From a virus: a DNA stretch of 53,159 nt. This document shows positions 1 through 53,159 of the stretch, piece after piece. The stretch covers positions 1-53,159 of the IMG/VR virus record IMGVR_UViG_3300024344_000019; one strand, given 5' to 3'. Positions within the stretch are counted from its first letter, which is position 1, and every line of letters begins with the position of its first letter. A model generated the notes under the pieces. It saw nothing but the letters and a program-made list of their open reading frames with translations. It was not told the origin of the DNA and searched no databases. Both the position numbers and the translations under genes were made by a program.

Positions 1-1649
1 AGATAATATTGAAATGCTTCTGAAATCTCATCAACTAATTTCCATGCTTGTTTGTCATCATATTTAACTTTATTCTTTGCAAGATAGTGAGCAAGACCAA
101 TATAACCTATGCCTAAACTTCTTCTTGCAAGTGTAGATTTTTTTGCGGCCTCTACTGGATATTCTTGATAGTCTATTATTTCTTCTAATGACCTTACAGA
201 TAAATCACATAAGTCCTCTAAATCTTCTTTATCTTTTATCATACCTAAGTTAATAGCAGATAATATACATAGAGCAATCTCACCATCAGGATCATCTATG
301 TGTTTGATAGGTGTTGTTGGTAACGTAATCTCTTGACATAAATTAGACATATAAACTTTATCTTTAAAAGATGAATGGGTATTACAATGGTCAATATTCA
401 TTATGTAAATACGACCTGTTTCTGCTCTTTCTTTTAATAGGTCCATAAATAAAGTTTGTGCTCTTATTTTCTTTTTAGTAATAGATGTTTTTCTTTCATA
501 CTTCTCATACATTTCATCAAACTCTGGCATACCAAATGCTTCATATAACCCAGGTGTTTCATGTGGTGAAAATAAAGTTATATCTTCATCTTTAATAAAT
601 CTCTCATAAAATAATTTAGATATCTGTATAGAGTAATCTAGTTTTCTTACTCTATTATCCTCTGTACCTTTGTTGTTTTTTAAAACAAGTATATCTTCTA
701 TTTCTTGGTGCCAGATTGGGAAGTGAACTGTTGCTGATCCTCCTCTAACTCCGTTTTGTGTGCAACACCTAACCGTTGCTTCAAATTTTTTAAGGAAAGG
801 AATGACACCAGTATGTTGTATCTCACCTCCACGAATTTTCGAATTGATTCCCCTAATTCTTCCTGCATTGATGCCGATCCCTGCTCTTTGGGCAACATAA
901 CGACCAATAGCCATATCGGAACTAAAGATACTAGGAAGAGTGTCATCGCTGTCAACCAGTACACAACTCGCAAACTGCCTAAGAGGAGTACGAACACCAG
1001 CCATAACAGGCGTGGGAATATTAATTTTAAATCTACTGATTGCGTCATAGTATTTTTTGACATATTGTAACCTACTTTCTGTTGGATACTTTGCAAATAA
1101 TGTGGCAGAAATCATCATGTACATAAACTGTGGTGTTTCAAAAATTTCATTTGTACTTCTATCTTGTACTAGATATTTGTCCATGACTTGTCTTAATCCT
1201 GCATAGGTAAAACTATAATCTCTCTCATGGTCAATCCACATACCCATTCTATCAATCTCTGCTTCAGTATAGTTTTCTAATATACCTTTATCATATAGTC
1301 CCAAATCAATTAGTTTTTTAATGTGGTCTATGAACTTTGGGTGTTCCCATAATCTATGAAACAAATTTTTACGAAGTGAAAATAATAATAGTCTAGCTGC
1401 AACAAACTGGTAATTAGGATTATCTAAACTAATTAAATCATTTGCTGACTTAATTAATATTTGTTGTATATCATCTGTCGATATACCATCAAAAAATTGT
1501 AACCCACTATTCATTTCAACATGAGAAGCACTAACTCCTGTTATACCTTCAGTTGCAAAACCAACCATTGAATGAATTTTATCTATATTTAAGGACTCTT
1601 TGCCCCTACCGTTTCTTTTTATAACATTAATTTGTTCGTTAGAGGTCAT
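1..1649 (-). CDS. nrdA: Ribonucleoside-diphosphate reductase, large (alpha) subunit, 3' part missing
   Basis: Reduces ribonucleoside diphosphates to deoxyribonucleotides for phage DNA synthesis. The frame is open from ATG at 1649 to the window edge (549 codons), so the C-terminus is cut off. Residues 5-95 look like an ATP-cone regulatory domain. The active-site cysteines are C229 (FASCVL) and C461. The catalytic radical site is SNLCQE, with N436, C438 and E440 matching N437/C439/E441 of the E. coli class Ia enzyme. The start lies 4 nt past the primase stop, so the two genes are probably co-transcribed. No intein or frameshift is visible in the part present. The small subunit (NrdB) should lie beyond base 1. 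Confidence 0.95.
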   Translation of the reverse strand, partial: MTSNEQINVIKRNGRGKESLNIDKIHSMVGFATEGITGVSASHVEMNSGLQFFDGISTDDIQQILIKSANDLISLDNPNYQFVAARLLLFSLRKNLFHRLWEHPKFIDHIKKLIDLGLYDKGILENYTEAEIDRMGMWIDHERDYSFTYAGLRQVMDKYLVQDRSTNEIFETPQFMYMMISATLFAKYPTESRLQYVKKYYDAISRFKINIPTPVMAGVRTPLRQFASCVLVDSDDTLPSIFSSDMAIGRYVAQRAGIGINAGRIRGINSKIRGGEIQHTGVIPFLKKFEATVRCCTQNGVRGGSATVHFPIWHQEIEDILVLKNNKGTEDNRVRKLDYSIQISKLFYERFIKDEDITLFSPHETPGLYEAFGMPEFDEMYEKYERKTSITKKKIRAQTLFMDLLKERAETGRIYIMNIDHCNTHSSFKDKVYMSNLCQEITLPTTPIKHIDDPDGEIALCILSAINLGMIKDKEDLEDLCDLSVRSLEEIIDYQEYPVEAAKKSTLARRSLGIGYIGLAHYLAKNKVKYDDKQAWKLVDEISEAFQYY

Positions 1650-1652
1650 CTA

Positions 1653-2666
1653 TTAAATCCTTTTCCAGTTGTTGATATGTTGTAGTGCTGTTAGTCCGCT
1701 GTATGTGTTATTACTTATAATAGTTTGCACCTCTGCTGAGGTCTTTCCTGCAATTATCATATCATTTAAATCTTTATATTTCAATGCCTTTGGCCATACA
1801 ACCAAATTAAATTTTTTATCAACAGCCTTTATCATACGGTTGACTATTTCTTGATTACGTGGTTCATTATCAAAGACCATTGTACATTGTTGAGGATTAA
1901 TTTTAATATCAGCATCAGCGCCTGCGAGTGCGACAGCATTACTCAGAAATAAACTATCAATAGGTCCTTCAGTTATCATCACAGGTTTATTTAAATCTAA
2001 TCTATCTAAACCATAAATCTTTTGTTTTGTATCATCAAATTTTATTGTAATATATTTCGGTTGTTCTTTACCAAAAGCACGACCTTGAAAAGCAAAAAAG
2101 TTACCTTCTCTATCAAAGAAAGGTATCACAACTCTAGGATGGTCGTCTCTCAAACTAGGAAACTTATTAGGCACAATACTATTAGTCCAATCATAAAATT
2201 TAGGACACAAATAAAATTTGTCCCAATGTTCTTTTGGTATTAATCTTTTATATACAAATTGTTTTGCTGGGTGTGTTGTAACTAATTTATCAAAACTAAC
2301 TAATTCATCTAGTATTCTATCGTAAGCAGTTTTCTTTTTTAAAATTTTAGATGGTGTAAAATCAAACTCTGGTTTTTCTTCTTGTACTTTACCATCTTTA
2401 AATCTTTCAAAGATGTATTCTTTATGCATTGTAGGGTCTAAAAACTTAATTAGATTACCTAGTGTCTGACCCATGCCACAATTATGACATTTAAAAAACA
2501 TATCAGTTTTTTTACGATATACAAAACCTCTGGCCTTTGATGATGATTTTTTAGAATCACCACAATGCGGACACCTGAAGTTATATAAGTATTCTGATTT
2601 TCTTTTAAATTTATCTAGTCTTGTGGATAAGAGATTAAGAAACTTGATATCAATATAAGAGGACAT
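1653..2666 (-). CDS. 61: DNA primase, T4 gp61-like
   Basis: Makes RNA primers for lagging-strand synthesis together with the gp41 helicase. 337 aa, close to the 342 aa of T4 gp61. It has an N-terminal zinc finger (C32, C35, C60, C63) and a Toprim domain with E233 in ITEGPIDS and D266 in MVFDNE. The gene sits directly behind a near-perfect sigma70-type promoter, with its ATG only 8 nt after the -10 hexamer and no Shine-Dalgarno, so its mRNA is probably almost leaderless. nrdA follows downstream. Confidence 0.93.
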   Translation of the reverse strand: MSSYIDIKFLNLLSTRLDKFKRKSEYLYNFRCPHCGDSKKSSSKARGFVYRKKTDMFFKCHNCGMGQTLGNLIKFLDPTMHKEYIFERFKDGKVQEEKPEFDFTPSKILKKKTAYDRILDELVSFDKLVTTHPAKQFVYKRLIPKEHWDKFYLCPKFYDWTNSIVPNKFPSLRDDHPRVVIPFFDREGNFFAFQGRAFGKEQPKYITIKFDDTKQKIYGLDRLDLNKPVMITEGPIDSLFLSNAVALAGADADIKINPQQCTMVFDNEPRNQEIVNRMIKAVDKKFNLVVWPKALKYKDLNDMIIAGKTSAEVQTIISNNTYSGLTALQHINNWKRI

Positions 2667-2693
2667 ATGAACACATTATAACAGGTTCATATG
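2664..2693. repeat. Inverted repeat around the primase -10 box
   Basis: A perfect 9-bp inverted repeat (CATATGAAC, 12-nt centre, GTTCATATG) encloses the TATAAT box and includes the primase start codon. This could be an operator for a repressor or activator, or a hairpin that exposes or hides the start codon. It is the only promoter in the window with such a flank. Confidence 0.6.
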
Positions 2694-2703
2694 GTAAAGT
2701 CAA
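2675..2703 (-). promoter_or_regulatory. Early promoter of primase-nrdA
   Basis: Read on the minus strand: TTGACT at 2703-2698, a 17-nt spacer, TATAAT at 2680-2675, then 8 nt to the primase ATG. GC precedes the -35 box, as in the other early promoters of the window. Confidence 0.85.
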
Positions 2704-2707
2704 GCAC

Positions 2708-3160
2708 TTAGAACATTTTAAATAAAGGATTATCGGGATTAGACATCATAAGTCCAATAATTATAGAACCACCAATAATCAACCAACGCCATTTCTCTAA
2801 CACGCCAACTCTTTCGGATAGTTGTGTTCTAACAGCACGAATTTCATTTAGCAGTTTACTCTCTAGTTGATATTGGGACTCTCTTAGTTCTCTATTATTA
2901 GTAGTAATCCTAGAGTGTAATTCTTTAAGGTCATTATCCCATTCTTTTCTTCTAGATTCTAGAGTAATAAAAATATCATCATCTGTTTGCTCTGCTCTTG
3001 TTAGTTTACTTTCTTGTTGAGCAATCATACCTTTTAATGATATAGTAATTTCAGTAAGTTTATCTACAGCAACCTCTAATCTTTGATGAATAAGCTCACC
3101 TGTTTTAGCGTCTTTCTTTAGTAGTGCTATATCTGTTTTAAGTTTTTCTAGGTCTGACAT
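2708..3160 (-). CDS. Coiled-coil protein with C-terminal membrane anchor
   Basis: 150 aa. Residues ~1-120 are charged, heptad-like and helical; residues ~124-142 form one hydrophobic segment (WRWLIIGGSIIIGLMM), followed by a short tail. This layout resembles XhlA-type phage haemolysin/holin-associated proteins, and the gene is next to the spanin genes, so a role in lysis is plausible but unproven. It could instead be a membrane-bound scaffold. The AATAAATA late-type box lies exactly 5 nt before the ATG. It is the last gene of the lysis-like cluster before the primase promoter. Confidence 0.6.
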   Translation of the reverse strand: MSDLEKLKTDIALLKKDAKTGELIHQRLEVAVDKLTEITISLKGMIAQQESKLTRAEQTDDDIFITLESRRKEWDNDLKELHSRITTNNRELRESQYQLESKLLNEIRAVRTQLSERVGVLEKWRWLIIGGSIIIGLMMSNPDNPLFKMF

Positions 3161-3165
3161 GCTTA

Positions 3166-3173
3166 TATTTATT
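3166..3173 (-). promoter_or_regulatory. Late-type promoter box (AATAAATA)
   Basis: AATAAATA on the minus strand, 5 nt upstream of the ATG at 3160. This matches the T4-type late box and the NATAAATA-N5-ATG arrangement seen at 19123, 48058 and 52718. No -35 hexamer is present. Confidence 0.5.
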
Positions 3174-3174
3174 C

Positions 3175-3534
3175 TTATTCGGCTTCATAGTATTCTTTAT
3201 AAGATAATATAATCTGTCTTTGCTCTGCTAATTTGTTTCGTATGTCAGCAAAATTTAATGATAATTTTTCATAACCAGTATCAGTTACAGCAAATAAAGC
3301 ATAGTCGCCGTTCTTTTCGTTTTTGATTTTTTCAAAAACTTCATCTGCGTTATCTTTTGTAATAATAATCCATTCAACATCCTGTAATTCAAGAGGTGCA
3401 GGCATTGTTAAGTCTAAAGGTTCTCTTTTCTTTTCTATTTTGTAAGTCTGTAATGTTTTAACACCAGCAGCACAACTACTCAGTAGTATTGCTATCAGGC
3501 CAAAAACTAGGACATTCCCTATTAGGCGTACCAT
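3175..3534 (-). CDS. Outer-membrane spanin (Rz1-like lipoprotein)
   Basis: 119 aa starting with a lipoprotein signal peptide: basic start, hydrophobic stretch, lipobox LLSSC with C21 as the lipidated residue. The mature part is soluble and would sit in the periplasm, attached to the outer membrane. A strong Shine-Dalgarno (GGAGGAG) precedes the ATG. Its first 59 nt overlap, in another frame, the 3' end of the inner-membrane spanin gene, the classic embedded or overlapping Rz/Rz1 layout. Together the pair is expected to fuse inner and outer membranes in the last step of lysis. Assignment rests on topology and gene order. Confidence 0.75.
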   Translation of the reverse strand: MVRLIGNVLVFGLIAILLSSCAAGVKTLQTYKIEKKREPLDLTMPAPLELQDVEWIIITKDNADEVFEKIKNEKNGDYALFAVTDTGYEKLSLNFADIRNKLAEQRQIILSYKEYYEAE

Positions 3535-3928
3535 TTAACTCCTCCTCTGTTAGTGGACTACCAGACGCAATCTCCATACATCTAGCAGCACTATCACTTG
3601 CTTTGTTTATAATCTTCTCTACTAGACCAGGTTTATTTTCTGCAAGATTACCTATATCGTGCTTACCTAATCTATTGTTTAATGCGTTTCTATCTTTTTC
3701 TAGTTTAGCATTTAATTCTTCTACTTTTTTCAATGTGTTTCTTATTTGTTTTAAATCTTTTGTTTGTTGTTCAATAACACCTTTTTGATCCTCAACAGCA
3801 GTCTCTAATTTAATTGTATTTTCTTTGAGTATAGCATTATCTTTTTGTAACTTTTGCACATACAGATATCCTCCGCCTGCCCCTGCTAACATTACTAATA
3901 TTAATCCTATTTTTATACTACTAAACAT
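3476..3928 (-). CDS. Inner-membrane spanin (Rz-like)
   Basis: 150 aa: one N-terminal transmembrane segment (~residues 5-24), then a long coiled coil (~27-90), then a conserved-looking stretch with KPGLVEKIINKASDSAARC. That is the type II membrane topology of i-spanins. Its start codon overlaps the stop of the upstream 99-aa gene (TAATG), and its 3' end overlaps the o-spanin gene by 59 nt. It should work with the o-spanin in outer-membrane disruption. Confidence 0.78.
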   Translation of the reverse strand: MFSSIKIGLILVMLAGAGGGYLYVQKLQKDNAILKENTIKLETAVEDQKGVIEQQTKDLKQIRNTLKKVEELNAKLEKDRNALNNRLGKHDIGNLAENKPGLVEKIINKASDSAARCMEIASGSPLTEEELNGTPNRECPSFWPDSNTTE

Positions 3929-4227
3929 TATTTTTTCTTCTTAAATTGTTTTGAAACTTCTATTTGTTCAAGTCGTTCTTCTAACTCATCAATCTTTTTA
4001 GTAACATACGGATACTTCTTTCTCCATGCGTCATCAGGTTGTTGTAACCAAGTTAGTCCCCAGCGTTCAACTAGATAGTCTGCAAATATATCAAACTTAC
4101 CATACATCCAAAGACCTATTCTTGTACTTTTAAAGTATGTTGAGAATGCTAATCCGAATAGTGAACCAACTAATGCTGTGTAAATCCACAATCTATCAGT
4201 AGCCATTCTTTCAATCATTTCCCACAT
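3928..4227 (-). CDS. Small membrane protein in lysis-like cluster
   Basis: 99 aa with one clear hydrophobic segment (~residues 13-31, LWIYTALVGSLFGLAFSTYF), an amphipathic middle and a charged, coiled-coil C-terminus ending KKKK. I do not recognise the family. Position between lipase and i-spanin makes it a candidate holin or antiholin, but a second membrane protein (5018-5275) is an equally good candidate. It is translationally linked to the i-spanin by a TAATG overlap. Confidence 0.6.
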   Translation of the reverse strand: MWEMIERMATDRLWIYTALVGSLFGLAFSTYFKSTRIGLWMYGKFDIFADYLVERWGLTWLQQPDDAWRKKYPYVTKKIDELEERLEQIEVSKQFKKKK

Positions 4228-5012
4228 TATTTTTTAATTTCCTTTTTGCATAATTCATAATAAGCATCCATAGAGTGGTCAGAAAAACCATCAATCTTTA
4301 GTTTTAATAAACCTTTAAATGTGCCTTTAATCCATTGTGTAAACATATACCATCTACTGAAACCTTCTTTTAGTTTACCATTTATATCAAAGTATTTTAA
4401 TTCTGTACTTTTATGTGTAAATCCTAAAAACTCAGGTGGTACTTTTGTTACGATATCATTATTGTTTCTGATACGATAACAATTAAAATTCATATTTTTA
4501 ATTAATTGTTTATTACCAACTCGTGGTGAACCATAAGTATAACATACAGATTTAGAGTCATTTATTCTATCAGTATAAAGAGTTGCAAGAGCAGCCCCTA
4601 AACTATGACCTGTTACTACTAACTGTTTGCCTAAACCGTTTTCTTGATAATGTTCCCATAAAGTTTTCCAGATATCATTTAGAGCGTGTCTAAATCCAGA
4701 GTGTATCTTACCCTTAGAACCTATACCTCTTGAAGTATCTGGCATCCATTCTCTCTTTGATTTAACAAAGAAAGCGTCTGCTTTAATATCTTCCCAAGAT
4801 GTAGGTTGAGTGCCTCTAAAAACAACTACATAGTTTTTATCACAGGTTAGTACATAACATTCAGTACCACCCTCTGAAAACATAGTAATATTATCCCAAT
4901 CTTTTGTGTAGATTTTTCGAAAGTCTTTCTTAGCCAAATATGCGTTCATACTTAAACGAGCACACATTGTAGCAGTTTCCCATGAAAACTTATTGTTCAA
5001 CACACGAGTCAT
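4227..5012 (-). CDS. Class 3 lipase-like serine hydrolase
   Basis: 261 aa, alpha/beta hydrolase of the Lipase_3 type. VVFRGT (~63-68) forms the oxyanion strand. The nucleophile elbow is GHSLGA with S137; YGSPRVGN follows; the likely acid is D186 in NNDIVTKVPP and the likely base H200. There is no obvious signal peptide. It sits inside the lysis-like cluster, between two small membrane-protein genes and next to the spanins, and no peptidoglycan hydrolase is seen in the window. It may attack host membrane lipids during lysis or remodel lipids during infection; the substrate cannot be read from sequence. Confidence 0.85.
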   Translation of the reverse strand: MTRVLNNKFSWETATMCARLSMNAYLAKKDFRKIYTKDWDNITMFSEGGTECYVLTCDKNYVVVFRGTQPTSWEDIKADAFFVKSKREWMPDTSRGIGSKGKIHSGFRHALNDIWKTLWEHYQENGLGKQLVVTGHSLGAALATLYTDRINDSKSVCYTYGSPRVGNKQLIKNMNFNCYRIRNNNDIVTKVPPEFLGFTHKSTELKYFDINGKLKEGFSRWYMFTQWIKGTFKGLLKLKIDGFSDHSMDAYYELCKKEIKK

Positions 5013-5017
5013 AAAAA

Positions 5018-5275
5018 TTAACCTTGTTTTTTAACCATTGAGACAATGCCCCATATGATAGCCGCATATGCAGCTAACTTTACGAAAGGACCACCTAGTA
5101 CTACTAGTAGACCAAGTGCAACTAACGAAGCGCCTGACCATGTTGATATCTCTTTTATTCTTCCTTTTAACCAATCCATTTGATTTTTCTCCTTTATTGA
5201 ATTATCTCCCCATACTGCCATTTCAGCAGTCAGGTAAAGATTCCTTATTTCCTCTTTTTGAGTTCCTTGATCCAT
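5018..5275 (-). CDS. Small membrane protein, candidate holin
   Basis: 85 aa with a charged N-terminal half and a hydrophobic C-terminal half (~residues 49-80) that could form one or two transmembrane segments split around GGPF, ending KKQG. Size, topology and position at the head of the lysis-like cluster fit a holin. The 54-aa gene upstream overlaps its start by 31 nt. There is no sequence signature for holins, so this is a positional inference. Confidence 0.6.
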   Translation of the reverse strand: MDQGTQKEEIRNLYLTAEMAVWGDNSIKEKNQMDWLKGRIKEISTWSGASLVALGLLVVLGGPFVKLAAYAAIIWGIVSMVKKQG

Positions 5276-5409
5276 TTTTCTCTCACCTTTTTTACATTCT
5301 CTTTTTTTCGTAATGGATTAAGTGCTGCCATAGGCTTCATATAACTCGTAGAGGGAACTTGTAGTCCCATGGCATATTCTTTAACAAACTCTTTGTATGA
5401 TTTTGACAT
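5245..5409 (-). CDS. 54-aa basic protein with capsid-targeting-like N-terminus
   Basis: A short frame that is easy to miss: ATG at 5409 directly abuts the stop codon of the DUF5824-like gene (TAAATG), and it ends inside the next gene. The protein starts MSKSYKEFVKEYA and is rich in Lys/Arg in its second half. The start closely resembles the T4 internal-protein leader (YQEFIAEA), and small basic composition is typical of internal head proteins. It may therefore be packaged in the capsid. The tight junction on both sides supports a real gene. Confidence 0.6.
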   Translation of the reverse strand: MSKSYKEFVKEYAMGLQVPSTSYMKPMAALNPLRKKENVKKVREKWIKELKKRK

Positions 5410-6252
5410 TTACTTCTGGCCAGCACGAACTTTTTTTGCTAAATCTTTATCAGCACCGCCCCATGTTCCAGATGATTTAGTTACAAAACTATTTACTCTA
5501 GCAAATGCCCATTGTTGTTGAGTTGCACCAGGTCTATGTCCGCCTTTCCATGCAGCCATACCTCTATTGTAAACTTGTTTTAGTATCGAGTAAGGCATAC
5601 CAGTTTTCTTTGCCTTGTTTTGTAGACCTTTAATTGCTTCATCTAAATCAGCTTCTTTCATCGCCATTGCTTTTAAATGTTTTACTTTTTCTTTGATTTC
5701 GTCTTTAGGTCTTTCTAAATCAGGAATTGTTCTATCAATAGTTTCATTAATTTTAAATCTTCTTAATAGTCTATCTTTCATAGTTTCCTTATCTTTCTTT
5801 TTCTTCATTACAACTGTTGATGAATCATCACCTGTGCCTGCGACTGCTGTGCCTGTCGCATTTGCTGGGGTATCTTCGCCATACATTTGTTTATACTTTT
5901 TAGTATGTGTAGATGTTTTTGTTTTTGCTTTTTTATCGCCAGGTGCTGGTTTATAATCGTCATCATCATCTGATGGTTTATAAGTGCCTGCTTTTTTCTT
6001 AAAGAAAGCCGCTCTTTTCTTTTTTGTATCTTTATCTAAAGTCTTGTAATACTTTTTAGGTTGTGTACCTTTTACTTTTTTAACATCTTTATCTTGTGGT
6101 TGAGCATCCATATCTTCATACTTAGGACTTACTTTTTTAGTACCGTCTGCTCTAGGTATCAGACCTTTTGCTTTTAAATGAGCCTTGTCTGTAAATCCTG
6201 CTTTACCAGCTTTATATCTTTTCATAGCGTCTGCTGTATTAGGCGTTGGCAT
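5410..6252 (-). CDS. Lys-rich phage protein with DUF5824-like C-terminus
   Basis: 280 aa. The first ~165 residues are low-complexity, Lys/Asp/Thr-rich and probably disordered. The C-terminal ~75 residues carry the pattern seen in many marine phage proteins: GMPYSILKQVYNRGMAAWKG, then GHRPGATQQQWAFARVNSF and SGTWGGADKDLA. I associate this with the DUF5824 family, whose function is unknown. It overlaps the upstream 181-aa gene by 14 nt. Confidence 0.75.
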   Translation of the reverse strand: MPTPNTADAMKRYKAGKAGFTDKAHLKAKGLIPRADGTKKVSPKYEDMDAQPQDKDVKKVKGTQPKKYYKTLDKDTKKKRAAFFKKKAGTYKPSDDDDDYKPAPGDKKAKTKTSTHTKKYKQMYGEDTPANATGTAVAGTGDDSSTVVMKKKKDKETMKDRLLRRFKINETIDRTIPDLERPKDEIKEKVKHLKAMAMKEADLDEAIKGLQNKAKKTGMPYSILKQVYNRGMAAWKGGHRPGATQQQWAFARVNSFVTKSSGTWGGADKDLAKKVRAGQK

Positions 6253-6784
6253 ATAAGTCCTCCGTTGTTAAATATACATTTCTATACTTGAATACATCAT
6301 ACCCTAGTATAGTGTCTGTATTGCCTTCAAATATAACTTCTTCGTCTATATTTATGACTATATCGCCTTCTAAATCTGTAATATCTCTATTTACTCTATA
6401 TGTACCAGGTCGTAAGGGATCCCCATAATTTTCATTTACTTCAAATTCAAAACCGTTTTCTTTTAGATGTTTGTAAACTACTTTTTCTATTTCTGGATTG
6501 TAACCATTATCTTCTTTAAAAAATGCTAAAGCGGCAGCTGCAGAGGTTCCTAATGGTCCTCTAATACCTACTTTACCTAATAATTTTTTGAGATTGAATA
6601 CGAAGCGAATGAGTAATGTGTATGCTTCTCTTTTTGGTCCTGAATTAGGAAGGTCTTTTGATTTGATTAATACTTTACCTTTATCGTCTATGATACCTAA
6701 TTTAAATGCTTTGGTTCTATTAAAAGGCGTTACTAAAAGTTTTAAAACTCTGTATGCGATTAAGGCGTCTATTACTCTTCCCAT
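6239..6784 (-). CDS. Conserved phage protein, function unknown
   Basis: 181 aa. The N-terminal half is basic with a patch of hydrophobic residues (AYRVLKLLVTPFNRTKAFKLG); a central alanine-rich stretch (GTSAAAALAFF) is followed by an acidic beta-rich C-terminal half. The N-terminal pattern is familiar from other T4-like marine phages, but I cannot attach a function. It starts where the 122-aa gene ends and overlaps the next gene, so it belongs to the same transcript. Confidence 0.65.
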   Translation of the reverse strand: MGRVIDALIAYRVLKLLVTPFNRTKAFKLGIIDDKGKVLIKSKDLPNSGPKREAYTLLIRFVFNLKKLLGKVGIRGPLGTSAAAALAFFKEDNGYNPEIEKVVYKHLKENGFEFEVNENYGDPLRPGTYRVNRDITDLEGDIVINIDEEVIFEGNTDTILGYDVFKYRNVYLTTEDLYANA

Positions 6785-7152
6785 TAAATTGTTCCTAACT
6801 CTGCCATAACTTTTTGATTGATTCTTATATCGGTCATATCTTCTTCTGGCATATAATGTAAAAAAACAAGAATGGTTTTAAGTAGTGACCAGTGTTGTCT
6901 ATCTATCTTAAAAAATAATAAGGTAGTAGCAGCGTCAACACCAAATACGTTTGACAAAACAATTATATGATTAATAATCAGTCTTGACTTTAATTCTTTA
7001 GATGTGTCATACTTTCTAAATAATCTTTTCAGATATTTAAATCGTTTCATATCATCTAAAAACTCTTGTTCATCTACACATGAGGGATTATCATAATGTT
7101 TGATAGCAAACATATTAATATTCTCAGGCGTGAGATGTTTAAAATCACTCAT
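6784..7152 (-). CDS. Conserved phage protein, DUF7207-like
   Basis: 122 aa, mostly helical. The pattern KHYDNPSCVDEQEF ... LKRLFRKYDTSKELKSRL ... NHIIVLSNVFGVDAATTLLF resembles a small family found in T4-like marine phages (DUF7207, from memory). Function unknown. Start and stop overlap its neighbours, as expected for a co-translated gene. Confidence 0.7.
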   Translation of the reverse strand: MSDFKHLTPENINMFAIKHYDNPSCVDEQEFLDDMKRFKYLKRLFRKYDTSKELKSRLIINHIIVLSNVFGVDAATTLLFFKIDRQHWSLLKTILVFLHYMPEEDMTDIRINQKVMAELGTI

Positions 7153-7166
7153 AATAAAACCAATCT

Positions 7167-7188
7167 GTACATATTAATATATATGTAC
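7167..7188. repeat. Inverted repeat GTACATAT...ATATGTAC
   Basis: A perfect 8-bp inverted repeat with a 6-nt AT-rich centre in the 40-nt gap between the 122-aa and 144-aa genes. It may be a weak transcript-end hairpin for the upstream gene or a protein-binding site. There is no T-tract. Confidence 0.5.
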
Positions 7189-7192
7189 TTAA

Positions 7193-7627
7193 TTAAACTA
7201 AATTCGCAAATACTTTGTAAGTGTTGTTGGGTTGTTTTTCCCAATTAAATTCTAGTTTTAAACCGCCTTCTTTTCTATGAGATATGCCATCACCGTTTTC
7301 AATATCACCATCACCAGATGTTGTATTGTCAGATGTTTTTCCATATCTTCCACCAAACTGAGAAACCTCTACTACTGATTTACCATTTTTACCTTCAACT
7401 TTAGGTATGGTGTAATTTAGACCAATAGTTGCCAGTTTCATCGCTAATTGGTGCATAGCAGCGTCTGGTTGTACATATTCTTGTTCAGCGATTGCACCTA
7501 CAAAAGCATTAACTTTTTGCAAAGATTCAGGATTAGCAACATCAAAAATAGCAACATTATCGTTCTCTACTGATTGATGAGCAAATCTATCTGTATATGC
7601 TTCGTTGTATTGTTTAAAGCTCTTCAT
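7193..7627 (-). CDS. Conserved phage protein with capsid-targeting-like N-terminus
   Basis: 144 aa starting MKSFKQYNEAYTD, one of several proteins here with an MKxFxxF/Y-type leader similar to T4 internal proteins. The remainder has an acidic helical middle (residues ~30-75) and a Gly/Ser-rich beta-type C-terminus (SQFGGRYGK ... GDGISHRKEGGLKLEF). I do not recognise a catalytic family. The 57-aa gene upstream overlaps its start by 14 nt. Confidence 0.65.
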   Translation of the reverse strand: MKSFKQYNEAYTDRFAHQSVENDNVAIFDVANPESLQKVNAFVGAIAEQEYVQPDAAMHQLAMKLATIGLNYTIPKVEGKNGKSVVEVSQFGGRYGKTSDNTTSGDGDIENGDGISHRKEGGLKLEFNWEKQPNNTYKVFANLV

Positions 7628-7787
7628 TTTTTTCGTCCTTCTTCTTTTTAGGTTTTTCTTCCTTTACAACAACTTCGATATTAGGATTTTCAGTTGTTAT
7701 TTCAGAAAGGACCGTATTAGAATCTTCGTATTGTTTTCTCGCTCTTGGCGATAAACTATTTAATTCTTCCTGTGTTAATTTGTCCAT
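7614..7787 (-). CDS. 57-aa acidic/basic small protein
   Basis: Short frame from ATG 7787 to TAA at 7614, overlapping the next start. Begins MDKLTQEELNSLSPRARKQY and ends in a run of Lys/Glu (KEEKPKKKKDEKNEEL). GGAGAAAAG is present upstream as a ribosome-binding site. It fills an otherwise empty gap between two genes. Function unknown. Confidence 0.6.
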   Translation of the reverse strand: MDKLTQEELNSLSPRARKQYEDSNTVLSEITTENPNIEVVVKEEKPKKKKDEKNEEL

Positions 7788-7799
7788 TAATCTTTTCTC

Positions 7800-8033
7800 C
7801 TAAGAGGTTGCAATATCAAGTGCCTGTTGTTTTTCAGCAGGCATTGGTGCGTCATCATCTGCAATTTGTTTTAGAAACATATCACATTGTTGCATAGCAC
7901 CCGCTAAAGCATTCAAATTATTTTTCATACTAATAACCTTGACTTCACTTTCCTCAATTTGTTGTTTCACGGTTTGAAAGTCTTTTTCTAATTCAGATTT
8001 TCTCGTTTCAATTTGTTCTTTACTTATTGACAT
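7800..8033 (-). CDS. 77-aa coiled-coil protein
   Basis: A small, almost entirely helical protein (MSISKEQIETRKSELEKDF..., Glu/Lys/Gln heptads to ~residue 60), then an acidic tail. Similar tiny coiled-coil proteins accompany structural genes in marine T4-like phages; the role is unknown. A GGAG ribosome-binding site lies upstream. The terminator at 8055-8074 separates it from the structural gene before it, so it may rely on read-through. Confidence 0.6.
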   Translation of the reverse strand: MSISKEQIETRKSELEKDFQTVKQQIEESEVKVISMKNNLNALAGAMQQCDMFLKQIADDDAPMPAEKQQALDIATS

Positions 8034-8054
8034 AATATCTCCATTTTAAATTAA

Positions 8055-8074
8055 GGAGGGGGCGAACCCCCTCC
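8055..8074 (-). terminator. Hairpin terminator after the 183-aa structural gene
   Basis: 8-bp GC-rich stem (GGAGGGGG/CCCCCTCC) closed by a TTCG loop on the minus strand and followed by TTAATTT. It lies ~35 nt past the stop at 8109. Confidence 0.8.
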
Positions 8075-8108
8075 CAAGTATTTTTCTAGTTACTTAACTA
8101 ATCAGTTA

Positions 8109-8660
8109 TTACTGGTCAGCAAAAGCAACAGCGGTGTCAGAAGCAGTGAAACCAGACACAGCGTAAACTGTACTAGAAACGCCTACAAGATTAATCTCGT
8201 ATGCCTCTGGTGTAGCCAAAGTAATTTTACTGTTGGAATCTCCATCAGAAAATACAGTATCAGTTGTTTGACCTGTTTGGTTGTTATCGTTGTGTTGCAA
8301 CGCACCTTTGAAAAAGATTGTGTTACCAGCAGTCTGGAATATATGAGATGAAGCGTCAGTCGCCGCACCGATATAAATGAACTTAAAAGTAAGTCCAGCA
8401 GAAGGTGTTGGTAATACATATGTTGAGTTCTGAGATACATCAACAACCATGTTAGTTCTACCTGCATTAGCAGCAGCAGTTAGAGTAGTTGATGAAGCGT
8501 CAGCCAAAGTAACAGGAGCTCTTAGAGCATTTTCCATCTCTGCGATTGTTACTTTTTTGTTTATCGGTGTTCCAGAAGGATCATCAACTACATGAAGTAA
8601 ATCTTCTCTTGCAGTCGCTGTTCCTAATGAAGTTAATGCCGTGATTTTTTTATCAGCCAT
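8109..8660 (-). CDS. Putative virion structural protein
   Basis: 183 aa, low in Cys and rich in Ala/Thr/Ser. The N-terminus ([19 protein letters not shown], then [18 protein letters not shown]) is the short beta-rich motif commonly found at the start of phage tail-fibre and decoration proteins. The C-terminal part is Thr/Ser-rich beta structure. A clear ribosome-binding site (GGAGAA) precedes the ATG, and a strong terminator follows. Which virion part it forms cannot be told. Confidence 0.7.
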
Positions 8661-8745
8661 TGTTTGTTTTCTCCATTTAATTTAACCCCTTATGTATTCG
8701 GGGAATGTTAGCCCAGGCATTGAAGTTATCTCGCCAGGGATCAAG

Positions 8746-8775
8746 TGTATAGGAGGAACAATTTCCCCCTATACA
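8746..8775 (-). terminator. Hairpin after the 396-aa structural gene
   Basis: Stem of 12 pairs (TGTATAGG plus GGGA, one G-T pair) with a 6-nt loop, 29 nt past the stop at 8804. There is no good T-tract on the minus side, so it may act partly as a 3'-end stabiliser. It overlaps the expected start of transcription from the late box at 8779-8786. Confidence 0.5.
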
Positions 8776-8778
8776 AAT

Positions 8779-8786
8779 TATTTATA
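8779..8786 (-). promoter_or_regulatory. Late-type promoter box (TATAAATA)
   Basis: Perfect T4-type late box on the minus strand, 118 nt upstream of the 183-aa structural gene. Transcription from it would begin inside the hairpin at 8746-8775. Confidence 0.5.
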
Positions 8787-8803
8787 AGACTTATATACTA
8801 CTA

Positions 8804-9994
8804 TTATGTAGTAGTTACGCCTTTAAGTATATTAGCACTACCAGAAGCAGAACCTGATTTAGCTTCTAATACTAAACCGTCAGCGTCAATAGTAAATTCT
8901 TCTGGTCTAAAGTGACCGCCTGAATTATCTTCGTTTTCGATAAAGCCATCAGCATCCTCTAATAATCCTACTCTACCGTCAACTGTATCAACACCAAAAC
9001 CAGTTCTCATCGCTTGAGTTCCAACAACACTTGTAGCGCCGTCAGCACCCTCAATTGTCATTGAGATACTATTCTGTTCAATACCTTCACCTGCGTCAGC
9101 AGAAAATAATAATTTAATATTATCTGCAACTGTAATTGGTTCTGAAACTGTGAATGAAGTTTGAGAAGCAACCGCTGTGATTGTTAATGTATTGTCTGTA
9201 CTGATTCCTGTATCGCCATCTTCGCCAGCAGTAATTGAAGCAGCAGGTGTTCCACCTTCGCCGTTTACTGTAACTACTTGACCAGTAGCAATTGTTCCTG
9301 ATACACCATCAACTGTAACTGTTGTTGAAGCAGTTGTGATTGCACCATTTACAACACCTGAAGCAGCAGATGAAGCGTCTAATACGATACTGTTATCTGT
9401 TCCTTGAGCAGAAGCTGTTTCTGATAGAATACCAGAAAAAGTTTCACTATCTGCTTGCATAGTTGCAGTACCATTTACATGAATAAAGTTGTCTGCAAAT
9501 CCAAGATAACCATTATCAGTAGTGTTTAATCTACCTCTGAATGTTAGTGTGTTTGTGCCTGAACCAGATTTGTATTGACAATTAACTGTATTGTCTGTTA
9601 CCATATCTGTTGCACCTATTTCATTTAGTGTAATAAATACCTTGTTTGTTATAGTGTTGTTGCTTGTTGCAGCCGCACTAGTAACTGTGATATTCTCGTC
9701 AAATGTTAGTACTAAATCAAAATCAGCCGCGTCTGCGTAAGCACCATCTGTCCAGTCAATAGACAGTAAGTTAGCTGACCTTAGTTGTGTACTCGATAAG
9801 TTTCTAATTGCTACCAAGATTTCAGGATCAGCACTTGTATTATCGTTACCAGTAGCAGCACTTGCTACGCCAGGTTGAAATACCCATCCTTTACTTGTTG
9901 CAGTTACAAACTCTCGGGAATATGACGAGTTAGAATCATTTGGCAAAGACTTTGGTCTTGCCTCAGTATCTACTGTTTTTCCCCATAAAGCCAT
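8804..9994 (-). CDS. Virion structural protein of the MALWGK type
   Basis: 396 aa. It opens MALWGKTVDTEARPKSL, an opening common in structural proteins of marine T4-like phages. The rest is Thr/Ser/Ala/Gly/Asp-rich beta-sheet sequence without Cys-rich or catalytic motifs. A strong ribosome-binding site (AAGGAGAG) precedes the ATG, and a GATAAATA late box lies ~50 nt upstream, so late expression as a virion component is likely. Exact location (neck, fibre or decoration) unknown. Confidence 0.75.
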   Translation of the reverse strand: MALWGKTVDTEARPKSLPNDSNSSYSREFVTATSKGWVFQPGVASAATGNDNTSADPEILVAIRNLSSTQLRSANLLSIDWTDGAYADAADFDLVLTFDENITVTSAAATSNNTITNKVFITLNEIGATDMVTDNTVNCQYKSGSGTNTLTFRGRLNTTDNGYLGFADNFIHVNGTATMQADSETFSGILSETASAQGTDNSIVLDASSAASGVVNGAITTASTTVTVDGVSGTIATGQVVTVNGEGGTPAASITAGEDGDTGISTDNTLTITAVASQTSFTVSEPITVADNIKLLFSADAGEGIEQNSISMTIEGADGATSVVGTQAMRTGFGVDTVDGRVGLLEDADGFIENEDNSGGHFRPEEFTIDADGLVLEAKSGSASGSANILKGVTTT

Positions 9995-10044
9995 TTTAAT
10001 CTCTCCTTATTAATAAGTTGTTTAGTTTGTTAATTAACTATTAC

Positions 10045-10052
10045 TATTTATC
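10045..10052 (-). promoter_or_regulatory. Late-type promoter box (GATAAATA)
   Basis: GATAAATA on the minus strand, 50 nt upstream of the ATG at 9994, leaving a short leader with an AAGGAG ribosome-binding site. No -35 box. Confidence 0.6.
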
Positions 10053-10578
10053 AAAAACCAATTCTCTTAAGCTGAGAAATCGTGTTTGATGTACTTGTAT
10101 GTTCAATACCTATACCCCCAGCAGCTCTAAATTGTTGAACATTCTTTGAATAATCATCAATTAAGATTGCAGGTTGTCGTTTAATCGCACTACCTTTCAT
10201 AGCAAAGTTCTTTTTTTCTCTACGCCTTACAATGTTTATCATTGAATTTTGCGTATATCCTACTTCTTTTCGTAACCATCTCATCTTTCCTGGTATACAA
10301 TTAGGATCTTCTATACTATATGCTGATAAAATATGAGGATTGTACTTTCTTAAATATGACCAAAGTTGTTTACCATCTCTAGTCCAAGGCATATTTGCCC
10401 AAAAGTTCTTTGTTTTTCTTATAGATTCCCAATCTTGTCCGTCTCGCAAACCAACCCAATTTTGACCAGTTGCTCTTTTAGCAGCAAGAATGAAATCACA
10501 TAACACTCCATCCATATCAACATAGATACGAGGCATATCGCCTTTCGCTTCTCTGTAAAATTCTTTATAATCTCTCAT
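10051..10578 (-). CDS. HAD-family 5'(3')-deoxyribonucleotidase-like enzyme
   Basis: 175 aa. HAD motif I is VDMDGVLCDF with D21 (nucleophile) and D23. The later ILIDDYSKNVQQFRAAGG is motif IV-like, with the two Asp that bind Mg. The N-terminal layout resembles NT5C-type nucleotidases, which dephosphorylate (deoxy)nucleoside monophosphates. The first 11 residues, MRDYKEFYREA, are a close match to the T4 capsid-targeting leader MKTYQEFIAEA, hinting that the enzyme is packaged. Alternative: a HAD phosphatase with another substrate. Confidence 0.8.
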   Translation of the reverse strand: MRDYKEFYREAKGDMPRIYVDMDGVLCDFILAAKRATGQNWVGLRDGQDWESIRKTKNFWANMPWTRDGKQLWSYLRKYNPHILSAYSIEDPNCIPGKMRWLRKEVGYTQNSMINIVRRREKKNFAMKGSAIKRQPAILIDDYSKNVQQFRAAGGIGIEHTSTSNTISQLKRIGF

Positions 10579-10592
10579 AAGAGATTTTCCCC

Positions 10593-11234
10593 TTAATGTA
10601 GATTGCCGTTAGGTGTATTTTTACCTCCAGAAAATACCCCAATCTCTACATCAGGATTTACTTCTATTTTGGATTTACCTAAACTCATCTTTAGTTTCTT
10701 CTTATCAATTGAACCTTTTTCTTCTGGTTTGTTTTTAGAATTTTTATCTAATATAGCATTTGCAAGACCAGTTCTTAAAGGTACTTCACCAGTTTCTGGA
10801 TTTGGTTCAGGTTTTACAGTTTTATCTTTTTCTATTTTTAGTTCAAGTTCTAGTTTTTGAATTTTATCTTTAAGAGATTGTATTTCACTTTCGCTTTTAC
10901 CAGCATCTTTGTCCATAGCTCTGATTTTAGCAATCTTAACACCTGGGGCATTGTCTTTATCTATTGCTGGTATTTCTTTTTCTTCGTTTGTAGAAGGCAC
11001 TAAAAGATAGTCTCTTAATTTATTCATACTATTAGCTGCAATAGCAATCTTATTCATCCACCAACTAGGTAATGAATCTTCTGGATTCATGCCTTGTAGT
11101 TTAGACAACATCTGAGAAGCATCCTCAATTGCAGTCTTACATTGTCTTACAGCAGACGCCACATCTGTATGGCCATCTTCTTTAACCTGTCTTACTTCTT
11201 CGAGTGCTTCTTTAAATGTTTTATTATATTTCAT
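10593..11234 (-). CDS. Conserved phage protein, function unknown
   Basis: 213 aa. Starts MKYNKTFKEALEEVRQ, a leader shared with the 306-aa protein at 13278 and containing LEE, a possible prohead-protease site (I/L-x-E). Residues ~25-80 (VRQCKTAIEDASQMLSKLQG ... SWWMNKIAIAANSMNKLRDY) are the conserved part. The rest is charged coiled coil and low-complexity Lys-rich sequence. No enzyme motif is visible. The gene lies in the run of capsid-targeting-like genes. Confidence 0.6.
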   Translation of the reverse strand: MKYNKTFKEALEEVRQVKEDGHTDVASAVRQCKTAIEDASQMLSKLQGMNPEDSLPSWWMNKIAIAANSMNKLRDYLLVPSTNEEKEIPAIDKDNAPGVKIAKIRAMDKDAGKSESEIQSLKDKIQKLELELKIEKDKTVKPEPNPETGEVPLRTGLANAILDKNSKNKPEEKGSIDKKKLKMSLGKSKIEVNPDVEIGVFSGGKNTPNGNLH

Positions 11235-11235
11235 A

Positions 11236-13278
11236 TTATTTTTTTTCTACTAGACCTCTTGAAACTAATACTGCTTCTTCTAGTGAACCAGGTTTAGTTT
11301 GTAGATATCTTTTGTTAGTGCTTTCTTTTTTGTACATAGCGTTGATTTTTTTCATTGGTTCTTGCATAACAGGTTTGTCTTTTACTTTAGACATATCATC
11401 GCCACCACCATCTTTAACAGCAGCCCTTACATCTGATTTCATATAACCTGCAGCCATATCTTGTTTAGGGTCTTGCATAGTCATAGCATTCATTTTTTTA
11501 GGGTCTGTTACAGCATTCATCTTCATAGATGACATTGGTTGCATATCGTCATCACCAGTTTTCATTTCTTTTTTTGATTTCATATACATCGCTCTGATAG
11601 GCATTTTCATAGCATTCATCTTCATCATCTCTTGTGGGTTCATCATTTCTTCTACTTCTTCTTTTTTCTTTTTACCTTTTTCTTTGTAACCACTAGCAAA
11701 TGCAGCTTTTCTTTGAGCGTCTGAAGCAAAACCTTCTTTCATCGCCATTTCCATCTTTTTCATCATTTCTTTCTTCATCATCTCAGGCATTTTATCCATT
11801 TCTTTCATCATCTCTTTTTTCATCATTTCCATTTTCTCAGGATCTGTTTCTGCCTTCATCATCTCCATCTTTTTCATCATTTCTTTTTTCATCATTTCGT
11901 ATTGAGCGTTCATAGAACCATATTCTTTTAAATCTGTTTCATCTGCGATATCTTTTTCTAAAGTTTTTGCTTGTTTATCATGTGTCTTAACAGACTTTTT
12001 AAGTTGTTTGATAACAGGTTCAATAGTTTTTTTATCTTTATCGTCTAGTTCTTCTTTTTTATCTTCTTTATCTTTAATTGCTTTTTGCAATCCAGCAGGT
12101 AATTTCTTTTGTGCTGGTGTTAGTTCTTCATTCTTTGCAGTATGCATTCCATCTACATGCTTAAAGAATTTCTTTTTGTCAGCGTCCGTTTTCAGGTCAT
12201 CTAAGGAGTTAATCCCAAAGTCCTTCATGGCCGCTTTGAACTTGTCTTTATAAGTTGCCTCGTTCATGTTGTCTCCCTTTTGTTTTGATTCAGGTACAAA
12301 TTCTTCTTCTTCTATACCTAGTTGTTTTTTGACCATATTAGTTGCTGTTGCATACCTAACACTATCACCGTCTTTACCATATCTTTTAATAAAATCTTTT
12401 TTAGGCATATCGTCTGCCTTTTTGTGAACCATTTTAACTTGCGTTTTAGTCAAGTCTGCTTCTGGCACAAACTCATCTCGTATACCTAGTCTTTGTTTTT
12501 CTTTATCAATTTCTTTTTGAGTAAGCATTTCGCCTTGTTTGTCGTTTGCCTGTTTCATTCTACCTAGTTGAATTAACAAGTCTGAATATTTTGTAAATTT
12601 ACCCTCTTGCATATCTTCTCCTTGTGGGCATTCACAACCCTCTCCCTCACATCTAGGACAAGATGGATCAACACTCTCTTTTTGTTCGAATGTAGAACCA
12701 GCAAATTTTGATATATGATTTATTTTTGCGTTCTCTATTGCAGCTCTTGTAGGTGCATCCATATTAGCAATCATTTGTTTGACAGCTGGTGTTAAAGCAG
12801 AAGCAGGTTTATTCTTCCAGTCTTGTTTCATTCTCTCTAGTTGAGCGTCTGTAAAAGACCCTCTTAAATCGTTTATTTCGTTTATTAAATCTCCAAACAT
12901 TTCTTTAACTACACTTTCTGGTACACAATTAGGTACCATTCTATCGCCTTTCTTTTTAAGTCCGACTTGTTTATAACCAGTCCAACACGCCTCTTGTTGC
13001 AACTCATCTGCTTCAGCCATATCTAATGGCTTTTTAAAATCTGAATATTTTTTACCATGTTTCATAACTAGTTTAGACATAGACGCCGTTGATAAGAAAG
13101 GTATATCTGCATTTGCTAACTTCATAAGCATATCAGGCGAATACTTATTTAACATAGCATCCATTTTCTTAATATTATCCATAGATACTCTTTTACCTTT
13201 TAACGGTTCGTATTCTTTTTTAAGTTTTGTTAATTGTTGAACAGTAAACTCTTTTAATTCTTTAAATGATAGTGCCAT
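11236..13278 (-). CDS. 680-aa Met/Lys-rich repetitive phage protein
   Basis: A long modular protein of unknown function. The N-terminus (ALSFKELKEFTVQQL) is helical; residues ~95-120 carry CWTGYKQVGLKKKGDRMVPN, a motif recurring in marine phage proteins. Residues ~205-215 contain a Cys cluster (CPRCEGEGCECP) that might bind zinc. Residues ~455-520 form an extreme Met/Lys/Glu repeat of MMKKEMMKKMEM-type units. The C-terminus is again Met/Lys-rich. The start overlaps the upstream stop (TAATG). It may be an internal or scaffold-like virion protein; this is a guess from composition and neighbours. Confidence 0.65.
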   Translation of the reverse strand: MALSFKELKEFTVQQLTKLKKEYEPLKGKRVSMDNIKKMDAMLNKYSPDMLMKLANADIPFLSTASMSKLVMKHGKKYSDFKKPLDMAEADELQQEACWTGYKQVGLKKKGDRMVPNCVPESVVKEMFGDLINEINDLRGSFTDAQLERMKQDWKNKPASALTPAVKQMIANMDAPTRAAIENAKINHISKFAGSTFEQKESVDPSCPRCEGEGCECPQGEDMQEGKFTKYSDLLIQLGRMKQANDKQGEMLTQKEIDKEKQRLGIRDEFVPEADLTKTQVKMVHKKADDMPKKDFIKRYGKDGDSVRYATATNMVKKQLGIEEEEFVPESKQKGDNMNEATYKDKFKAAMKDFGINSLDDLKTDADKKKFFKHVDGMHTAKNEELTPAQKKLPAGLQKAIKDKEDKKEELDDKDKKTIEPVIKQLKKSVKTHDKQAKTLEKDIADETDLKEYGSMNAQYEMMKKEMMKKMEMMKAETDPEKMEMMKKEMMKEMDKMPEMMKKEMMKKMEMAMKEGFASDAQRKAAFASGYKEKGKKKKEEVEEMMNPQEMMKMNAMKMPIRAMYMKSKKEMKTGDDDMQPMSSMKMNAVTDPKKMNAMTMQDPKQDMAAGYMKSDVRAAVKDGGGDDMSKVKDKPVMQEPMKKINAMYKKESTNKRYLQTKPGSLEEAVLVSRGLVEKK
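11745..11915 (-). repeat. Degenerate tandem repeat coding for Met-Met-Lys-Lys-Glu units
   Basis: On the plus strand the text repeats TTCATCATTTC / TCATCATCTC-type units of ~12-24 nt. The protein repeat is (M)MKKEMMKKMEMM. Sequence of this kind expands and contracts by slippage. Confidence 0.7.
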
Positions 13279-14198
13279 TATTTTAACCTCGGATAATACT
13301 TTCTAACTAAAGCATTTCTTTTTGAATAATCAGGATCAGTTATGTGACCTCTTTGTTTATGTCTTTTATCAATATCTTCCATATCTTTAATTTCTTGTGA
13401 TGTACCAAACTCTTTTGCTAACATAATAGCATTTAAAGAATGGTCGTTCTCATCTTCGTTTCTATCAAATTCTTTTTTAGTAAATCTTTCTTCTAAGTTT
13501 TCAGCAACAACTTTTGCACCATAGAAGTTTTGTAAGTCTGTACCGATAGCATTAAGTTCTGCACCTTTGCCATCAACTTTCATTACTAAACCTTTTGCGT
13601 CTATTGTAAAACCATATTTTGCTAAATCAGTAGAAGCCTTTGACATTGTAGCCATGTCTCTAAAAGTAACAGTCATTTTTTTGTACTCTTTGATTGTTTC
13701 TTCTTTTAGACCTTTTGGTTTCATAAGAGACATATAACCTGTTTGATTGCCATACATTTTTTTAAATGTAGCAGGTTCTTTTTTACTGATTACACTCATT
13801 ACATATTCTCTAGGTTCTGTATCAGCGTTGTAAATATGATTACCTAATGCTACATAATCTTTTTTTTTCAATAAATCTGCTGACTTTTTATACATTTGAT
13901 AGTCCATACTATCTCGTCTAGTATTTGTTCTATCAATTTCTCTAGCAGCAACACTTTCTTCTAATTCTTCGTTTGCTCTTTTTAATGCGTTTGCAACATC
14001 TGGATGACTTGCCAAACCTTTTGCAATCTTCTCAATAGCAGCATAAGCACCTGAATAGTTTCCTTGTTTATATCTAGGATCGTTTAGAACACCATATGCC
14101 ATTTTGATTTGTTGACTTGAAAAGCCTTTATCTTCATTGACAGGATCTCTATATGACCTTGCTTCTTCTAAAGCTTCTCTCATTGTTTTTCTGTACAT
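13278..14198 (-). CDS. Conserved phage protein, function unknown
   Basis: 306 aa. The N-terminus MYRKTMREALEEARS resembles that of the 213-aa protein and contains LEE, a possible prohead-protease site. Residues ~25-75 (FSSQQIKMAYGVLNDPRYKQ, then GNYSGAYAAIEKIAKGL) form a helical module that I recognise as recurring in marine phage proteins but cannot name. No catalytic motif is visible. TAATG overlap with the upstream 759-aa gene indicates coupled translation. Confidence 0.6.
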   Translation of the reverse strand: MYRKTMREALEEARSYRDPVNEDKGFSSQQIKMAYGVLNDPRYKQGNYSGAYAAIEKIAKGLASHPDVANALKRANEELEESVAAREIDRTNTRRDSMDYQMYKKSADLLKKKDYVALGNHIYNADTEPREYVMSVISKKEPATFKKMYGNQTGYMSLMKPKGLKEETIKEYKKMTVTFRDMATMSKASTDLAKYGFTIDAKGLVMKVDGKGAELNAIGTDLQNFYGAKVVAENLEERFTKKEFDRNEDENDHSLNAIMLAKEFGTSQEIKDMEDIDKRHKQRGHITDPDYSKRNALVRKYYPRLK

Positions 14199-16477
14199 TA
14201 TAGTTGTTCCTTCATTTTTTCAACTGCTTTGTCGAGTTCGACTTTCCAGTTTTCTTTAAATCTTTTCTTATATTTATCTATTGTTCCACCTTCATTCTTG
14301 AATTTTTGCAAGTCCTTGTCAGTTATTTTGTCTGTTGACCTTCTAAAATTCTGTATTGGTTGACCTGGTGTCATTTTCATTGTATGCTGAGCATACTCAT
14401 CTGTACCTATTTCGTAAGATTCGTCTGCTCTCATCTCTTGTTCTAGTCTATCTAATAGATTAATACTTCTTCTACCTTCTATTTTATCTTGATAATCTTC
14501 TTTTTTCATTTGTTTTGTCTTTTCTTTCATCTGGTTTATATACTTACGATATATTGCTGCCTCAGCAGTCTTACCCATTTCTCTTGCTCTCTGTTCCATT
14601 GCAACAGCAGCCTGAATTTTATGTGCGTGAGTTTTGCCAGAATTTTTAATTTTGTTTATACTTGCCTTTGCAGTTGCTACATCTTTAAATCCAAGACCTT
14701 GAATTGTGCCTTTTGGATTTTCATCTGTATATAAATCAGAATGTTTATCTGAACCTGCAGGTTGACCTTTTTTTCTAGGTATTCTTGGTTCTTCTTCTAA
14801 TGATTGTATATCATATAACCATGCCTTCTTAATAAGACCGTCACTCTCATATGAAACATAATTTGAGCCTCGTCTTACAATCATACCCATTGAACCGTCC
14901 ATGTGTTCAATTATATCACCAATATTAAATATTCTTTCTTGATGATATTCTTCTCTTAAATCGTTGTTTAAAAAGTTTGTAAAACTTTCTATACTTTCTC
15001 TTATACCCATGCCTTTTTTAACAGCATTAAATAATTCTTTTGTGTCTGAATCTGAAAGACCAGTTACACCTGTTTTAAAGTTTCTGTAATCATTGTTCTT
15101 TGCCATCTCTCTCATCTTTGAAGCTGACATTCCTGAAACACCTTCAGCATCTGGATCTCTTTCGCCAGAAGAAACTACTGTAACTTTTTTGTATTCATAA
15201 TCTTTGCCATTGTACTTATCAGCAAGAGATTGAAATTCTCGTATTCTATCACTACCTGCAACCATGATTACTTCACCATACATCTTATTATAGAACTTTA
15301 ATATCTCCATAAATGTTCTTTGATTACCACCTGCCGCCTGTATCTTATTTTGTGGGAACATCTTTTTCATAAACTTAACTTTTGTGTTTACATCTAATGG
15401 ATTTTTTCTTCTATCGGTTGAGGCGCTAGCATAAACAATGTGGTTAGCATTATTTTTTCTAGCTTGTGTAATCACTTCCTTCATAAGTTTAGCATGGCCT
15501 GTGGTAGGAGGGTTGAACCTACCAAAAGCAAAAATCAATTTGTTTGCCTTATCTAACGCCTCTCCGATTGCCCTCGTTTTACTTTGGGCAGATTCTACAT
15601 ATTTTAAAGAGTCTATCTCATCATCTGTAACCTTACCATCATCTAAAATCTTCTTACACTTTTTCAAAAAAGTTAAGTAGTGATATTTCTCTAACATTTT
15701 ATAAATTACATTTTTAGGTAATCTGTTTTTAATACTATAAGTTTTAATTTCATCTGGTGTCATATCTTTATCAAACGCAGCTCTTCTTTCAGCGTCAACT
15801 TCAGTACCGATGTCTGTTAAATCTTGTATATCTTTTTCTATTTCACCTAGTTTGTTACTAATTCTTTTTTCTAAATCTTTAATCTCACCAGGTTTTAATT
15901 CTGTTAATTCGTCATAGTCTATAATATCTCTTTTTAATTCACCTTTCAACATATCTATTTTGTCAACTTGTTTTTGAAAGTCTTTTAGATACAAGTTAGG
16001 ATTAAAATCAAATTCTTCTGGTCGTTTTTCAAATGATTGACCTTTAATATCAAATACAGCGTCTGCCTTTTTGTTTTGGTCATCATAAGTTTTTTTATCT
16101 GTAATAAAATAATAGTTAATAGGATGTTTTGTTCCTGGTATTAATTTACCTTGTATATTATCTGGATTACTAGACGCTAAATATTTCTTAGATAGTCTTA
16201 ATCTTTCTTCTTCTTGTTTTTCTTCTGGTACATCAAATAAAACATTGATATCTAAATCAGCGTCATTACGATATCTTTTTGTAAGTATAGAACCTATCAA
16301 ACTATAATCTAATATAGGATATTCTGATTCAAATTCTTTAAATTGTTCCGTGATTAATCTTAATACACTATCTTTAATTTTAGGATTATCTGTATCTTCA
16401 TCATCAAAAACACTAGGAGCATATGTGCGTCTAGGTATATCAATGATTGATTCTTTAAATAGTTTAAAACTTTTCAT
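14198..16477 (-). CDS. Two-domain nucleotidyltransferase (NTase + cytidylyltransferase-like)
   Basis: 759 aa. Starts MKSFKLFKESI (capsid-targeting-like). Residues ~45-85 look like a polymerase-beta-type minimal nucleotidyltransferase (SLIGSILTKRYRNDADLDIN: GS plus DxD). Residues ~310-480 look like a HxGH-type cytidylyl/adenylyltransferase: FAFGRFNPPTTGHAKLM, then SGMSASKMREMA, the equivalent of the ISAT motif. That fold transfers NMP groups in NAD and phospholipid synthesis. Residues ~595-660 (SDLYTDENPKGTIQGLGFKD ... HAHKIQAAVAMEQRARE) are a module found in other marine phage proteins. NMN adenylyltransferase activity is possible; the substrate is unknown. Confidence 0.75.
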   Translation of the reverse strand: MKSFKLFKESIIDIPRRTYAPSVFDDEDTDNPKIKDSVLRLITEQFKEFESEYPILDYSLIGSILTKRYRNDADLDINVLFDVPEEKQEEERLRLSKKYLASSNPDNIQGKLIPGTKHPINYYFITDKKTYDDQNKKADAVFDIKGQSFEKRPEEFDFNPNLYLKDFQKQVDKIDMLKGELKRDIIDYDELTELKPGEIKDLEKRISNKLGEIEKDIQDLTDIGTEVDAERRAAFDKDMTPDEIKTYSIKNRLPKNVIYKMLEKYHYLTFLKKCKKILDDGKVTDDEIDSLKYVESAQSKTRAIGEALDKANKLIFAFGRFNPPTTGHAKLMKEVITQARKNNANHIVYASASTDRRKNPLDVNTKVKFMKKMFPQNKIQAAGGNQRTFMEILKFYNKMYGEVIMVAGSDRIREFQSLADKYNGKDYEYKKVTVVSSGERDPDAEGVSGMSASKMREMAKNNDYRNFKTGVTGLSDSDTKELFNAVKKGMGIRESIESFTNFLNNDLREEYHQERIFNIGDIIEHMDGSMGMIVRRGSNYVSYESDGLIKKAWLYDIQSLEEEPRIPRKKGQPAGSDKHSDLYTDENPKGTIQGLGFKDVATAKASINKIKNSGKTHAHKIQAAVAMEQRAREMGKTAEAAIYRKYINQMKEKTKQMKKEDYQDKIEGRRSINLLDRLEQEMRADESYEIGTDEYAQHTMKMTPGQPIQNFRRSTDKITDKDLQKFKNEGGTIDKYKKRFKENWKVELDKAVEKMKEQL

Positions 16478-16734
16478 TCTCCCCCATTTCCATTACCATT
16501 AGTACCGTTACCATTTGAACCATTACCATTAGTACCATTGCCGTTTGTATTATTGTTTGTGTTATCATCTGATTGTTGATTGTCTTGTCCATTACCATTT
16601 CGACCACCAAAATAAGGATAATATCTAGTTACTCCAGTAGGCACACACACTTGTAATTTTTTATCAAACCTATATCCTTCAGGACATTTCTTTGTTTGTT
16701 GTGCAGCCGTAATAAAACTTCTAAATGAATCCAT
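16474..16734 (-). CDS. 86-aa protein with Cys pair and Asn-Gly repeats
   Basis: I choose the ATG at 16734, which overlaps the upstream stop as TAATG and has AAAAGG before it; a TTG 15 nt upstream is less likely. The protein starts MDSFRSFITAAQQTK (leader-like). It then has CPEGYRFDKKLQVCVPTG, two Cys likely forming a disulfide or small metal site, and ends in a 40-residue Asn/Gly/Thr repeat. The combination suggests a structural or packaged protein with a flexible tail. Family not recognised. Confidence 0.65.
   Translation of the reverse strand: MDSFRSFITAAQQTKKCPEGYRFDKKLQVCVPTGVTRYYPYFGGRNGNGQDNQQSDDNTNNNTNGNGTNGNGSNGNGTNGNGNGGE
16484..16555 (-). repeat. Asn-Gly coding tandem repeat
   Basis: Plus-strand units of ACCATTA/ACCGTTA-type (about 15-18 nt) encode (T/S)NGNG repeats at the C-terminus of the 86-aa protein. 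Confidence 0.65.
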
Positions 16735-17972
16735 TATCCTTTTACCCAATCTTTTGCCATATTAAAGTTTGCTTTACTAAACTCTAATCTGTCAACTAGT
16801 TTAACAGCACCGCCTTTTTGAATTGCTACATATCCTTCAGGATTTGTAACTTTGTATCCATTACTTGTTCTCAAAAATGAACCGATACTTTGTATAGTAT
16901 TTAATCTTCTTAACAATACAGCTTTTGCTGATTGAAATGTAATATAAGTTGCAATCGCAAAATATAAACCGTCTCTATTTGCTCTTAATATTTTCATACC
17001 TGCTTCAAGTATTTCTTCATACTTTTGTTTTGCAGCTGGTGTTTTTTTACTATCTATTTCTTTTTTAATTCTGCCTCTAAAATAAACTTCAAAATTATTT
17101 GCTAACTTTGATGTATTTGTAATTGCTGTGCCTTGTCTTATATAAACATTAAAAAATGTTTTCATTTGAACACCTAGTGATAAAGGTCCTGTATCTTTTT
17201 TTAGTTTATCAACAAACGCACCTGCCTTATAAGCAGAACCCTCTGCCATTCTAATAATATTATCAAATGCTTTTTCTTCAGCAGGACTAAAAGCTGCACC
17301 ATCAGCTCTTTTATAAGTTGCGTCATCAAAGAATACATTTTTACTTTTTTTCAAACCTCTAACATTAGCACCAAATCCTGCCTTTAGTGTTGCCATTGTT
17401 TTGCCTGAATAAGATGTATGAAATATAATACCTATTTTTGCACTATTAACTTCTTTATATATGTTTCTACCAAGACCTAGAAAACCTGAACTTACGACAG
17501 GTACTGCATATGTAATAGTGTTAGGGGTAAATATGATTGATTTCTTACCTGCAACATTAGCAGTCTTTTTATCGCCACTTGCAAAGAGTAAATCGCCTTG
17601 TAAAATTCCTGAGATGCCTAGAGATGGTAAATATTTTAAACACTCTTTTAATTTATCAGCAAGAGCACCACCATGATTTCTACTGATATCAGCATTTGTA
17701 TAGTTTATTTTAGGTGTTTTATTAAAGATAGATTTAGTACCGACAAAGAACTTTCCGTTCTCAGGATTGATACCACAAAAGACCGCAGGTGCACCGTCCC
17801 ATTTTACTGAAACTGTGGATCCACCTGACCCTCCTTGTAACATCTGTTTGATAGACTTTAAAAACTCTATTGCTGTTTTAGCTCCACGACTTCCATTATT
17901 AATTATTTCGTCTTCCAGATGTTCAAGATGTGTGTTCTTATCTTCGATAAGATAATCTTGAAATTTCTGCAT
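16734..17972 (-). CDS. Ligase-like covalent nucleotidyltransferase (KWDG), possible DUF6267 member
   Basis: 412 aa. SVKWDGAPAVF (K57) looks like motif I (KxDG) of DNA/RNA ligases and mRNA-capping enzymes. GKFFVGTKS (~73-81) and ILQGDLLF (~123-130) sit where motifs III/IIIa would be; PEGYVAI (~378-384) looks like motif IV, and AVKLVDR (K391) like motif V. The N-terminus MQKFQDYLIED matches the capsid-targeting pattern and contains L-I-E, a possible prohead-protease site. A perfect early promoter and a GGAGAG ribosome-binding site precede it. I infer a divergent nucleotide-transfer enzyme; the substrate is unknown and ligation activity is unproven. Confidence 0.6.
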   Translation of the reverse strand: MQKFQDYLIEDKNTHLEHLEDEIINNGSRGAKTAIEFLKSIKQMLQGGSGGSTVSVKWDGAPAVFCGINPENGKFFVGTKSIFNKTPKINYTNADISRNHGGALADKLKECLKYLPSLGISGILQGDLLFASGDKKTANVAGKKSIIFTPNTITYAVPVVSSGFLGLGRNIYKEVNSAKIGIIFHTSYSGKTMATLKAGFGANVRGLKKSKNVFFDDATYKRADGAAFSPAEEKAFDNIIRMAEGSAYKAGAFVDKLKKDTGPLSLGVQMKTFFNVYIRQGTAITNTSKLANNFEVYFRGRIKKEIDSKKTPAAKQKYEEILEAGMKILRANRDGLYFAIATYITFQSAKAVLLRRLNTIQSIGSFLRTSNGYKVTNPEGYVAIQKGGAVKLVDRLEFSKANFNMAKDWVKG

Positions 17973-17994
17973 TTAGCACTCTCTCCATTTATAT

Positions 17995-18023
17995 ATTATA
18001 ACACTATTATTTATAATAGTCAA
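17995..18023 (-). promoter_or_regulatory. Early promoter of the ligase-like gene
   Basis: TTGACT (18023-18018), 17-nt spacer, TATAAT (18000-17995). GC precedes the -35 box. The leader of ~15 nt carries GGAGAG, unlike the leaderless early promoters elsewhere. Confidence 0.88.
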
Positions 18024-18034
18024 GCATTATCACT

Positions 18035-19123
18035 CTATAAGTAGTTAAAATCCCCCATGATCCTAGTCGGATATCCGTCACCACCTTGTGTGTCTCTTAT
18101 ATTTACTTTCATTTTATACTTTGGTGTCTTAATTACCATATCAATTCTCTTACCTTGACCGCCTAATCCACCATAAAAAACTTGACAAGATAAAGGTTTA
18201 GTCGCACTCAACATATATGCCCTATCTACTTTGAAAGATTTGATACCAGAAGGCAATTTATGAATGACATGAAAACCATAGCCTAAACCTGATTGTAAAA
18301 ATTCTTCTAGATATTTTTTATTTACTTTACCAAATGTATTACTACTATATCCTTTTGCTAATTTACCATTAAATATTTGACAAAATGTTTTATTGTCAAT
18401 ACCAAACATCTTCAATAGTTTTAGACCATCTGGATTCTTAACCATACCACTCTGTATTTCATCTTTAGTTAATATCTTTTTAATACCAATATTAAAGAAA
18501 GTTGTAGTACCACCTAGTTTTAAACTTAAATAAGATACAACTTCATTTCTTGCATAACGCTCTACATTTTTATTTTTATGTATAGTTAAATCTGTTACTA
18601 CTGGACCAATATCTAAACTACCTGTTGGTGATGTTATGAAAGGTCCTGGTTTAAATGCTAAAGGTCTCTTTGTGTTTAAAGCACCTTCTTCTTTTACATT
18701 TAATGTTTTTAATTTTTTGAATTTATATGTTTTTGCTAAATCTTCTATAGCCTTTAACATAGCAGGATCTTCTACTTTATCACCACCCCAATAATTGTTT
18801 ATCTCTCTTGCAAAATTATTTTCAAAAAGATTACCTCTATTCGCAACACCTCTGTTACCAGCAGAACCAGCACCAAACTTAATTTTAACTTTATCTAATT
18901 TTGCTTCTTTTTGAATTGTTTTTAAATCAGCAGTACCTTGCAAATCTCTTGTTACATTTACTATACTTAATTTACCAGGATCAATATTGATTGGTATTTT
19001 TACTGTTTTATATTTTCTTTTGAGAAAAGAAAAAAGCTCAACTATCTCACCACCTTTTACAGCGTCTGATTTAACAACTTTTAATATGTCAGCTGTTTTT
19101 TCTGGGAATACAGTATATGCCAT
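18035..19123 (-). CDS. Unknown phage protein, possible PD-(D/E)XK nuclease fold
   Basis: 362 aa. I do not recognise a named family. Residues ~90-105 (NRGNLFENNFAREIN) give a helix with a conserved-looking Glu; ~170-200 contain DIGPVVTDLTI, then VSYLSLKLGGTT. An acidic residue in a strand followed by an (S)LK strand is reminiscent of PD-(D/E)XK nucleases. This is weak pattern evidence only. It has its own promoter with the ATG just 7 nt past the -10 box and no Shine-Dalgarno. Confidence 0.55.
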   Translation of the reverse strand: MAYTVFPEKTADILKVVKSDAVKGGEIVELFSFLKRKYKTVKIPINIDPGKLSIVNVTRDLQGTADLKTIQKEAKLDKVKIKFGAGSAGNRGVANRGNLFENNFAREINNYWGGDKVEDPAMLKAIEDLAKTYKFKKLKTLNVKEEGALNTKRPLAFKPGPFITSPTGSLDIGPVVTDLTIHKNKNVERYARNEVVSYLSLKLGGTTTFFNIGIKKILTKDEIQSGMVKNPDGLKLLKMFGIDNKTFCQIFNGKLAKGYSSNTFGKVNKKYLEEFLQSGLGYGFHVIHKLPSGIKSFKVDRAYMLSATKPLSCQVFYGGLGGQGKRIDMVIKTPKYKMKVNIRDTQGGDGYPTRIMGDFNYL

Positions 19124-19130
19124 ACTGCTA

Positions 19131-19159
19131 TTTATATACTAACAGTACCGTTTTGTCAA
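19131..19159 (-). promoter_or_regulatory. Early promoter with embedded late-type box
   Basis: TTGACA (19159-19154), 17-nt spacer, TATAAA (19136-19131). The same -10 reads TATAAATA at 19136-19129, a perfect T4-type late box, 5 nt before the ATG at 19123. It could be used both early (sigma70) and late (gp55). Confidence 0.82.
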
Positions 19160-19162
19160 GCG

Positions 19163-19930
19163 TTATCTAGGTATTGCTTTGCATTTAAACACTAGTGAAA
19201 CTCTGAATTTATCACTCTCTACTGCTCTTGCAACATGGGGTATTCTAGCGTCAAACAATACAACACGCCCTGCCCTTGGCCAATATGATTTTACAATGTT
19301 CATATTAGGGTCACCATTAAGACCATAAGGTGTATTGATTGCCATTGCTTTCATTTCATCATCTAGATTAGGTGTCCAAAACTCTATCGTACCACCATCT
19401 TCTGGTCGCCAGTCAGGTGTTAGATATACAATGACTGTATATTGGTCGCCAGTCCATCCATCAATATGAATACCGCCAGATTGACCTGCGTGATGTCCGT
19501 TAAGATAATGTCTTAATAGTTTTGCACCAGGATTTACTTTATCCCAAATCTCTTGTACCCAATCTTGTTCAATTTCATAATCAACTTCTTTAGTATCACT
19601 ACCACCTAAATGAATATGTTTATAACCAGGTGTCTTTGCTTCGTTCTTCATTTTTTCAGACGAATACCAACCGTCTTGCCAATCCATATTCATTACAATA
19701 TCATAGTATTTTTTTATATCATCTTCGGGTATTGTGCCATCAGACGCTTGTATGATTTTATGATAGTCTCCGCCTTTTAAAGCGTCAGCCTTTATTGTAT
19801 AAACTTTATCAGTTTTTGTATCTGTAATTTGAAAGTTCTCAGGATCTTCTGGATTGCCTATTGACTCAATATCAAACTTTTTTGCTTGTGAAGTAAAATC
19901 TTTTTCAGGATCAATTATCTTGGTGGTCAT
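19163..19930 (-). CDS. 2OG-Fe(II) oxygenase
   Basis: 255 aa from the ATG at 19930; a TTG seven codons upstream lies in a Lys run and is less likely. The C-terminal half is a prolyl-4-hydroxylase-like domain. GGIHIDGWTGDQYTVIVYL gives the HxD metal pair, DGGTIEFWTP a conserved strand, IPHVARAV the distal His, and KFRVSLVF the Arg that binds 2-oxoglutarate. Such enzymes hydroxylate proteins, nucleobases or small molecules; the substrate is unknown. It overlaps the 110-aa gene by 20 nt. Confidence 0.85.
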   Translation of the reverse strand: MTTKIIDPEKDFTSQAKKFDIESIGNPEDPENFQITDTKTDKVYTIKADALKGGDYHKIIQASDGTIPEDDIKKYYDIVMNMDWQDGWYSSEKMKNEAKTPGYKHIHLGGSDTKEVDYEIEQDWVQEIWDKVNPGAKLLRHYLNGHHAGQSGGIHIDGWTGDQYTVIVYLTPDWRPEDGGTIEFWTPNLDDEMKAMAINTPYGLNGDPNMNIVKSYWPRAGRVVLFDARIPHVARAVESDKFRVSLVFKCKAIPR

Positions 19931-20243
19931 TTTTTTCTTCTTCTTCTTCAAATAGTATCATGGTAATTAAACTATAAATTGCCATGTCCATTAAAGTGTC
20001 TTTGATACTTTCTTCTTTAAATTTAAATTCACCTTTTTTGATGAAGTTACTTATACGAGCATACTTATCGCCCATACGAACAACGGAACCTTGCCAAGCA
20101 GGTATGCCTGATAATTCTGACAATCTAAAATTAGCAAAGATATCTTCATTTGCACCATAATCATGTCGTTTTTTATCGTGTAATGTTTTAATTACATCTA
20201 TGATTTCATAAAATCTTTTGCTTTGTTTGTTTATATCGTCCAT
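19911..20243 (-). CDS. DUF1599-like nucleotide-modification-associated protein
   Basis: 110 aa. The pattern KKRHDYGANEDIFANFRLSE, then RMGDKYARISNFI and ESIKDTLMDMAIYSL, resembles the DUF1599 / nucleotide-modification-associated domain family, small helical proteins distantly like MazG. The enzyme activity is not established. The acidic tail overlaps the oxygenase start. Linkage to an oxygenase is compatible with nucleotide modification but does not prove it. Confidence 0.7.
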   Translation of the reverse strand: MDDINKQSKRFYEIIDVIKTLHDKKRHDYGANEDIFANFRLSELSGIPAWQGSVVRMGDKYARISNFIKKGEFKFKEESIKDTLMDMAIYSLITMILFEEEEEKNDHQDN

Positions 20244-20482
20244 TATATTTTTCCTAGTGTTAAAAATTTAACTACTCCTCCTTGGTTCTCCCATTGTTTA
20301 TGTTTATTTTGATGGTCGCAAACTGCCTGTGCCTCATCTTCAAACTCAGACTCAGTTATGATACTGCCCGTTGGTCGTTCAATACATAACCAACGGACCT
20401 TACCTTGCCTCTTAACGAGTTTTACTTCATAAGAAATCTTATGTTTCTTTACTCTAGGTTTTTTTGCGACCTTTCTACCCAT
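20243..20482 (-). CDS. 79-aa basic phage protein, function unknown
   Basis: Start placed at ATG 20482, which lies just past the stop of the 90-aa gene; a longer frame exists but would run through that gene. Begins MGRKVAKKPRVKKHKISYEV, very basic, followed by a small beta-rich part (KVRWLCIERPTGSIITESEF, then EDEAQAVCDHQNKH). It could bind nucleic acid. The stop overlaps the next start (TAATG). Confidence 0.6.
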   Translation of the reverse strand: MGRKVAKKPRVKKHKISYEVKLVKRQGKVRWLCIERPTGSIITESEFEDEAQAVCDHQNKHKQWENQGGVVKFLTLGKI

Positions 20483-20498
20483 ACTACTCTGCTGGTGT

Positions 20499-20771
20499 TT
20501 ATGCAGGTGCTTCTTCAGCAGGTGCTTCGGCAGCGTCTGTTTTAACTTCTTCTGCCTTAGAAGTATCTTTAGGTGCTTCAGTTTCAGCAGCTGCAGGTAC
20601 ATTGTCCATAACAAACTTTGAATACCATTGAGATAGTATTTTAGAGTTTTGTTGTTCAACACTTGCTTTAGCAGCAGCGTTTTGATTTACACTTATTTGT
20701 ACGATAGCATGTTTCAATTCATTACTGAATTTAGTTTCATCATACCACTTTTCATTTATTTTAATAGCCAT
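20499..20771 (-). CDS. 90-aa phage protein with acidic Ala/Glu/Pro tail
   Basis: Begins MAIKINEKWYDETKFSNELK, reminiscent of small phage proteins with an INGKxYDxxxL start (DUF6447-like, uncertain). It is helical to ~residue 55, then has an Ala/Glu/Pro/Thr tail that is probably disordered. A strong AAGGAG ribosome-binding site is present. Lies between gp41 and the basic 79-aa gene. Function unknown. Confidence 0.6.
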   Translation of the reverse strand: MAIKINEKWYDETKFSNELKHAIVQISVNQNAAAKASVEQQNSKILSQWYSKFVMDNVPAAAETEAPKDTSKAEEVKTDAAEAPAEEAPA

Positions 20772-20791
20772 TGTTTTCTCCTTTGTTACTA

Positions 20792-22168
20792 TTATATTTT
20801 AAAGTCTGAGAATTGCCCCAGCCTTTTAAATTTATCATTAGACGATACTGAGTCTTGCCCACTATCAACTAAATCAGATTGAGCGTTTTGTTCTACATCA
20901 TAGAAACGCATTTTAGACCTATCGACACCAAGTATAAACTTTCGATTTACAGTTGGGTCGTTGTATCTATTTTTAAGTTGTTTAACCATTATCTGGCTTT
21001 TTTCTTCTAGTTCTTCACTTGATATCAAAGCAAACATAAAGTCTGCTGTTGCAGGAAGACCAAAAGATTCTGAGGTATCTTCTAACCCCACATCGCTACT
21101 TACAAAACCACCACGAGTAGTTTGTGTAGCAGAGAATATTGGAATATCATTTTCTACAGCAAGACCTCTTAATTCTTCAGCGATTGCCTTGATGTAAGTA
21201 TAACTGTTTACATTTGCACCAGACTTAAATCTAGATGAAGCACAAATATTTAGATAGTCAACAAATACAATATCTGGTTTAAATGACTTTTTCAATGCAA
21301 GTTCACTAATCAAATTTTTAAAGTGACCTGTGTGAGCAGTAGCAGTTGGATATTCTTTGATGATTAATGTGCCTGTTGTCTTACTTTGTAGTTTGTTAAT
21401 CTTTGTCTCATACATTGTATATGGTAGTTCTTCTAAATCACTCATGCCAACATTTAATAAATTAGCGTCTATTCTTTCAGCGATTCTTTCTTCAGCCATC
21501 TCCATAGTAATATACAAAACATTTTTACCTTGTAGTAATACAGACGAAGCAAGGTGTGTCATAAACATTGTTTTACCTACACCAGTACCTGCAAGACAAA
21601 TATTTAAAGTCTTACTCGGTATACCACCTCTTGTAATCTTATTAAAAAATTCTAAATCTAATTCTAATCTTTCTTCTTTCTTTTTATAGAAATCATATCT
21701 CTCTTTTGATTCTTGTAAATAATCATGCCCAACTTTTTGGTCAAAAGACACACCCAAAGCATTTGATAATAATTCAGGTAAATATTCTGGTGTATGGTTC
21801 TTATCTTTACCATCTATAATTTGAATACCATTTAAAATAGCATTATGTATAGAACGGTCTTTACAAAACTTTTCTGTTGTCTCAACTAACCAATCTAGAT
21901 TAACTGGTTCTGGATTTAAAGTAGATAGTATATCAGTAACCTTTTTATATTCATCTTCATTGATACTCTTATTACTATTAATTTCAATTGATAAAGATTC
22001 TTTTGTCGGAAGATTATTATACTTGTTTACAAACTTATAGATTTCAGTAAATAATACTTTTTCTAATCTATCTGAAAAATATTCTTCTTTGATAAAAGGC
22101 AAAACCTTTCTACAATACTTTTCATTATGAATTAAATTACGAAGTGCTGTTCTTTCAATTCTCTCCAT
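20792..22168 (-). CDS. 41: Replicative DNA helicase, T4 gp41-like (DnaB family)
   Basis: 458 aa (T4 gp41: 475). The N-terminal helical domain (~1-130) binds primase. The RecA-like domain has Walker A LAGTGVGKT (192-200), a strand/helix ending ITMEMAEERIAER, and Walker B with DIVFVDYLN. Unwinds DNA 5'-3' at the fork as a hexamer with gp61 primase. Overlaps the preceding small gene by 14 nt and lies in the UvsX operon. Confidence 0.93.
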   Translation of the reverse strand: MERIERTALRNLIHNEKYCRKVLPFIKEEYFSDRLEKVLFTEIYKFVNKYNNLPTKESLSIEINSNKSINEDEYKKVTDILSTLNPEPVNLDWLVETTEKFCKDRSIHNAILNGIQIIDGKDKNHTPEYLPELLSNALGVSFDQKVGHDYLQESKERYDFYKKKEERLELDLEFFNKITRGGIPSKTLNICLAGTGVGKTMFMTHLASSVLLQGKNVLYITMEMAEERIAERIDANLLNVGMSDLEELPYTMYETKINKLQSKTTGTLIIKEYPTATAHTGHFKNLISELALKKSFKPDIVFVDYLNICASSRFKSGANVNSYTYIKAIAEELRGLAVENDIPIFSATQTTRGGFVSSDVGLEDTSESFGLPATADFMFALISSEELEEKSQIMVKQLKNRYNDPTVNRKFILGVDRSKMRFYDVEQNAQSDLVDSGQDSVSSNDKFKRLGQFSDFKI

Positions 22169-22433
22169 TAAGTTCCTTTTTCTCCTTCAATTGTTCATCA
22201 AGTAATACAACTAAAATATCACCGATATGATTTATAAATTCTTGACTATCTGTATCTGCACCTATCTTATTTTCAATAACTGTATAATCAAACACCATAG
22301 GTAAAGCACCATCTGGTGTTTTTTCTGACTCTGGTCTAAATCCTACATTACCATATTTAAGAACTATACTTGCATATGGTCCACTAATCAGTTTAATGCC
22401 TGTAAAGTCCTCTCCAGGTTTTTCTACAAACAC
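22155..22433 (-). CDS. Small phage protein between UvsX and gp41
   Basis: 92 aa if started at GTG 22433 (AAGAAG ribosome-binding site); a TTG at 22493 would extend it but overlaps the uvsX end by 44 nt. Sequence: MFVEKPGEDFTGIKLISGPY, beta-rich, ending in a helical acidic/basic tail. Small unnamed proteins occupy this position in other T4-like marine phages. Function unknown. Confidence 0.6.
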   Translation of the reverse strand: MFVEKPGEDFTGIKLISGPYASIVLKYGNVGFRPESEKTPDGALPMVFDYTVIENKIGADTDSQEFINHIGDILVVLLDEQLKEKKELNGEN

Positions 22434-22449
22434 ATAATCTTCTTGGTGT

Positions 22450-23508
22450 TTAGGACTTGTCGTCTTGTGGGTCGGTGGTATCTTCGGTGTCAACTACATC
22501 TCCATACTTAAATTCTTTAGCACAAACTTCATCTAACTTTTCTAATATCTCTGGTGTAAAATACTTTTCAGGATTATTATTAATTGTTTTACCAAATGTT
22601 TTACTACCATCTGGCAATTCTACCCTTGTTGATACTGATTTAAATATATTATGTTTTAATGCTAAATCTAATAAGCCATAATATCTATCTAAACCTTTAT
22701 CATAAGTTAAACGAACATCTACTACTTTATTTTCTTTTGTCAATCTGGACTTGTAATTTTTACAATGAATAATATTACCAATAATTTCTGTTCCGTCTTT
22801 TTCTTTTCTCTTAGAAAGATAGACGATAGAACTAGCTGCATATTTCAGACCAGAACCACCACCCATTTCTTTTGTTGGGAACATACTACCGATAACATCA
22901 TAAGTATGATTTGTTATGATAAGGGGAACTTTTGCCTTACCTAGTTTTAATGTTAATACTCTAAAGGCAGCTTTAACAATCTGTGCCCTTGTCATATCTT
23001 TTGTTTCTTTACCTGCCTGTGTATCTTCTATTTCTTTAGTTGTTGATAACATACCTAAAGAATCTAATACAAGCAATAATGGTTTTCTTTCAGACTTATC
23101 TTGAGCAATATATTTGTCTAATACTGTCAATGATTGATGTCTAAATTCTTGAACAGTAGTTACTGGCATTACAACCATTCTACTACTATCAATTTGTCGT
23201 TCTTCAATAATCTCTTTTGATACTGCTGATTCTGATTCAAAGAATATAACACCACCATCAGGATTTTGGTCTAGAAAATGTTTACACATACCTAGTACAA
23301 AGAAAGTTTTACCCGTAGCACTTTCACCTGCAATAGCAGTTATTTTATTTGATGGTAAACCTTTGTTTATACCACCACCTAATAATGCGTTGAATATATA
23401 AGAACCTGTATCAATAAAATCTGTTACGTCACCTGACGCACCATCTGATACTAAACTAGCATATTCATTACCAGTTTCTTTAATTATGTCTTTCAAAAAA
23501 TCACTCAT
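22450..23508 (-). CDS. uvsX: UvsX RecA-like recombinase
   Basis: 352 aa. Walker A is GESATGKT (61-68); the Walker B region is [13 protein letters not shown]; the strand [20 protein letters not shown] with [11 protein letters not shown] matches the RecA loop region. Forms filaments on ssDNA (loaded by UvsY) and catalyses strand exchange for recombination-dependent replication. The 59-aa gene upstream overlaps its start by 8 nt. Confidence 0.95.
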
Positions 23509-23680
23509 TATCTGTTACCTCTATTTTATATTCTTTGTCATTTTCTCTTTGTTTAAAATTACCAGCATATTCTACTTCTCTTTTTTTACCGCCTGGCATA
23601 CCATCGATATATGTAGAGTGAAACTCCCACTCACTTTTTTTCTTGCCATCTATTGTTCGAGAATAAACTGTTACTGTCAT
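23501..23680 (-). CDS. 59-aa leader gene of the uvsX operon
   Basis: Short frame from ATG 23680 to TGA at 23501, overlapping the uvsX start. Begins [20 protein letters not shown]; predicted beta-rich; contains [16 protein letters not shown] perfect promoter ends 10 nt before the ATG, and there is no Shine-Dalgarno. Translation of this gene probably feeds ribosomes to uvsX. Function unknown. Confidence 0.65.
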
Positions 23681-23690
23681 TTTGATTTAT

Positions 23691-23719
23691 ATTATACACT
23701 ATATATAATTTTTTGTCAA
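23691..23719 (-). promoter_or_regulatory. Early promoter of the uvsX-gp41 operon
   Basis: TTGACA (23719-23714), 17-nt spacer, TATAAT (23696-23691), 10 nt to the ATG. GC precedes the -35 box. The -35 hexamer overlaps the stop codon of the methyltransferase gene. Confidence 0.9.
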
Positions 23720-25044
23720 GCAAAGAACTCATCTAAAGTTGCCTTTCTTGAATTTTTAAATAGGTCTGTTTCTGGTCCAAAACACCAAACATTTTCTATA
23801 AACATCTTATTCATAAAGTCTGCCTTTTCTTGCTCATCTTTAAATAATGTATCTGATTTTGGTCGTTGCATAATTCTCATGCCAATCTGACCAAGAAATT
23901 TATCTTTAAACTTATCTACCAATTCATCGCCAGAACGATATCTAATACCGTGTATCTTTGGATCCATAATATTTACAAACATGAACTTAGATACTTCCAT
24001 AGTTTTTTCTGCAACTGGTAAATAAAACTCATCACGCCATTTATCATACTCGTTGAACTTATGCCATGATTGGTCCTCTTGATGTTCCCCACCTTTGTTA
24101 TATTGTTCGGTAGAGAAGTATGGTGGACTTGTAAATGCAACATCAATCTTTGGTAGTTTGTGATATGGTAAATCTTCAGCACCACATCTCCATATGTGAA
24201 CCTTTTTAGGTTTATCTAAAAATTTATTATATGTTGCAATCTGTTCTTGATATCTTTGGTAAGTATTAGGATTAGGATCACAGCCATAATATTCTTCAGC
24301 GTCTGAAGCAAAGAAACCTGCAAGTCTATCACCCCAACCACAACTTGTATCTAATACAGTTTTAGCATTTGTGATATCATAGATTGCCTTTGCAACGACA
24401 GGTTTAAATTGTGTTGCAATATAAGTACCTAATCTAAATGCTGATATATAACTTTTTTCATCTAACTGACCACCGACTAGTTTCTCTGTTTCAGTACCAT
24501 CTAATTCTTTTATCTTTGTAAGTTTAACTCCATTTATACCTCGCCATATGGGTCCTAGGCATTTCCAGATAGCATAGGCATCACCGTTCTCCCAAACTTC
24601 TTTAGGTGCTCGAAAGCCATAACTACTACATTCTAATCTCAAATCTTGCATGAAATAATTACTTACATCATTAAAGGTACTAGCACCATTTATTAAGCCA
24701 AGACCCCACTTACTATAAGAGTATTTGTAATCATCATACTTTTCAAATACTTCTTTTTCTACTTGCTCATTAGGAATGCAAATGGTACTAGTATCAAACT
24801 TTTTAAGATTGGCAAATGCTGTTCTCATATCTTCTTTTGTAATTTCTTTGAGAGGAAAGACTGGTCTTTCACTAGCAATATAGTCTGCCAAGTGTGTTCT
24901 CATCTTCTCTTTTCCGTACTCAGCGTTCATTTTTTCGAAGATACTTGATGTCAAGACAGGTAGTTTTCCGTCTGTAGCGGCGGCTATGAGACGGTTATAT
25001 AGTGTATTATCTCTAATATAGTGTGTAAATGCGTTTTCTTTCAT
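23716..25044 (-). CDS. Amino-type DNA methyltransferase with C-terminal clamp-binding-like peptide
   Basis: 442 aa. The catalytic motif is TSPPYF (~308-313), and the SAM-binding motif I is VLDTSCGWGDRLAGF (~232-246). This order and the SPPY motif place it among N4-cytosine/N6-adenine methyltransferases. The N-terminal ~200 residues are of unknown role, perhaps target recognition. The protein ends KATLDEFFA, nearly the same as the C-terminus of the adjacent DNA polymerase (QATLDNFF), a PIP-box-like clamp-binding pattern. Its start overlaps the polymerase stop (TAATG). It could methylate new DNA at the fork. No matching nuclease is adjacent. Confidence 0.88.
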   Translation of the reverse strand: MKENAFTHYIRDNTLYNRLIAAATDGKLPVLTSSIFEKMNAEYGKEKMRTHLADYIASERPVFPLKEITKEDMRTAFANLKKFDTSTICIPNEQVEKEVFEKYDDYKYSYSKWGLGLINGASTFNDVSNYFMQDLRLECSSYGFRAPKEVWENGDAYAIWKCLGPIWRGINGVKLTKIKELDGTETEKLVGGQLDEKSYISAFRLGTYIATQFKPVVAKAIYDITNAKTVLDTSCGWGDRLAGFFASDAEEYYGCDPNPNTYQRYQEQIATYNKFLDKPKKVHIWRCGAEDLPYHKLPKIDVAFTSPPYFSTEQYNKGGEHQEDQSWHKFNEYDKWRDEFYLPVAEKTMEVSKFMFVNIMDPKIHGIRYRSGDELVDKFKDKFLGQIGMRIMQRPKSDTLFKDEQEKADFMNKMFIENVWCFGPETDLFKNSRKATLDEFFA

Positions 25045-27539
25045 TAGAAGAAGTTATCCAGGGTTGCTTGTTTTTCAAAATTCCAGTTGATTGCATTGAC
25101 AATAAATCGTAATGGTTCTAAAAATGACTTGTCAAACTGCTCATCAAAATCAATATATTGGTGTAGATTAAATTCTTTTGGTAAGTGTGTTGGGAAAGAT
25201 ATCACCTTTTCTCTTAATGGATTAGGTTCTTTTAAAACAATAAATTTAATCTTATCGCCTTCTTGTATTACTTCATACTTTCTTAATTTGTTTTTCTTTA
25301 GTAAATTATTATACAGTAGAGCACCTTTCACATGAATTGGTGTTGACTTTTGATATATGTCTGTTGATGAAGAATACTTTTTAAGATTATTACATGAACG
25401 AGGATAAGCAATTTCTTCTGGTCGTAACTTTTTGAAATGTGTTCTAAACTCATCAATAAATTGTATCAAAGCATTTTCATCTTTATTCATAATTACTTTC
25501 AATGCCTCTTTAATCTTGATACGACAAGGGGCAGGAGTTGAACTCTTAACTGCTTCAATACCCATAATCTTTAATTTAGGTTCTTTCAAATCAACACCTT
25601 CTTCATTATAAACATTTAAGATATATCTTTTCTTAGCAGTCCAGATACCTTTGTTTGCAATTACTTCTCGTTTCATAATCATTTTTTGGTCAAATGCTTT
25701 TACATATTTAGCAAGATTATCATAACTCTTATCAATTGCAATTTGTAATTTTTCTTCACAAAATTTATCTAGAACTTTTACAATCTTTCTTGTATCAGAT
25801 TTATCTTTAAATATTTTATCTACAACTGCACCAAGTTTTACATAGATAGAATCAGTATCAGAAGCCACAACATAAACTACGTTTTTAGTTTTAAGTAAAT
25901 TATTTAAATAATTATTTACGTCTCTTTCAATCCATCTAATCGCAAGTTGACCTGCCTTTGTAATACCTTCAGCGTGTCTTACATCAAAATATTTAAAGTA
26001 TTGATTGCCGATAGCACCATAGGCACTATTCAAAGCAATCTTTCTTGCAAGTTGAATATTATGGTTAGCAGCGATATCATTTAATAATCTTTTATCACCA
26101 GTTTCTTGATACAAAGATTTTGCTTCTAACATTTTCTTTTTATATACAACTCGTTCTTTATAAAGTTTCTCCATCAACTTAGGAAGAAAACCTCGTTTGT
26201 CTGTACGAAACTGAGCACCGTTTGGTGTTATGGTACAACCATCTAAATGAGATAAATCAGATTCTTGATTTAACATTTTTTCAACACTTACAGAATTAGG
26301 TTCAAACCCGACCATTGTTTCAGGAGATATATTATACTGCATAATCAAATGAGGATATAGACTATTCAAATCAAAACTACAAATCCAATCGTGAAAACCT
26401 ACAACTGGATCTTTTACATATGCACCTTCATAACCACCAGAATATTCGTTTTCATTTACAGCAGGACAAACAAGTTTATTCTCTTTTAGATAATTAAATA
26501 TAATTGTATCCCACATACGAACTTGACCAAATACATCTTGATAATTAACTTTTGCTTCATAGGCCATAGTTAAGTGTAAAGCAATCAACTGCATTTTATC
26601 TTCTAACTTATCAACTATCTCAACGTCTTGAATATTATACTCTACAAATAATTGATAGTCGTTAGAATAAAACTCTTTGAAAGTATCATATGGATTCTCT
26701 AATTTATTTTCACCTAATTCTACTTCACCGATATAATCTAGTTTATAACTTTCTTGTCTAACAAATGTATGTTTACGATATAAGTCAAGATAATCTAAAA
26801 CTGAAACACCTAAAATATCATAATAGTTTTGTTCTTTGTTAAAACCTTTAGCAGTTATTCTTGCACTACTTTGATTTACGATACCCCAAGGACTAAACTG
26901 ATTTAAATATTCATCGCCCATAAGATATTTAAATCGATTCATTAAATAAGGAATATCAAAGAACTTAACATTCCAACCAGTTACAACATCTGGATTATAA
27001 GCAGTCCAGAACTTTGTAAACTTTTGTATTAAATCTCTTTCAGTAGAACATTTAAAATATTTTACATCATCACGGTCATTGACAAAGTTGCCACATCCAA
27101 AAACAATAATACTTTTTCTTGCATGGTCTTTTACAGTAATACAGATTAAAGGTTCTTCAGCCTTATCTACATCAGGAAAACCATTTTCACTTTCACACTC
27201 AATGTCAATTGTGATTAATCTTATTTGTTTAATATCCCAATCAACTTTGCCTGGGAACTCATCTGCGATATATGGATATTGAAATCTTGTATTACCAAAA
27301 TATTCAAAGTTAGTTACATCTTTGTATTCGTCAATCCATTTTCTTGCCTCGAACATACTATCATGTTCAATCTTTGCTACATTACGACCATCTAATGTTT
27401 TATATCCTGTTTCTTTTTGAACAGGTGTAAACAAAGACGGTTTGTAATTTACTCTAAACTTTTTGTGGCTGCCATCATGGTTAACTCCTCTTACTAAGAG
27501 TCGACCTTTATATGGCAGCACACTAGTATAAAATTTCAC
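25044..27539 (-). CDS. 43: Family B DNA polymerase, T4 gp43-like
   Basis: 831 aa (T4: 898). Proofreading ExoI is LITIDIECE with D112 and E114, the same numbering as T4. The polymerase A motif is DLNSLYPHLI; the B motif is KIALNSAYGAIGN; the C motif is VVASDTDSIYV, with the catalytic Asp pair. The protein ends QATLDNFF, a match to the QxxLxxFF clamp-binding box, expected to hold gp45. The start codon is GTG, overlapping the upstream stop as TAGTG. No intein is visible. Confidence 0.96.
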   Translation of the reverse strand: MKFYTSVLPYKGRLLVRGVNHDGSHKKFRVNYKPSLFTPVQKETGYKTLDGRNVAKIEHDSMFEARKWIDEYKDVTNFEYFGNTRFQYPYIADEFPGKVDWDIKQIRLITIDIECESENGFPDVDKAEEPLICITVKDHARKSIIVFGCGNFVNDRDDVKYFKCSTERDLIQKFTKFWTAYNPDVVTGWNVKFFDIPYLMNRFKYLMGDEYLNQFSPWGIVNQSSARITAKGFNKEQNYYDILGVSVLDYLDLYRKHTFVRQESYKLDYIGEVELGENKLENPYDTFKEFYSNDYQLFVEYNIQDVEIVDKLEDKMQLIALHLTMAYEAKVNYQDVFGQVRMWDTIIFNYLKENKLVCPAVNENEYSGGYEGAYVKDPVVGFHDWICSFDLNSLYPHLIMQYNISPETMVGFEPNSVSVEKMLNQESDLSHLDGCTITPNGAQFRTDKRGFLPKLMEKLYKERVVYKKKMLEAKSLYQETGDKRLLNDIAANHNIQLARKIALNSAYGAIGNQYFKYFDVRHAEGITKAGQLAIRWIERDVNNYLNNLLKTKNVVYVVASDTDSIYVKLGAVVDKIFKDKSDTRKIVKVLDKFCEEKLQIAIDKSYDNLAKYVKAFDQKMIMKREVIANKGIWTAKKRYILNVYNEEGVDLKEPKLKIMGIEAVKSSTPAPCRIKIKEALKVIMNKDENALIQFIDEFRTHFKKLRPEEIAYPRSCNNLKKYSSSTDIYQKSTPIHVKGALLYNNLLKKNKLRKYEVIQEGDKIKFIVLKEPNPLREKVISFPTHLPKEFNLHQYIDFDEQFDKSFLEPLRFIVNAINWNFEKQATLDNFF

Positions 27540-27769
27540 TATATTTGTGTATTATTAAAATGTTTATTTAACGAATGTATTTTTTCTTCGGCAGTTGATA
27601 TTATTTCTAACTGTTTATCCATTTCACTAATGTGTTGTGGATGTTCGCCGATACCTACTGAATTATCAAAATATACAATTAAAGTAGCATACGCTTCTGC
27701 TATCTGTGCTTCGTATCTTTTTGACAATGCCTTGAATAACGGATTGTCTGCTTGGTGATTTTTAGCCAT
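27539..27769 (-). CDS. 76-aa conserved phage protein upstream of gp43
   Basis: Helical small protein; its core DNSVGIGEHPQHISEMDKQL is a pattern I have seen in T4-like marine phages near gp43. Function unknown. It has its own early promoter with a good AAGGAG ribosome-binding site and is translationally linked to gp43. Confidence 0.65.
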   Translation of the reverse strand: MAKNHQADNPLFKALSKRYEAQIAEAYATLIVYFDNSVGIGEHPQHISEMDKQLEIISTAEEKIHSLNKHFNNTQI

Positions 27770-27794
27770 GTTTGTTCACTCCTTTTCATAACAT

Positions 27795-27823
27795 ATTATA
27801 ACACAATACAATTGATTTGTAAA
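27795..27823 (-). promoter_or_regulatory. Early promoter of the gp43-methyltransferase operon
   Basis: TTTACA (27823-27818), 17-nt spacer, TATAAT (27800-27795). GC precedes the -35 box. The ~20-nt leader contains AAGGAG. Confidence 0.85.
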
Positions 27824-27826
27824 GCG

Positions 27827-29206
27827 TTAATCTAAACTATATTTTGTCGTAACGACATATTTTCTGTCTGGATTTACCATAACATTTACTCTACTCATAA
27901 ACTCTCGGTCAAATAGAATTGGTGTTCTATCTTCTCTATCATCTAAAGTAAATTCTGTTTCATACATAGTACCTAGAAACTCCACATCTAGTTTAATGAC
28001 ATATCTGGTTTCGTCATAGTCTCTTAAACCGCCTACTGATATTTCTTCTTGTCGAATGATATCACTTGTGATAGTTTTATCTAGTAAAGACCATGTAATC
28101 TTTTTACCATTAACTTTCATTTTATCAGCATGAATAACTGACATGCCTGAATTACCTGTATCAAACTTAGCGATAATTTCACCAAATGGTTTGATAGTTA
28201 CAATTTCTTTGTAACCACACTCACTTGGTACTTTGACCCAATTCTTTTTCTCAGCAAAAAATTCTATAATTTCTTTACTAATATTTTGACCACTTGCTTC
28301 TTCCATACCTTCAGTACCAGGAGATGAGTTTACCTCAATCACAAATGGAGGCTCTTTTTCTCTATTCTTACTTGGTATAAAGTCAACAGCAGTCCATAGT
28401 CCATTAACTGCTTTTGCAGCCTTTAAACTTTCTTCTATTTCTAATTCTGTTAGTTCAATTTTTTCTGGTTTAGAACCTTGCGATACGTTACTTCTAAAGT
28501 CACCTTCAATAACAGGTCGCTTCATTGTAGCAAGTATCTTGCCGCCTAAGACTAATACTCTAACATCATAATCTGTTTTAATATATTCTTGTAAAAGTAA
28601 ATCTGTATCTTCGTCTTGTTTGTAAATTAATTGTACAATACTGTCTAATGCTTTTTCTGATTCAATAAACAATACACCAACACCTTTTGACCCCCTTAAA
28701 GTTTTCATAATCACAGGCATTTGTGTATCTAGTTTATCAAATGCTAGTGCTGATTTTTCTGGATCGTTTATTAAAGTAGTTTTAGGTTGTCGAATACCAT
28801 AATCAGAAAGTCTTAGTGCTGTTCTATATTTGTCTGTACAAATATTGATTGTTTGCCTACTATTGATGACACAAACACTATGTTTTTCTAATGAAGATAT
28901 AATATCCATCCAACTATCTTTTCTGACAACTGAACCTCTTATGATTGCGATTGTGTCTTTACCTGAAACTTCAAAACCTTTTTCATCTTCTTTATTATGT
29001 AATCTAAAAATACCATCTTCGTATGAAGTATAACCACCAGTTAGTTTATACAGATAATGTTTCCATCCTAATTTCTCTGCTTCTTCTTTGAGTCTATCAG
29101 CAGTATGAAAGGTCTTTGCCTTTTCAGGCTCATCTGTTATAATCAGTAGTTTATACTTTTCAGTTTTAGCTTCTGTTATAAAGTCTTTAAACTTCGGTGC
29201 CTTCAT
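27827..29206 (-). CDS. RimK-type ATP-grasp ligase fused to RimB-type retropepsin-like protease
   Basis: 459 aa. Starts MKAPKFKDFITEAKTEKY (capsid-targeting-like). Residues ~100-330 are an ATP-grasp ligase of the RimK type: VIMKTLRGSKGVGVLFI, LLQEYIKTDYDVRVLVLGGK, then VIEVNSSPGTEGMEEASG. RimK adds glutamates to ribosomal protein bS6. Residues ~335-459 look like the RimB/ATP-dependent zinc-protease family: GEIIAKFDTGNSGMSVIHA with the D-T-G catalytic signature at ~347-349, then DRTPILFDREFM. RimB is the partner that trims glutamates. Both activities in one chain is unusual. Overlaps regA by 20 nt. Confidence 0.85.
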   Translation of the reverse strand: MKAPKFKDFITEAKTEKYKLLIITDEPEKAKTFHTADRLKEEAEKLGWKHYLYKLTGGYTSYEDGIFRLHNKEDEKGFEVSGKDTIAIIRGSVVRKDSWMDIISSLEKHSVCVINSRQTINICTDKYRTALRLSDYGIRQPKTTLINDPEKSALAFDKLDTQMPVIMKTLRGSKGVGVLFIESEKALDSIVQLIYKQDEDTDLLLQEYIKTDYDVRVLVLGGKILATMKRPVIEGDFRSNVSQGSKPEKIELTELEIEESLKAAKAVNGLWTAVDFIPSKNREKEPPFVIEVNSSPGTEGMEEASGQNISKEIIEFFAEKKNWVKVPSECGYKEIVTIKPFGEIIAKFDTGNSGMSVIHADKMKVNGKKITWSLLDKTITSDIIRQEEISVGGLRDYDETRYVIKLDVEFLGTMYETEFTLDDREDRTPILFDREFMSRVNVMVNPDRKYVVTTKYSLD

Positions 29207-29618
29207 CTTCGATTTTTTTACCTATGTTATATTTCGCTTGTAAGTCCCAATCATTCTTTTCTTTAAATGATAAAACTTTAATTTGTGATAGAGGTGCTTT
29301 TTTCTCAGCAACTGTAGCATTAATTATTGCAATTAATCCCCAATCTGCCAATAACTGAGCAATCGTATTTCTTCTTTCAATATCATTGTCGGTTAAGTTT
29401 GCTTCTTTACCATCTAACGCAAATAGTTCCTTAAAATGCGTTATGAAATATCTACCTTGTTTGTGTAGTATATGACACGATTGAAATAATTTTTTATCTT
29501 TTCTAGAGGCAACACCAATTCTAGTTAGTGTTTCACGAACCTTTAAAAAATCGTCTGGTTCTTTTAATTGTACTTCCAGCATTTTCTCTGGATGCCAACT
29601 GTTATCTAATTCATTCAT
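29187..29618 (-). CDS. regA: RegA translational repressor
   Basis: 143 aa (T4 RegA: 122). Strong similarity by eye to RegA: DFLKVRETLTRIGVASRKDK, LFQSCHILHKQGRYFITHFK, RRNTIAQLLADWGLI. Binds the start-codon region of early mRNAs and blocks ribosome access. As in T4, it lies directly behind gp44-gp62. The start overlaps gp62 by 4 nt. Confidence 0.93.
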   Translation of the reverse strand: MNELDNSWHPEKMLEVQLKEPDDFLKVRETLTRIGVASRKDKKLFQSCHILHKQGRYFITHFKELFALDGKEANLTDNDIERRNTIAQLLADWGLIAIINATVAEKKAPLSQIKVLSFKEKNDWDLQAKYNIGKKIEDEGTEV

Positions 29619-30004
29619 TTTATCCCACCTTTGTATAATTTTTCCTTAATGAGTTTTATCTCATCTTTGGTGAGTATATCAAGAGCGGATTTTGCTTTAT
29701 CATTACTATAGCCATAATACTCTTTTACACACTCAATTTCTTTTAGTTTACTCGCCCTCAAAAACGGACTATACCGTTTCTTCGTTCTAATACTATTTAG
29801 TAGAAATTGAAATTGCATATCTTTATCAATGAAGTGATTTCTATTCATTTCATTAACAAGCATTATAGTGTCTGAAAAAGCAGACAATAGTTTATTTACG
29901 ATAAATGCAGGATACTTTTTCTTCCATAATTCATCATCTGAATCCATTAGATCCTTTTTAGTGAAGTTTATGGCGTTTAAGTATTCTTTTAATTCGTAAC
30001 TCAT
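29615..30004 (-). CDS. 62: Sliding-clamp loader small subunit, T4 gp62-like
   Basis: 129 aa (T4: 187). Helical protein starting MSYELKEYLNAINFTKKDLM, with WKKKYPAFIVNKLLSAFSDT and MNRNHFIDKDMQFQFLLNSI. The sequence pattern and place between gp44 and regA identify it. Acts with gp44 to open and load gp45 on DNA. 4-nt overlaps with both neighbours. Confidence 0.9.
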   Translation of the reverse strand: MSYELKEYLNAINFTKKDLMDSDDELWKKKYPAFIVNKLLSAFSDTIMLVNEMNRNHFIDKDMQFQFLLNSIRTKKRYSPFLRASKLKEIECVKEYYGYSNDKAKSALDILTKDEIKLIKEKLYKGGIK

Positions 30005-30939
30005 TTGAATTTAACCTGGGACATCAATTCAGTTAAACAGGCCACCAAGTTAATTTCTTGGTCTGCAACAAAGGCAGACTTATACTGATAATCAGCAATA
30101 ATTAAAACAGCATGAGGTATAGTTTCTGGTTCTAAACTCTCATACATATTGTCATAAATTTTACGAAATATTTTAACTGGATCATTGTCAAGATTATTGA
30201 CAACCCATTTTCTCATATCACTAAACTCTTTACCTTTTAAATGTGTTACAAGTGTCTTTAAGTTTTCGTCTGATACATTAACAAGAATACCAGCGTCAAT
30301 AGTACCACTTACAGAATATCTTTGTAGTTCATTGATAAGTTTTCTAAAGTCTGGAAAATGTTTCTTGATTAATTCAGCAAGTACCTTTTCTTCAAAGTCA
30401 ACATTCTGTTCTTTCAGAATATGAGTTGCTCTTGAAAACAACTGACTTGCTAATTTAGGTTTATCTTTTGGATTAATTCTAAATTCAATATTAGAAAATC
30501 TACTATGCAAAGGTTCTATGATTCTATTCTTGAAGTTACAAGTAAGAATAAATCTACAATTCTTATGAAACTCCTCAATGAAACCTCTTAATGCAGGTTG
30601 TGTAGATTGTGGATTAAGATAATCTGCCTCGTCAAGTATAACTACTTTTTTACCACCTGATAGTGATACAGTAGAAGCAAAGTTTTTAATCTTGTTTCTT
30701 AATACATCAATGCCACCTTCTTCGGAACCATTAATCATTATCCAATCACAATTTAATTCTTCACATAATGCTTTTGCAACTGTGGTCTTACCAATACCTG
30801 GTGTACCTGAAAATAATAGATTAGATAATTCGCCTTTAGTAATAAAGGATTTAAATAGTGTTTTTAATGATGATGGTAATATACAATCATCAATAGTTTT
30901 AGGCCGATACTCCTCGACCCATAGAAAGTCTGTATTCAT
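30001..30939 (-). CDS. 44: Sliding-clamp loader large subunit, T4 gp44-like AAA+ ATPase
   Basis: 312 aa (T4: 319). Walker A is GTPGIGKTTVAKAL (45-58), Walker B is VVILDEADYLN, and the arginine finger is likely in HSRFSNIEF. Four copies with one gp62 load the clamp. Ribosome-binding site GGAG before the ATG; 29 nt from gp45, so one transcript. Confidence 0.95.
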   Translation of the reverse strand: MNTDFLWVEEYRPKTIDDCILPSSLKTLFKSFITKGELSNLLFSGTPGIGKTTVAKALCEELNCDWIMINGSEEGGIDVLRNKIKNFASTVSLSGGKKVVILDEADYLNPQSTQPALRGFIEEFHKNCRFILTCNFKNRIIEPLHSRFSNIEFRINPKDKPKLASQLFSRATHILKEQNVDFEEKVLAELIKKHFPDFRKLINELQRYSVSGTIDAGILVNVSDENLKTLVTHLKGKEFSDMRKWVVNNLDNDPVKIFRKIYDNMYESLEPETIPHAVLIIADYQYKSAFVADQEINLVACLTELMSQVKFK

Positions 30940-30968
30940 ATTTCACTCCGTTCATGTTATAATTAAAA

Positions 30969-31643
30969 TTACTTACTGATTGTACTGTCTGGCTCAAGAG
31001 CAATCCAATATTCAATAGGTAGTTTTTTGTTTTTGAAATGAGATATAGACTTTGAAGATACTGAAACATCATAATCACCAGATATCATTTTTAAATTTTC
31101 TACTTTAAAATAGAAAGTATAATCTGCTGTAGCACTTTCGCCTACAACGATATCAAAGTTATTAGATGTATCATTCTTTTTATCACATACTTTTAACACT
31201 ATATCACCACCTTTTGTTCCTACTAATGCAAGGTCAGGTGTTTTTAGAATCGCAGCCATCTTTTTCAATTCTGTAAGATGTGATTCTGATAAACTAAAAG
31301 TAACATCTGCCTCTGGCATATTTACTTCTTTAGTTGGCGACACTAGAACTGACGGATCAGAATAAAAGTATTTTGCTTTTGACTTACTGCCTTCAGCAGA
31401 AATAGTCATAAATTTATCTTGTAAAGATAATTCAGGTTTGTTTAGTCCTGACATTACTGCAAGAAATTCATTAAGGTCATAGATACCAAATTCAGTATCA
31501 AATGATTCATCAATATTTGCTTTTGCAAATATATTTCTCATAGTAGATATTGTACTTAATTCTTTTCCTGGTTTAATCAATATATTAGTATTGATTTCAG
31601 AAAAGTTTTTAAGTATGTTTTGTGTGTTTTGATTGATTTTCAT
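30969..31643 (-). CDS. 45: Sliding clamp, T4 gp45-like
   Basis: 224 aa from ATG 31643 (T4: 228). A GTG 15 nt upstream overlaps the ribosome-binding site and is less likely. Two-fold beta-rich repeat pattern (MKINQNTQNILKNFSEINTN ... FDIVVGESATADYTFYFKVE). Tethers gp43 and activates late transcription through gp55. Preceded by a perfect promoter whose -35 lies inside the terminator of the previous gene. Confidence 0.93.
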   Translation of the reverse strand: MKINQNTQNILKNFSEINTNILIKPGKELSTISTMRNIFAKANIDESFDTEFGIYDLNEFLAVMSGLNKPELSLQDKFMTISAEGSKSKAKYFYSDPSVLVSPTKEVNMPEADVTFSLSESHLTELKKMAAILKTPDLALVGTKGGDIVLKVCDKKNDTSNNFDIVVGESATADYTFYFKVENLKMISGDYDVSVSSKSISHFKNKKLPIEYWIALEPDSTISK

Positions 31644-31678
31644 AATATTAATATTCACCTTTTTGTTTAATTAAAATC

Positions 31679-31707
31679 ATTATAACAGAAATAAAGGGAC
31701 CTGTCAA
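31679..31707 (-). promoter_or_regulatory. Early promoter of the gp45-gp44-gp62-regA operon
   Basis: TTGACA (31707-31702), 17-nt spacer, TATAAT (31684-31679). The consensus hexamers and spacing are exact. The -35 box sits in the loop and inner stem of the terminator hairpin 31696-31716. Confidence 0.92.
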
Positions 31708-31716
31708 GCAGGTCCC
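31696..31716 (-). terminator. Terminator of the 342-aa gene, overlapping the gp45 promoter
   Basis: 8-bp stem GGGACCTG/CAGGTCCC with 5-nt loop CTTGA, followed on the minus strand by TTTATTTCTG. It lies 11 nt past the stop at 31727. Confidence 0.8.
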
Positions 31717-31726
31717 CTTAAAATAA

Positions 31727-32755
31727 TTATTTAATTGATTTACCATTTACATTTACCAAAAATCTCATATCTTCATTTTTGGTATCTTGTGGTAAAAATC
31801 CTAATATCTTTATGAAGTTAGTATTTTTAACTCCCAAAGATTTAAACATATCTAACATATTTTTAAATTGTTCTATTTTGTTTTGTCTTAGTTGTTTTAC
31901 CGTTTTATTACCTGGGTCTTTTACATGAAGAACCACATAACTAAAGTTATTTGTTTCAACATATTTACGAGCAGCATTAATTATTGGATCCATAGTATTA
32001 GCACCCAAGTAACCATATTGATTTCTGTCTTTGTCATACTTACCACCAAAAACAAATTTTGCTTTTTCATCTGCTGTTTCATCTTGCCAAGTTTTTACTG
32101 AAGAAGCATTATAGGTTATAAATGCTCTTGATTTCGTCTGAGCATTTTTTGCTTTTGACACTATTCTACCTCTTACCTCTTCGGACATACCAGGCCAAAC
32201 TCTATCAATATATGCTCTAATAGAATCTTCAGTATTAACAAGTTCTTTATGTTTTTTAGCAATCTCATTTTTTATATGATGAATAATACCTATCTCACCA
32301 GTATTATATTTTGTATCGTTAATATGACTTGTATTTTCATAGGTAGCAATTTCATCTATTTGAGACGGTGTTGCATTTTCAACAATGTAAAACCAATATT
32401 CTTTTATGCCATTTTCTTGTAGTCCATTAAGAGTACCAAACCCAGCAACTAAGTTGTATTCAGCTTCAATATCTGGATCATTATTCTTAACAATAACAGG
32501 TAAATCTAAATATGGTTTTACTCCATTACCTAAATCTTGAGCAATATTTTGTAGCTCTTTAGTTGTATGCCTTTCAGGTCTACCTATGTTTTTTGTTAAA
32601 ACATCCTCTTGTATGATTGTGTTTAATTTAACTTTTACAGGACCAATAAACTTTAGATTATCACCTAGATGTGAATATTTAAAATATGATTTTGTGAAAA
32701 AATGTGAGGCGGTATTTTTATCGAAGTTAACCACTTCGTTTAGTTTATGTAACAT
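31727..32755 (-). CDS. Phage protein with ParB-like N-terminal domain
   Basis: 342 aa. Residues ~45-130 (NIGRPERHTTKELQNIAQDL, then PVIVKNNDPDIEAEYNLVAG, then QENGIKEYWFYIVENATPSQ) follow the order of a ParB/sulfiredoxin-like domain: conserved start, then a strand pair with (L)VAGFGxLNG in place of the usual G(E/H)RR. The rest is charged, with no clear motif. It might bind DNA or CTP; it is not a standard partition protein. A ribosome-binding site AAGGAG precedes the ATG. Confidence 0.55.
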   Translation of the reverse strand: MLHKLNEVVNFDKNTASHFFTKSYFKYSHLGDNLKFIGPVKVKLNTIIQEDVLTKNIGRPERHTTKELQNIAQDLGNGVKPYLDLPVIVKNNDPDIEAEYNLVAGFGTLNGLQENGIKEYWFYIVENATPSQIDEIATYENTSHINDTKYNTGEIGIIHHIKNEIAKKHKELVNTEDSIRAYIDRVWPGMSEEVRGRIVSKAKNAQTKSRAFITYNASSVKTWQDETADEKAKFVFGGKYDKDRNQYGYLGANTMDPIINAARKYVETNNFSYVVLHVKDPGNKTVKQLRQNKIEQFKNMLDMFKSLGVKNTNFIKILGFLPQDTKNEDMRFLVNVNGKSIK

Positions 32756-32790
32756 ATGTTACTCCTTTTAATAATATTAGAATGTCGCAA

Positions 32791-32800
32791 CCCATATGGG
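32791..32800. repeat. Palindrome CCCATATGGG upstream of the 342-aa gene
   Basis: Perfect 10-bp palindrome 36 nt upstream of the ATG at 32755, in the leader between the late box and the start. Possible protein-binding site. The length is too short to be certain. Confidence 0.4.
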
Positions 32801-32826
32801 AAACAATAGACTAATGTTGTTTTAAT

Positions 32827-32834
32827 TATTTATA
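32827..32834 (-). promoter_or_regulatory. Late-type promoter box (TATAAATA)
   Basis: TATAAATA on the minus strand directly after the hsp20 terminator; the leader to the 342-aa gene is ~65 nt. Confidence 0.5.
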
Positions 32835-32856
32835 AGGCGACCCCGAAGGATCGCCT
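32835..32856 (-). terminator. UUCG-loop terminator of hsp20
   Basis: 9-bp stem AGGCGATCC/GGGTCGCCT (one G-T pair) closed by C(TTCG)G, 15 nt past the hsp20 stop. AT-rich tail TATAAATAATT. Confidence 0.82.
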
Positions 32857-32870
32857 ATCTATTGAATCAA

Positions 32871-33296
32871 TTACTTGATGTCAATTGTACGAGGTTTCTT
32901 TTCCTCTGGTACGATTTTCTCTAAGTCAATCAAAAGCATTCCATCTTTTAACTTAGCACCATTAACTTTGATATCATCTGCCAAAGTAAATGTTCTACTA
33001 AATTTTCTTTTTGAAATACCTCTATGTAGAGTTTCCTTTTCATCCTTATCATCACTCTCAACTGACTTAATTGTCAATTGACTATTAGCAGATTTAACTT
33101 CAATGTCTTTTTTACCGAAACCAGCAAGTGCCATTTCGATTTGATAATTTAAATCATCTACTTTGTTAATGTTGTAAGGTGGATATGATGTTGGTTGTTT
33201 AACCGTGTACTCTAATGTATTATTAAAGTGGTCAAATAGGTCATCAAAACCTACTGAAAATGGACGTAAATCGTTCCATATAGATAGTCTTGTCAT
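32871..33296 (-). CDS. hsp20: Small heat-shock protein (Hsp20/IbpA-like)
   Basis: 141 aa from ATG 33296, chosen for AAGGAG 8 nt upstream; a TTG further up is not supported. Alpha-crystallin domain ~45-135: YQIEMALAGFGKKDIEVKSA, LTIKSVESDDKDEKETLHRG, KFSRTFTLADDIKVNGAKL. Holds unfolding proteins as an ATP-independent chaperone. Hsp20 genes are common in T4-like marine phages, where they may help scaffold assembly. A late-type box lies upstream. Confidence 0.95.
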   Translation of the reverse strand: MTRLSIWNDLRPFSVGFDDLFDHFNNTLEYTVKQPTSYPPYNINKVDDLNYQIEMALAGFGKKDIEVKSANSQLTIKSVESDDKDEKETLHRGISKRKFSRTFTLADDIKVNGAKLKDGMLLIDLEKIVPEEKKPRTIDIK

Positions 33297-33360
33297 TGTT
33301 TTCTCCTTTTTTATAAGCAAGTTAATCTAAATGATACCTCCTAATTGAGCGTATCACAAT

Positions 33361-33368
33361 TATTTATA
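33361..33368 (-). promoter_or_regulatory. Late-type promoter box of hsp20 (TATAAATA)
   Basis: TATAAATA on the minus strand, 64 nt upstream of the hsp20 ATG. The leader contains AGGAGG in a small hairpin (TGATAC/GTATCA) in addition to the AAGGAG next to the start. Confidence 0.6.
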
Positions 33369-33399
33369 TAAGTATTGTTTTAAAAATTACAACCCCTAT

Positions 33400-33617
33400 A
33401 AAAAAAATATTATTGGCAGAGGTAGGTCTCACCCTCTTTATACTAACGAGTCTTACCTCGCCTATCAGACTAAGGATCCCTATCAATTCTCTGCTACAAA
33501 GACCAATGAGCCAATAAAAGTGCCGTTTTTTTGTCTCGGGTAAACGGCAAAACCCAAATCGGTGTCTTTGCGGAAGACACTCTACCTCTAATGTCAGGAC
33601 TTACGAACTGCCTTGAC
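33400..33617 (-). ncRNA. Candidate structured non-coding RNA (~220 nt)
   Basis: No plausible reading frame fills the 322-nt gap between the 105-aa gene and hsp20, but it holds a complete transcription unit on the minus strand. A TATAAATA box is at 33623-33630. Hairpins are at 33590-33620 (AATGTCA/TGACATT), 33562-33580 (GTGTCTT/AAGACAC), 33521-33549 (TGCCGTTT/AAACGGCA) and an imperfect ~14-pair stem at 33415-33462. The last is followed by AATAATATTTTTTTT, a strong T-tract ending at ~33400. The third hairpin followed by ACTTTTATT might be an internal stop. I do not recognise a known RNA family. Ends are predicted, not measured. Confidence 0.55.
33415..33462 (-). terminator. Terminator of the candidate ncRNA
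   Basis: Imperfect long stem (GGC-GAGGTA...CTC with GAG...TACCTC-GCC, one bulge, two mismatches) followed by an 8-T run at 33407-33400 on the minus strand. Confidence 0.7.
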
Positions 33618-33622
33618 ATTAC

Positions 33623-33630
33623 TATTTATA
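33623..33630 (-). promoter_or_regulatory. Late-type promoter box of the candidate ncRNA
   Basis: TATAAATA on the minus strand, 14 nt past the stop of the 105-aa gene. There is no -35 hexamer. Continues GTAATGTC, similar to other late starts here. Confidence 0.6.
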
Positions 33631-33643
33631 CGATAAAATACTC

Positions 33644-33961
33644 TTACTGATTAGAATAAGCGTATTTTTGTTTACCGTATAAAGCTCTGATACCAGCAGC
33701 AACGATTTCATTTGTGTTACCTTTTAACACTTTTTGAACGCCTGCAGCTAAAATAGCTTTAGTAGGTGTACCCATACGATATGAAGTACCATCAGCAGTC
33801 TGGTTAATATAAACCATATGACCCTCTGTTCTTAGTTGATCCACCATCGCTCTAGGTGATGTTAAATCAAATTTATTTCTTAGTGAAGTCCATGTTACTG
33901 ACTTACCATTTGATAATAAATTTAGTACTTTTTGTTTTTTTGTTAAGGCTTTTCTACCCAT
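33644..33961 (-). CDS. Winged-helix-like DNA-binding phage protein
   Basis: 105 aa. Starts MGRKALTKKQKVLNLLSNGK, then VTWTSLRNKFDLTSPRAMVD, then QLRTEGHMVYINQ, the helix-turn-helix plus wing layout of a small winged-helix domain. It is a common companion in marine T4-like phages. The C-terminus holds a second helical piece ending ALYGKQKYAYSNQ. Likely binds DNA; a regulatory or structural role is inferred. Confidence 0.7.
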   Translation of the reverse strand: MGRKALTKKQKVLNLLSNGKSVTWTSLRNKFDLTSPRAMVDQLRTEGHMVYINQTADGTSYRMGTPTKAILAAGVQKVLKGNTNEIVAAGIRALYGKQKYAYSNQ

Positions 33962-34044
33962 AATAAATTACTCCTTCAAGTATTTTGTTGCCTAAGTTTA
34001 TTACATTATTCGATATGGGCAACAGATTCATATCAAGTAATTCT

Positions 34045-34254
34045 TTAATAACCTTCTCTCAAAGTTTTTAATTTTTGTTCTTTTTTAATTCTTCTAATAC
34101 TTTGTTTCTTTGCCTCTCTTTTAATTTCAGAGGGTTTAGAAAAGTATTGACGTTCTTTCATTTCTTTCATAAGACCATCTTTAAGAAGTTTCTTTTTTAA
34201 AACTCTCATGGCCTTTTCTACATTATTATTTCTTACGGTTACTTCTATTGTCAT
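34045..34254 (-). CDS. rpsU: Ribosomal protein bS21 homologue
   Basis: 69 aa (E. coli S21: 71). VEKAMRVLKKKLLKDGLMKE aligns with the first helix, and ERQYFSKPSEIKREAKKQ with the E. coli REFYEKPTTERKRAKAS region. bS21 sits at the mRNA exit/anti-Shine-Dalgarno region of the 30S subunit and affects start-site choice. Phage copies, including in pelagiphages, have been reported. Here it follows directly after the 113-aa gene. Confidence 0.88.
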   Translation of the reverse strand: MTIEVTVRNNNVEKAMRVLKKKLLKDGLMKEMKERQYFSKPSEIKREAKKQSIRRIKKEQKLKTLREGY

Positions 34255-34596
34255 TTACAATCCATTAATCTTAAACATTCTTAAAATATTTTGACTAGGT
34301 ATTACAGTTGAATTACCACCATCAGATAAATCACCATGTTTATCATAATTGTAATCACTCATCAATATATGTACCTTTCTATCTTTCTTAACTAACCAAC
34401 CAGTTGAAACGCAAGTAGCAGGTTTCATGCCTTGAATTTCTTTTAAAGACTTCCAACCAGCGTCTGATTCGATATCTTCCCAATACACTAAATAAAAATC
34501 ATATGTAAATGGTATTTCTGGAACATCCTCTCTACGATTTTGTTTATTTAAATTCTTCTTTGAATTGTTTTTGGTTCGTTTAATAGTTTTAGTCAT
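34255..34596 (-). CDS. Conserved phage protein, function unknown
   Basis: 113 aa. A basic N-terminus (KTIKRTKNNSKKNLNKQNRR) is followed by a compact domain with FYLVYWEDIESDAGWKSLKE, CVSTGWLVKKDRKVHILMSD, then STVIPSQNILRM. This beta-rich pattern resembles small phage proteins of unknown function. It is leaderless or nearly so, with the ATG 7 nt past a perfect -10 box. It heads the bS21 transcript. Confidence 0.65.
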   Translation of the reverse strand: MTKTIKRTKNNSKKNLNKQNRREDVPEIPFTYDFYLVYWEDIESDAGWKSLKEIQGMKPATCVSTGWLVKKDRKVHILMSDYNYDKHGDLSDGGNSTVIPSQNILRMFKINGL

Positions 34597-34603
34597 ACTT
34601 CTT

Positions 34604-34632
34604 ATTATACTCTATTTTAAAAAAATTGTCAA
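34604..34632 (-). promoter_or_regulatory. Early promoter of the 113-aa/bS21 operon
   Basis: TTGACA (34632-34627), 17-nt spacer, TATAAT (34609-34604), 7 nt to the ATG at 34596. GC precedes the -35 box. Confidence 0.92.
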
Positions 34633-34643
34633 GCTGTTGTAAA

Positions 34644-34666
34644 GTGGCAGCGGACTAAGCTGCCAC
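34644..34666 (-). terminator. Terminator of the MoxR-type ATPase gene
   Basis: 8-bp stem GTGGCAGC/GCTGCCAC with a 7-nt loop, followed by TTTAC on the minus strand, 25 nt past the stop at 34691. Weak T-tract. Confidence 0.7.
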
Positions 34667-34690
34667 TCGACTACATTATGAAATAGATTT

Positions 34691-35902
34691 TTAATAACTA
34701 GGGTTATCTTCCTCACTATCATCGGAATCTTGTTCTTCTTCTAGAACTGGATTACCCCAAGTGGTAACATCTTCGCCACCATCAACTTTGGTATATAAAT
34801 CCATAAATGATGTTTTGGTATCAACATCAAATCTATTAGTACACATTTCAATTGCCTTCATCTTGTTTTTAAAGATTGTATAGGCTTCTACAATGTGAAC
34901 CAATCGTCTAGTAGAAATTATCTCATCTACGCCGCCCTCATAAAAGGTCTTTCTGATAATGTCTGCCCAAGTAATTAAGTTTAGGGAAAACTTCTCATCA
35001 TCTTTTTTAGTAAGACCTTTTTCGGACATTACATTGTTTAAGATTTTACTCTCAATTTTATTTGTTGGATATGATTGTTCAACAGTAATCGGAAATCTCT
35101 CAAGGAATGCCTCGTTAAGAATATTAGTACCGATAAACTTACCATCTTCGGATCCTTGACCTTTAGTATTGGCAGTGGCAATCACATTAAACCCTGGTGC
35201 AGGTTTAATAAACTTGTTAATCTTTTTAAGGAAGACACCATTACCTTCTAAGATAGGTTGTAAACACATAATCTTATTAGACGCAAGGTCAATCTCATCA
35301 AGAAGAAGTATAGCACCTCTTTCCATTGCCTCGATTACTGGACCATTCTGCCAAACAGTTTGACCCTCTTGCAATCTATAACCACCGAGTAAATCATCTT
35401 CATCGGTCTCGATTGTAATATTAACTCTAATACATTCTCTTTTTGCCTGAGCACAAGCCTGTGATACATTCATTGTCTTACCGTTACCAGACAAGCCAGT
35501 AATAAAGATAGGATAGAATTGTTTACTTGTAATGATTGATTTAATATCTTTAAAGTAACCCCAAGGAACAAAAACATTGTCTTTGGCAGGAACGATATTA
35601 CCAGTTAAACTAGAAACGATAAATGCAGCCTTATTTACTGTATCAACAGTAGGTGCGGTTTCATTTTTAGGTAATTCGGATTGTATTTCTTCTTTTACTT
35701 TTGAAGAAATATCGTTGCCTTCAATCGGTAAAGAGTAAACTCCTCTAGCAACTTTGTATTGGTCTTGTTTTAACCAACTTGGATTTTTGATTTTGCCACT
35801 TTTAACAAAATCATTAATCTCACTTCTTGTTAAATCAGTTTTTTTGTAGTGTTTATATAACAACTCTACCTGACCTAACTGGTCTTGATTCAAATTATTC
35901 AT
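34691..35902 (-). CDS. cobS: MoxR-type AAA+ ATPase (CobS/CbbQ-like)
   Basis: 403 aa. Walker A is GLSGNGKT (136-143); Walker B is AILLLDEIDLAS; sensor I lies in FNVIATANTKG; the arginine finger is near AFLERFPI. Cyanophage genes of this type are called cobS after the cobaltochelatase subunit, but the same fold (MoxR, CbbQ, NorQ) serves VWA-protein partners generally. Residues ~18-60 form a small domain (TRSEINDFVKSGKIKNPSWL, then VARGVYSLP) repeated in the adjacent 81-aa protein. Its VWA partner is two genes upstream. Confidence 0.88.
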   Translation of the reverse strand: MNNLNQDQLGQVELLYKHYKKTDLTRSEINDFVKSGKIKNPSWLKQDQYKVARGVYSLPIEGNDISSKVKEEIQSELPKNETAPTVDTVNKAAFIVSSLTGNIVPAKDNVFVPWGYFKDIKSIITSKQFYPIFITGLSGNGKTMNVSQACAQAKRECIRVNITIETDEDDLLGGYRLQEGQTVWQNGPVIEAMERGAILLLDEIDLASNKIMCLQPILEGNGVFLKKINKFIKPAPGFNVIATANTKGQGSEDGKFIGTNILNEAFLERFPITVEQSYPTNKIESKILNNVMSEKGLTKKDDEKFSLNLITWADIIRKTFYEGGVDEIISTRRLVHIVEAYTIFKNKMKAIEMCTNRFDVDTKTSFMDLYTKVDGGEDVTTWGNPVLEEEQDSDDSEEDNPSY

Positions 35903-35944
35903 AATATAAGTCCTTTCATAATGTAATAATCAATTTATACTGCT

Positions 35945-35973
35945 ATGCTACACTAATTTCCATTGATTGTCAA
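35945..35973 (-). promoter_or_regulatory. TAGCAT-type promoter of the MoxR-type ATPase
   Basis: TTGACA (35973-35968), 17-nt spacer, TAGCAT (35950-35945). GC precedes the -35 box. The -10 differs from TATAAT in the same way as at 38796 and 38892. Confidence 0.7.
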
Positions 35974-36050
35974 GCATATTAGTATCTTTTTTTCCCTTAT
36001 TTTTAGGGGTTTTTTCACTTTTTTTGTTCTTCTTTTGTTCTTTTTTCTCG

Positions 36051-36075
36051 ATAAGGGGGTCAGAAACCCCCTTAT
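36051..36075. terminator. Hairpin after the 81-aa gene, T-tract on the plus side
   Basis: 9-bp stem ATAAGGGGG/CCCCCTTAT with a 7-nt loop. On the plus strand it is followed by TTTGATTTTTT; on the minus strand by CGAGAAAAAAG. As a U-tract terminator it would stop plus-strand transcription; on the minus strand it may only stabilise the 3' end. Confidence 0.6.
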
Positions 36076-36089
36076 TTTGATTTTTTGGA

Positions 36090-36335
36090 CTATTCACTAT
36101 CTGATTCGGTAGTGTTAGACTCAACGGTTTGCCCTAATGTAGGTAAAGCATAACCGCCTCTGCTCAATCTATAAGATTGATTCTTCATCAACCAAGCAGG
36201 TTTGGTGATGCCGTGTTTACTTTGAAGGGATATGATATCCTTTCTAGTAATTTCGGTAGTGAACCCTTCTTCATTTGCCATTTTGACAAATGCTTCTTGG
36301 GCAGGTGTTAAAGCTATTTTAGATGTATTATCCAT
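36090..36335 (-). CDS. 81-aa stand-alone copy of the ATPase N-terminal domain
   Basis: Residues ~28-68 (TEITRKDIISLQSKHGITKP, then AWLMKNQSYRLSRGGYALPT) align by eye with residues ~22-60 of the MoxR-type ATPase. Acidic tail follows. It lies between the ATPase and the metallopeptidase/VWA gene, so all three likely act together. AAGGAA ribosome-binding site. Could be an adaptor or DNA/peptide-binding domain. Confidence 0.7.
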   Translation of the reverse strand: MDNTSKIALTPAQEAFVKMANEEGFTTEITRKDIISLQSKHGITKPAWLMKNQSYRLSRGGYALPTLGQTVESNTTESDSE

Positions 36336-36354
36336 TATATAGTTCCTTTCTCAA

Positions 36355-38784
36355 TTAAGCGACTTGCGAGATAAATTTATTTAAGACTACTCTACTATCT
36401 TTATTTTCTTTTAAAGTAGAAGTGAATAATCTTTTTATCTCACTCTTTTTGGCGTTTTCAGATGGTGTCGCCATTTGACCATCTGATACTTGCATATTAC
36501 CTCCAGCAAGGAGATAAAATTCATCATAAGCAGAATTATGTTTAACAACTAAACATTTGTTTTTTCTAAATTCTGCCATTACTTTTTTTCTATCAAATAC
36601 TTTTTCTGATTTATCATAAGAATACTGTGGAAAAAATCTATCCATTGTCCATCTATCAATCTTTTTACCACTTGCAACATAGAAACCTAATACTTTAGTG
36701 CCAGTTCTATTTCTCAAAGCGTCTAGTAAATGGTCTGTCATTTCTCTACGACCTGAATTAGTATATTCTTTTTTAGTTACGGTATCTCTTAATACGACAT
36801 TAGAACCATAGTCGGTACTACCAATATAAAATCCGTCTCTTTTATTTAAATAATTATGTTCTTTTTCATGTTCACTAGGATTAATAAAAACTTTTCTATC
36901 ATTACCATCACTTGCACCATCAGTTAAAAAAATTGTATTCATTTTATCAATAGCATATCTTTTTCTGAAAGCAGTAACCATTGGCATCGCAGCCATAATA
37001 GTATCGTTTAATGGAGTAGAACACAAACCATAACCAGATGGTTCATATGGTAAGTTTGAAACATAATCTTGTTGTTTTTGATAATCAGCAAATTGTTCAG
37101 GATCTAAATTATAGACTCTTCTACCATAACGATAATATGTATTATCATTTTTTTCAGCAAGTAAGAATAAGTTAATCATGCCTTTTTCATATTCTTTAGC
37201 ATTCATTCTAGAGGATATAAAGTTTAATAAAGACAATCTCTCATCAACTGTAATATCGCCGTCTTGATATCTAGGCGATTTTCTACCTTCAGGTGTCTCA
37301 TTTTCATTATCCCAATATCTATGTCTACCTGCCCTATCGTCATTACTAAAAGCATATACTTCAAAAGGTATATTTACTTTTTGACAAAACATTGTTAAAT
37401 TCATCAACTGGTGAATAGTAGGAGTAATCTTGTCATGCATACTACCTGACCAGTCTATAAACATCATCATACCGTGGTTCTTACCATCAGGTGTGATTGC
37501 CATTCTTTTAAAGATATCATCATTATATTTGTAACTATGTAATTTAAGTGGGTCAATAACACCAGACTTATCTTGTTTAGTTCTAGAATAAGCGGCAGCA
37601 GCCTTTTTCATTTCATATTCTTTAACCATATAACTAACTTTTTTAGATTGGTCTTTAGTAAATTTTCTGTATTTAGAAATCAATGTACTAATAGCTTCTT
37701 GACGACTACTATCCAATGTTTCTTTATTGTAAGGTTTTCTAAATACTCTATCAAAATCTGATAATACAGTTTTATAGTCAACAATATAATCATTCACATT
37801 TTTGTAATTATGAATATTAATGTATTCATTGTTTTTAGATTCTGGATCTAATAAATTTTCTTTTTTATCTTCCCAAGATTGGTCCGTCTCAGCAGATACT
37901 TCTTCTATTTCTTCTTCAACAGGTTTAGCAGGTTTTGATTCTTCGCCTTTTAATTTTGTTTCTGATTGTTGACCACTTGAAGGTTTATCAGAAACGTCTG
38001 TATCTGATTTTTGTTCTTCAGCGTCTTTGGTTTTTTCTTCGCCTTTATCATCAGAATTTTTAGAACCACTTTTTTCTTCTTCATCTTTTTCATCTGATGG
38101 ATCAGAAATCATATCGCCGTCTTGGTCTAAATCATTTTCATCAAGGTCATCAAAATCATGGTCATCAAAACCATAAGTTTCCATTTCTTCTTCTTTTTCT
38201 TCTTGTTCTTTTTTACAATACTTTGCCAACTCATCAGCAAGGTCAACAACTTGTTTAAAGGTTTCTAATTTTTCAATTCTCTTAACAACATCATTCTCAT
38301 AACTATCGGTAAAAGATAAAGGTGATTCTACATGAGACGATTTAAAATGAATATTTAATCTATCAATAAGAAGCATATCATCAAGGTTTTTATCTTTAGT
38401 ACCAAAGAAGTTGTTATTGATAAGGTCTCTATAACCTCTAATAAATGATTGTGATAAACCAGGATATTTTCTTTTGATTAGTTTTTCAATACGAGCATCC
38501 TCAAGAACATTTAAAAATGACTTAGGTATTTTTCTCTTTACAATTGAATCTTCCCAACCAGAGTGTGGGGTAAATAATGCATGGCCAACTTCATGTGCAA
38601 TAAGTAAATCTGTAATATCCTCATTCATGTCTTTCCATATAGGTAAAACAAGTAATCTAGATTTTACATCAAAATAAGCAGTCTTAACTTTTTTGTGTTC
38701 TACTGATATATTTTCAGTAGCAAGTAATTTTGCAAGATACGATTTGGCGTTGTTATTGATTTTGTTTGTTTTCAAGTTTTTCAT
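36355..38784 (-). CDS. VWA-domain protein with HExxH motif (CobT-like / DUF2201-like)
   Basis: 809 aa. Residues 62-74 contain LIAHEVGHALFTPH: an HExxH zinc-peptidase signature (H64, E65, H68). A long acidic Asp/Glu/Ser-rich linker (~200-310) follows, as in CobT. The VWA domain begins at ~440 with MMMFIDWSGSMHD (MIDAS DxSxS), and IFLTDGASDG gives a later MIDAS Asp. With the ATPase at 34691 it forms a MoxR-VWA pair. It has been read as cobaltochelatase CobT in related phages, but the HExxH motif suggests a peptidase. Two tandem promoters lie upstream. Confidence 0.82.
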   Translation of the reverse strand: MKNLKTNKINNNAKSYLAKLLATENISVEHKKVKTAYFDVKSRLLVLPIWKDMNEDITDLLIAHEVGHALFTPHSGWEDSIVKRKIPKSFLNVLEDARIEKLIKRKYPGLSQSFIRGYRDLINNNFFGTKDKNLDDMLLIDRLNIHFKSSHVESPLSFTDSYENDVVKRIEKLETFKQVVDLADELAKYCKKEQEEKEEEMETYGFDDHDFDDLDENDLDQDGDMISDPSDEKDEEEKSGSKNSDDKGEEKTKDAEEQKSDTDVSDKPSSGQQSETKLKGEESKPAKPVEEEIEEVSAETDQSWEDKKENLLDPESKNNEYINIHNYKNVNDYIVDYKTVLSDFDRVFRKPYNKETLDSSRQEAISTLISKYRKFTKDQSKKVSYMVKEYEMKKAAAAYSRTKQDKSGVIDPLKLHSYKYNDDIFKRMAITPDGKNHGMMMFIDWSGSMHDKITPTIHQLMNLTMFCQKVNIPFEVYAFSNDDRAGRHRYWDNENETPEGRKSPRYQDGDITVDERLSLLNFISSRMNAKEYEKGMINLFLLAEKNDNTYYRYGRRVYNLDPEQFADYQKQQDYVSNLPYEPSGYGLCSTPLNDTIMAAMPMVTAFRKRYAIDKMNTIFLTDGASDGNDRKVFINPSEHEKEHNYLNKRDGFYIGSTDYGSNVVLRDTVTKKEYTNSGRREMTDHLLDALRNRTGTKVLGFYVASGKKIDRWTMDRFFPQYSYDKSEKVFDRKKVMAEFRKNKCLVVKHNSAYDEFYLLAGGNMQVSDGQMATPSENAKKSEIKRLFTSTLKENKDSRVVLNKFISQVA

Positions 38785-38795
38785 AATATAGTGTT

Positions 38796-38824
38796 ATGCT
38801 ACTACAAATTGGCAAATATGTCAA
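38796..38824 (-). promoter_or_regulatory. TAGCAT-type promoter of the VWA gene, proximal copy
   Basis: TTGACA (38824-38819), 17-nt spacer, TAGCAT (38801-38796). Preceded by GTGGATAATATGC. 11 nt from the -10 to the ATG at 38784, which has no good Shine-Dalgarno. Confidence 0.7.
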
Positions 38825-38885
38825 GCATATTATCCACTTTTATGTGGAATAAATAAACTATTGATATTATTGATTTTTTTAACAT
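38802..38885 (-). CDS. Possible 27-aa leader peptide
   Basis: ATG at 38885 lies 6 nt past the -10 box of the distal promoter, in the same place as starts of leaderless genes here. The frame gives MLKKSIISIVYLFHIKVDNM plus seven residues, hydrophobic near the start, ending in TAG just before the proximal -10 box. It spans the proximal promoter. May be a translated leader or chance; shown because the geometry matches real genes. Confidence 0.25.
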   Translation of the reverse strand: MLKKSIISIVYLFHIKVDNMLDIFANL

Positions 38886-38891
38886 ACTGCT

Positions 38892-38920
38892 ATGCTACAC
38901 TATATTGGCATATAAGTCAA
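38892..38920 (-). promoter_or_regulatory. TAGCAT-type promoter of the VWA gene, distal copy
   Basis: TTGACT (38920-38915), 17-nt spacer, TAGCAT (38897-38892). Preceded by GTGGATAATGTGC, nearly identical to the proximal copy 96 nt away; the two form a direct repeat. Confidence 0.7.
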
Positions 38921-38939
38921 GCACATTATCCACTTTTTT

Positions 38940-38960
38940 AACCCTTATTTTTCAAGGGTT
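38940..38960 (-). terminator. Hairpin after the second methyltransferase gene
   Basis: 7-bp stem AACCCTT/AAGGGTT with a 7-nt loop, 35 nt past the stop at 38995. No T-tract on the minus side; a small GACAA-G-TTGTC palindrome lies between it and the stop. Confidence 0.45.
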
Positions 38961-38994
38961 TAAAGTGCGACAAGTTGTCAGTTCTTGTTTTGTT

Positions 38995-40074
38995 CTACTT
39001 TTTAAAGATAAAAGTTGGTTCGAATTTACGACCTGATATGTCGGGTCTCACGAATCGACCCATATATTGTTGTTTTTGTTTAGTTTCAGTAGTATCGCCA
39101 TCTAGTGTAGATACGGCAGAACCCCCTTGTTGAGTCGATAATGATAACCACCACGTATCTGTATGTTCAAACCCTACTGATTCGGCAAGTTCAACTGTAT
39201 CTTCCTCAAAGGTTTTGTACTGTTTAGTATTCGCAACATTAAGAGCAAGGTATTTACCCCCTTTAAGCCCCTTGTATGCGTTGGCAATCGTCTGTTTTAG
39301 AAACTTCTCTTTCCATATTTCAGATGTATCAAACTTAATACTTGATTGTTCTGGTTCATCACCATATGCTTCCCAACCAAAATACGGTGGACTTGTAAAT
39401 ACAAAATCTAGACTTTCATCTTCTGGTATAAATGTCTCACTACCTTGTCTATAAAGATGATAGTTATTATGTGTATTACCATATTGTGTACATATTTGAG
39501 ATAATCCTTTATAAGTAGGAATACAAGGGTCAGTACCAATATAGTTTATGCCAGCTGCGATTGCACCAAGTAATCGACCACCATACCCCATAGATGGATC
39601 CCATACTGTGCCTGCTTTTGTTCCTTCAAGTGGACTATCTTTATCTACAAATACATCATATAGAGCTGCGGCTGCTGTAGGTCTAAAATTAGATACCATT
39701 TGAGTGCCACTATATCTTCTTAACATAGACCTCATATCTGATTCTGTAATCATATGAGCAGGTTTCTTCATAAAGAAAGTGCCTGATAGTATCTTGTTTA
39801 ATCCTTTTTTAAGATGTTCTTCATCATCCCATATCTCCATAGGCGTTTTCATTTTACCACACTTAATACCCCATGCGTGTTCCATATAAGACCATGCAAG
39901 ATTTAGGCCGTGTGCTGATTGACCTATGATTTTATTTTTTCTATCAATAAGTGTGTCTCGTCTAAAGTTTACTAACTGATTAAATATCTCATCACGCCAT
40001 TTTTGATTTGTAGGGTAATATGGAAAACCTTTATCTTTCCACTCATCATGTATTTGTTGTAAATTATCTGTCAT
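38995..40074 (-). CDS. Amino-type DNA methyltransferase (second copy)
   Basis: 359 aa from ATG 40074 (GGAG 12 nt upstream); longer starts run into the upstream gene. Motif I: VWDPSMGYGGRLLGAIA; catalytic motif TSPPYFGWE (~222). Same class (N4-cytosine/N6-adenine) and general plan as the 442-aa enzyme, but it lacks the clamp-binding-like tail. No nuclease is adjacent, so probably a solitary enzyme protecting phage DNA or changing host marks. Overlaps the GNAT gene by 11 nt. Confidence 0.87.
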   Translation of the reverse strand: MTDNLQQIHDEWKDKGFPYYPTNQKWRDEIFNQLVNFRRDTLIDRKNKIIGQSAHGLNLAWSYMEHAWGIKCGKMKTPMEIWDDEEHLKKGLNKILSGTFFMKKPAHMITESDMRSMLRRYSGTQMVSNFRPTAAAALYDVFVDKDSPLEGTKAGTVWDPSMGYGGRLLGAIAAGINYIGTDPCIPTYKGLSQICTQYGNTHNNYHLYRQGSETFIPEDESLDFVFTSPPYFGWEAYGDEPEQSSIKFDTSEIWKEKFLKQTIANAYKGLKGGKYLALNVANTKQYKTFEEDTVELAESVGFEHTDTWWLSLSTQQGGSAVSTLDGDTTETKQKQQYMGRFVRPDISGRKFEPTFIFKK

Positions 40075-40489
40075 ATAAGTAAACATCTCCTGGTAGTGTG
40101 CCTTTTGCCCATGTGGTAGAACCAACTAGTTTCATATCATTTTTAACATAGAATTTTTTTGCTATTTCGTTATCACTACGAACACTTAAATAAACTCGTC
40201 TTGGTTTTACAAACTCAAAAAACTTTTGTAGTGCCTGACTTGCTGAACCATTTTGATGTTTAGCAGCGATTTGATGTAAAATACAATCACCTTGTTGAGC
40301 AATTATATCACCTATTCTTTGTTTTCTTTTATAAAAATTATATGTAATAACAACATCATTATCATATACAAGATTATTCTTCGCAATCATACGTTTCATA
40401 TAATCAGTTCTTATATGTGGAAACCATTTCTTATGTTGATAAAAGATTTCTTTTACCGCTTCAAAGTCTGTTTCTTTGGCATGATTCAT
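40064..40489 (-). CDS. GNAT-family acetyltransferase
   Basis: 141 aa. IAAKHQNGSASQALQKFFEF is the acetyl-CoA-binding helix region (with Q/G-x-G/A-like turn), and RVYLSVRSDNEIAKKFYVKN, then MKLVGS are the typical GNAT ending. Substrate unknown. Probably leaderless: the ATG lies 6 nt past a perfect TATAAT. Confidence 0.75.
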   Translation of the reverse strand: MNHAKETDFEAVKEIFYQHKKWFPHIRTDYMKRMIAKNNLVYDNDVVITYNFYKRKQRIGDIIAQQGDCILHQIAAKHQNGSASQALQKFFEFVKPRRVYLSVRSDNEIAKKFYVKNDMKLVGSTTWAKGTLPGDVYLYDR

Positions 40490-40495
40490 AGATGT

Positions 40496-40524
40496 ATTAT
40501 ATCATAGTTAATTAAGAAAGTAAA
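40496..40524 (-). promoter_or_regulatory. Early promoter of the GNAT/methyltransferase operon
   Basis: TTTACT (40524-40519), 17-nt spacer, TATAAT (40501-40496), 6 nt to the ATG. GC precedes the -35 box, which lies within the end of the upstream gene. Confidence 0.85.
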
Positions 40525-41129
40525 GCCCTCATTTTTTCATTAGAGTAGCAATCAGCAACTAGGTGTATTCTATCAATATTGCTAGTATTTCTTACGGCGT
40601 GTGCTTTTGTAACATCGGTATAATAGTAGTGTCCAGTTTTTAAATTGTATTCTGTGCCATCTTTATCTTTTGTACTTTCATATAAAGTAAATACCACATT
40701 ATCATTCGTTCTAATTGGCATATGGATTCGAATAATATCGCCATCATCAAATCCAATATCTTTGTCTATCTTGTCTGTATGTTTACCAATAACTTTACCT
40801 GCTTCTAATCTCATAAATCTAACCCTCTCAAACTCACATGGTAAATTATCAAGCATATCTAAAATAGGTGTCATGATACTACTTTCTTTTAAAGATGTCC
40901 ATTGTAGTTTTTCTTCAGTTTTTACTGAACTCTTTAGTACACCAGGTTTTAATATATCTAAAGGGTCTGGTCCATATCCATGTAGTGATATAGCATCCCA
41001 TCCTGTTTTGACATATTTTGTTTTTACTTTTTTAAAATTCATATTATCAAGATTTGCGGCCACACTATTAAGTATTGAAGTGTCTTTATATGCCTCTAGT
41101 GATAATTCTTTCATTATAGGTCTAGTCAT
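40512..41129 (-). CDS. Aspartyl/asparaginyl beta-hydroxylase-like 2OG oxygenase
   Basis: 205 aa. RVRFMRLEAGKVIGKHTDK gives the HxD metal ligands, and TDVTKAHAVRNTS gives the distal His with an Arg nearby, followed by RIHLVADC. This resembles aspartyl/asparaginyl beta-hydroxylase domains. Likely hydroxylates a protein; the target is unknown. Starts 2 nt past the 79-aa gene. Confidence 0.82.
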   Translation of the reverse strand: MTRPIMKELSLEAYKDTSILNSVAANLDNMNFKKVKTKYVKTGWDAISLHGYGPDPLDILKPGVLKSSVKTEEKLQWTSLKESSIMTPILDMLDNLPCEFERVRFMRLEAGKVIGKHTDKIDKDIGFDDGDIIRIHMPIRTNDNVVFTLYESTKDKDGTEYNLKTGHYYYTDVTKAHAVRNTSNIDRIHLVADCYSNEKMRALLS

Positions 41130-41130
41130 T

Positions 41131-41370
41131 TTATTCCTTTCCGTTTATTCGCCAAGTATCATCTTTTGGTACCCAATTATTTGGTGCTTCTTGATACTCA
41201 CCTTCCTTTACCCTACTCCACATTTCATCAAAAGATGATTGTAAAGATAGACCTGTTCTGGTTTCTATTTCTTCAATAGCGTTTCTTAACAATTCTCTAT
41301 TGTATTCTTTCTTTCTTTGAAAGTCGTAATATTCTTTTAACTTTTCATATTCTACTGGATCAATTGCCAT
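41131..41370 (-). CDS. 79-aa phage protein, function unknown
   Basis: Start at ATG 41370, where it overlaps the previous stop as TAATG; a GTG/ATG 15 nt earlier is less likely. Helical first half (MAIDPVEYEKLKEYYDFQRK), then RTGLSLQSSFDEMWSRVKEG. No recognised family. Confidence 0.6.
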   Translation of the reverse strand: MAIDPVEYEKLKEYYDFQRKKEYNRELLRNAIEEIETRTGLSLQSSFDEMWSRVKEGEYQEAPNNWVPKDDTWRINGKE

Positions 41371-41885
41371 TAGTGTACCGACCATTGATACTCAAAATTT
41401 TGTGTTGTAGAATTTATACTAATTAATTTAGCACCATTTTTCATGTGAAAGTGCGTGGCCATAGGTGTTAGTGGTGATAAAGTTATTAGTCTTTTTATGT
41501 ATGGTTTTTCTTTTACAAACTCTAATAACTTAGTTATTATTTCTCTACCTGCACCTCGTTTTCGTGACCATACTGTATATGCTACAGCAATTTTACCACA
41601 TTGATTATCTTGACAAGCAACTTGGCTCATATAATCTAATTCTTTAACAGTAGTAGGAACTTCGTTAGTATATGCAACACAAACAATTGCTTCAATGTTA
41701 TTTTCATAACTAAGACCATATATTTTTCTTTCAGCAAATAAGCGCCAATTTAAATCTAATTCTGGTCTTACTGGATCCTCTGATACATCTATGTTAGTTA
41801 ATTCAACTAGCTCTGTACCTTTAACCCACTTAAAAAAGTTATCAATTTTATTCTGAAATATTTTCATCTTTTGTTGCCACTTCAT
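41370..41885 (-). CDS. GNAT-like acetyltransferase
   Basis: 171 aa from 41885, or 165 aa from a second ATG at 41867 (no clear Shine-Dalgarno favours either). NNIEAIVCVAYTNEVP, then KIAVAYTVWSRKRGAGREII give a GNAT core; RKRGAGREI is the Q/RxxGxG/A acetyl-CoA site. The C-terminus LSPLTPMATHFHMKNGAKLI is GNAT-like. Substrate unknown. Overlaps the deformylase gene by 38 nt. Confidence 0.7.
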   Translation of the reverse strand: MKWQQKMKIFQNKIDNFFKWVKGTELVELTNIDVSEDPVRPELDLNWRLFAERKIYGLSYENNIEAIVCVAYTNEVPTTVKELDYMSQVACQDNQCGKIAVAYTVWSRKRGAGREIITKLLEFVKEKPYIKRLITLSPLTPMATHFHMKNGAKLISINSTTQNFEYQWSVH

Positions 41886-42615
41886 GTCTTAATCTTTGTT
41901 GTTGTGCTCTAATGGTTTGTTTAATTAATTTAGATTGTGCTTTTTTACCTCTTTCTAATTTCATTTTACTTACTAGGTCGGTAAACACATATCCATTCAT
42001 ATGTTCGTTTTCATGTTGAAATATCCTTGCTGACATACCATGTAGATATTCGTCAATCGTTTCACCGTTCTCATCTGTATATTTTACATTTACCCATTTA
42101 GGTCTTTTGATTGATAAGAATAAGAAAGGATAGGATAAACAACCTTCTTTCATTAATACTGTTTCAGGACTTACATCATTAATTAATGGATTAAAACAGT
42201 TTCTTACTTTACCATCTTCTATCTGTGGGTGCCCACCCATAACAAACATACGAAATGGTAAACCAACTTGATTACAAGATAATCCTATACCACCATATTT
42301 AACCATACTGTTATACATTTTTTTAGATAAATCTTTTCTATCTTCTATTTTAAACTCTTTTAACATATCATCTGTATATGGTGCTATTCTCATTAATAAT
42401 CTAGGGTCAGTAGGTGGTATTAGTGGATATGTATTAGGGTCTTTCTTTTTTAGGTATTCATGCATATCGTTAATAGGTTGTGCTTGACTATCTAAAATAG
42501 GTTGTTCTTTTAAAAGACCTTGGTCTTTTTCTATAATAGGCGTTTTACCACTCGTAATATTTTCGTAGTGTCTTGCCGCTTCTTCTATTTTTTCTGGTGT
42601 TAGTTTATCTGCCAT
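41848..42615 (-). CDS. def: Peptide deformylase with N-terminal extension
   Basis: 255 aa; the usual length is ~170. Three deformylase motifs are present: GGIGLSCNQ (108-116), EGCLS (157-161; metal-binding Cys) and HENEH (201-205; HExxH). Removes the formyl group from new proteins. The first ~65 residues are a charged helical extension of unknown role. Phage deformylases are known in marine T4-like phages. Confidence 0.93.
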   Translation of the reverse strand: MADKLTPEKIEEAARHYENITSGKTPIIEKDQGLLKEQPILDSQAQPINDMHEYLKKKDPNTYPLIPPTDPRLLMRIAPYTDDMLKEFKIEDRKDLSKKMYNSMVKYGGIGLSCNQVGLPFRMFVMGGHPQIEDGKVRNCFNPLINDVSPETVLMKEGCLSYPFLFLSIKRPKWVNVKYTDENGETIDEYLHGMSARIFQHENEHMNGYVFTDLVSKMKLERGKKAQSKLIKQTIRAQQQRLRHEVATKDENISE

Positions 42616-43195
42616 TTTTAAGTTTTCCTTTAATTGTTGCTATAGTTTCAGGAACACCAAGATGATGAAACCAACCTGTGATAATATATTTATCGTGTTG
42701 TGAAACAATCCCTCTATGAGTGTGTGTGAAATCAGTAGGCCATAATAAACTTAGACCTCTTTTTGCTTTTATTTTGACTTCTGGATAATATACAAACTCT
42801 GTTCCACCACCATCAGGAACATCATTTAAATATGTCATAAAAACTAATGCTCTTTGGTGTGATTGATGTTGGTCTCTCTCATTGTGCCATCGTTTAAATC
42901 CTTGTCCAGGTCCATAGTGTTGTATGTTAAAGCCCTCAGAAATAGTTAGTTCAGGATTAAAATATTCATACTTATTAGAATATGCTTTTAATCCGTTTAT
43001 AAGATAATTGGTATAACTTTTGATAAATTTATTATTAGATACAAATTGAATATTAACATCTGTGGATTGTTTAGTATCTTTATCATGTGTTGCTTCGCTG
43101 TTGTATTTGTATTCTGTATTATTTTTGTGATAATCAATAAGACCATCAAATAACTCATCATTGTCTATCTGAAAAGGTAATATAAAGTTTTCCAT
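42605..43195 (-). CDS. Prolyl-4-hydroxylase-like 2OG-Fe(II) oxygenase
   Basis: 196 aa. INQHYG-type strand, FKRWHNERDQ (HxE metal ligands), ALVFMTYLNDVPDGGGTEFV, RGLSLLWPTDFTHTHRGIVS (distal His), KYIITGWFHH. The Lys in KYIITGW may take the place of the usual Arg. Substrate unknown. Overlaps the deformylase start by 11 nt, and its start overlaps the gp46 stop (TAATG). Confidence 0.85.
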   Translation of the reverse strand: MENFILPFQIDNDELFDGLIDYHKNNTEYKYNSEATHDKDTKQSTDVNIQFVSNNKFIKSYTNYLINGLKAYSNKYEYFNPELTISEGFNIQHYGPGQGFKRWHNERDQHQSHQRALVFMTYLNDVPDGGGTEFVYYPEVKIKAKRGLSLLWPTDFTHTHRGIVSQHDKYIITGWFHHLGVPETIATIKGKLKNGR

Positions 43196-44910
43196 TATTC
43201 TGCCATCCTTGTAAAGTTTTTATATTTCTCAAACTTCATTACTCTAGGAAACTTATCTATAAGAGTATCTCCTTTATGAGATATAACAAATATGTTTTCT
43301 TTTGCCATAGTGTTATGTAATATTCTCATAAACTCATCTGTGCCTGAGCTGTCTAGTGAACTATCAAATATTTCATCTAGTATAAGTAGATTTGTATTTG
43401 TACTATTTTTAAGTTTAGCAATTTCTCTCCATGTAAACAGTATTGCTAAATCTATTCTTAATTTTTCACCCTCACTAAATGAGTGATAATTAAACTCGTC
43501 TCTATGTCTTGACTTTATTGTCTCATTAAATTCTTCATCTAAACTAAAATTAACAAAGAAGTCCATATTTGCTAAATTTTTATTAATTAGTTGGTTCATA
43601 ATTGGCAAGTATTGTTTTATAATTTTTGTTTTAATACCTGTGTCTTGCATAAGGTGTCTAGCCGTATCTATGTAAAGCATTTCATTTTTTTGGTTCAACT
43701 TATCTTTTTCTAAATCTGCTATTCTTTCTCTTAACTGATTTAACTCGCCAGTCTGCTCTGCTGTAGATACCTTTTCATCTTGTAAATCTGCTATCTCTTG
43801 ACCTAATCTAACTGTTTGTTTTTTTATCTCCTCAATAGAAGTTTCGTAACGATTAATTAATAATTCTTTTTCTCTAATTGTTACCATTGTTTTATTAATG
43901 GTATCTAGTTTCATTTCACTAGTCTTAATTTCTTTGTCTATTTGACCAAGTGCAATCTCTAACTCTTGTATCTTCTCTGCCTTTTTACTCATCATTGTAG
44001 ATTTGTATGCCTCGTCAATCGCTTGTTGGCAGACAGGACAGTCGTTATGTGTCTGAAAGAAACCTAAATCTTTTTTGTGTTTGTTGCAAGTGTTCTCTAA
44101 CTTTGCTTCCATATTATGAAGTTTTTTGTGTTTATCATTTACCTTAGCTTCATCTATTACTAGTTTTTGTAAAACAGCAATATCAACTCTAACTTTTTTA
44201 ATATCTTCTTCATAGTTTGTTATGTCGGTTATAGATTTATTTAATTCTGCCTTTTTAGAATCTGCTAAATCTTTACTGCGATTGCTAATATCGTCAATAT
44301 ACTTTTTCTTATCATCAATCTTATTATCAACTAATTGGTAACTAAAATCTGTTTGTTTAATTAATTCATCTTGATTCTTTTGTTTTTCTCTAAACAATAA
44401 ATTCATTTTAGAAAAGATTTCAATGTCTAGTATTTCTTCTACAACTTGTCGTCTATGTCTTGCTCTTAATTGCATAAATGGCACAAACGAAGCATTACCT
44501 AATATTACAACCTGTGTAAATGACCGATAGTTTAATTTAAGTATTTGTTGTTCTAGGTGTTTTTGATAATCTCTTTGGGCGGCGTCTTGATTTAACATAT
44601 CGCCATCGCACCATATCTCAAACTTGTTTGGCTTAATACCTCTTATAATCTTATAATTTTTTTGACCTACTATAAACTCAACTTCAACAATACATTCTTT
44701 TTCGTTGATAGAATTAATTAACTGGTCTTTTTTAATATTACGAAATGGTCTTTGAAACAACCCAAAACACAATGCGTCTAACATTGTAGATTTACCTGCA
44801 CCGTTTTCACCAACAACTAATGTGGTGTTTGCTTTGTCTAAGTCTATTTCTATAAATTGTTGTCCTGTACTTAAAAAGTTTTTATATCTTACTTTTTGAA
44901 ATAATATCAT
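43195..44910 (-). CDS. 46: Recombination endonuclease subunit, T4 gp46-like (SbcC/Rad50 type)
   Basis: 571 aa (T4: 560). Walker A is VVGENGAGKSTML (32-44). Long coiled coils surround a zinc hook CPVCQQ at ~288-291. Signature FSEGEKLRIDLA and Walker B LLILDEIFDSSLD lie near the end. With gp47 it resects DNA ends for recombination. The 29-nt overlap with the nuclease-like gene shows that the insertion between gp46 and gp47 is tightly integrated. Confidence 0.95.
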   Translation of the reverse strand: MILFQKVRYKNFLSTGQQFIEIDLDKANTTLVVGENGAGKSTMLDALCFGLFQRPFRNIKKDQLINSINEKECIVEVEFIVGQKNYKIIRGIKPNKFEIWCDGDMLNQDAAQRDYQKHLEQQILKLNYRSFTQVVILGNASFVPFMQLRARHRRQVVEEILDIEIFSKMNLLFREKQKNQDELIKQTDFSYQLVDNKIDDKKKYIDDISNRSKDLADSKKAELNKSITDITNYEEDIKKVRVDIAVLQKLVIDEAKVNDKHKKLHNMEAKLENTCNKHKKDLGFFQTHNDCPVCQQAIDEAYKSTMMSKKAEKIQELEIALGQIDKEIKTSEMKLDTINKTMVTIREKELLINRYETSIEEIKKQTVRLGQEIADLQDEKVSTAEQTGELNQLRERIADLEKDKLNQKNEMLYIDTARHLMQDTGIKTKIIKQYLPIMNQLINKNLANMDFFVNFSLDEEFNETIKSRHRDEFNYHSFSEGEKLRIDLAILFTWREIAKLKNSTNTNLLILDEIFDSSLDSSGTDEFMRILHNTMAKENIFVISHKGDTLIDKFPRVMKFEKYKNFTRMAE

Positions 44911-45373
44911 TCACATACCCTTCTAGTTTATCATAATCATAAAAAATTGAAACCTTTTTATGTCTAAATTTTTGTTCGGCTATATATTCTTTTATACCTG
45001 GTCGCCATCCTTCACCAAGTATTGCTAGTATAACTTCATACTCTGGAAACTTGTGTCTAACATTCTCTAACAGATATGGTATTTTTTCATCTGTGGATCC
45101 TGCCTTTTCTTGTGATTTAAATTCTATTCTAATTCTTCTATTGTTTAGTATTAACACAAATTCTGTTTTACACATACTACCTGGATAGATACTTTCATAA
45201 GGAAAATCTTTGACTAGTATTTTATTATCTTCATCAAAAGAACCTGTACCGCTTTTTGACCATCTACTATGATAGATACTGCCTATATCTTTTGAATTAC
45301 AAAACAATTCAAATTTTTTCTCATAAGACATACCATCTACTTTGGCCTTTCTTAAACTAGGATTAGATATCAT
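44882..45373 (-). CDS. PD-(D/E)XK-type nuclease-like protein
   Basis: 163 aa. MSYEKKFELF helix, then CKTEFVLILNNRRIRIEFKS: an acidic residue in a strand followed by E-x-K, the pattern of PD-(D/E)XK nucleases, followed by a helix (LLENVRHKF) and EVILAILGEGW. It overlaps the MT-A70 methyltransferase by 4 nt (ATGA). Such pairing suggests a restriction-modification-like unit or a nuclease checked by methylation. Could equally be a repair nuclease. Confidence 0.6.
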   Translation of the reverse strand: MISNPSLRKAKVDGMSYEKKFELFCNSKDIGSIYHSRWSKSGTGSFDEDNKILVKDFPYESIYPGSMCKTEFVLILNNRRIRIEFKSQEKAGSTDEKIPYLLENVRHKFPEYEVILAILGEGWRPGIKEYIAEQKFRHKKVSIFYDYDKLEGYVNDIISKSKI

Positions 45374-45906
45374 ATTTCATTTCCCCAAGCATCCCATCCA
45401 TCAAATTTTTGTCTAGCAAATAATTCTATTCTAGGTAGGTCGCCACATAACTCAACTATGTCGTGTCTAATTCTATCTGGTTTTCTACTATGTTCTCTGC
45501 GTTGGTCTATAACTAATTGTGCCACAGACTTACTAATTCTTTTTGGTTTACCTTTTGTTGCAAGTAAACACATTTCTGGATTACTTCTAGTCCAGTATCC
45601 TAAACCTGTAAACATTCCCATATTACTCTTGTTTGATTTTGCCCATGTAAATGCAACTGTTTTATATACAAAGTTCCAAGACTTTATTACTTTAAATGCT
45701 TTTTCTAGTAAAGGGTCTGTAACCCACATAAACAAAATACTATTGTCTTTGGATATATCTTTCACAGGTAAATTACAAATATCTTTTATTGTCATACAAT
45801 CATAATGTTGTGTTGCATTTCTACCATCACCTTTCTTAGAATATGATTTAAAGTTCCAAGGCGGGTCGGCATATATTATATCATATTTTTTATTCGGTAG
45901 CAACAT
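45370..45906 (-). CDS. MT-A70-type adenine methyltransferase
   Basis: 178 aa from ATG 45906; a TTG 18 nt upstream is less likely. DPPW motif (D14) in IIYADPPWNF, then FMWVTDPLLEKAFKVIKSWN and the C-terminal RIELFARQKFDGWDAWGNEI, typical of the MT-A70 family (m6A). Probably methylates DNA. Overlaps gp47 by 17 nt and the nuclease-like gene by 4 nt. Confidence 0.9.
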   Translation of the reverse strand: MLLPNKKYDIIYADPPWNFKSYSKKGDGRNATQHYDCMTIKDICNLPVKDISKDNSILFMWVTDPLLEKAFKVIKSWNFVYKTVAFTWAKSNKSNMGMFTGLGYWTRSNPEMCLLATKGKPKRISKSVAQLVIDQRREHSRKPDRIRHDIVELCGDLPRIELFARQKFDGWDAWGNEI

Positions 45907-46969
45907 CCGTATCTTGTGCCTCAATGTACATTTCTTTAATCATAACTTTTAATTTATCTTTATCTAAATCAACTGGCAACTGGTCAACATAATTATTAAC
46001 TAGTGTAATAGTATCTTCGGATCCTTCTACCACATCATCACTTACATTCGTATGACTAAGGTCAGAATAATCTTCTATTATTTTTAATTCGTTTACACTT
46101 ATTTTGTTATAAAGCTTATCAAGCAATCTATCAAACATCTGATTGTCTTTTTTGTTGACAACAACTAACTTAACAAATTTTTGATTGTAGTCTGTTATAT
46201 CAAGTTTATCGTAATCTGTTTTGGTATCATCATACATAAGTTTCTTAAATATTGTATATGGATTTTTTATAAACTCTACTTCTCTTGTTTCGGTATCAAA
46301 TACATGAAACCCTTTTTGATTGTTATAATCTGACCAAGTCATTTCATATTGACTACCTAGATAAAATACTTGACCATCATCATTCTTGTGGTGAAAGTGA
46401 CCACTATATGTTTTTTCAAATCGTGATACAATACTCTTGTCGTGGCCATGTGTTTGAACCATAGTGTCCATCATTCTAAATCCGTTCAAATCAAAATGAC
46501 CCATGCATACATCAGCGTTTGCTGTGTTTAACATTTCCATACAATATGCTTCGTTTTCAGGATTAATCCAAGGCATCATCAAAATATTTAAACCATCAAA
46601 ATCTACAACTTTTGGATCCTCGTAAATAAATGGCTCATTAACACCATCAGGCGCTGTGCATAATTCTTGAACAGCATTTACTTTGTTTGTGTTTCTATAA
46701 TAGATATCATGATTACCTATAATGATATGAGTATCAATTTTGTCTTGCCATAATCTATTCATAAACTTGTTTCTAAAGTTATGAGCAATTCTATAATTAA
46801 TAAACTTTCGTCTATCAACAATATCACCTAAATGAACAAGTGTTTTTATGTTGTGCTCTTTTAGGTAAGGAAAGAATATATTATCATAGAACTTATAAAA
46901 GTATTCGTCAAATATATTACTATCGTTACGAGCACCAAAATGGGTGTCGTTTAACAATGCTATTTTCAT
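45890..46969 (-). CDS. 47: Recombination endonuclease subunit, T4 gp47-like (SbcD/Mre11 type)
   Basis: 359 aa (T4: 339). Calcineurin-like phosphoesterase motifs: LLNDTHFG (D8, H10), LVHLGDIVDRR, IIIGNHDIYY, VCMGHFDLNG, YSGHFHHKN. Nuclease partner of gp46 in end resection and host DNA breakdown. In T4 the two genes are near neighbours; here the nuclease/methyltransferase pair lies between. Confidence 0.95.
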   Translation of the reverse strand: MKIALLNDTHFGARNDSNIFDEYFYKFYDNIFFPYLKEHNIKTLVHLGDIVDRRKFINYRIAHNFRNKFMNRLWQDKIDTHIIIGNHDIYYRNTNKVNAVQELCTAPDGVNEPFIYEDPKVVDFDGLNILMMPWINPENEAYCMEMLNTANADVCMGHFDLNGFRMMDTMVQTHGHDKSIVSRFEKTYSGHFHHKNDDGQVFYLGSQYEMTWSDYNNQKGFHVFDTETREVEFIKNPYTIFKKLMYDDTKTDYDKLDITDYNQKFVKLVVVNKKDNQMFDRLLDKLYNKISVNELKIIEDYSDLSHTNVSDDVVEGSEDTITLVNNYVDQLPVDLDKDKLKVMIKEMYIEAQDTDVATE

Positions 46970-46970
46970 A

Positions 46971-47456
46971 TTATTTTTTAGTCGGTTCTTCTTTTAAATT
47001 CTTTTGTAGATAATCTAACATTTGACTTTGGTATACAGCGTCATCGCCTTTTAATTGATCCATCATGTTTTCTACACCTGCATTAGCAATTAACTTAGAT
47101 TTTATTTGTATTTGTTTTTTCTCTTTCTGTATTCTTCTAATAAATGCGTAATATATTATTTGTGTAAAATATGCAAATGGATTTTTACTTTTCTCTGGAT
47201 TAAAATTATCCATATATTGTAAACAATTCTCAATACCATCGCTAATCATGTCGTCTCTAAAAGTATAATTAATAAAGTTTGGTCTATAAGATAAATGATT
47301 GGCAATCTTTAAAAAACATTCACCAATATAGTTTGTTACCATTGGTCGTTTTTTACCTTTTTCTTCTGCCGTTTTAACTTTAAGTCTAAACTCAGTCATC
47401 GCTTCAAGAAACTTTTTGTTATCAACGTAATGTGGTTTTTCTTTTGCTTTTTTCAT
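46971..47456 (-). CDS. 55: Late sigma factor, T4 gp55-like
   Basis: 161 aa (T4: 185). YIGECFLKIANHLSYRPNFI, RDDMISDGIENCLQYMDNFN, NPFAYFTQIIYYAFIRRIQK match the gp55 conserved core, a short sigma70 region 2. Directs RNA polymerase to TATAAATA late promoters, which are present here. Residues 143-150 (QSQMLDYL) near the end could be a clamp-binding peptide. Probably leaderless: ATG 6 nt past the -10. Confidence 0.9.
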   Translation of the reverse strand: MKKAKEKPHYVDNKKFLEAMTEFRLKVKTAEEKGKKRPMVTNYIGECFLKIANHLSYRPNFINYTFRDDMISDGIENCLQYMDNFNPEKSKNPFAYFTQIIYYAFIRRIQKEKKQIQIKSKLIANAGVENMMDQLKGDDAVYQSQMLDYLQKNLKEEPTKK

Positions 47457-47462
47457 AAATTT

Positions 47463-47491
47463 ATTATACTATATTTTGTAGGTAAACACAA
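47463..47491 (-). promoter_or_regulatory. Early promoter of gp55-gp47-gp46
   Basis: TTGTGT (47491-47486), 17-nt spacer, TATAAT (47468-47463), 6 nt to the ATG. GC precedes the -35. Weaker -35 than the others. Confidence 0.75.
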
Positions 47492-47548
47492 GCCTTTATA
47501 CAACTTTTTTTGGTTTAAATTATTTTTTAATTATTCCTTGATATGTGC

Positions 47549-47576
47549 TTGACATATTTAGGATTGCGTGTATAAT
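47549..47576 (+). promoter_or_regulatory. Plus-strand promoter, antisense to the Lsm-like gene
   Basis: TTGACA (47549-47554), 16-nt spacer, TATAAT (47571-47576). GC precedes the -35 box, as in minus-strand early promoters. The only strong promoter found on the plus strand. Divergent from the gp55 promoter. Confidence 0.7.
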
Positions 47577-47652
47577 CGACTATGTAGTCGCCAGGGGATG
47601 AGCTATAGCTAGTGTATAGTTTTGGTAGTCTCATCATATAAAAGACTTTCTT
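47577..47652 (+). ncRNA. Possible structured antisense RNA start
   Basis: Directly after the plus-strand promoter: hairpin CGACT-ATGT-AGTCG (47577-47590), then a nested stem GATGAG/CTCATC enclosing CTATA/TATAG (47597-47652). No open reading frame of useful length. It would overlap the 3' end of the Lsm-like gene. The end is unknown, and no plus-strand terminator was found nearby. The same structure exists on the minus strand and could be the 3' end of the Lsm-like mRNA instead. Confidence 0.35.
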
Positions 47653-48058
47653 CTTCTTCCTTTTGTCTCATCTCATCATCTAGCTGTTCAGCAATTTCCA
47701 TTATCTTATTAATTTCTTTTGTTGAGTATTCCGTTTTAACTTTTGATTGTTGTAATTTTGATAGAATAACATCATAATAATTAGCTAATTCTTTTGCAGC
47801 TCTTGACACTACCATTACTTTGTCTTTTGGTATTACAAACATTTTATCCTCTGTAAAAGGTATCCAAGGTGCCAAAGTAGAATCATCTTTTAATCCAAAC
47901 TCGGTCATTCTTGGTGTTGTAATTAGTTGTAAAGGATTTTGTATTCTTAAAAACTCTTTATCTAAAGAGATACTTCCAACCAATGTACAACCGTCTAATA
48001 ACTTAACGATTCGATAGTCTGTTAAGTCGTTCGGTGCTTTGTTTATTAATTTATCCAT
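47609..48058 (-). CDS. Lsm/Sm-like domain phage protein
   Basis: 149 aa. TDYRIVKLLDGCTLVGSISL, then FLRIQNPLQLITTPRM ... WIPFTEDKMFVIPKDKVMVV is the order of strands in an Sm/Lsm fold; an acidic helical tail follows. May bind RNA, as Hfq-like proteins do, but this is inferred from pattern only. The GATAAATA late box lies exactly 5 nt before the ATG. Confidence 0.6.
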   Translation of the reverse strand: MDKLINKAPNDLTDYRIVKLLDGCTLVGSISLDKEFLRIQNPLQLITTPRMTEFGLKDDSTLAPWIPFTEDKMFVIPKDKVMVVSRAAKELANYYDVILSKLQQSKVKTEYSTKEINKIMEIAEQLDDEMRQKEEEESLLYDETTKTIH

Positions 48059-48063
48059 ATAAC

Positions 48064-48071
48064 TATTTATC
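48064..48071 (-). promoter_or_regulatory. Late-type promoter box (GATAAATA)
   Basis: GATAAATA on the minus strand, 5 nt upstream of ATG 48058. No -35 box. Lies at the stop codon of uvsW. Confidence 0.55.
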
Positions 48072-49549
48072 TATTCTTTTAACTCAATATTGTGCATTTC
48101 GTAATCAAATTCTTCTTCGGTATAAATGTTTATTCTTTCTTGAAAATGTTTTAATGTAAAGTTTTCTTTTGATTTATAAGTTAAATCATCTGCTATATCA
48201 TACAAAGTAGCATTAACCTTATTGTCACCTAATCTTAAACCACGACCTATACTTTGTAAATTTCTTATTCTACTCTTTGAAGGACTTGCAAAAATAATAT
48301 TGTGTAAGTTTTTAATATTAACACCAGTAGAAAATGTACCATAACTTGCAACAATAATAGCATTCTTTTCTTTTTCTACTATGCCTCTAATTGCTTCTCT
48401 TTCATCTGCTTCGACACCACCAAAAATATAAAAAACTTTTCGATTTTTACCAGCCTTCTCTTTTATTATTTCATGTAAATTTTTACCATGTTTTTCTACT
48501 AGTTGAAATAATACTAAAGTATTACCTTTTAATTTAAGTGCTAAGTTTTTAATAAAATTTTGTCTTGATTTGCTACTTACTAGATAATCTATCTCATCTT
48601 GATATTTACCATTTACAACCATCTTACTATTTTCTGCTGTATGTTTTAAGATTAAACAACGAACCACTAAATTAGATAGTTGTTTTTTATCCATAAGTTT
48701 TCTTGTAGATGTAACTTTATTTACAGCACCAAATAATCCCTCTAATACTAGTTTGTGAGTTTGAGCACCATCAAGTGTACCAGTAAGACCAATACGATAT
48801 TTACAATCTTCAAGTTTTGTCATAATCTCTGTAAGTGATTTAGATTTAAATAAGTGTGCTTCATCACCAAATACAACACCAAACTGTTCAAAATATTTTT
48901 TCGGCAACTTGTATAAACTTTGCCATGTAGATATTAGTACTTTTTTAGTTGTTTGATTTGAATATCCACTATACAATCTATGACAATTTTTCTTTACATT
49001 CCAACCATACGATTCGAAGTCTGAATACATCTGCTCAACCAACGAGGTTGTCGGTACAATCAATAATATTCGATTGTTAGGGTTATCTTTAATTAAGTGA
49101 GAATAATATCGTATTAACGAATATATGATGAATGACTTACCTGACGCTGTAGGACTTAGTAGCAACGCCCTATTGAACTTTAAACTATGATATATGGCGT
49201 CTATCTGATAGTCTCTTGCCTCAAATTTTTGACCTAGACTATTAGAAAACTTTTTAACTATTTCTTTATCTACACTATTATTAATCTCAACATCTTTGCC
49301 TGCAACAATCTGATATCCTCGTTCTTCAGCAAAGGCTCTAATGTAGGGAAATAGTCCAAAGTAAATTTCTTTTGTTTTTTGAGAGTATAATCTTATCTTA
49401 CCATCCCACATACGATTACGGAATGCTGGCATAAACTTATATCCAGGAACATAAAATGTAAAGAACTCTGATATTTCTCGTTGAATGTTTTGGTCACAAT
49501 CAACGGTTATATAGACTTCGTTTTTCTTTTCAATGATTAAAGTATCCAT
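48071..49549 (-). CDS. uvsW: UvsW-type DNA/RNA helicase
   Basis: 492 aa (T4: 587). SF2 helicase: Walker A SPTASGKS (~131), DEAH box VFGDEAHLF (~226), GLTGTLDG, and motif VI SIGRGLRLG. N-terminal domain with DGKIRLYSQKTKEIYFGLFP as in UvsW. Remodels recombination and fork structures and unwinds R-loops, which shuts off origin replication late. Confidence 0.93.
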   Translation of the reverse strand: MDTLIIEKKNEVYITVDCDQNIQREISEFFTFYVPGYKFMPAFRNRMWDGKIRLYSQKTKEIYFGLFPYIRAFAEERGYQIVAGKDVEINNSVDKEIVKKFSNSLGQKFEARDYQIDAIYHSLKFNRALLLSPTASGKSFIIYSLIRYYSHLIKDNPNNRILLIVPTTSLVEQMYSDFESYGWNVKKNCHRLYSGYSNQTTKKVLISTWQSLYKLPKKYFEQFGVVFGDEAHLFKSKSLTEIMTKLEDCKYRIGLTGTLDGAQTHKLVLEGLFGAVNKVTSTRKLMDKKQLSNLVVRCLILKHTAENSKMVVNGKYQDEIDYLVSSKSRQNFIKNLALKLKGNTLVLFQLVEKHGKNLHEIIKEKAGKNRKVFYIFGGVEADEREAIRGIVEKEKNAIIVASYGTFSTGVNIKNLHNIIFASPSKSRIRNLQSIGRGLRLGDNKVNATLYDIADDLTYKSKENFTLKHFQERINIYTEEEFDYEMHNIELKE

Positions 49550-50100
49550 GTCATTATGCTATATCTGTTACCACTTATTACTTCTTTAACCTCATGAGGA
49601 AACATAAAGTTTGATGGAAAGACAACTGCTGAACCTTTTTTCTTTTCTAAAGATTCACCGCATAACATAAATTCACCACCCTCGTAATCATCATTTAAAA
49701 ATATTAATGATGTTAAATGAGGATAACCTGTTTTTTGTCCATGACTATGATGAATATTATCTATATGTTCTTTCATAAAACCGCCAGTTTCATAGCAGTT
49801 AATTCTAAAGTGTGTGTATTCTTGTATTTTAATTTTATCGTGTATTGATGTATAATCGTTTACGGCTGATTGAAATCCTTGATGTATAGTTTTATAACCA
49901 AACATATCAGGCATTATCCAAAACTCTTTCATATCAACTTTAGATGTACCTGTTACATTACTTGTTGTAGAAAAGGTAGAAGTTTTCCACTTTTTAAATG
50001 TGTCTTTATTATAATGTGCAACTATATTATCACAAGCAGTTTCTCCTAGTGCTTGAGGATAATAAAAGATATAATCAGAAACTTGCTGATTGGAACTCAT
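49537..50100 (-). CDS. 2OG-Fe(II) oxygenase (PKHD-type)
   Basis: 187 aa from ATG 50100 (AGGTGA ribosome-binding site). FRINCYETGGFMKEHIDNIH (HxD metal pair), LTSLIFLNDDYEGGEFML, SAVVFPSNFMFPHEVKEV (distal His), GNRYSIMTWI (Arg for 2OG). Prolyl-4-hydroxylase-like fold; substrate unknown. Overlaps uvsW and the next oxygenase gene. Confidence 0.87.
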   Translation of the reverse strand: MSSNQQVSDYIFYYPQALGETACDNIVAHYNKDTFKKWKTSTFSTTSNVTGTSKVDMKEFWIMPDMFGYKTIHQGFQSAVNDYTSIHDKIKIQEYTHFRINCYETGGFMKEHIDNIHHSHGQKTGYPHLTSLIFLNDDYEGGEFMLCGESLEKKKGSAVVFPSNFMFPHEVKEVISGNRYSIMTWIL

Positions 50101-50698
50101 GATGTTCACCTACCTGTCCTTTCACTTGCATATTCCAAGCAATACTTATGCGTTTATTATTAGACTTATTTTGTTGAACCCAATGTGGCAACCATGCAGG
50201 AAAAAATATTGCTCTATTTGATGTTGAAGCATAACTTAATAAACTAGAATTTAAAGTATTCTTTTCTTTTTTTCTAGGTACTATAACATCAGCTGCAGGT
50301 CGTGGGTCATGAAAAACTATACTTGCACCTTTATCAGATTGCAAATAATAAGTGCCACTTAAAAAATTATTTGAATGTGTATGAACAGGATGATGTTCAT
50401 TATACTTTAATACATTTGCCCACATATCAGTAATAATTAAATCTTCTACATCATAACCTAGTGTATTACAAATATCTTTACCAGTCTTTACAATCAAATC
50501 TGAAAAATACTTAAATTCTTTTTTTGTTTGTAAGTTTGCTGATTTTGTTTGCCAATTATCATCATAGTCTCTTTCTGACCATAAATCACTAATATATTTT
50601 TTCATATTAAGTACCGTTGATACCTCTGTTGCTGTTATTTGTGGTATAAAATTATCTAATAAGAATATATTAGTTGCGAATATTTTTTGATGTTCCAT
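50075..50698 (-). CDS. Putative 2OG-Fe(II) oxygenase (TIGR02466-like)
   Basis: 207 aa. ITDMWANVLKYNEHHPVHTH, SGTYYLQSDKGASIVFHDPR, IFFPAWLPHWVQQNKSNNKR, ISIAWNM follow the pattern of a putative oxygenase family common in marine phages (TIGR02466 from memory). Metal ligands likely in HTHS and LPHW. Substrate unknown. Overlaps the following oxygenase gene by 26 nt. Confidence 0.82.
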   Translation of the reverse strand: MEHQKIFATNIFLLDNFIPQITATEVSTVLNMKKYISDLWSERDYDDNWQTKSANLQTKKEFKYFSDLIVKTGKDICNTLGYDVEDLIITDMWANVLKYNEHHPVHTHSNNFLSGTYYLQSDKGASIVFHDPRPAADVIVPRKKEKNTLNSSLLSYASTSNRAIFFPAWLPHWVQQNKSNNKRISIAWNMQVKGQVGEHHEFQSASF

Positions 50699-50876
50699 AA
50701 GTCTCCAAGTTTCTTTTTATACTTCTTTTATATAAAACATTCATAATATAATACAATGGATAAATTAAAGGAACACGATAACAATGTTTTCCTCTTACAA
50801 TTAACATATGCCATATCCAACTTCCTTCAATATGACCAAACCCAACGCAGCCTAAAAAACTTCTAGATTGCTCCAC
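50670..50876 (-). CDS. 68-aa hypothetical protein
   Basis: Small frame that fills the gap between uvsY and the oxygenase and overlaps both (14 and 29 nt). Contains a Trp/His-rich start (GHIEGSWIWHMLIVRGKHC) and a hydrophobic middle (PLIYPLYYIMNVLY) that could be one membrane segment. No recognised family; gene status uncertain. Confidence 0.4.
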   Translation of the reverse strand: MEQSRSFLGCVGFGHIEGSWIWHMLIVRGKHCYRVPLIYPLYYIMNVLYKRSIKRNLETYGTSKNIRN

Positions 50877-51291
50877 TTGTAAACTTCTTCCACTCTATTG
50901 CATTTTTAATTAAAAATGTCCTGTTGTTAATACTTCTTAAAACCTGTTCAAGATAAGTTGTAACTTGTTTTAGATATGCAGCTTTCTGGTCTGCTTTTTG
51001 TAATTCTTCATCTGAATCCATATAGATATGTACATCTGCTTTTAATACTTTTAAATCAAATGGTTTTTCTGCATACACCGATGGGTCTGATTTACCTGTA
51101 TAATATTCCCATTTGTGTCTTTTTAAAAGGTTGTAATCGTATTCAGCCTTCTTTAGTAGTAAAGAAAACTTATTAAAATGTTGTAGGTACTTATTGTGTA
51201 ATAAAGGTATTTTAATTGATTCAGCGTCTAACTCGGTATCATCAAGTTTAAAATCTTTATCTACTTGTTGTTGTAATTCTTCTAATGTCAT
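50863..51291 (-). CDS. uvsY: UvsY recombination mediator
   Basis: 142 aa from the internal ATG 51291 (T4: 137). An upstream ATG at 51354 would run through the promoter. MTLEELQQQVDKDFKLDDTE, then SIKIPLLHNKYLQHFNKFSL, LKRHKWEYYTGKSDP, RSINNRTFLIKNAIEWKKF match UvsY. Loads UvsX on gp32-coated ssDNA. Probably leaderless: ATG 7 nt past a perfect -10. Confidence 0.92.
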   Translation of the reverse strand: MTLEELQQQVDKDFKLDDTELDAESIKIPLLHNKYLQHFNKFSLLLKKAEYDYNLLKRHKWEYYTGKSDPSVYAEKPFDLKVLKADVHIYMDSDEELQKADQKAAYLKQVTTYLEQVLRSINNRTFLIKNAIEWKKFTSGAI

Positions 51292-51298
51292 AGTCTGT

Positions 51299-51327
51299 AT
51301 TATATCACCTTTTGGTAGTTTTGTCAA
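51299..51327 (-). promoter_or_regulatory. Early promoter of uvsY
   Basis: TTGACA (51327-51322), 17-nt spacer, TATAAT (51304-51299), 7 nt to the ATG. Fixes the uvsY start. Overlaps the 3' end of the upstream gene. Confidence 0.92.
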
Positions 51328-52093
51328 GGCTTTCAACCAATTCTTTTTGTGCAATATAGGTAAGATTATTGCAATCTTTCCATTCTTCTATCTCACAATC
51401 TATTGCTGATGTACCAATAGCATTTGGATTTACCTTGTAAAATTTTGTACTTTTAAACCTATTAAATGTATTCTTATGTTGCAATATCCAGTTAAAAGTC
51501 TCATCTGGATTATCAGGTCTAGCATAATCAGCATTTTTATCAGCATAACTATTTGTTCCAGCATAGATATTGTTTATTTTATTATCTAAACTATACAAGT
51601 CATGACCAATAATGTAAACTTCTTTTGCACCTAATTCACAAGCAAGATAGATACTTCTTGAACCTGTTGCATAGGCAAAACCATCTACATCTGGTTCTAT
51701 ATCTTTTACTTTATCGGAATGTGATACTCCAGTAATATAAGTTATACCTAAATTGTGTCCTTTTGTAAGTGTAAACACTCCGTCAGCACCATGATATACT
51801 ACTTGCTCACTATTATTCCAAACTATATCAGTTTTATCTGCCATAGTTTTCATCATTTCTTTTGCAACAAATATTGGCACAGGCGTCCAGTACCCTAGAT
51901 AACAAGTATGTTTATGTGCATATCCTGAACGATATATCTCATGACCTATTCTTGAGTCTAATGCTACAACAATATCAGGTGTAAAATCACGATAGATTGC
52001 ATTACACCCTATTACTGTTCCGTGTTTTTTAAAATTGTCTAGATTTAGACCTTTACGAGAATTACCATTACCAAAGCAAAACGCTGTCGTCAT
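51305..52093 (-). CDS. Putative glycosyltransferase-like phage protein
   Basis: 262 aa. TAFCFGNGNSRKGLNLDNFK, GTVIGCNAIYRDFTPDIVVA-LD, then AYATGSRSIYLACELGAKEV and IIGHDLYS. The order N-terminal FGNG, CNAIYRDF..D..ALD and GHDL recalls the CstI/DUF115-like Rossmann family of sugar transferases, but the match is weak. Could be a nucleotide-sugar-binding enzyme modifying the virion or host surface. AGGATG ribosome-binding site. Confidence 0.5.
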   Translation of the reverse strand: MTTAFCFGNGNSRKGLNLDNFKKHGTVIGCNAIYRDFTPDIVVALDSRIGHEIYRSGYAHKHTCYLGYWTPVPIFVAKEMMKTMADKTDIVWNNSEQVVYHGADGVFTLTKGHNLGITYITGVSHSDKVKDIEPDVDGFAYATGSRSIYLACELGAKEVYIIGHDLYSLDNKINNIYAGTNSYADKNADYARPDNPDETFNWILQHKNTFNRFKSTKFYKVNPNAIGTSAIDCEIEEWKDCNNLTYIAQKELVESLDKTTKR

Positions 52094-52118
52094 TATATAT
52101 CATCCTATATTATTACTA

Positions 52119-52718
52119 CTATGTAGTAGATATCTGTATTATATCATAATTCATATAATTAAAACTAACCGAAGCACGTAGATAATCAACATCGGTTTGT
52201 GTTACATCATAATTTAAACTACCCAAAGATGTGGGATAGACATTTTGAAATCTTATTTCTGTTTTAGCAATATTCTTACTATTTAAAACTGTTAGTATTG
52301 CGTCTGAATATATACCACCTTCAGAAAGTGGTGCTGGTGTTTGAACACCAGGCACAGTTGGGCCTGCAGTTGAACCAGGAAATCTATCTGAACCTGCTGT
52401 TTGTAAATCAGCAAATTGTTGATGATTACTCGGGAACCCTAAGCCAAGTATCCAATCATGTATCTCTTTATAGTTGTTTAAATTTTCATCAACAAGAAAT
52501 GACATATCAAGAGCCGCAAAAGTTATTTTATCTCCAGGCAAAGGCATATCATACAATGGAGTATTTTGTTGTGCTGAACCTAGATTGATACCTGGTATGT
52601 TAGCACTTTGTACAAAGAACTCTACTGTTGGAAGTTTAGTACACTTGAACCTAAACTGAATAGGACTAGCATAATCACTTTTAGAAGGTTCTCTTTGAAT
52701 TACATTTGTTGTTGTCAT
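52119..52718 (-). CDS. 19: Tail tube protein, T4 gp19-like
   Basis: 199 aa (T4: 163). TNVIQREPSKSDYASPIQFR, FKCTKLPTVEFFVQSANIPG, PLPGDKITFAALDMSFLVDE, NYKEIHDWILGLGFPSNH are typical of gp19-type tail tube proteins. Stacks as hexamers inside the sheath. TATAAATA lies exactly 5 nt before the ATG. It follows the gp23 gene rather than gp18. Confidence 0.88.
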   Translation of the reverse strand: MTTTNVIQREPSKSDYASPIQFRFKCTKLPTVEFFVQSANIPGINLGSAQQNTPLYDMPLPGDKITFAALDMSFLVDENLNNYKEIHDWILGLGFPSNHQQFADLQTAGSDRFPGSTAGPTVPGVQTPAPLSEGGIYSDAILTVLNSKNIAKTEIRFQNVYPTSLGSLNYDVTQTDVDYLRASVSFNYMNYDIIQISTT

Positions 52719-52723
52719 ACTAC

Positions 52724-52731
52724 TATTTATA
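52724..52731 (-). promoter_or_regulatory. Late promoter of the tail tube gene (TATAAATA)
   Basis: TATAAATA on the minus strand, 5 nt before the ATG at 52718, no -35 hexamer. The clearest late promoter in the window because it serves a virion gene. Confidence 0.75.
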
Positions 52732-52830
52732 ACAGTTTTTAGGGGGTACTATCATATCACCGTGTTCTCTTTTCCGTCTCAGGCGGCGGCTATGACAATC
52801 TTTTTTTGAGGGTTTTGATAGAATACAAAA

Positions 52831-52854
52831 AAAAGGGCGCCGAAGCGCCCTTTT
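52831..52854 (-). terminator. UUCG-loop terminator of gp23
   Basis: 10-bp stem AAAAGGGCGC/GCGCCCTTTT closed by a C(TTCG)G loop, followed by more T on the minus strand. 24 nt past the gp23 stop. The best terminator in the window. Confidence 0.95.
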
Positions 52855-52878
52855 CTAAAACATTTACTTAAAGTAAAA

Positions 52879-53159
52879 TTACATAATGTTTGTAACTTTA
52901 ACTCGTCTGTAATATAAGTTTTGACTAGCAGCTGCAACAGCACCAGAGTTATCTAGTGCGCCATCAGCGCCAGAATGTGCGAAAGGATTTTGAACCATTC
53001 CGTATCTAGTTTTGAATCCAATTTTTGGTTGGAAACTGTCTTGACCAACTGCACGAACCATTTGTAGTGGAACGTATGGGCAATAGAACAGACCAGAATC
53101 GTAAGGTGAAGTTCCTTTGTAACCAATTACATAGTACTGACTAGCAGAAATATTAGCTG
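52879..53159 (-). CDS. 23: Major capsid protein, T4 gp23-like, C-terminal part
   Basis: 93 codons plus stop, open to the right edge. YYVIGYKGTSPYDSGLFYCP, YVPLQMVRAVGQ, SFQPKIGFKTRYGMVQNPFA and the terminal YYRRVKVTNIM are the conserved C-terminus of gp23. Forms the hexameric capsid shell after cleavage of its N-terminus by the prohead protease. Confidence 0.95.
   Translation of the reverse strand, partial: ANISASQYYVIGYKGTSPYDSGLFYCPYVPLQMVRAVGQDSFQPKIGFKTRYGMVQNPFAHSGADGALDNSGAVAAASQNLYYRRVKVTNIM

Follow-up and report, generated by a model that had tools for sequence, protein, structure and literature searches.

A short N-terminal leader common to seven proteins of a T4-like phage is probably a capsid-targeting sequence

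Seven different proteins encoded on a virus contig of 53,159 bases (the window, meaning the whole stretch of DNA that was analysed) begin with a common leader in which two aromatic residues, set three positions apart, are followed in six of the proteins by a glutamate. In our view this leader is likely to be a T4-type capsid-targeting sequence. The original prediction, made from the sequence alone, had put forward this reading, and the present results support it: the positions defined in T4 match, leader-bearing relatives are found in virions, and cellular genomes contain the leader at no more than chance level. The tag probably marks enzymes that are packed by the virus and that may perhaps be injected into the host.

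Genomic context

The record has 32% GC, its genes lie nearly all on the minus strand, and its gene content and order agree with those of T4-like marine phages. The UvsX of the window is 77% identical to that of Methylophilales phage Melnitz and 73% identical to that of Pelagibacter phage HTVC008M, which is also the closest complete record for the DUF6267 protein described below (53% identity). Most of the leader-protein genes form one block between the gp41 helicase gene and nrdA, and this block is broadly syntenic in marine T4-like relatives and cyanophages. The gene beginning at 27827 stands outside the block, adjoining regA and near gp43; Melnitz likewise encodes a RimK protein close to its gene for DNA polymerase. 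Neither a prohead protease nor a capsid gene was identified in the window, a fragment of 53,159 bases. Sites resembling T4-type late promoters were found at two places in the block.

19129..19136, minus strand: TATAAATA, 13 nt before 18035-19123, the first gene of the block
18008..18015, minus strand: TATAAATA, upstream of the leader-bearing DUF6267 gene

All seven matches to this type of site in the window are on the coding strand; their number is not above chance, so the support they give is weak and comes from strand and position.

The leader in the window

Nine proteins had originally been listed as sharing the leader, and we name them here by the low coordinates of their genes. All nine open reading frames exist on the minus strand at these coordinates, with the start codon at the high end, and seven of them carry the leader.

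5377..5409, minus strand: leader MSKSYKEFVKE/YA of a 54-aa protein (5245-5409), register shifted by +1
7598..7627, minus strand: leader MKSFKQYNE/AY of a 144-aa protein (7193-7627), a template match
10549..10578, minus strand: leader MRDYKEFYRE/AKGDMPRIYVDMDGV of a HAD/NT5C-type 5'-deoxynucleotidase gene (10051-10578), in the Y4, F7, E10 register
16448..16477, minus strand: leader MKSFKLFKES of a cytidylyltransferase/NMNAT-like gene (14198-16477), with F4, F7 and E9
16705..16734, minus strand: leader-like start MDSFRSFITAAQQTKKCPEGY of a small Cys protein (16474-16734), with two aromatics and no E
17943..17972, minus strand: leader MQKFQDYLIE/DKNTHLEHLEDE of the DUF6267 gene (16734-17972; Pfam DUF6267, 1.4e-123)
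29171..29206, minus strand: leader MKAPKFKDFITE/AKTEKYKLL of a RimK ATP-grasp and RimB-like Zn protease gene (27827-29206), register shifted by +2

Strict N-termini, having [FY]xx[FY] and then E within two to three residues, are present in six of these: 5245 (MSKSYKEFVKEYA), 7193 (MKSFKQYNEAY), 10051 (MRDYKEFYREA), 14198 (MKSFKLFKES), 16734 (MQKFQDYLIED) and 27827 (MKAPKFKDFITEA). The seventh, 16474, translated from the ATG at 16734, reads MDSFRSFITAA and has both aromatics and no glutamate. In the six and in 16474 the aromatic pair is at residues 4 and 7, shifted by one or two residues in two of them. The expression first proposed, (Y/F)xxF(I/L/V)xE, matches as written only 5245 and 27827, and 10051 and 16734 need one relaxed residue. 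The remaining two listed proteins do not belong to the set and should be dropped from it.

10593..11234, minus strand: begins MKYNKTFKEALEEV, with an N-terminus similar to that of a separate large variable family
13278..14198, minus strand: begins MYRKTMREALEEA; the N-terminus is similar to that of 10593

Over 34 aa the N-termini of these two proteins agree at 38% (E=4e-4). A related motif, MxxYxKTMxEA, goes with one family of large, variable proteins (118/118 clustered IMG/VR hits).

Shuffles that preserve N-terminal composition give 0.43 matches to the template and internal positions 0.49, whereas 7 of the 67 proteins of the window match it (P<=0.0005). The enrichment is found only at the three-residue FxxF spacing, with 0-2 matches for pairs of aromatics spaced otherwise. 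Six of the seven matches are real leaders and the seventh, 18035, is probably a chance match; its MAYTVFPEK fits the template by count only, and it was rejected. The Melnitz gene at the place equivalent to 18035, a candidate ortholog by position, has a leader, MQGFKTFLSEA.

These counts bear on coincidence as an explanation, whereby AT-rich genes would be prone to encode Lys, Phe, Ile and Glu close to their start. The GC content and the failure of two of the nine examples to fit the template speak for it, but shuffling that keeps the composition does not reproduce the excess and only one spacing is enriched; together with the family and cellular comparisons below, this leaves coincidence with almost no credence.

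Comparison with T4 and predicted cleavage

According to published T4 genetics, packaging of IPIII requires its first ten residues; targeting depends on residues 4 and 7 and processing on residues 8 and 10, and gp21 cleaves after L/I-x-E (PMC9026906). The T4 ipIII leader is MKTYQEFIAEA, with which MQKFQDYLIE/D of 16734 agrees position by position. T4 gp23 contains FGSFLTE/AE, with the cut in that protein at the slash. Marine MCPs aligned to this site read GLLTE/AP (S-CREM2), SGSFLAE/AP (S-SCSM1) and FLGE/I (HTVC008M). The marine capsid propeptides end in [FL]LxE/A, the same form of site as in the leaders, and the same protease could therefore cut both.

Within the window, L-I-E (16734) and I-T-E (27827) fit the cleavage site and V-K-E (5245) and Y-R-E (10051) fit it approximately, 7193 and 14198 have their glutamate one residue early, and 16474 has none. 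Cleavage is likely for leaders with E. It cannot be universal, since 16474 and roughly half the DUF6267 leaders lack E10.

Conservation of the leader in individual families

The DUF6267 family, for which there are at least about 600 related IMG/VR stretches, gives the largest set of leaders. Across 47 distinct ones, which come from related orthologs and so are not 47 independent observations, F4 is present in 47/47, F/Y7 in 45/47, a hydrophobic residue 8 in 46/47 and E10 in 25/47, and the other positions vary; the constancy of F4 argues against coincidence. Leaderless cyanophage orthologs start MAKNTHLEHLEDD, which is the point where the predicted cut leaves the window protein. One such ortholog, S-SZBM1_141, is absent from the S-SZBM1 virion list. 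The original prediction called the DUF6267 protein ligase-like. It may belong to the ATP-dependent ligase superfamily, but this reading was not adopted: its sole support is a KxDG motif (K57-W-D-G60, invariant in 30 sequences), sequence comparison with the PDB gave no convincing match, and the fold search (model mean pLDDT 71) gave no match.

What is conserved might also be a signal in the DNA or RNA near the start codon, for RegA or ribosome binding for example, and not a peptide. The position of the motif at the start codon agrees with this, as does the use of TTT for F4 in 46/47 DUF6267 leaders. Residue 7, however, is kept aromatic through four codons (TTT, TTC, TAT and TAC), the motif shifts by one or two codons in 27827 and 5245 and also inside the RimK family (MEKF versus MKAPKF), and in S-CREM2 gp12 it starts at about codon 18. 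We therefore think a nucleic-acid signal highly improbable, and treat the leader as a peptide.

The assignment of 27827 as a RimK-RimB protein was confirmed by PF08443 (RimK, 6e-39) and PF05618 (Zn_protease, 8e-8), above cut-off, and by PDB RimK (4.8e-25). Its orthologs have FxxF[IL][TS]E in 52/52 examined, followed by a linker that differs in length and sequence; one ortholog has a different leader, MEKFKSFITEA, which still has F4, F7, I8 and E10, and that of Melnitz reads MTQKFSQFITEE. The 10051 product matches Pfam NT5C at 5.5e-5, just under cut-off, and PHROG 5'-3' deoxyribonucleotidase at 8e-26, and its close orthologs have E10 in 9/9 with F, Y or L at residue 7. The 14198 product (Pfam CTP_transf_like, 1.1e-5) is homologous to S-CREM2 gp154 (E=3e-34) and S-SCSM1 gp91 (E=2e-54), both of which have strict leaders. 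The Melnitz protein syntenic with 5245 reads MKTFLQFEQSYSYAMG. Homologs of 7193 begin MKSFKDFQ (HTVC008M gp139) and MKNFKNHIAEE (Melnitz), and IMG/VR has MKSFKQFNEAG. A short match (20 aa, E=8e-4) links 16474 to S-CREM2 gp15 (MNFSEFNES...CPEGYKWNKKLGKC), which is a virion protein. By eye, the 16474 start is also similar to that of protein L116 (MKSFDRFIEEAATKRCPTGEYYCF). An ADP-ribosyltransferase reading of two further proteins, L141 and L192, had no Pfam support.

Virion evidence from related phages

The virion contents given here follow the published reports. For S-CREM2, 52 virion proteins are listed with coordinates (PMC10665884), and we translated all 219 genes of this phage and scored them for the leader register. 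Five of the six in-register leader proteins are in purified virions (Fisher p=0.003), namely the SAM lyase gp6 (Pfam 2.3e-19), the kinase gp14, gp15, gp136 and the cytidylyltransferase gp154; the sixth match, gp184 (MSNFTPYSEYF), is probably chance. With the strict expression of the original prediction and named structural proteins excluded, 5/6 versus 23/189 are in virions (p=2e-4). The link is significant only with such stricter forms, the loose expression giving p=0.15, or 0.02 without named structural proteins. Two more S-CREM2 virion proteins are gp13 (MKDLHSFLTEQ, with L4), which fits the leader by eye, and gp12, which has an offset leader, RFASFMAEA, from about codon 18. A start of gp12 at codon 17 was rejected, that codon being CTG, and the leader was taken as offset instead.

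Published mass spectrometry also places S-SCSM1 gp91 (MKSFLQFLKEA) and S-SZBM1_140 (MRFRQFIIEA) in virions, and S-SM1 virions contain a cytidylyltransferase that belongs to core cluster T4-GC190. Relatives of 14198 are thus in the virions of four phages: S-CREM2, S-SCSM1, S-SZBM1 and, as T4-GC190, S-SM1. The S-SCSM1 leader protein gp30 was not detected in virions, leader enrichment in S-SCSM1 (4 versus 1.8 expected, P=0.10) is not significant alone, and cultured HTVC008M has no strict-leader excess (1 observed versus 1.0-1.3 expected). The S-CREM2 and S-SCSM1 authors note that highly expressed proteins may persist through virion purification and that the enzymes are possibly contaminants. A leader cannot be the sole route, as some proteins of the block are in virions and have none. 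Packaging of leader-bearing proteins in these relatives is well supported.

Virion proteomics does not distinguish head from tail, and the leader could in principle direct proteins to the tail or baseplate, or bind another phage structural protein. The end of the leader is, however, like that of the MCP propeptide, whose cleavage in T4 takes place in the prohead, and the T4 leader directs proteins to the core of the head; a tail destination accordingly has very little chance of being right, and we keep to the head.

Distribution in viruses and cells

IMG/VR was searched with a DNA pattern for MK..FxxF[hydrophobic]xEA. Among the matches listed, 112/112 complete open reading frames starting at the match are at least 60 aa long, and 119 proteins fall, with the leader removed, into at least 34 unrelated families. 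These include cytidylyltransferases, DUF6267, a GNAT acetyltransferase, an RlpA-like lytic transglycosylase (Pfam 4.7e-11) and, by similarity to 10051, a HAD nucleotidase.

A control pattern with F5, F7 and residue 4 free overlaps with the leader, since MKSFFQF is the start of many leaders, and it was used as a test of residue 4. F/Y4 is present in 112/120 viral versus 7/74 cellular matches (Fisher p=1.6e-34, which overstates independence because the viral matches are interrelated); the number of unrelated families is free of that weakness. The 74 cellular matches come from 257 Gb of bacterial and archaeal genomes and are mostly chance, 55 of the 72 complete open reading frames being shorter than 60 aa. 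The leader is therefore not equally common in non-phage proteins, whereas equal frequency there would have told against the original prediction. Its chance level in cells again argues against coincidence.

Discussion

From T4 we infer the following course of events. During head assembly the two aromatics (residues 4 and 7, sometimes one or two further on) would bind the prohead core, so that the attached protein is enclosed; the prohead protease would cut after hydrophobic-x-E where this site is present, freeing the cargo, and the cargo would leave the head with the DNA at infection. The predicted cargo here consists of the deoxynucleotidase, the DUF6267 protein, the NMN adenylyltransferase-like enzyme, the RimK-RimB-like enzyme and small proteins.

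Alternatively, the leader could dock proteins on the scaffold or the inner shell, where they would have a structural or assembly role and either be kept in the head or be destroyed; the enzymes would then act in assembly and go uninjected. The likeness of leader and MCP cleavage sites agrees with this, leaders that lack E10 could hold proteins on the core, and the packaging data are silent on ejection. In T4, however, proteins with the leader reach the host, where IPI* protects DNA (PMC3012670, PMC9026906), and among the S-CREM2 cargo is a SAM lyase, an enzyme most easily understood as acting in the host cell when infection begins. We regard docking alone as unlikely, and injection by analogy with T4 as the better reading.

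More broadly, we put at slightly better than even the chance that marine T4-like phages employ the leader for delivery in general, as a tag passed between dozens of unrelated families in the manner of a secretion signal, to inject ready-made enzymes for NAD and nucleotide metabolism, protein modification, SAM destruction, kinase activity and cell-wall lysis. If so, searching for the leader would predict injected effectors directly from metagenomes and bear on the question of which uncharacterised proteins of the common marine phages reach the host cell along with the DNA. A short sequence rule makes this a prediction testable on existing mass-spectrometry files and sequence collections, where proteomics reports could not separate true cargo from contamination, and it singles out candidate injected enzymes including the RimK-RimB-like protein modifier and DUF6267. 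We found no description of the leader in marine T4-like phages in the literature searched, a search with preprints and subscription journals largely outside its scope.

Several known systems can be compared. The virion NMNAT-like and kinase proteins of S-CREM2, S-SCSM1 and S-SZBM1 have the same leader as those of the window, with a homologous enzyme for 14198; in the parts of these reports available to us, virion presence is not tied to any leader. Ejection proteins of the giant phages SPN3US and phiKZ also have N-terminal propeptides that the prohead protease cuts after glutamate; they differ insofar as the propeptides are mostly longer than 100 residues, the SPN3US site is A-x-E, and no common FxxF leader is reported (PMC5694885). 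T4 Alt, an injected ADP-ribosyltransferase cut by the prohead protease, is likewise an enzyme delivered from the head, the enzymes here being others. Closest is the capsid-targeting sequence of T4 IPI, IPII and IPIII, which like the window leader occupies the N-terminal 10-13 residues, has aromatics at 4 and 7, a hydrophobic residue at 8, E10 and then A, and is common to different internal proteins, whereas the leader described here occurs on many enzyme families of marine Kyanoviridae-like phages and is sometimes shifted by one or two residues or lacks E10.

Leader-like sequences and other protein starts

In the cyanophage S-SCSM1, for which virion proteomics is published, the 69 aa virion protein gp93 (L006:31627-31836) ends in the leader-like sequence KKRTFKEFLEYIE, which suggests that the capsid-targeting tag may also act at the C-terminus. 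Another S-SCSM1 virion protein, gp29 (L010:42662-44215), has no leader and begins with the Cys-rich sequence CKPGYYWCYTDKKCKK, resembling the starts of the small Cys protein at window 16474 and of the IMG/VR sequence L116; its presence in the virion without a leader means that Cys-rich-start proteins may enter virions by another route. An offset leader is present on gp12 of the cyanophage S-CREM2 (L005:7704-10313), a virion protein annotated as Cas9. A Pfam search with gp12 at E 0.05 returned no match, and the Cas9 annotation looks doubtful.

A second conserved N-terminus, MSxYRKTMxEAxxEV, occurs in marine phages, at window 10593-11234 and 13278-14198 and in IMG/VR sequences L323-L442. Its bearers there form one family of large, fast-changing proteins of up to 1288 aa.

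Neighboring genes and late-promoter-like sites

Adjoining the leader block is a predicted lipase-like protein (window 4227-5012, motif GHSLGAALA); a lipase-like protein has been reported among the virion proteins of cyanophage S-CREM1. Many IMG/VR contigs encode, near DUF6267, a P-loop (GGPGSGKSTY) nucleotide-kinase-like protein with the leader MKSFRDFIFE or MKTFLNFLKEA, for example:

L258 from 5527; L259 from 4224; L271 from 3184: P-loop nucleotide-kinase-like protein

Sequence TATAAATA matches the window seven times, a number not above chance:

8779, 18008, 19129, 32827, 33361, 33623, 52724; coding strand: TATAAATA match

All seven lie on the coding strand and several directly precede genes, a strand and position as expected of T4-type late promoters.

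DUF6267 motifs

Neither sequence nor fold searches of PDB matched DUF6267 (window 16734-17972). Its invariant K-W-D-G and the EGYVA conserved close to its C-terminus resemble the motifs of covalent nucleotidyltransferases.

Follow-up and report, generated by a model that had tools for sequence, protein, structure and literature searches.

A portable C-terminal tail that may tether a methyltransferase and other DNA-modification enzymes of T4-type phages to the gp45 sliding clamp

Introduction

It is an open question by what means large phages get each copy of a rapidly replicating genome modified ahead of restriction cleavage, without spending effort on the DNA of the host. At one locus of a marine T4-like virus, a methyltransferase gene overlaps the DNA polymerase gene, and the two proteins end in closely similar peptides. 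The window that we analysed is the IMG/VR record IMGVR_UViG_3300024344_000019, positions 1 to 53,159. An earlier note on this DNA had suggested that the methyltransferase rides on the sliding clamp gp45 and marks new DNA at the fork. A clamp tag shared among modification enzymes would be a simple and testable answer to the question.

Results

Two related tails in one genome

The family-B DNA polymerase gp43 (25044..27539, minus strand, as for all genes given here; phrog_262, 1074.6 bits) and the methyltransferase (23716..25044, 442 residues) share a one-base overlap at 25044, where the stop codon of the former meets the ATG of the latter. The C-termini are as the earlier note had read them: gp43 ends in QATLDNFF (25047..25070) and the methyltransferase in KATLDEFFA, part of the tail RKATLDEFFA (23719..23748) that sequence comparison suggests as a gp45-binding epitope. 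Both had been assigned to the QxxLxxFF clamp-binding box. The LxxFF end of this box is present in both tails; the first-position Gln, which a PIP-box carries, is not characteristic of these tails. The methyltransferase has Lys there, and the gp43 tails of relatives vary at this position, with Q, K, T, H and others, so that the Lys is no objection. The motif is better given as (T/S/N)L(D/E)xFF, placed at the very end of the protein. The methyltransferase ends, like gp43, in a hydrophobic and acidic peptide, and residues 431-442 of its structure model have pLDDT values below 50.

Only these two proteins, among 57 minus-strand stop-to-stop ORFs of at least 100 aa in the window, end in [TSN]L[DE]xFF followed by 0-2 residues, for which the composition-based chance is ~1.2e-5 per C-terminus. 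A looser pattern gave 15 matches among the 231 window ORFs of at least 40 aa, with the LDxFF form confined to the same two. The C-terminus of the window gp55 lacks a tail of this kind, as does that of an MT-A70-type methyltransferase (45370..45924), which reads WGNEI. A second SPPY methyltransferase (38995..40125), aligned to the tailed one by hhalign (E 1.9e-13, 208 columns), ends without a tail in FIFKK and serves as an internal control within the same genome.

The proposed partner, gp45 (30969..31658; phrog_223, 2.2e-77), matches T4 gp45 at 1.4e-21 and RB69 gp45 at 1.9e-20, and its structure model has a pLDDT of 94.2. The clamp and its loader, composed of the large subunit gp44 (30001..30939; phrog_168) and the small subunit gp62 (29615..30004; phrog_225), are encoded in the same genome as the tailed methyltransferase.

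Identity of the methyltransferase

The protein is a SAM-dependent amino-methyltransferase with motif I DTSCGWGD and motif IV TSPPYF, both invariant across 25 sequences. Its model (mean pLDDT 67) has the Rossmann methyltransferase fold (best Z 13.1), so that the two signatures of PF01555 (N6_N4_Mtase), a SAM motif I and a motif IV of the (S/D/N)PPY type, stand on the fold that goes with them. The PF01555 profile scores it at 22.5 bits, under the gathering cut-off of 26.7; it works like a PF01555 enzyme, yet is not filed as a member. We take the SPPY to point to N4-cytosine as the target. The closest folds include RNA methyltransferases, and the fold comparison does not separate DNA from RNA substrates; judged by motifs and modelled fold together, the enzyme probably acts on DNA.

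Conservation of the tail among homologues

The earlier note had made its proposal depend on the presence of the tail in homologues, and the tail does end 81 of the 86 unique complete homologues, a count that leaves out ORFs cut by contig ends. Within these 81 proteins, L and F(6) are present throughout (81/81 each), D in 80 and F(7) in 78; the L is spelled by five codons and F(6) by TTC (36) or TTT (45). The tail is still found in a relative (L421) at 42.5% identity, and it is kept behind a linker that differs in sequence and length among relatives. Four of the 86, forming one clade 62-65% identical to the window enzyme, end in ...SRRATLF instead. At 67 loci the distance to gp43 could be compared: 32 methyltransferase genes lie within 60 bases, 20 at 60-1000 bases and 15 beyond 1 kb, and the tail persists where the gene stands apart.

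A search for cellular homologues returned 394 pattern stretches in genome contigs, of which 0 were confirmed. No close homologue was found in cultured phages: the 24 matching records all have less than 60% identity, and none covers 80% of the query. The methyltransferase of Mosig also adjoins gp43, and is truncated by the end of the record. Mosig_00205, the piece at the opposite record end, does not read as a continuation, and the Mosig tail is therefore unreadable.

The tail on unrelated enzymes

Scans that were blind to protein family, for ORFs ending in LDEFFA or LEDFFG, returned 201 ORF ends; the second was assessed over all its 120 loci, and families were assigned with Pfam. These ends comprise 141 gp43 proteins, 52 DNA-modification enzymes, 2 nucleases and 6 others, so that 52 of the 60 non-gp43 ORFs are DNA-modification enzymes, among them TET dioxygenases, C5 methyltransferases, AGT and TAGT. 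The six others have no evident modification family, and two of them are baseplate proteins. Mom and ADDT proteins likewise bear the tail. The tailed AGT homologues in viral contigs include L154 (6.2e-37) and L379 (1.6e-10), and tailed nucleases stand directly behind gp43 (L351, L359). By the loose pattern, 48/48 Mom and 35/39 TET unique complete viral proteins are tailed; the strict pattern gives 42/50 and 17/39.

A control scan with scrambled residue order returned 8 loci with one ORF, of 34 codons. The 112 loci hooked by gp43 hold 926 unique ORFs of at least 120 aa besides gp43; 22 of these are tailed, and four permuted patterns gave 1, 1, 0 and 0 matches. Motifs of such short length can turn up by coincidence when collections are large. 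Nine clustered ORFs ending in SLSSFFL, antisense and by our reading opposite a coding strand, were rejected as false matches and left uncounted as clients.

In cultured phages the tail on Mom or TET was found in 5 of 7 with gp43 and gp45, and in 0 of 10 without them. Tailed enzymes occur in DLP_6, Melnitz and AsFcp_1; in Melnitz the TET is tailed and the C5 methyltransferase tail-less. Besides this Melnitz enzyme, the exceptions among gp45-bearing phages are Phynn, with a tail-less Mom, Cr30, whose TET ends in GATLF, and T4, in which dam, agt and bgt all lack the tail. Aeromonas phage AsFcp_1 has a variant common to both proteins (gp43 SLTDLFGDW, Mom GLTDLFGDF). Client tails are closer to the gp43 tail of their own phage than to those of shuffled partners, the observed value being reached in 1, 10 and 145 of 5000 shuffles, in a test that ignores relatedness.

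Discussion

We propose, with a probability of roughly four in five, that a portable gp45-binding tail tethers the methyltransferase and other DNA-modification enzymes to the clamp, so that methylation would be processive and directed preferentially to new DNA. An epitope of the same kind as that of gp43, formed by the final 8-10 residues of the methyltransferase, would link the catalytic domain to gp45 through the variable linker. Held by the clamp, the enzyme would stay on the replicating DNA of the phage itself, and many unrelated enzymes that modify bases after synthesis in T4-type phages may use the same tail. Sequence comparison shows the tail and its distribution; we infer that it binds gp45, that the substrate is DNA and that the enzyme works at the fork or shortly afterwards. 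Riding on gp45 is the part of the earlier claim that comparison strongly supports, as the tail is conserved, recurs on unrelated modification enzymes, tracks gp43 and gp45, and follows the variant of its own gp43 in some lineages. Marking at the fork is best put conditionally, because clamps loaded on DNA have a role in late transcription too, and because, in the available part of a 2026 paper, the larger share that T4 alpha-glucosyltransferase has in T4 glucosylation is not mainly due to its binding of gp45 (PMC13216743).

The same epitope might indeed act without fork coupling, with the enzyme parked on clamps that stay behind on DNA for late transcription or packaging, or with its local concentration on phage DNA raised at any time. 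The glucosylation result points this way, as does the use of this kind of tail by gp55 and gp33 on T4 clamps that track along DNA (PMC2988020, available part). The closeness of many methyltransferase genes to gp43, which might be set against it, only suggests co-expression. We regard this alternative as possible, if rather doubtful.

Much less probable is a duplication scar, the end of gp43 having been copied by recombination onto its neighbour, where it has no function. The adjacency of the two genes here would agree with it, as would the tailed nucleases right behind gp43, which are expected if insertion at the end of gp43 duplicates it. However, the two tails match at 15 of 21 aligned bases with different Thr, Leu and Phe codons, and were therefore not recently copied; L and F are fixed over the 81 proteins while codons vary; the genes beyond 1 kb from gp43 are tailed as well; and TET, Mom, AGT and others carry the tail, the non-gp43 matches of the family-blind scans being mostly DNA-modification enzymes. 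Codon and conservation evidence lead us to reject a recent duplication for the methyltransferase; copying is possible as the origin of some tails. Binding to another partner, a host or a different phage protein, with convergence explaining the likeness to gp43, is likewise improbable. Binding to gp45 in these phages is a prediction, but the Mom/TET tail is missing from all ten records without gp43 and gp45, the variants of gp43 and Mom match in AsFcp_1, and RB69 gp45 has been co-crystallised with the gp43 C-terminal 11-mer (PMC2988020, available part). Chance likeness of two short hydrophobic ends, conceivable for a tail of only 8 residues, is practically out of the question given the composition odds and the near-zero scrambled and permuted controls, and conservation in 81/86 homologues refutes it for the methyltransferase family.

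Beyond tethering of the single enzyme, gp45 may be a general platform for DNA hypermodification in T4-type phages, a wider reading towards which we lean with some reserve. Repeated acquisition of one portable tag, fitted in each phage to its own clamp, would account for its presence in at least ten unrelated families: N4/N6-type and D12 methyltransferases, C5 methyltransferase, TET, TAGT, AGT, other glycosyltransferases, Mom, ADDT, an HMUDK-domain protein, and GNAT- and Asn-synthase/QueC-like proteins. By placing these enzymes on gp45, the tag would couple modification to replication. It would extend the single case of T4 AGT to many chemistries, and would offer a sequence handle for finding, in viral metagenomes, DNA-modification enzymes of unknown chemistry such as phrog_13881/17781.

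Comparison with known systems

Eukaryotic DNMT1 has an N-terminal PIP-box of the QxxhxxFF type, and there too a short motif brings a DNA methyltransferase to a trimeric clamp of the PCNA fold. The phage motif differs in being C-terminal and without a fixed Gln, and in its unrelated enzymes and phage clamp. The phage cytosine hypermodification pathway, which Burke et al. reportedly described in 2021 as C5 methyltransferase, TET and glycosyltransferase, draws on the same enzyme families that are tailed here; we found no description of a shared clamp tail on these enzymes in the portions of the literature available to us.

There is a likeness in sequence to T4 gp43, gp55 and gp33, which bind gp45 through similar, interchangeable C-termini (PMC2988020, available part), the epitope of gp55 sitting behind a divergent linker (available parts of PMC2988020 and PMC9690074). 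These ends are also short, hydrophobic and acidic, of the LDFL type in T4 (gp43 SLDFLFG, gp55 SLDFLYEAND). Their known bearers are the polymerase and transcription factors, whereas the tails described here are of the LDxFF form and stand on base-modifying enzymes.

T4 AGT (PF11440) is close in function, as a post-replicative DNA-modification enzyme on gp45 whose homologues in viral contigs are tailed. It co-purifies with gp45, and the binding had been claimed earlier by Sommer 2004, as cited in PMC13216743; the available part of that paper describes neither a tag common to several enzymes nor a general principle. T4 AGT itself ends in EQFDIITK, without the tail, and its contact with gp45 must therefore differ. 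AGT on gp45 is the known precedent for the tethering proposed here.

The clamp-like tail in the window

Two adjoining genes on the minus strand, the family-B DNA polymerase gp43 (25044-27539) and a methyltransferase of 442 aa (23716-25044), end in QATLDNFF and KATLDEFFA, respectively, and the earlier note's observation that the polymerase and its neighbour share a clamp-like C-terminus is thus confirmed. Among the 57 minus-strand stop-to-stop ORFs of at least 100 aa in the window, only these two finish with [TSN]L[DE]xFF followed by at most two residues, an end expected from composition at ~1.2e-5 per C-terminus. The genome also encodes the sliding clamp gp45 (30969-31658; phrog_223, 2.2e-77; T4 gp45, 1.4e-21; RB69 gp45, 1.9e-20) and the clamp loader gp44/gp62. 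In the modelled methyltransferase, tail residues 431-442 have pLDDT values below 50, as would be expected of an exposed linear motif.

Two sequence motifs, DTSCGWGD (motif I) and TSPPYF (motif IV), together with a Rossmann fold identify the enzyme as a SAM-dependent amino-methyltransferase. Its PF01555 match of 22.5 bits lies under the Pfam cut-off of 26.7, and it was therefore left out of that family. The SPPY motif suggests N4-cytosine as the target. Structural neighbours of the model include METTL5, Trm11 and N6AMT1 with near-tied Z-scores, so that the fold alone does not decide the substrate.

Some enzymes, not every methyltransferase of the phage, are tailed: a second one (38995-40125), homologous to the first (hhalign E 1.9e-13, 208 columns), ends in FIFKK, and an MT-A70 type enzyme (45370-45924) in WGNEI. 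The C-terminus of the late sigma factor gp55 (46971-47456) carries no clamp tail of this kind, unlike gp55 of the collected locus L186 (DLSEFMQ). By eye, ORFs resembling 2OG-Fe(II) oxygenases lie at 19163-19951, 40512-41129, 42605-43195, 49537-50109 and 50075-50698.

Conservation in methyltransferase homologues

Relatives were drawn from IMG/VR (best 80 of 280 stretches; with an alignment query, best 80 of at least 571), and the collected loci contained 128 complete methyltransferase ORFs, 86 of them unique, among the matches listed. The proposed clamp binding depended on the tail being kept in homologues, and kept it is, ending 81 of the 86 unique complete methyltransferases among the matches listed. 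In one exception (L032) the motif is followed by ~24 further residues; the other four form one clade ending in SRRATLF. Within the 81, L is invariant across five codons and F(6) across both of its codons, with D in 80/81 and F(7) in 78/81; the preceding linker varies in sequence and length. Even a relative of 42.5% identity (L421) retains GALDSFFG. The gene is not tied to the position of gp43, from which it lies <=60 bases away in 32 of 67 unique loci, 60-1000 bases in 20 and >1 kb in 15.

Ends cut back to ...ATLF or ...QTLF occur repeatedly, in a methyltransferase clade (ends of L204, L208, L213, L245), the Cr30 TET and a P12024L methyltransferase (other coordinates: L285:20001-21329; L290:3364-3999); they may represent decayed tails or a different clamp motif.

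The tail on other enzymes

Further tailed genes adjoin the methyltransferase in some loci, namely Mom (PF25680; 2.4e-45 to 3.3e-50 in three tested) and an HNH nuclease, and a second tailed methyltransferase (PF01555, 3.4e-20) can lie upstream of gp43. IMG/VR was also scanned for the peptide alone, families being assigned on representatives and the remainder by similarity to these. LDEFFA* returned 78 loci, with an in-frame ORF end in 73 and 78 ORFs: 27 gp43, 32 TET/JBP dioxygenases, 9 C5 methyltransferases, 5 glycosyltransferases, 1 member of the window methyltransferase's family and 4 others. LEDFFG* returned at least 120 loci; among the matches listed, 117 were in frame and the 123 ORFs comprised 114 gp43, one each of glycosyltransferase, T4-AGT-like, TAGT, PF01555 methyltransferase and D12 methyltransferase, 2 nucleases adjoining gp43 and 2 baseplate proteins. 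DNA-modification enzymes thus account for 52/60 non-gp43 ORFs among the matches listed. When the same residues were scrambled in order as a control, the scan returned 8 loci, and the single ORF in frame was 34 codons long.

A less selected, gp43-hooked sample (112 loci; 926 unique complete non-gp43 ORFs >=120 aa) carried the tail on 22/926, which is not a genome-wide rate because gp43 neighbourhoods may be richer in DNA-modification-type genes; four permuted patterns gave 1, 1, 0 and 0. The 22 comprise TET (6), TAGT (2), AGT (2), C5 methyltransferase (1), other methyltransferases (3), amino acid:DNA transferase (ADDT; 1), GNAT-like (2), Asn-synthase/QueC-like (2), nucleases (2) and one unassigned. 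Outside this sample, the tail also occurs on an HMUDK-domain protein and on gp55 homologues.

Several tailed proteins deserve separate mention. Homing-type or restriction-like nucleases (GIY-YIG/SegE, SinI-like, HNH) stand directly behind gp43 or the methyltransferase at L359:4640-5458, L351:4583-5047 and L042:1687-2124. A phrog_13881/17781 protein (L185:2911-3990; L130:9836-10930), near a tailed HMUDK-domain protein in L130, is a candidate DNA-modification enzyme. GNAT-like, ADDT and Asn-synthase/QueC-like proteins (L417:3969-5638, L348:2356-3039, L376:1961-2797) are perhaps parts of hypermodification pathways.

Association with the replisome in cultured phages

A search of 20 named phage records identified gp43 in ten and gp45 in those same ten. 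Among their Mom and TET proteins, the tail ends 5/7 from records with gp45 (TET of DLP_6, C48C1 and Melnitz; Mom of Melnitz-3 and AsFcp_1), the Cr30 TET and Phynn Mom being tail-free, and 0/10 from records without it (TET of S-CBWM1, HTVC112P and P12024L; Mom of Mu, F_MX560sp, VSiP, LP-114, Riggi, P12002L and ET-ABTNL-9; Fisher one-sided 0.0034, relatedness ignored). Three consecutive genes of Melnitz (L117:1415-6194) encode gp43, a C5 methyltransferase and, annotated as hypothetical, a Tet_JBP protein.

The tail variant can follow the phage's own gp43, as in AsFcp_1 (gp43 SLTDLFGDW; Mom GLTDLFGDF), DLP_6 (gp43 ATLDSFFA; TET ATLGDFFV; TAGT DLSSFFN) and Cr30 (gp43 ADLSSLFD; SDLSKLF on a TAGT-like protein whose match, 0.00085, is below cut-off). 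Identity to the same-locus gp43 tail exceeded shuffled pairing (unique tail pairs; relatedness ignored), the observed value being reached in 1 (window methyltransferase family), 10 (Mom) and 145 (TET) of 5000 shuffles.

Comparison with known clamp epitopes

Judged from these sequences, the tails are most simply explained as gp45 epitopes. By binding gp45, each enzyme would reach loaded clamps and thereby, we propose, the phage's own replicating DNA. In mostly open-access literature, including PMC13216743, PMC6024577, PMC2988020, PMC8670742, PMC7824862, PMC9690074 and PMC9004378, we found no account of a clamp tail shared by phage DNA-modification enzymes. The T4 alpha-glucosyltransferase, not the beta enzyme, pulls down gp45, and the share of alpha linkages is mostly due to expression, not clamp binding (PMC13216743); the motif used by both gp55 and gp33 is LDFL (PMC9690074); and the gp55 epitope sits behind a divergent linker, and RB69 gp45 has been crystallized with the C-terminal 11 residues of gp43 (PMC2988020).

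What the first reader, a model, noticed from the sequence alone, without database searches (positions are those of the whole stretch)
27827..29206. RimK-type ligase and RimB-type protease fused in one phage protein
The N-terminal part has RimK ATP-grasp motifs; the C-terminal part has the FDTG retropepsin-like signature of RimB. In bacteria these are separate proteins that add and trim glutamates on ribosomal protein bS6. A fusion would give a writer and eraser in one chain, next to RegA, a translational repressor, and in a phage that also encodes bS21. The N-terminus also looks capsid-targeted.
Basis: partly seen in the sequence, partly recalled or inferred. Interest (0 to 1): 0.78.

Follow-up and report, generated by a model that had tools for sequence, protein, structure and literature searches.

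The report
Phage glutamate ligase–protease fusion, likely packaged
An abundant marine phage carries one protein that joins an enzyme predicted to add amino acids (probably glutamate) to a target with a protease predicted to trim poly-glutamate, behind a short tag like the one T4-type phages use to pack proteins into their heads, so it may be injected into the host cell; the fusion itself was reported in 2008, but the protease identity and the packing tag are new here.

Summary
There is a RimK-family ATP-grasp (residues 19–320) followed by a RimB-type PF05618 domain with F-D-T-G-N-S (331–453). The catalytic Asp349 is kept in 80/80 full-length homologues and the RimB half is under strong purifying selection.

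Two first-reader points need correction. (1) The fusion is not new: RimBK hybrids (protease first) occur in bacteria and one is active, and the same marine-phage order, RimK–DUF785 next to regA, was reported in 2008. (2) bS6 as target is not shown: the protein fails the bS6-ligase equivalog cut-off, and an arginine that contacts poly-glutamate in RimK is replaced.

New here: residues lining the poly-glutamate channel of RimB-type proteases are kept, and the N-terminus (MKAPKFKDFITE|A) matches the T4 capsid-targeting peptide (MKTYQEFIAE|A). It is conserved (dN/dS 0.17) beside a linker with no detectable constraint (~1.0), also in a sister clade lacking RimB. A distant homologue in phage YerA41 is annotated as a virion protein.

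Best reading: a virion-packaged, injected ligase/poly-glutamate protease acting on an unidentified host protein.

The parts
27827..29206 (-). RimK–RimB fusion gene, 459 aa; the first 20 nt overlap the 3' end of regA
   Evidence: open frame on the minus strand, 80 IMG/VR homologues
29171..29206 (-). residues 1-12, MKAPKFKDFITE|A: T4-type capsid-targeting sequence with gp21-type site I-x-E|A (codons 1-6 overlap regA, codons 7-12 essentially do not)
   Evidence: same layout as T4 IPII/IPIII MKTYQEFIAE|A; F9, I10 and E12 conserved; dN/dS 0.17 against ~1.0 for residues 13-18
28247..29152 (-). residues 19-320: RimK-family ATP-grasp amino-acid ligase
   Evidence: PF08443 6e-39; TIGR00768 173 bits, above its 143.4 cut-off; K126, K168, R216, R230, D275, E291, N293 invariant
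27848..28216 (-). residues 331-453: RimB/PF05618 retropepsin-like aspartic protease
   Evidence: PF05618 8e-8; profile match to solved chain 9g58_A (code named in PMC12239564, the paper with the RloA crystal structures) 2.7e-5; dN/dS 0.13
28160..28162 (-). codon of catalytic Asp349 (FDTGNS)
   Evidence: 80/80 homologues
29187..29618 (-). regA translational repressor, immediately upstream
   Evidence: phrog_242 6e-62; immediately upstream in 71/71 fusion loci with room
27539..27769 (-). 76-aa conserved small protein between the fusion and DNA polymerase B
   Evidence: found in 53/80 fusion loci; no Pfam match

Best explanation
It is a bifunctional protein-modifying enzyme of marine T4-type phages, most likely packed in the virion. 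The N-terminal 12 residues take the new protein into the prohead core and are cut off by the phage prohead protease after Glu12. The mature enzyme is then injected with the DNA. Its RimK-family ATP-grasp half adds amino acids, most likely glutamates, to a target. Its RimB-type retropepsin half, working as a dimer, trims poly-glutamate made by the first half and may stimulate it, as RimB does with RimK. Shown here by sequence: both domains, intact catalytic residues, conserved poly-glutamate-channel residues, and a conserved capsid-targeting motif. Inferred: packaging, injection, glutamate as donor, dimer formation. Unknown: the target (host bS6 is one candidate among several).
For: Domains. 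Catalytic Asp349 80/80; selection on the RimB half as strong as on the ligase half (dN/dS 0.13 and 0.16). The RloA residues that bind poly-Glu (K46, R114, R137, conserved in RimB; PMC12239564) match phage K347 (two before the Asp), R401 and R424, with the same 23-residue spacing between the two arginines (R401 and R424 invariant; Lys at Asp-2 in 81/82). Capsid-targeting motif: T4 IPII/IPIII; L/I-x-E site rule; targeting at T4 residues 4 and 7, processing at 8 and 10, which line up with F6, F9, I10 and E12; present in both the fusion and RimK-only clades. In the relative Mosig the same type of site occurs in the major capsid protein (FLSE|A, residues 49-53), and a prohead core scaffold/protease protein is annotated. 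The distant homologue YerA41_066 is annotated 'structural protein' in a phage whose paper reports 63 virion proteins by LC-MS/MS, some thought to be injected.
Against: No virion proteomics exists for this phage group in what I could read. YerA41 shows no T4-type motif, and its Table S2 could not be opened (I rely on the GenBank label). No exact T4-type late promoter TATAAATA lies closer upstream of the gene than position 32827, about 3.6 kb away, and the gene sits among replication genes, so late expression is not indicated. One glutamate-contacting RimK residue (R8) is Asp25 here, and H215/R216 are S242/Q243 as in archaeal ligases, so donor or acceptor may differ. The fold was not modelled.
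Confidence: 0.55

Rival explanations
1. Same enzyme, but made and used inside the infected cell rather than packaged. It acts on ribosomal protein bS6 (or another translation component) alongside RegA and phage bS21 to retune translation.
For: RegA is the immediate upstream gene in 71/71 fusion loci; bS21 is in the window; RimK/RimB act on bS6 in Pseudomonas; the gene sits in the replication cluster with no exact late promoter nearby.
Against: Does not explain the conserved N-terminal motif followed by an unconstrained linker. The bS6-ligase equivalog model fails (102 of 331 bits).
Confidence: 0.25
2. The ligase half acts on a small molecule or a non-glutamate donor (like MptN, CofF, LysX or glutathione synthetase), and the protease half removes or regulates that product.
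For: The best specific curated model after the RimK family is MptN (143 bits, below its 350 cut-off); an archaeal-like N[IV]SQG motif replaces N[LI]HRG; R8 is lost.
Against: The RimB half keeps the three poly-Glu-binding positions, which would be hard to explain without a poly-acidic product; R64, R189 and N262 equivalents are kept.
Confidence: 0.15
3. The RimB half is a regulatory, non-proteolytic domain.
For: A sister clade lost it or never had it; RimB is reported to be bifunctional, also stimulating RimK (PMC11957791).
Against: Asp349, Thr350 and Gly351 are invariant in 80/80.
Confidence: 0.1

Closest known systems
RimK–DUF785 proteins of uncultured marine phages (Monier et al. 2008, PMC2530865)
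   Same: same domain order, same neighbours (regA, DNA polymerase), same marine T4-type phages: this window is a member of that set
   Different: in 2008 the C-terminal domain had no known function and no capsid-targeting peptide was noted in the passages I read
Bacterial RimBK hybrid (Desulfotalea psychrophila DP2392; PMC11957791)
   Same: ligase and RimB protease in one chain
   Different: opposite order (RimB first); no capsid-targeting peptide in the bacterial hybrid read here (L095)
Pseudomonas RimK + RimB
   Same: both catalytic sets present
   Different: separate proteins there; here RimK R8 and H215/R216 positions are changed
T4 internal proteins IPII/IPIII and Alt
   Same: N-terminal peptide like that of IPII/IPIII (F/Y-x-x-F-I-x-E|A), predicted cut by prohead protease; Alt is the known injected protein-modifying enzyme
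   Different: cargo is a ligase–protease; packaging not shown
Yersinia phage YerA41_066
   Same: RimK–RimB order, 35% identity, FDTGNS kept, annotated as virion protein
   Different: no T4-type motif, no adjacent regA annotated
Cyanophage 'ribosomal protein S6 glutaminyl transferase' (S-RIM8, S-CAM8 etc.)
   Same: phage RimK-like ATP-grasp
   Different: separate lineage (100/100 support), about 292-296 aa, no RimB, no capsid-targeting motif in the N-termini read

Membership tests
RimK family (TIGR00768) | score above curated cut-off over the full model | tested here: met
   172.8 bits against 143.4, residues 19-315
RimK family | ATP-grasp nucleotide/Mg residues | tested here: met
   K126, K168, R216, R230, D275, E291, N293 in 80/80
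bS6--L-glutamate ligase (NF007764) | equivalog cut-off 331 bits | tested here: not met
   101.8 bits
bS6--L-glutamate ligase | poly-Glu contacts R8, R64, R189, N262 of Pseudomonas RimK | tested here: inconclusive
   R64, R189 and N262 equivalents kept (R90, R216, N293); R8 is Asp25
RimB / PF05618 | Pfam gathering score 27 bits | tested here: met
   32.7 bits
RimB / retropepsin-like | hydrophobic-Asp-Thr/Ser-Gly catalytic motif | tested here: met
   DTG in 80/80
RimB / retropepsin-like | basic residues for poly-Glu (K46, R114, R137 of RloA) | tested here: met
   K347, R401, R424; YerA41 lacks the Lys
RimB / retropepsin-like | retropepsin fold and dimer | not testable with these tools
bacterial RimBK hybrid | RimB domain at the N-terminus of RimK | tested here: not met
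   order is RimK then RimB, opposite in L095
T4-type capsid-targeted internal protein | N-terminal peptide with L/I-x-E cleavage site and aromatic targeting residues | tested here: met
   79/80 fusion homologues and 54/61 RimK-only homologues
T4-type capsid-targeted internal protein | presence in the virion, N-terminus cut | not testable with these tools
   needs virion mass spectrometry; indirect support from YerA41 annotation

The most novel reading that the evidence does not exclude
Marine T4-type phages, including relatives infecting the abundant Pelagibacter group, pack a writer-eraser enzyme in the head and inject it, so that host proteins (possibly the ribosome) are polyglutamylated and trimmed from the first minutes of infection. 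This would be a protein-glutamylation counterpart of the ADP-ribosylating Alt protein of T4.
Probability: 0.4. Interest if true: 0.8.

Novelty: new variant of a known kind. Interest (0 to 1): 0.55.

Why it matters
T4 injects Alt, which ADP-ribosylates host RNA polymerase; no injected enzyme that glutamylates host proteins turned up in my searches. The gene is widespread in marine phage contigs (144 hits in one scan), a cultured phage (Mosig) carries it, and the prediction can be checked by mass spectrometry of purified virions. It also gives the 2008 'DUF785' domain of these phages a likely activity.

Tried and rejected
A search with the YerA41 protein in viral contigs gave no relatives. The genome-contig scan gave one phage contig inside an alphaproteobacterial MAG and archaeal or other ATP-grasp ligases, no bacterial ligase-first fusion. 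Host test: bS6 tails and rim genes in 28 unnamed small alphaproteobacterial genomes; AT-rich ones lack RimB and the readable tails do not end in Glu-Glu, but I could not show they are Pelagibacter, so this is weak. Idea that a phage protein carries an encoded poly-Glu tract for RimB: no run of 6 or more Glu in the window or Mosig (only a 5-Glu run in the window ORF at about 19914-20267), so a post-translational poly-Glu is the likelier protease substrate. Known anti-phage defence protein: no PADLOC match. Capsid motif as chance: rejected; 0/1688 interior windows, and among 471 other ORFs in the same loci the 14 matches were 9 RimK proteins missed by my filter and 5 clamp-loader gp44 frames. 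The first 6 codons overlap regA, so conservation of residues 1-6 alone would not count; F9, I10 and E12 lie outside the overlap.

Full report
What is there. The reported interval holds one intact gene on the minus strand, 29206 to 27827, 459 aa. Pfam places a RimK ATP-grasp at 124-316 (6e-39) and the PF05618 'Zn_protease' (RimB) domain at 331-453 (8e-8, above its gathering score). The full RimK-family model TIGR00768 starts at residue 19 and passes its cut-off; the bS6-ligase equivalog does not. A profile of 11 homologues finds solved RimK structures and 9g58_A, a PF05618-type chain whose code appears in the RloA retropepsin paper PMC12239564, at 2.7e-5 over 340-453.

Is it real and conserved. 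One scan found 144 relatives in viral contigs; the best 80 were kept and the full-length ones carry the fusion. The Asp of FDTG is kept in 80/80 full-length sequences, as are the ATP-grasp residues. dN/dS is 0.16 for the ligase, 0.13 for the protease, 0.17 for residues 1-12 and about 1.0 for residues 13-18. So both halves and the N-terminal peptide are under selection, while the short linker behind the peptide shows no detectable constraint. RegA is immediately upstream in 71/71 loci with room.

Protease half. The three basic positions that hold poly-glutamate in RloA and are shared with RimB (K46, R114, R137; PMC12239564) are K347, R401 and R424 here, with the same distance between the arginines. 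With the catalytic Asp this predicts a poly-glutamate endopeptidase. In RimB a D31E change abolishes activity (PMC11957791).

Ligase half. Of the residues that touch the poly-glutamate chain in Pseudomonas RimK (PMC10092738), the R64, R189 and N262 equivalents are kept (R90, R216, N293), but R8 is Asp25 and the NLHRG loop reads NVSQG as in archaeal relatives. A ligase is well supported; glutamate as donor is likely but not shown; bS6 as acceptor is open.

N-terminal peptide. T4 IPII and IPIII begin MKTYQEFIAE|A. The first 10 residues suffice for targeting, with residues 4 and 7 needed for targeting and 8 and 10 for cutting (PMC9026906); gp21 cuts after L/I-x-E. The window protein begins MKAPKFKDFITE|A. 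The motif occurs in 79/80 fusion homologues (all but YerA41) and 54/61 of a RimK-only sister group found with the Melnitz protein, and in 0/1688 interior windows. The first 20 nt overlap regA, so residues 1-6 are doubly constrained, but F9, I10 and E12 are not in the overlap. Mosig's major capsid protein carries a matching FLSE|A site (residues 49-53), and its genome is annotated with a prohead core scaffold/protease protein. In YerA41 the homologue is labelled 'structural protein', in a phage with 63 virion proteins found by mass spectrometry. Against packaging: no exact T4-type late promoter close upstream, and no direct virion data for this group.

History of the fusion. A tree of the ligase domain puts YerA41 (fusion) outside a group made of the marine fusions and the RimK-only clade, 98/95 support (YerA41 is a long branch). 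The simplest reading is that the ligase–protease order is old in phages and RimB was lost once in the Melnitz-like clade; two separate gains are not excluded. Cyanophage 'S6 glutaminyl transferases' form a separate lineage.

What was known. Monier et al. 2008 (PMC2530865) reported phage rimK beside regA in marine contigs, several with PF05618 at the C-terminal side, and noted the same order in Halobacteria and the reverse in Synechococcus. RimBK hybrids of bacteria, protease first, were described in 2025 and one is active (PMC11957791). I found no paper in the library joining a phage to RimB as a retropepsin or to a capsid-targeting peptide on this protein; the library is incomplete.

Limits. 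Host genomes could not be named, so the bS6 tail of the actual host was not tested. The virion status of YerA41_066 rests on its GenBank label.

Verdict. The finding is a real member of a published but little-noticed phage fusion. The added value is a likely activity for its second half and good sequence evidence that it is a packaged, injected enzyme. The bS6 story should be treated as one candidate target.

Noticed in passing
window 16734-17972 (-): A DUF6267 protein (PF19782, 1.4e-123) begins MQKFQDYLIED, with the Pfam domain starting at residue 13, and has TATAAATA about 36 nt upstream (18008-18015): a second protein with a capsid-targeting-like N-terminus.
   Followed up: partly
window 7193-7627, 10051-10578, 14198-16477 (-): Three more proteins begin MKSFKQYNEA, MRDYKEFYREAK and MKSFKLFKES; the second is a deoxyribonucleotidase-like protein, the third a cytidylyltransferase-like protein. 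They may be further packaged enzymes.
   Followed up: no
window 8779, 18008, 19129, 32827, 33361, 33623, 52724: All seven exact TATAAATA sites lie on the minus (coding) strand, most of them just upstream of genes, which fits T4-type late promoters, although the total number is not above chance.
   Followed up: no
window 36355-38784 and 34691-35902 (-): An 809-aa protein with HEVGHALF (metalloprotease-like) and a possible VWA-like region (DWSGSMHD) lies close to a MoxR-like AAA ATPase and bS21; the big protein has no Pfam match.
   Followed up: no
L200 2683-3342 (LR756504.1): A 636-kb uncultured phage encodes a stand-alone RimB-like protein with IDSGA, next to a phosphoenolpyruvate-carboxykinase-like gene.
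   Followed up: no
L088 (NHEU02000038.1): An alphaproteobacterial MAG (TMED93) contains a contig of this phage family, so it is probably contaminated.
   Followed up: partly
L084 82-1131 (Melnitz) and related loci L132-L146: RimK-only homologues keep the capsid-targeting-like motif although RimB is absent, and many start with TTG.
   Followed up: yes

Follow-up and report, generated by a model that had tools for sequence, protein, structure and literature searches.

Several pseudoknotted, structured non-coding RNAs of unknown function are encoded by phages, among them GOLLD and ROOL. GOLLD combines a conserved 3′ region with a less conserved 5′ region, and its level rises during lysis (PMC12286853). 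The RNA described here shares the phage origin, the pseudoknot and the lack of a known function. GOLLD and ROOL are, however, far larger (659 nt for ROOL env-120, more than 800 nt for many GOLLD RNAs) and lie near tRNA islands, whereas our RNA has a length of about 110–400 nt, is located between the genes for bS21 and hsp20, and is matched by neither Rfam model. OLE RNA is a structured non-coding RNA which binds ribosomal protein bS21 (PMC12054373). In most T4-like relatives our RNA has a phage gene for bS21 next to it, but OLE is about 600 nt long, is found in Bacillota and has an SD–ASD mimic as its bS21 site, and our RNA has no Rfam match.

Marine T4-like phages contain further structured RNAs, namely manA, wcaG and PhotoRC-II (PMC2864571). 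The first two are considered to regulate the genes that follow them, while in our case a separate promoter follows the RNA. In contrast to these cyanophage RNAs, none of the four cyanophages tested carries it, and Rfam contains no match to it. The same phage group, pelagi- and methylophages, also encodes a two-piece, pseudoknotted tmRNA (PMC9004378), but ARAGORN and Rfam find none at our locus, and the tmRNA of Melnitz is a separate gene (gene 86). We found no description of our RNA in the literature searched, which did not cover preprints and most subscription papers.

The locus belongs to a T4-like relative of the pelagiphages. A stretch of 53,159 nucleotides (IMG/VR record IMGVR_UViG_3300024344_000019), referred to as the window, was analysed. 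A sequence-only reading had pointed to its one large gene-free gap, and had assigned to the minus strand a probable new non-coding RNA with four hairpins, its own late promoter and terminator, and a second promoter for hsp20. The gap is indeed the largest in the window, with 323 nt not covered by minus-strand open reading frames of at least 50 residues (the next has 210 nt). Covariation, the absence of an Rfam family and the near-fixed spacing of the promoter lend strong support to the view that it encodes a structured non-coding RNA which is new and has a late promoter of its own; the transcript itself has not been shown. The predicted RNA consists of two modules, a 5′ domain (P1, P2 and an H-type pseudoknot) and a multibranched 3′ module (Table 1).

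Table 1. Positions of the RNA, its structural elements and the adjacent signals in the window.
Feature	Position	Strand	Sequence	Basis or remark
Whole structured RNA	33410–33618	−		Hold-out models R1 and R2; start inferred from promoter; covariance-model match from 33626
Putative late promoter element of the RNA	33623–33630	−	TATAAATA	Exact match; near-fixed spacing in relatives
P1 hairpin	33590–33620	−	Loop CAGUUCGUAAGU (33599–33610)	Bulged A at 33614; compensatory changes
P2 hairpin	33562–33580	−	Loop CCGCA	Compensatory forms
H-type pseudoknot	33521–33557	−		S1 and S2 covary across relatives
Pseudoknot S1	33552–33555 with 33538–33541	−	GGGU/ACCC	
Pseudoknot S2	33542–33549 with 33521–33528	−	UGCCGUUU/AAACGGCA	
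3′ module	33410–33517	−		Model R2 from other phage types; loop pairing
Closing stem of 3′ module	33510–33517 with 33410–33417	−		
3′-module hairpin	33447–33460	−	Loop GUAAGA	
3′-module terminal hairpin	33418–33437	−		
3′-module loop pairing	33500–33504 with 33425–33429	−	GGUCU with loop AGACC	Covaries
U8 tract (T8 in DNA), possible terminator	33400–33407	−	U8	Sequence
Separate putative hsp20 late promoter, which bounds the RNA gene	33361–33368	−	TATAAATA	Sequence; conservation upstream of hsp20

Covariation in the two modules

Evidence from the single sequence is weak. The folding energy of the whole RNA corresponds to a z of about −2 (−1.94), that of the single modules of the window is not significant, and thermodynamic stability was excluded from the evidence. 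What exceeds chance is comparative, namely covariation and hold-out models. Homologues were collected by tblastn with hsp20 and by DNA patterns, which gave about 300 stretches from IMG/VR, part of which overlap.

In the 5′ domain, 98.9% of the cells are paired (87.1% in shuffles), nine of 18 pairs have changed on both sides (5.9 in shuffles), and there are 64 double-changed cells (17.0 in shuffles). The covariation score was matched by none of 500 shuffles, and slid controls collapse. The check that had been set beforehand, base-pair covariation in homologues, was thus passed. The stem of P1, which carries the conserved loop CAGUUCGUAAGNC, is paired in 94.6% of the cells, while shuffles give 71% and at most 75%. 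Up to four Watson–Crick pair types occur at a position. P2 occurs among the relatives as GUGUCUU/AAGACAC, GUAUCUU/AAGAUAC and GUGUCAU/AUGACAC. RNAalifold, applied to a plain MAFFT alignment, independently proposes P1, P2 and S2.

All four stems of the sequence-only reading exist, but they are not four simple hairpins: the third (33521–33549) is S2 of the H-type pseudoknot and the fourth (33415–33462) belongs to the larger 3′ module. In the pseudoknot, S1 (GGG/CCC, GAG/CUC, AAGG/CCUU, GCAG/CUGC and others) and S2 (UGCCGU, GGCAGU, GGUAGU, GGUGGU, UACGGU, GGUCGU and others) change together in nearly all relatives. As both stems were located by a complementarity search, their pairing is 100% by construction and a shuffle control was needed. 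The search score was 21.8 for the real sequences against a mean of 14.4 for dinucleotide shuffles, 1.3% of which reach the real median. MAFFT misplaces S1, which was therefore measured by the anchored search with this control; the rows for L009, L034, L035 and L038, where the wrong pseudoknot was picked, are disregarded. P1, P2 and the H-type pseudoknot are supported by covariation. Loop 1 of the pseudoknot is U-rich and loop 3 is A-rich. Together with the U–A end of S2, the U-rich loop 1 would allow a triple-helix pseudoknot, an inference which rests partly on general knowledge of H-type pseudoknots.

The closing stem of the 3′ module alternates between GGC/GCC and GGU/ACC across relatives, and its terminal hairpin shows abundant compensatory change. 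The loop of this hairpin has the consensus GUGAGRCCUA, in which AGRCC pairs with an upstream GGYCU. Both covarying positions were left free in the search pattern, and all 109 unique sequences covary (U–A in 95, C–G in 14, none mixed). The 3′ module with its GGYCU/AGRCC loop pairing is part of the defined RNA family. It is absent in short-form relatives, and even close relatives may differ in its presence. We also observed that an invariant joiner, AGAGGUAG (33582–33589), is complementary to CUACCUCU (33418–33425) of the 3′ module, both on the minus strand. When the fold of the entire RNA is predicted, this pairing competes with the terminal hairpin; it is a possible switch, which is untested.

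Distribution and relation to known RNA families

Two hold-out models, with E-values that are rough because calibration was shortened, recover the RNA in the window. Model R1 (5′ domain, clade of the window left out) matches 33518–33626 with 100 bits (E = 3.6e-18) and also finds the cultured pelagimyophages HTVC008M (1e-6) and Mosig (1e-5) and the methylophage Melnitz (8e-5). Model R2 (3′ module, built from non-T4 phages only) matches 33410–33518 (E = 9.8e-12). When whole records were searched, the 5′ domain was found in HTVC008M, Mosig, Melnitz (137762–137870 of the genome) and a 146-kb contig. Every complete pelagi- or methylomyophage genome tested carries it, and this search did not detect it in any of the four cyanophages, nor in those pelagi-podo- and siphophages that were included. 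Mosig, Kolga and Aegir have the 3′ module and HTVC021P gives a weak match to it; the module also stands alone in unrelated marine phages in several different gene contexts.

An exact-pattern scan of a genome collection of 84,980 species returned one contig, from a Rhodobacteraceae MAG, with phage-like genes. The same short contig is the single match of the 3′ model among 385 alphaproteobacterial genomes, and a host origin of the RNA was rejected on these grounds.

An extra module (CAGCATTTGCGCTTAGTTTC...; L082 2800–2908, L286 2330–2500, L303 13696–13866, L291 5507–5618) is located downstream in Mosig and in some contigs. It gives weak matches to the 5′-domain model (E 0.0008 to 0.03) and is perhaps a second, diverged copy.

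No Rfam 15 family (4,227 models) reaches its gathering threshold in the window, nor does any at the RNA of 13 related loci. At E-values up to 10, only chance matches of 11–15 bits appear in the window and the Kolga and Mosig regions. No known regulatory leader was thus matched, as the sequence-only reading had required. ARAGORN found neither a tmRNA nor a tRNA in the window, and none where the RNA lies in relatives; a tmRNA, a tRNA and a known riboswitch were rejected on the results of the two programs. The RNA family is new in that none of the Rfam models matched, its broad kind being already known from GOLLD and ROOL. A glutamine riboswitch (53 bits) was detected elsewhere, on a related pelagimyophage contig (L164 2499–2547), in agreement with the published report on Melnitz (PMC9004378).

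Promoter, ends and neighbouring genes

The element TATAAATA precedes the loop-closing GG of P1 by 8–10 nt in all 47 window-type relatives. The late promoter proposed earlier for the RNA is thus retained, and so is that proposed for hsp20, which is conserved upstream of this gene. Promoter activity is inferred; the spacing is consistent with a transcription start inside the 5′ strand of P1. The element is not enriched in the window (seven found, 11.6 expected), and all seven are on the gene strand. The claim of an own terminator stands in part only. The T8 tract is present, but a U tract 3′ of the RNA is found in just 27 of 49 distinct relatives and is absent in 22, and a simple consensus scan of the window for terminators made no call. 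Since it is not conserved, a terminator is not a defining feature. Where the U tract is missing, some relatives have the hsp20 promoter immediately next to the pseudoknot or the 3′ module. A discrete stand-alone transcript is inferred, not shown.

In nearly all T4-like stretches the RNA is located between hsp20 and either bS21 or a 105-residue open reading frame with a weak winged-helix match. Of 84 loci, 78 have the bS21 gene at most 700 nt upstream; of 105 loci, 90 have the start of hsp20 at most 700 nt downstream. As the T4-like loci share ancestry, these counts are not independent.

The proximity of bS21 leaves room for an explanation which we consider possible, if on the unlikely side: the structure may serve the processing or the stability of a longer late mRNA, lying between cistrons or in the 3′-UTR of the bS21/ORF105 transcript. 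It would then be cut out of this transcript or protect its 3′ end, and would have no function in trans. The many relatives without a U tract would fit. The strongest point in its favour comes from the bS21-adjacent subfamily, where an extra helix, P0, extends upstream of the TATA element and encloses it in 12 of 13 sequences. This would imply a longer transcript, and because P0 reaches so far upstream, the RNA of this subfamily may come from, or also from, the bS21 transcript. Against this reading, all 47 window-type relatives have an own late promoter at near-fixed spacing, the gene upstream of the RNA is a different one in Melnitz, and the 3′ module is also found by itself among unrelated genes.

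The position ahead of hsp20 would equally suit a cis-acting leader or attenuator of this or another downstream gene, read from the upstream late promoter, all the more as some relatives have no U tract ahead of the hsp20 promoter. A cis-leader should always lie directly upstream of hsp20, and this is not the case. The RNA remains intact where a gene of 413 residues (L007 and L053) or 323 residues (Mosig) is interposed, and hsp20 does not start within 700 nt in 15 of 105 loci. Further, hsp20 has a late promoter and a leader hairpin of its own past the RNA, and cyanophage hsp20 genes occur without the RNA. Being kept through changes of the flanking genes, the RNA is not merely a leader of hsp20. 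We rejected this as the main reading and regard it as improbable.

Some observations on these genes may be added. The 413-residue gene, of unknown function (1621–2862 in both L007 and L053), seems to have a late promoter of its own and a GGGGCTTTCGAGCCCC-T7 terminator. The hairpin in the hsp20 5′ leader (33332–33356 of the window, minus strand) has the form TGATACGC...GGTATCA, with compensated forms, and is also found in L309–L315; an AACTYGCTTA box precedes the ribosome-binding site of hsp20. Hairpin and box recur in hsp20 genes of pelagi-, methylo- and cyanophages.

No conserved open reading frame was found across window-type RNAs. Among 50 cores, two of the three frames are open in none and the remaining one in 13, and 27 of the 34 sequences with an ATG in P1 reach a stop within five codons. 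A gene for a small protein, or an element acting at the level of DNA (a palindrome for replication, recombination or packaging), is hardly credible: the window has a 41-residue open reading frame (33494–33619, minus strand), hairpin-forming repeats can act in DNA and the 3′ module varies in its presence, but this frame is broken in most relatives, and covarying G–U pairs, a pseudoknot and loop-to-strand pairing are expected of RNA instead. Three short annotated hypothetical coding sequences overlap the RNA, namely Mosig_00014 and Mosig_00015 in Mosig (L082 2611–2859) and gene 222 in Melnitz (L310 3805–3909); they are probably spurious.

Possible function in trans

The RNA is most likely a trans-acting late non-coding RNA, for which transcript evidence is lacking. 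With moderate confidence, we interpret the gap as a late phage gene for a two-module non-coding RNA of about 210–220 nt which acts in trans on a conserved partner. The RNA would be started just past TATAAATA by the RNA polymerase of the host together with the late sigma factor and clamp of the phage. The RNA would fold into a compact particle, in which the pseudoknot, through its U-rich loop 1 against the U–A end of S2 and its A-rich loop 3, is inferred to resist unfolding and 3′–5′ decay. The 3′ end would be set by the U8 tract here; where relatives lack a U tract, trimming that is blocked at the pseudoknot would set it. The nearly invariant loops CAGUUCGUAAGNC, CAUUGGYCUU and GUGAGRCCUA would then be presented to the partner; their invariance across unrelated phages is taken to indicate a conserved partner and not base pairing with a variable target.

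The translation machinery, with ribosomal protein bS21 as an example, is a candidate partner because of the proximity of the bS21 gene and the precedent of OLE RNA. The bS21 gene also adjoins the 3′ module in the siphophage records Kolga and Aegir. bS21 or the ribosome is the best-motivated partner; the case is weak and there are no binding data. In the fetched flanks of 57 stand-alone 3′-module loci (a slightly generous set, which includes a few T4-like fragments such as L252) no bS21 gene was found, and bS21 was rejected as an obligate partner of the 3′ module. An SD-like GAGGU is found in the P1–P2 joiner of window-type RNAs. The mean across subfamilies was reached by 16 of 200 shuffles, and an SD mimic in this joiner is not above chance. 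Both results weaken the candidate. The more specific proposal, an undescribed modular RNA class in which a pelagimyophage-specific pseudoknot domain, fused to a module that unrelated siphophages and other phages also have, forms a trans-acting late particle that binds the translation machinery, possibly phage bS21, and redirects host ribosomes, is doubtful.

Pelagiphages are among the commonest viruses of the ocean, yet the only structured RNA genes for which we found a description in them are tRNA, tmRNA and a riboswitch. While its mode of action is unproven, the RNA provides a defined locus with a covariance-tested structure in the cultured phages HTVC008M, Mosig, Melnitz and Kolga. It is held under compensatory selection, and its 3′ module is common to unrelated phages of the most abundant bacteria of the ocean, which suggests a common host target.
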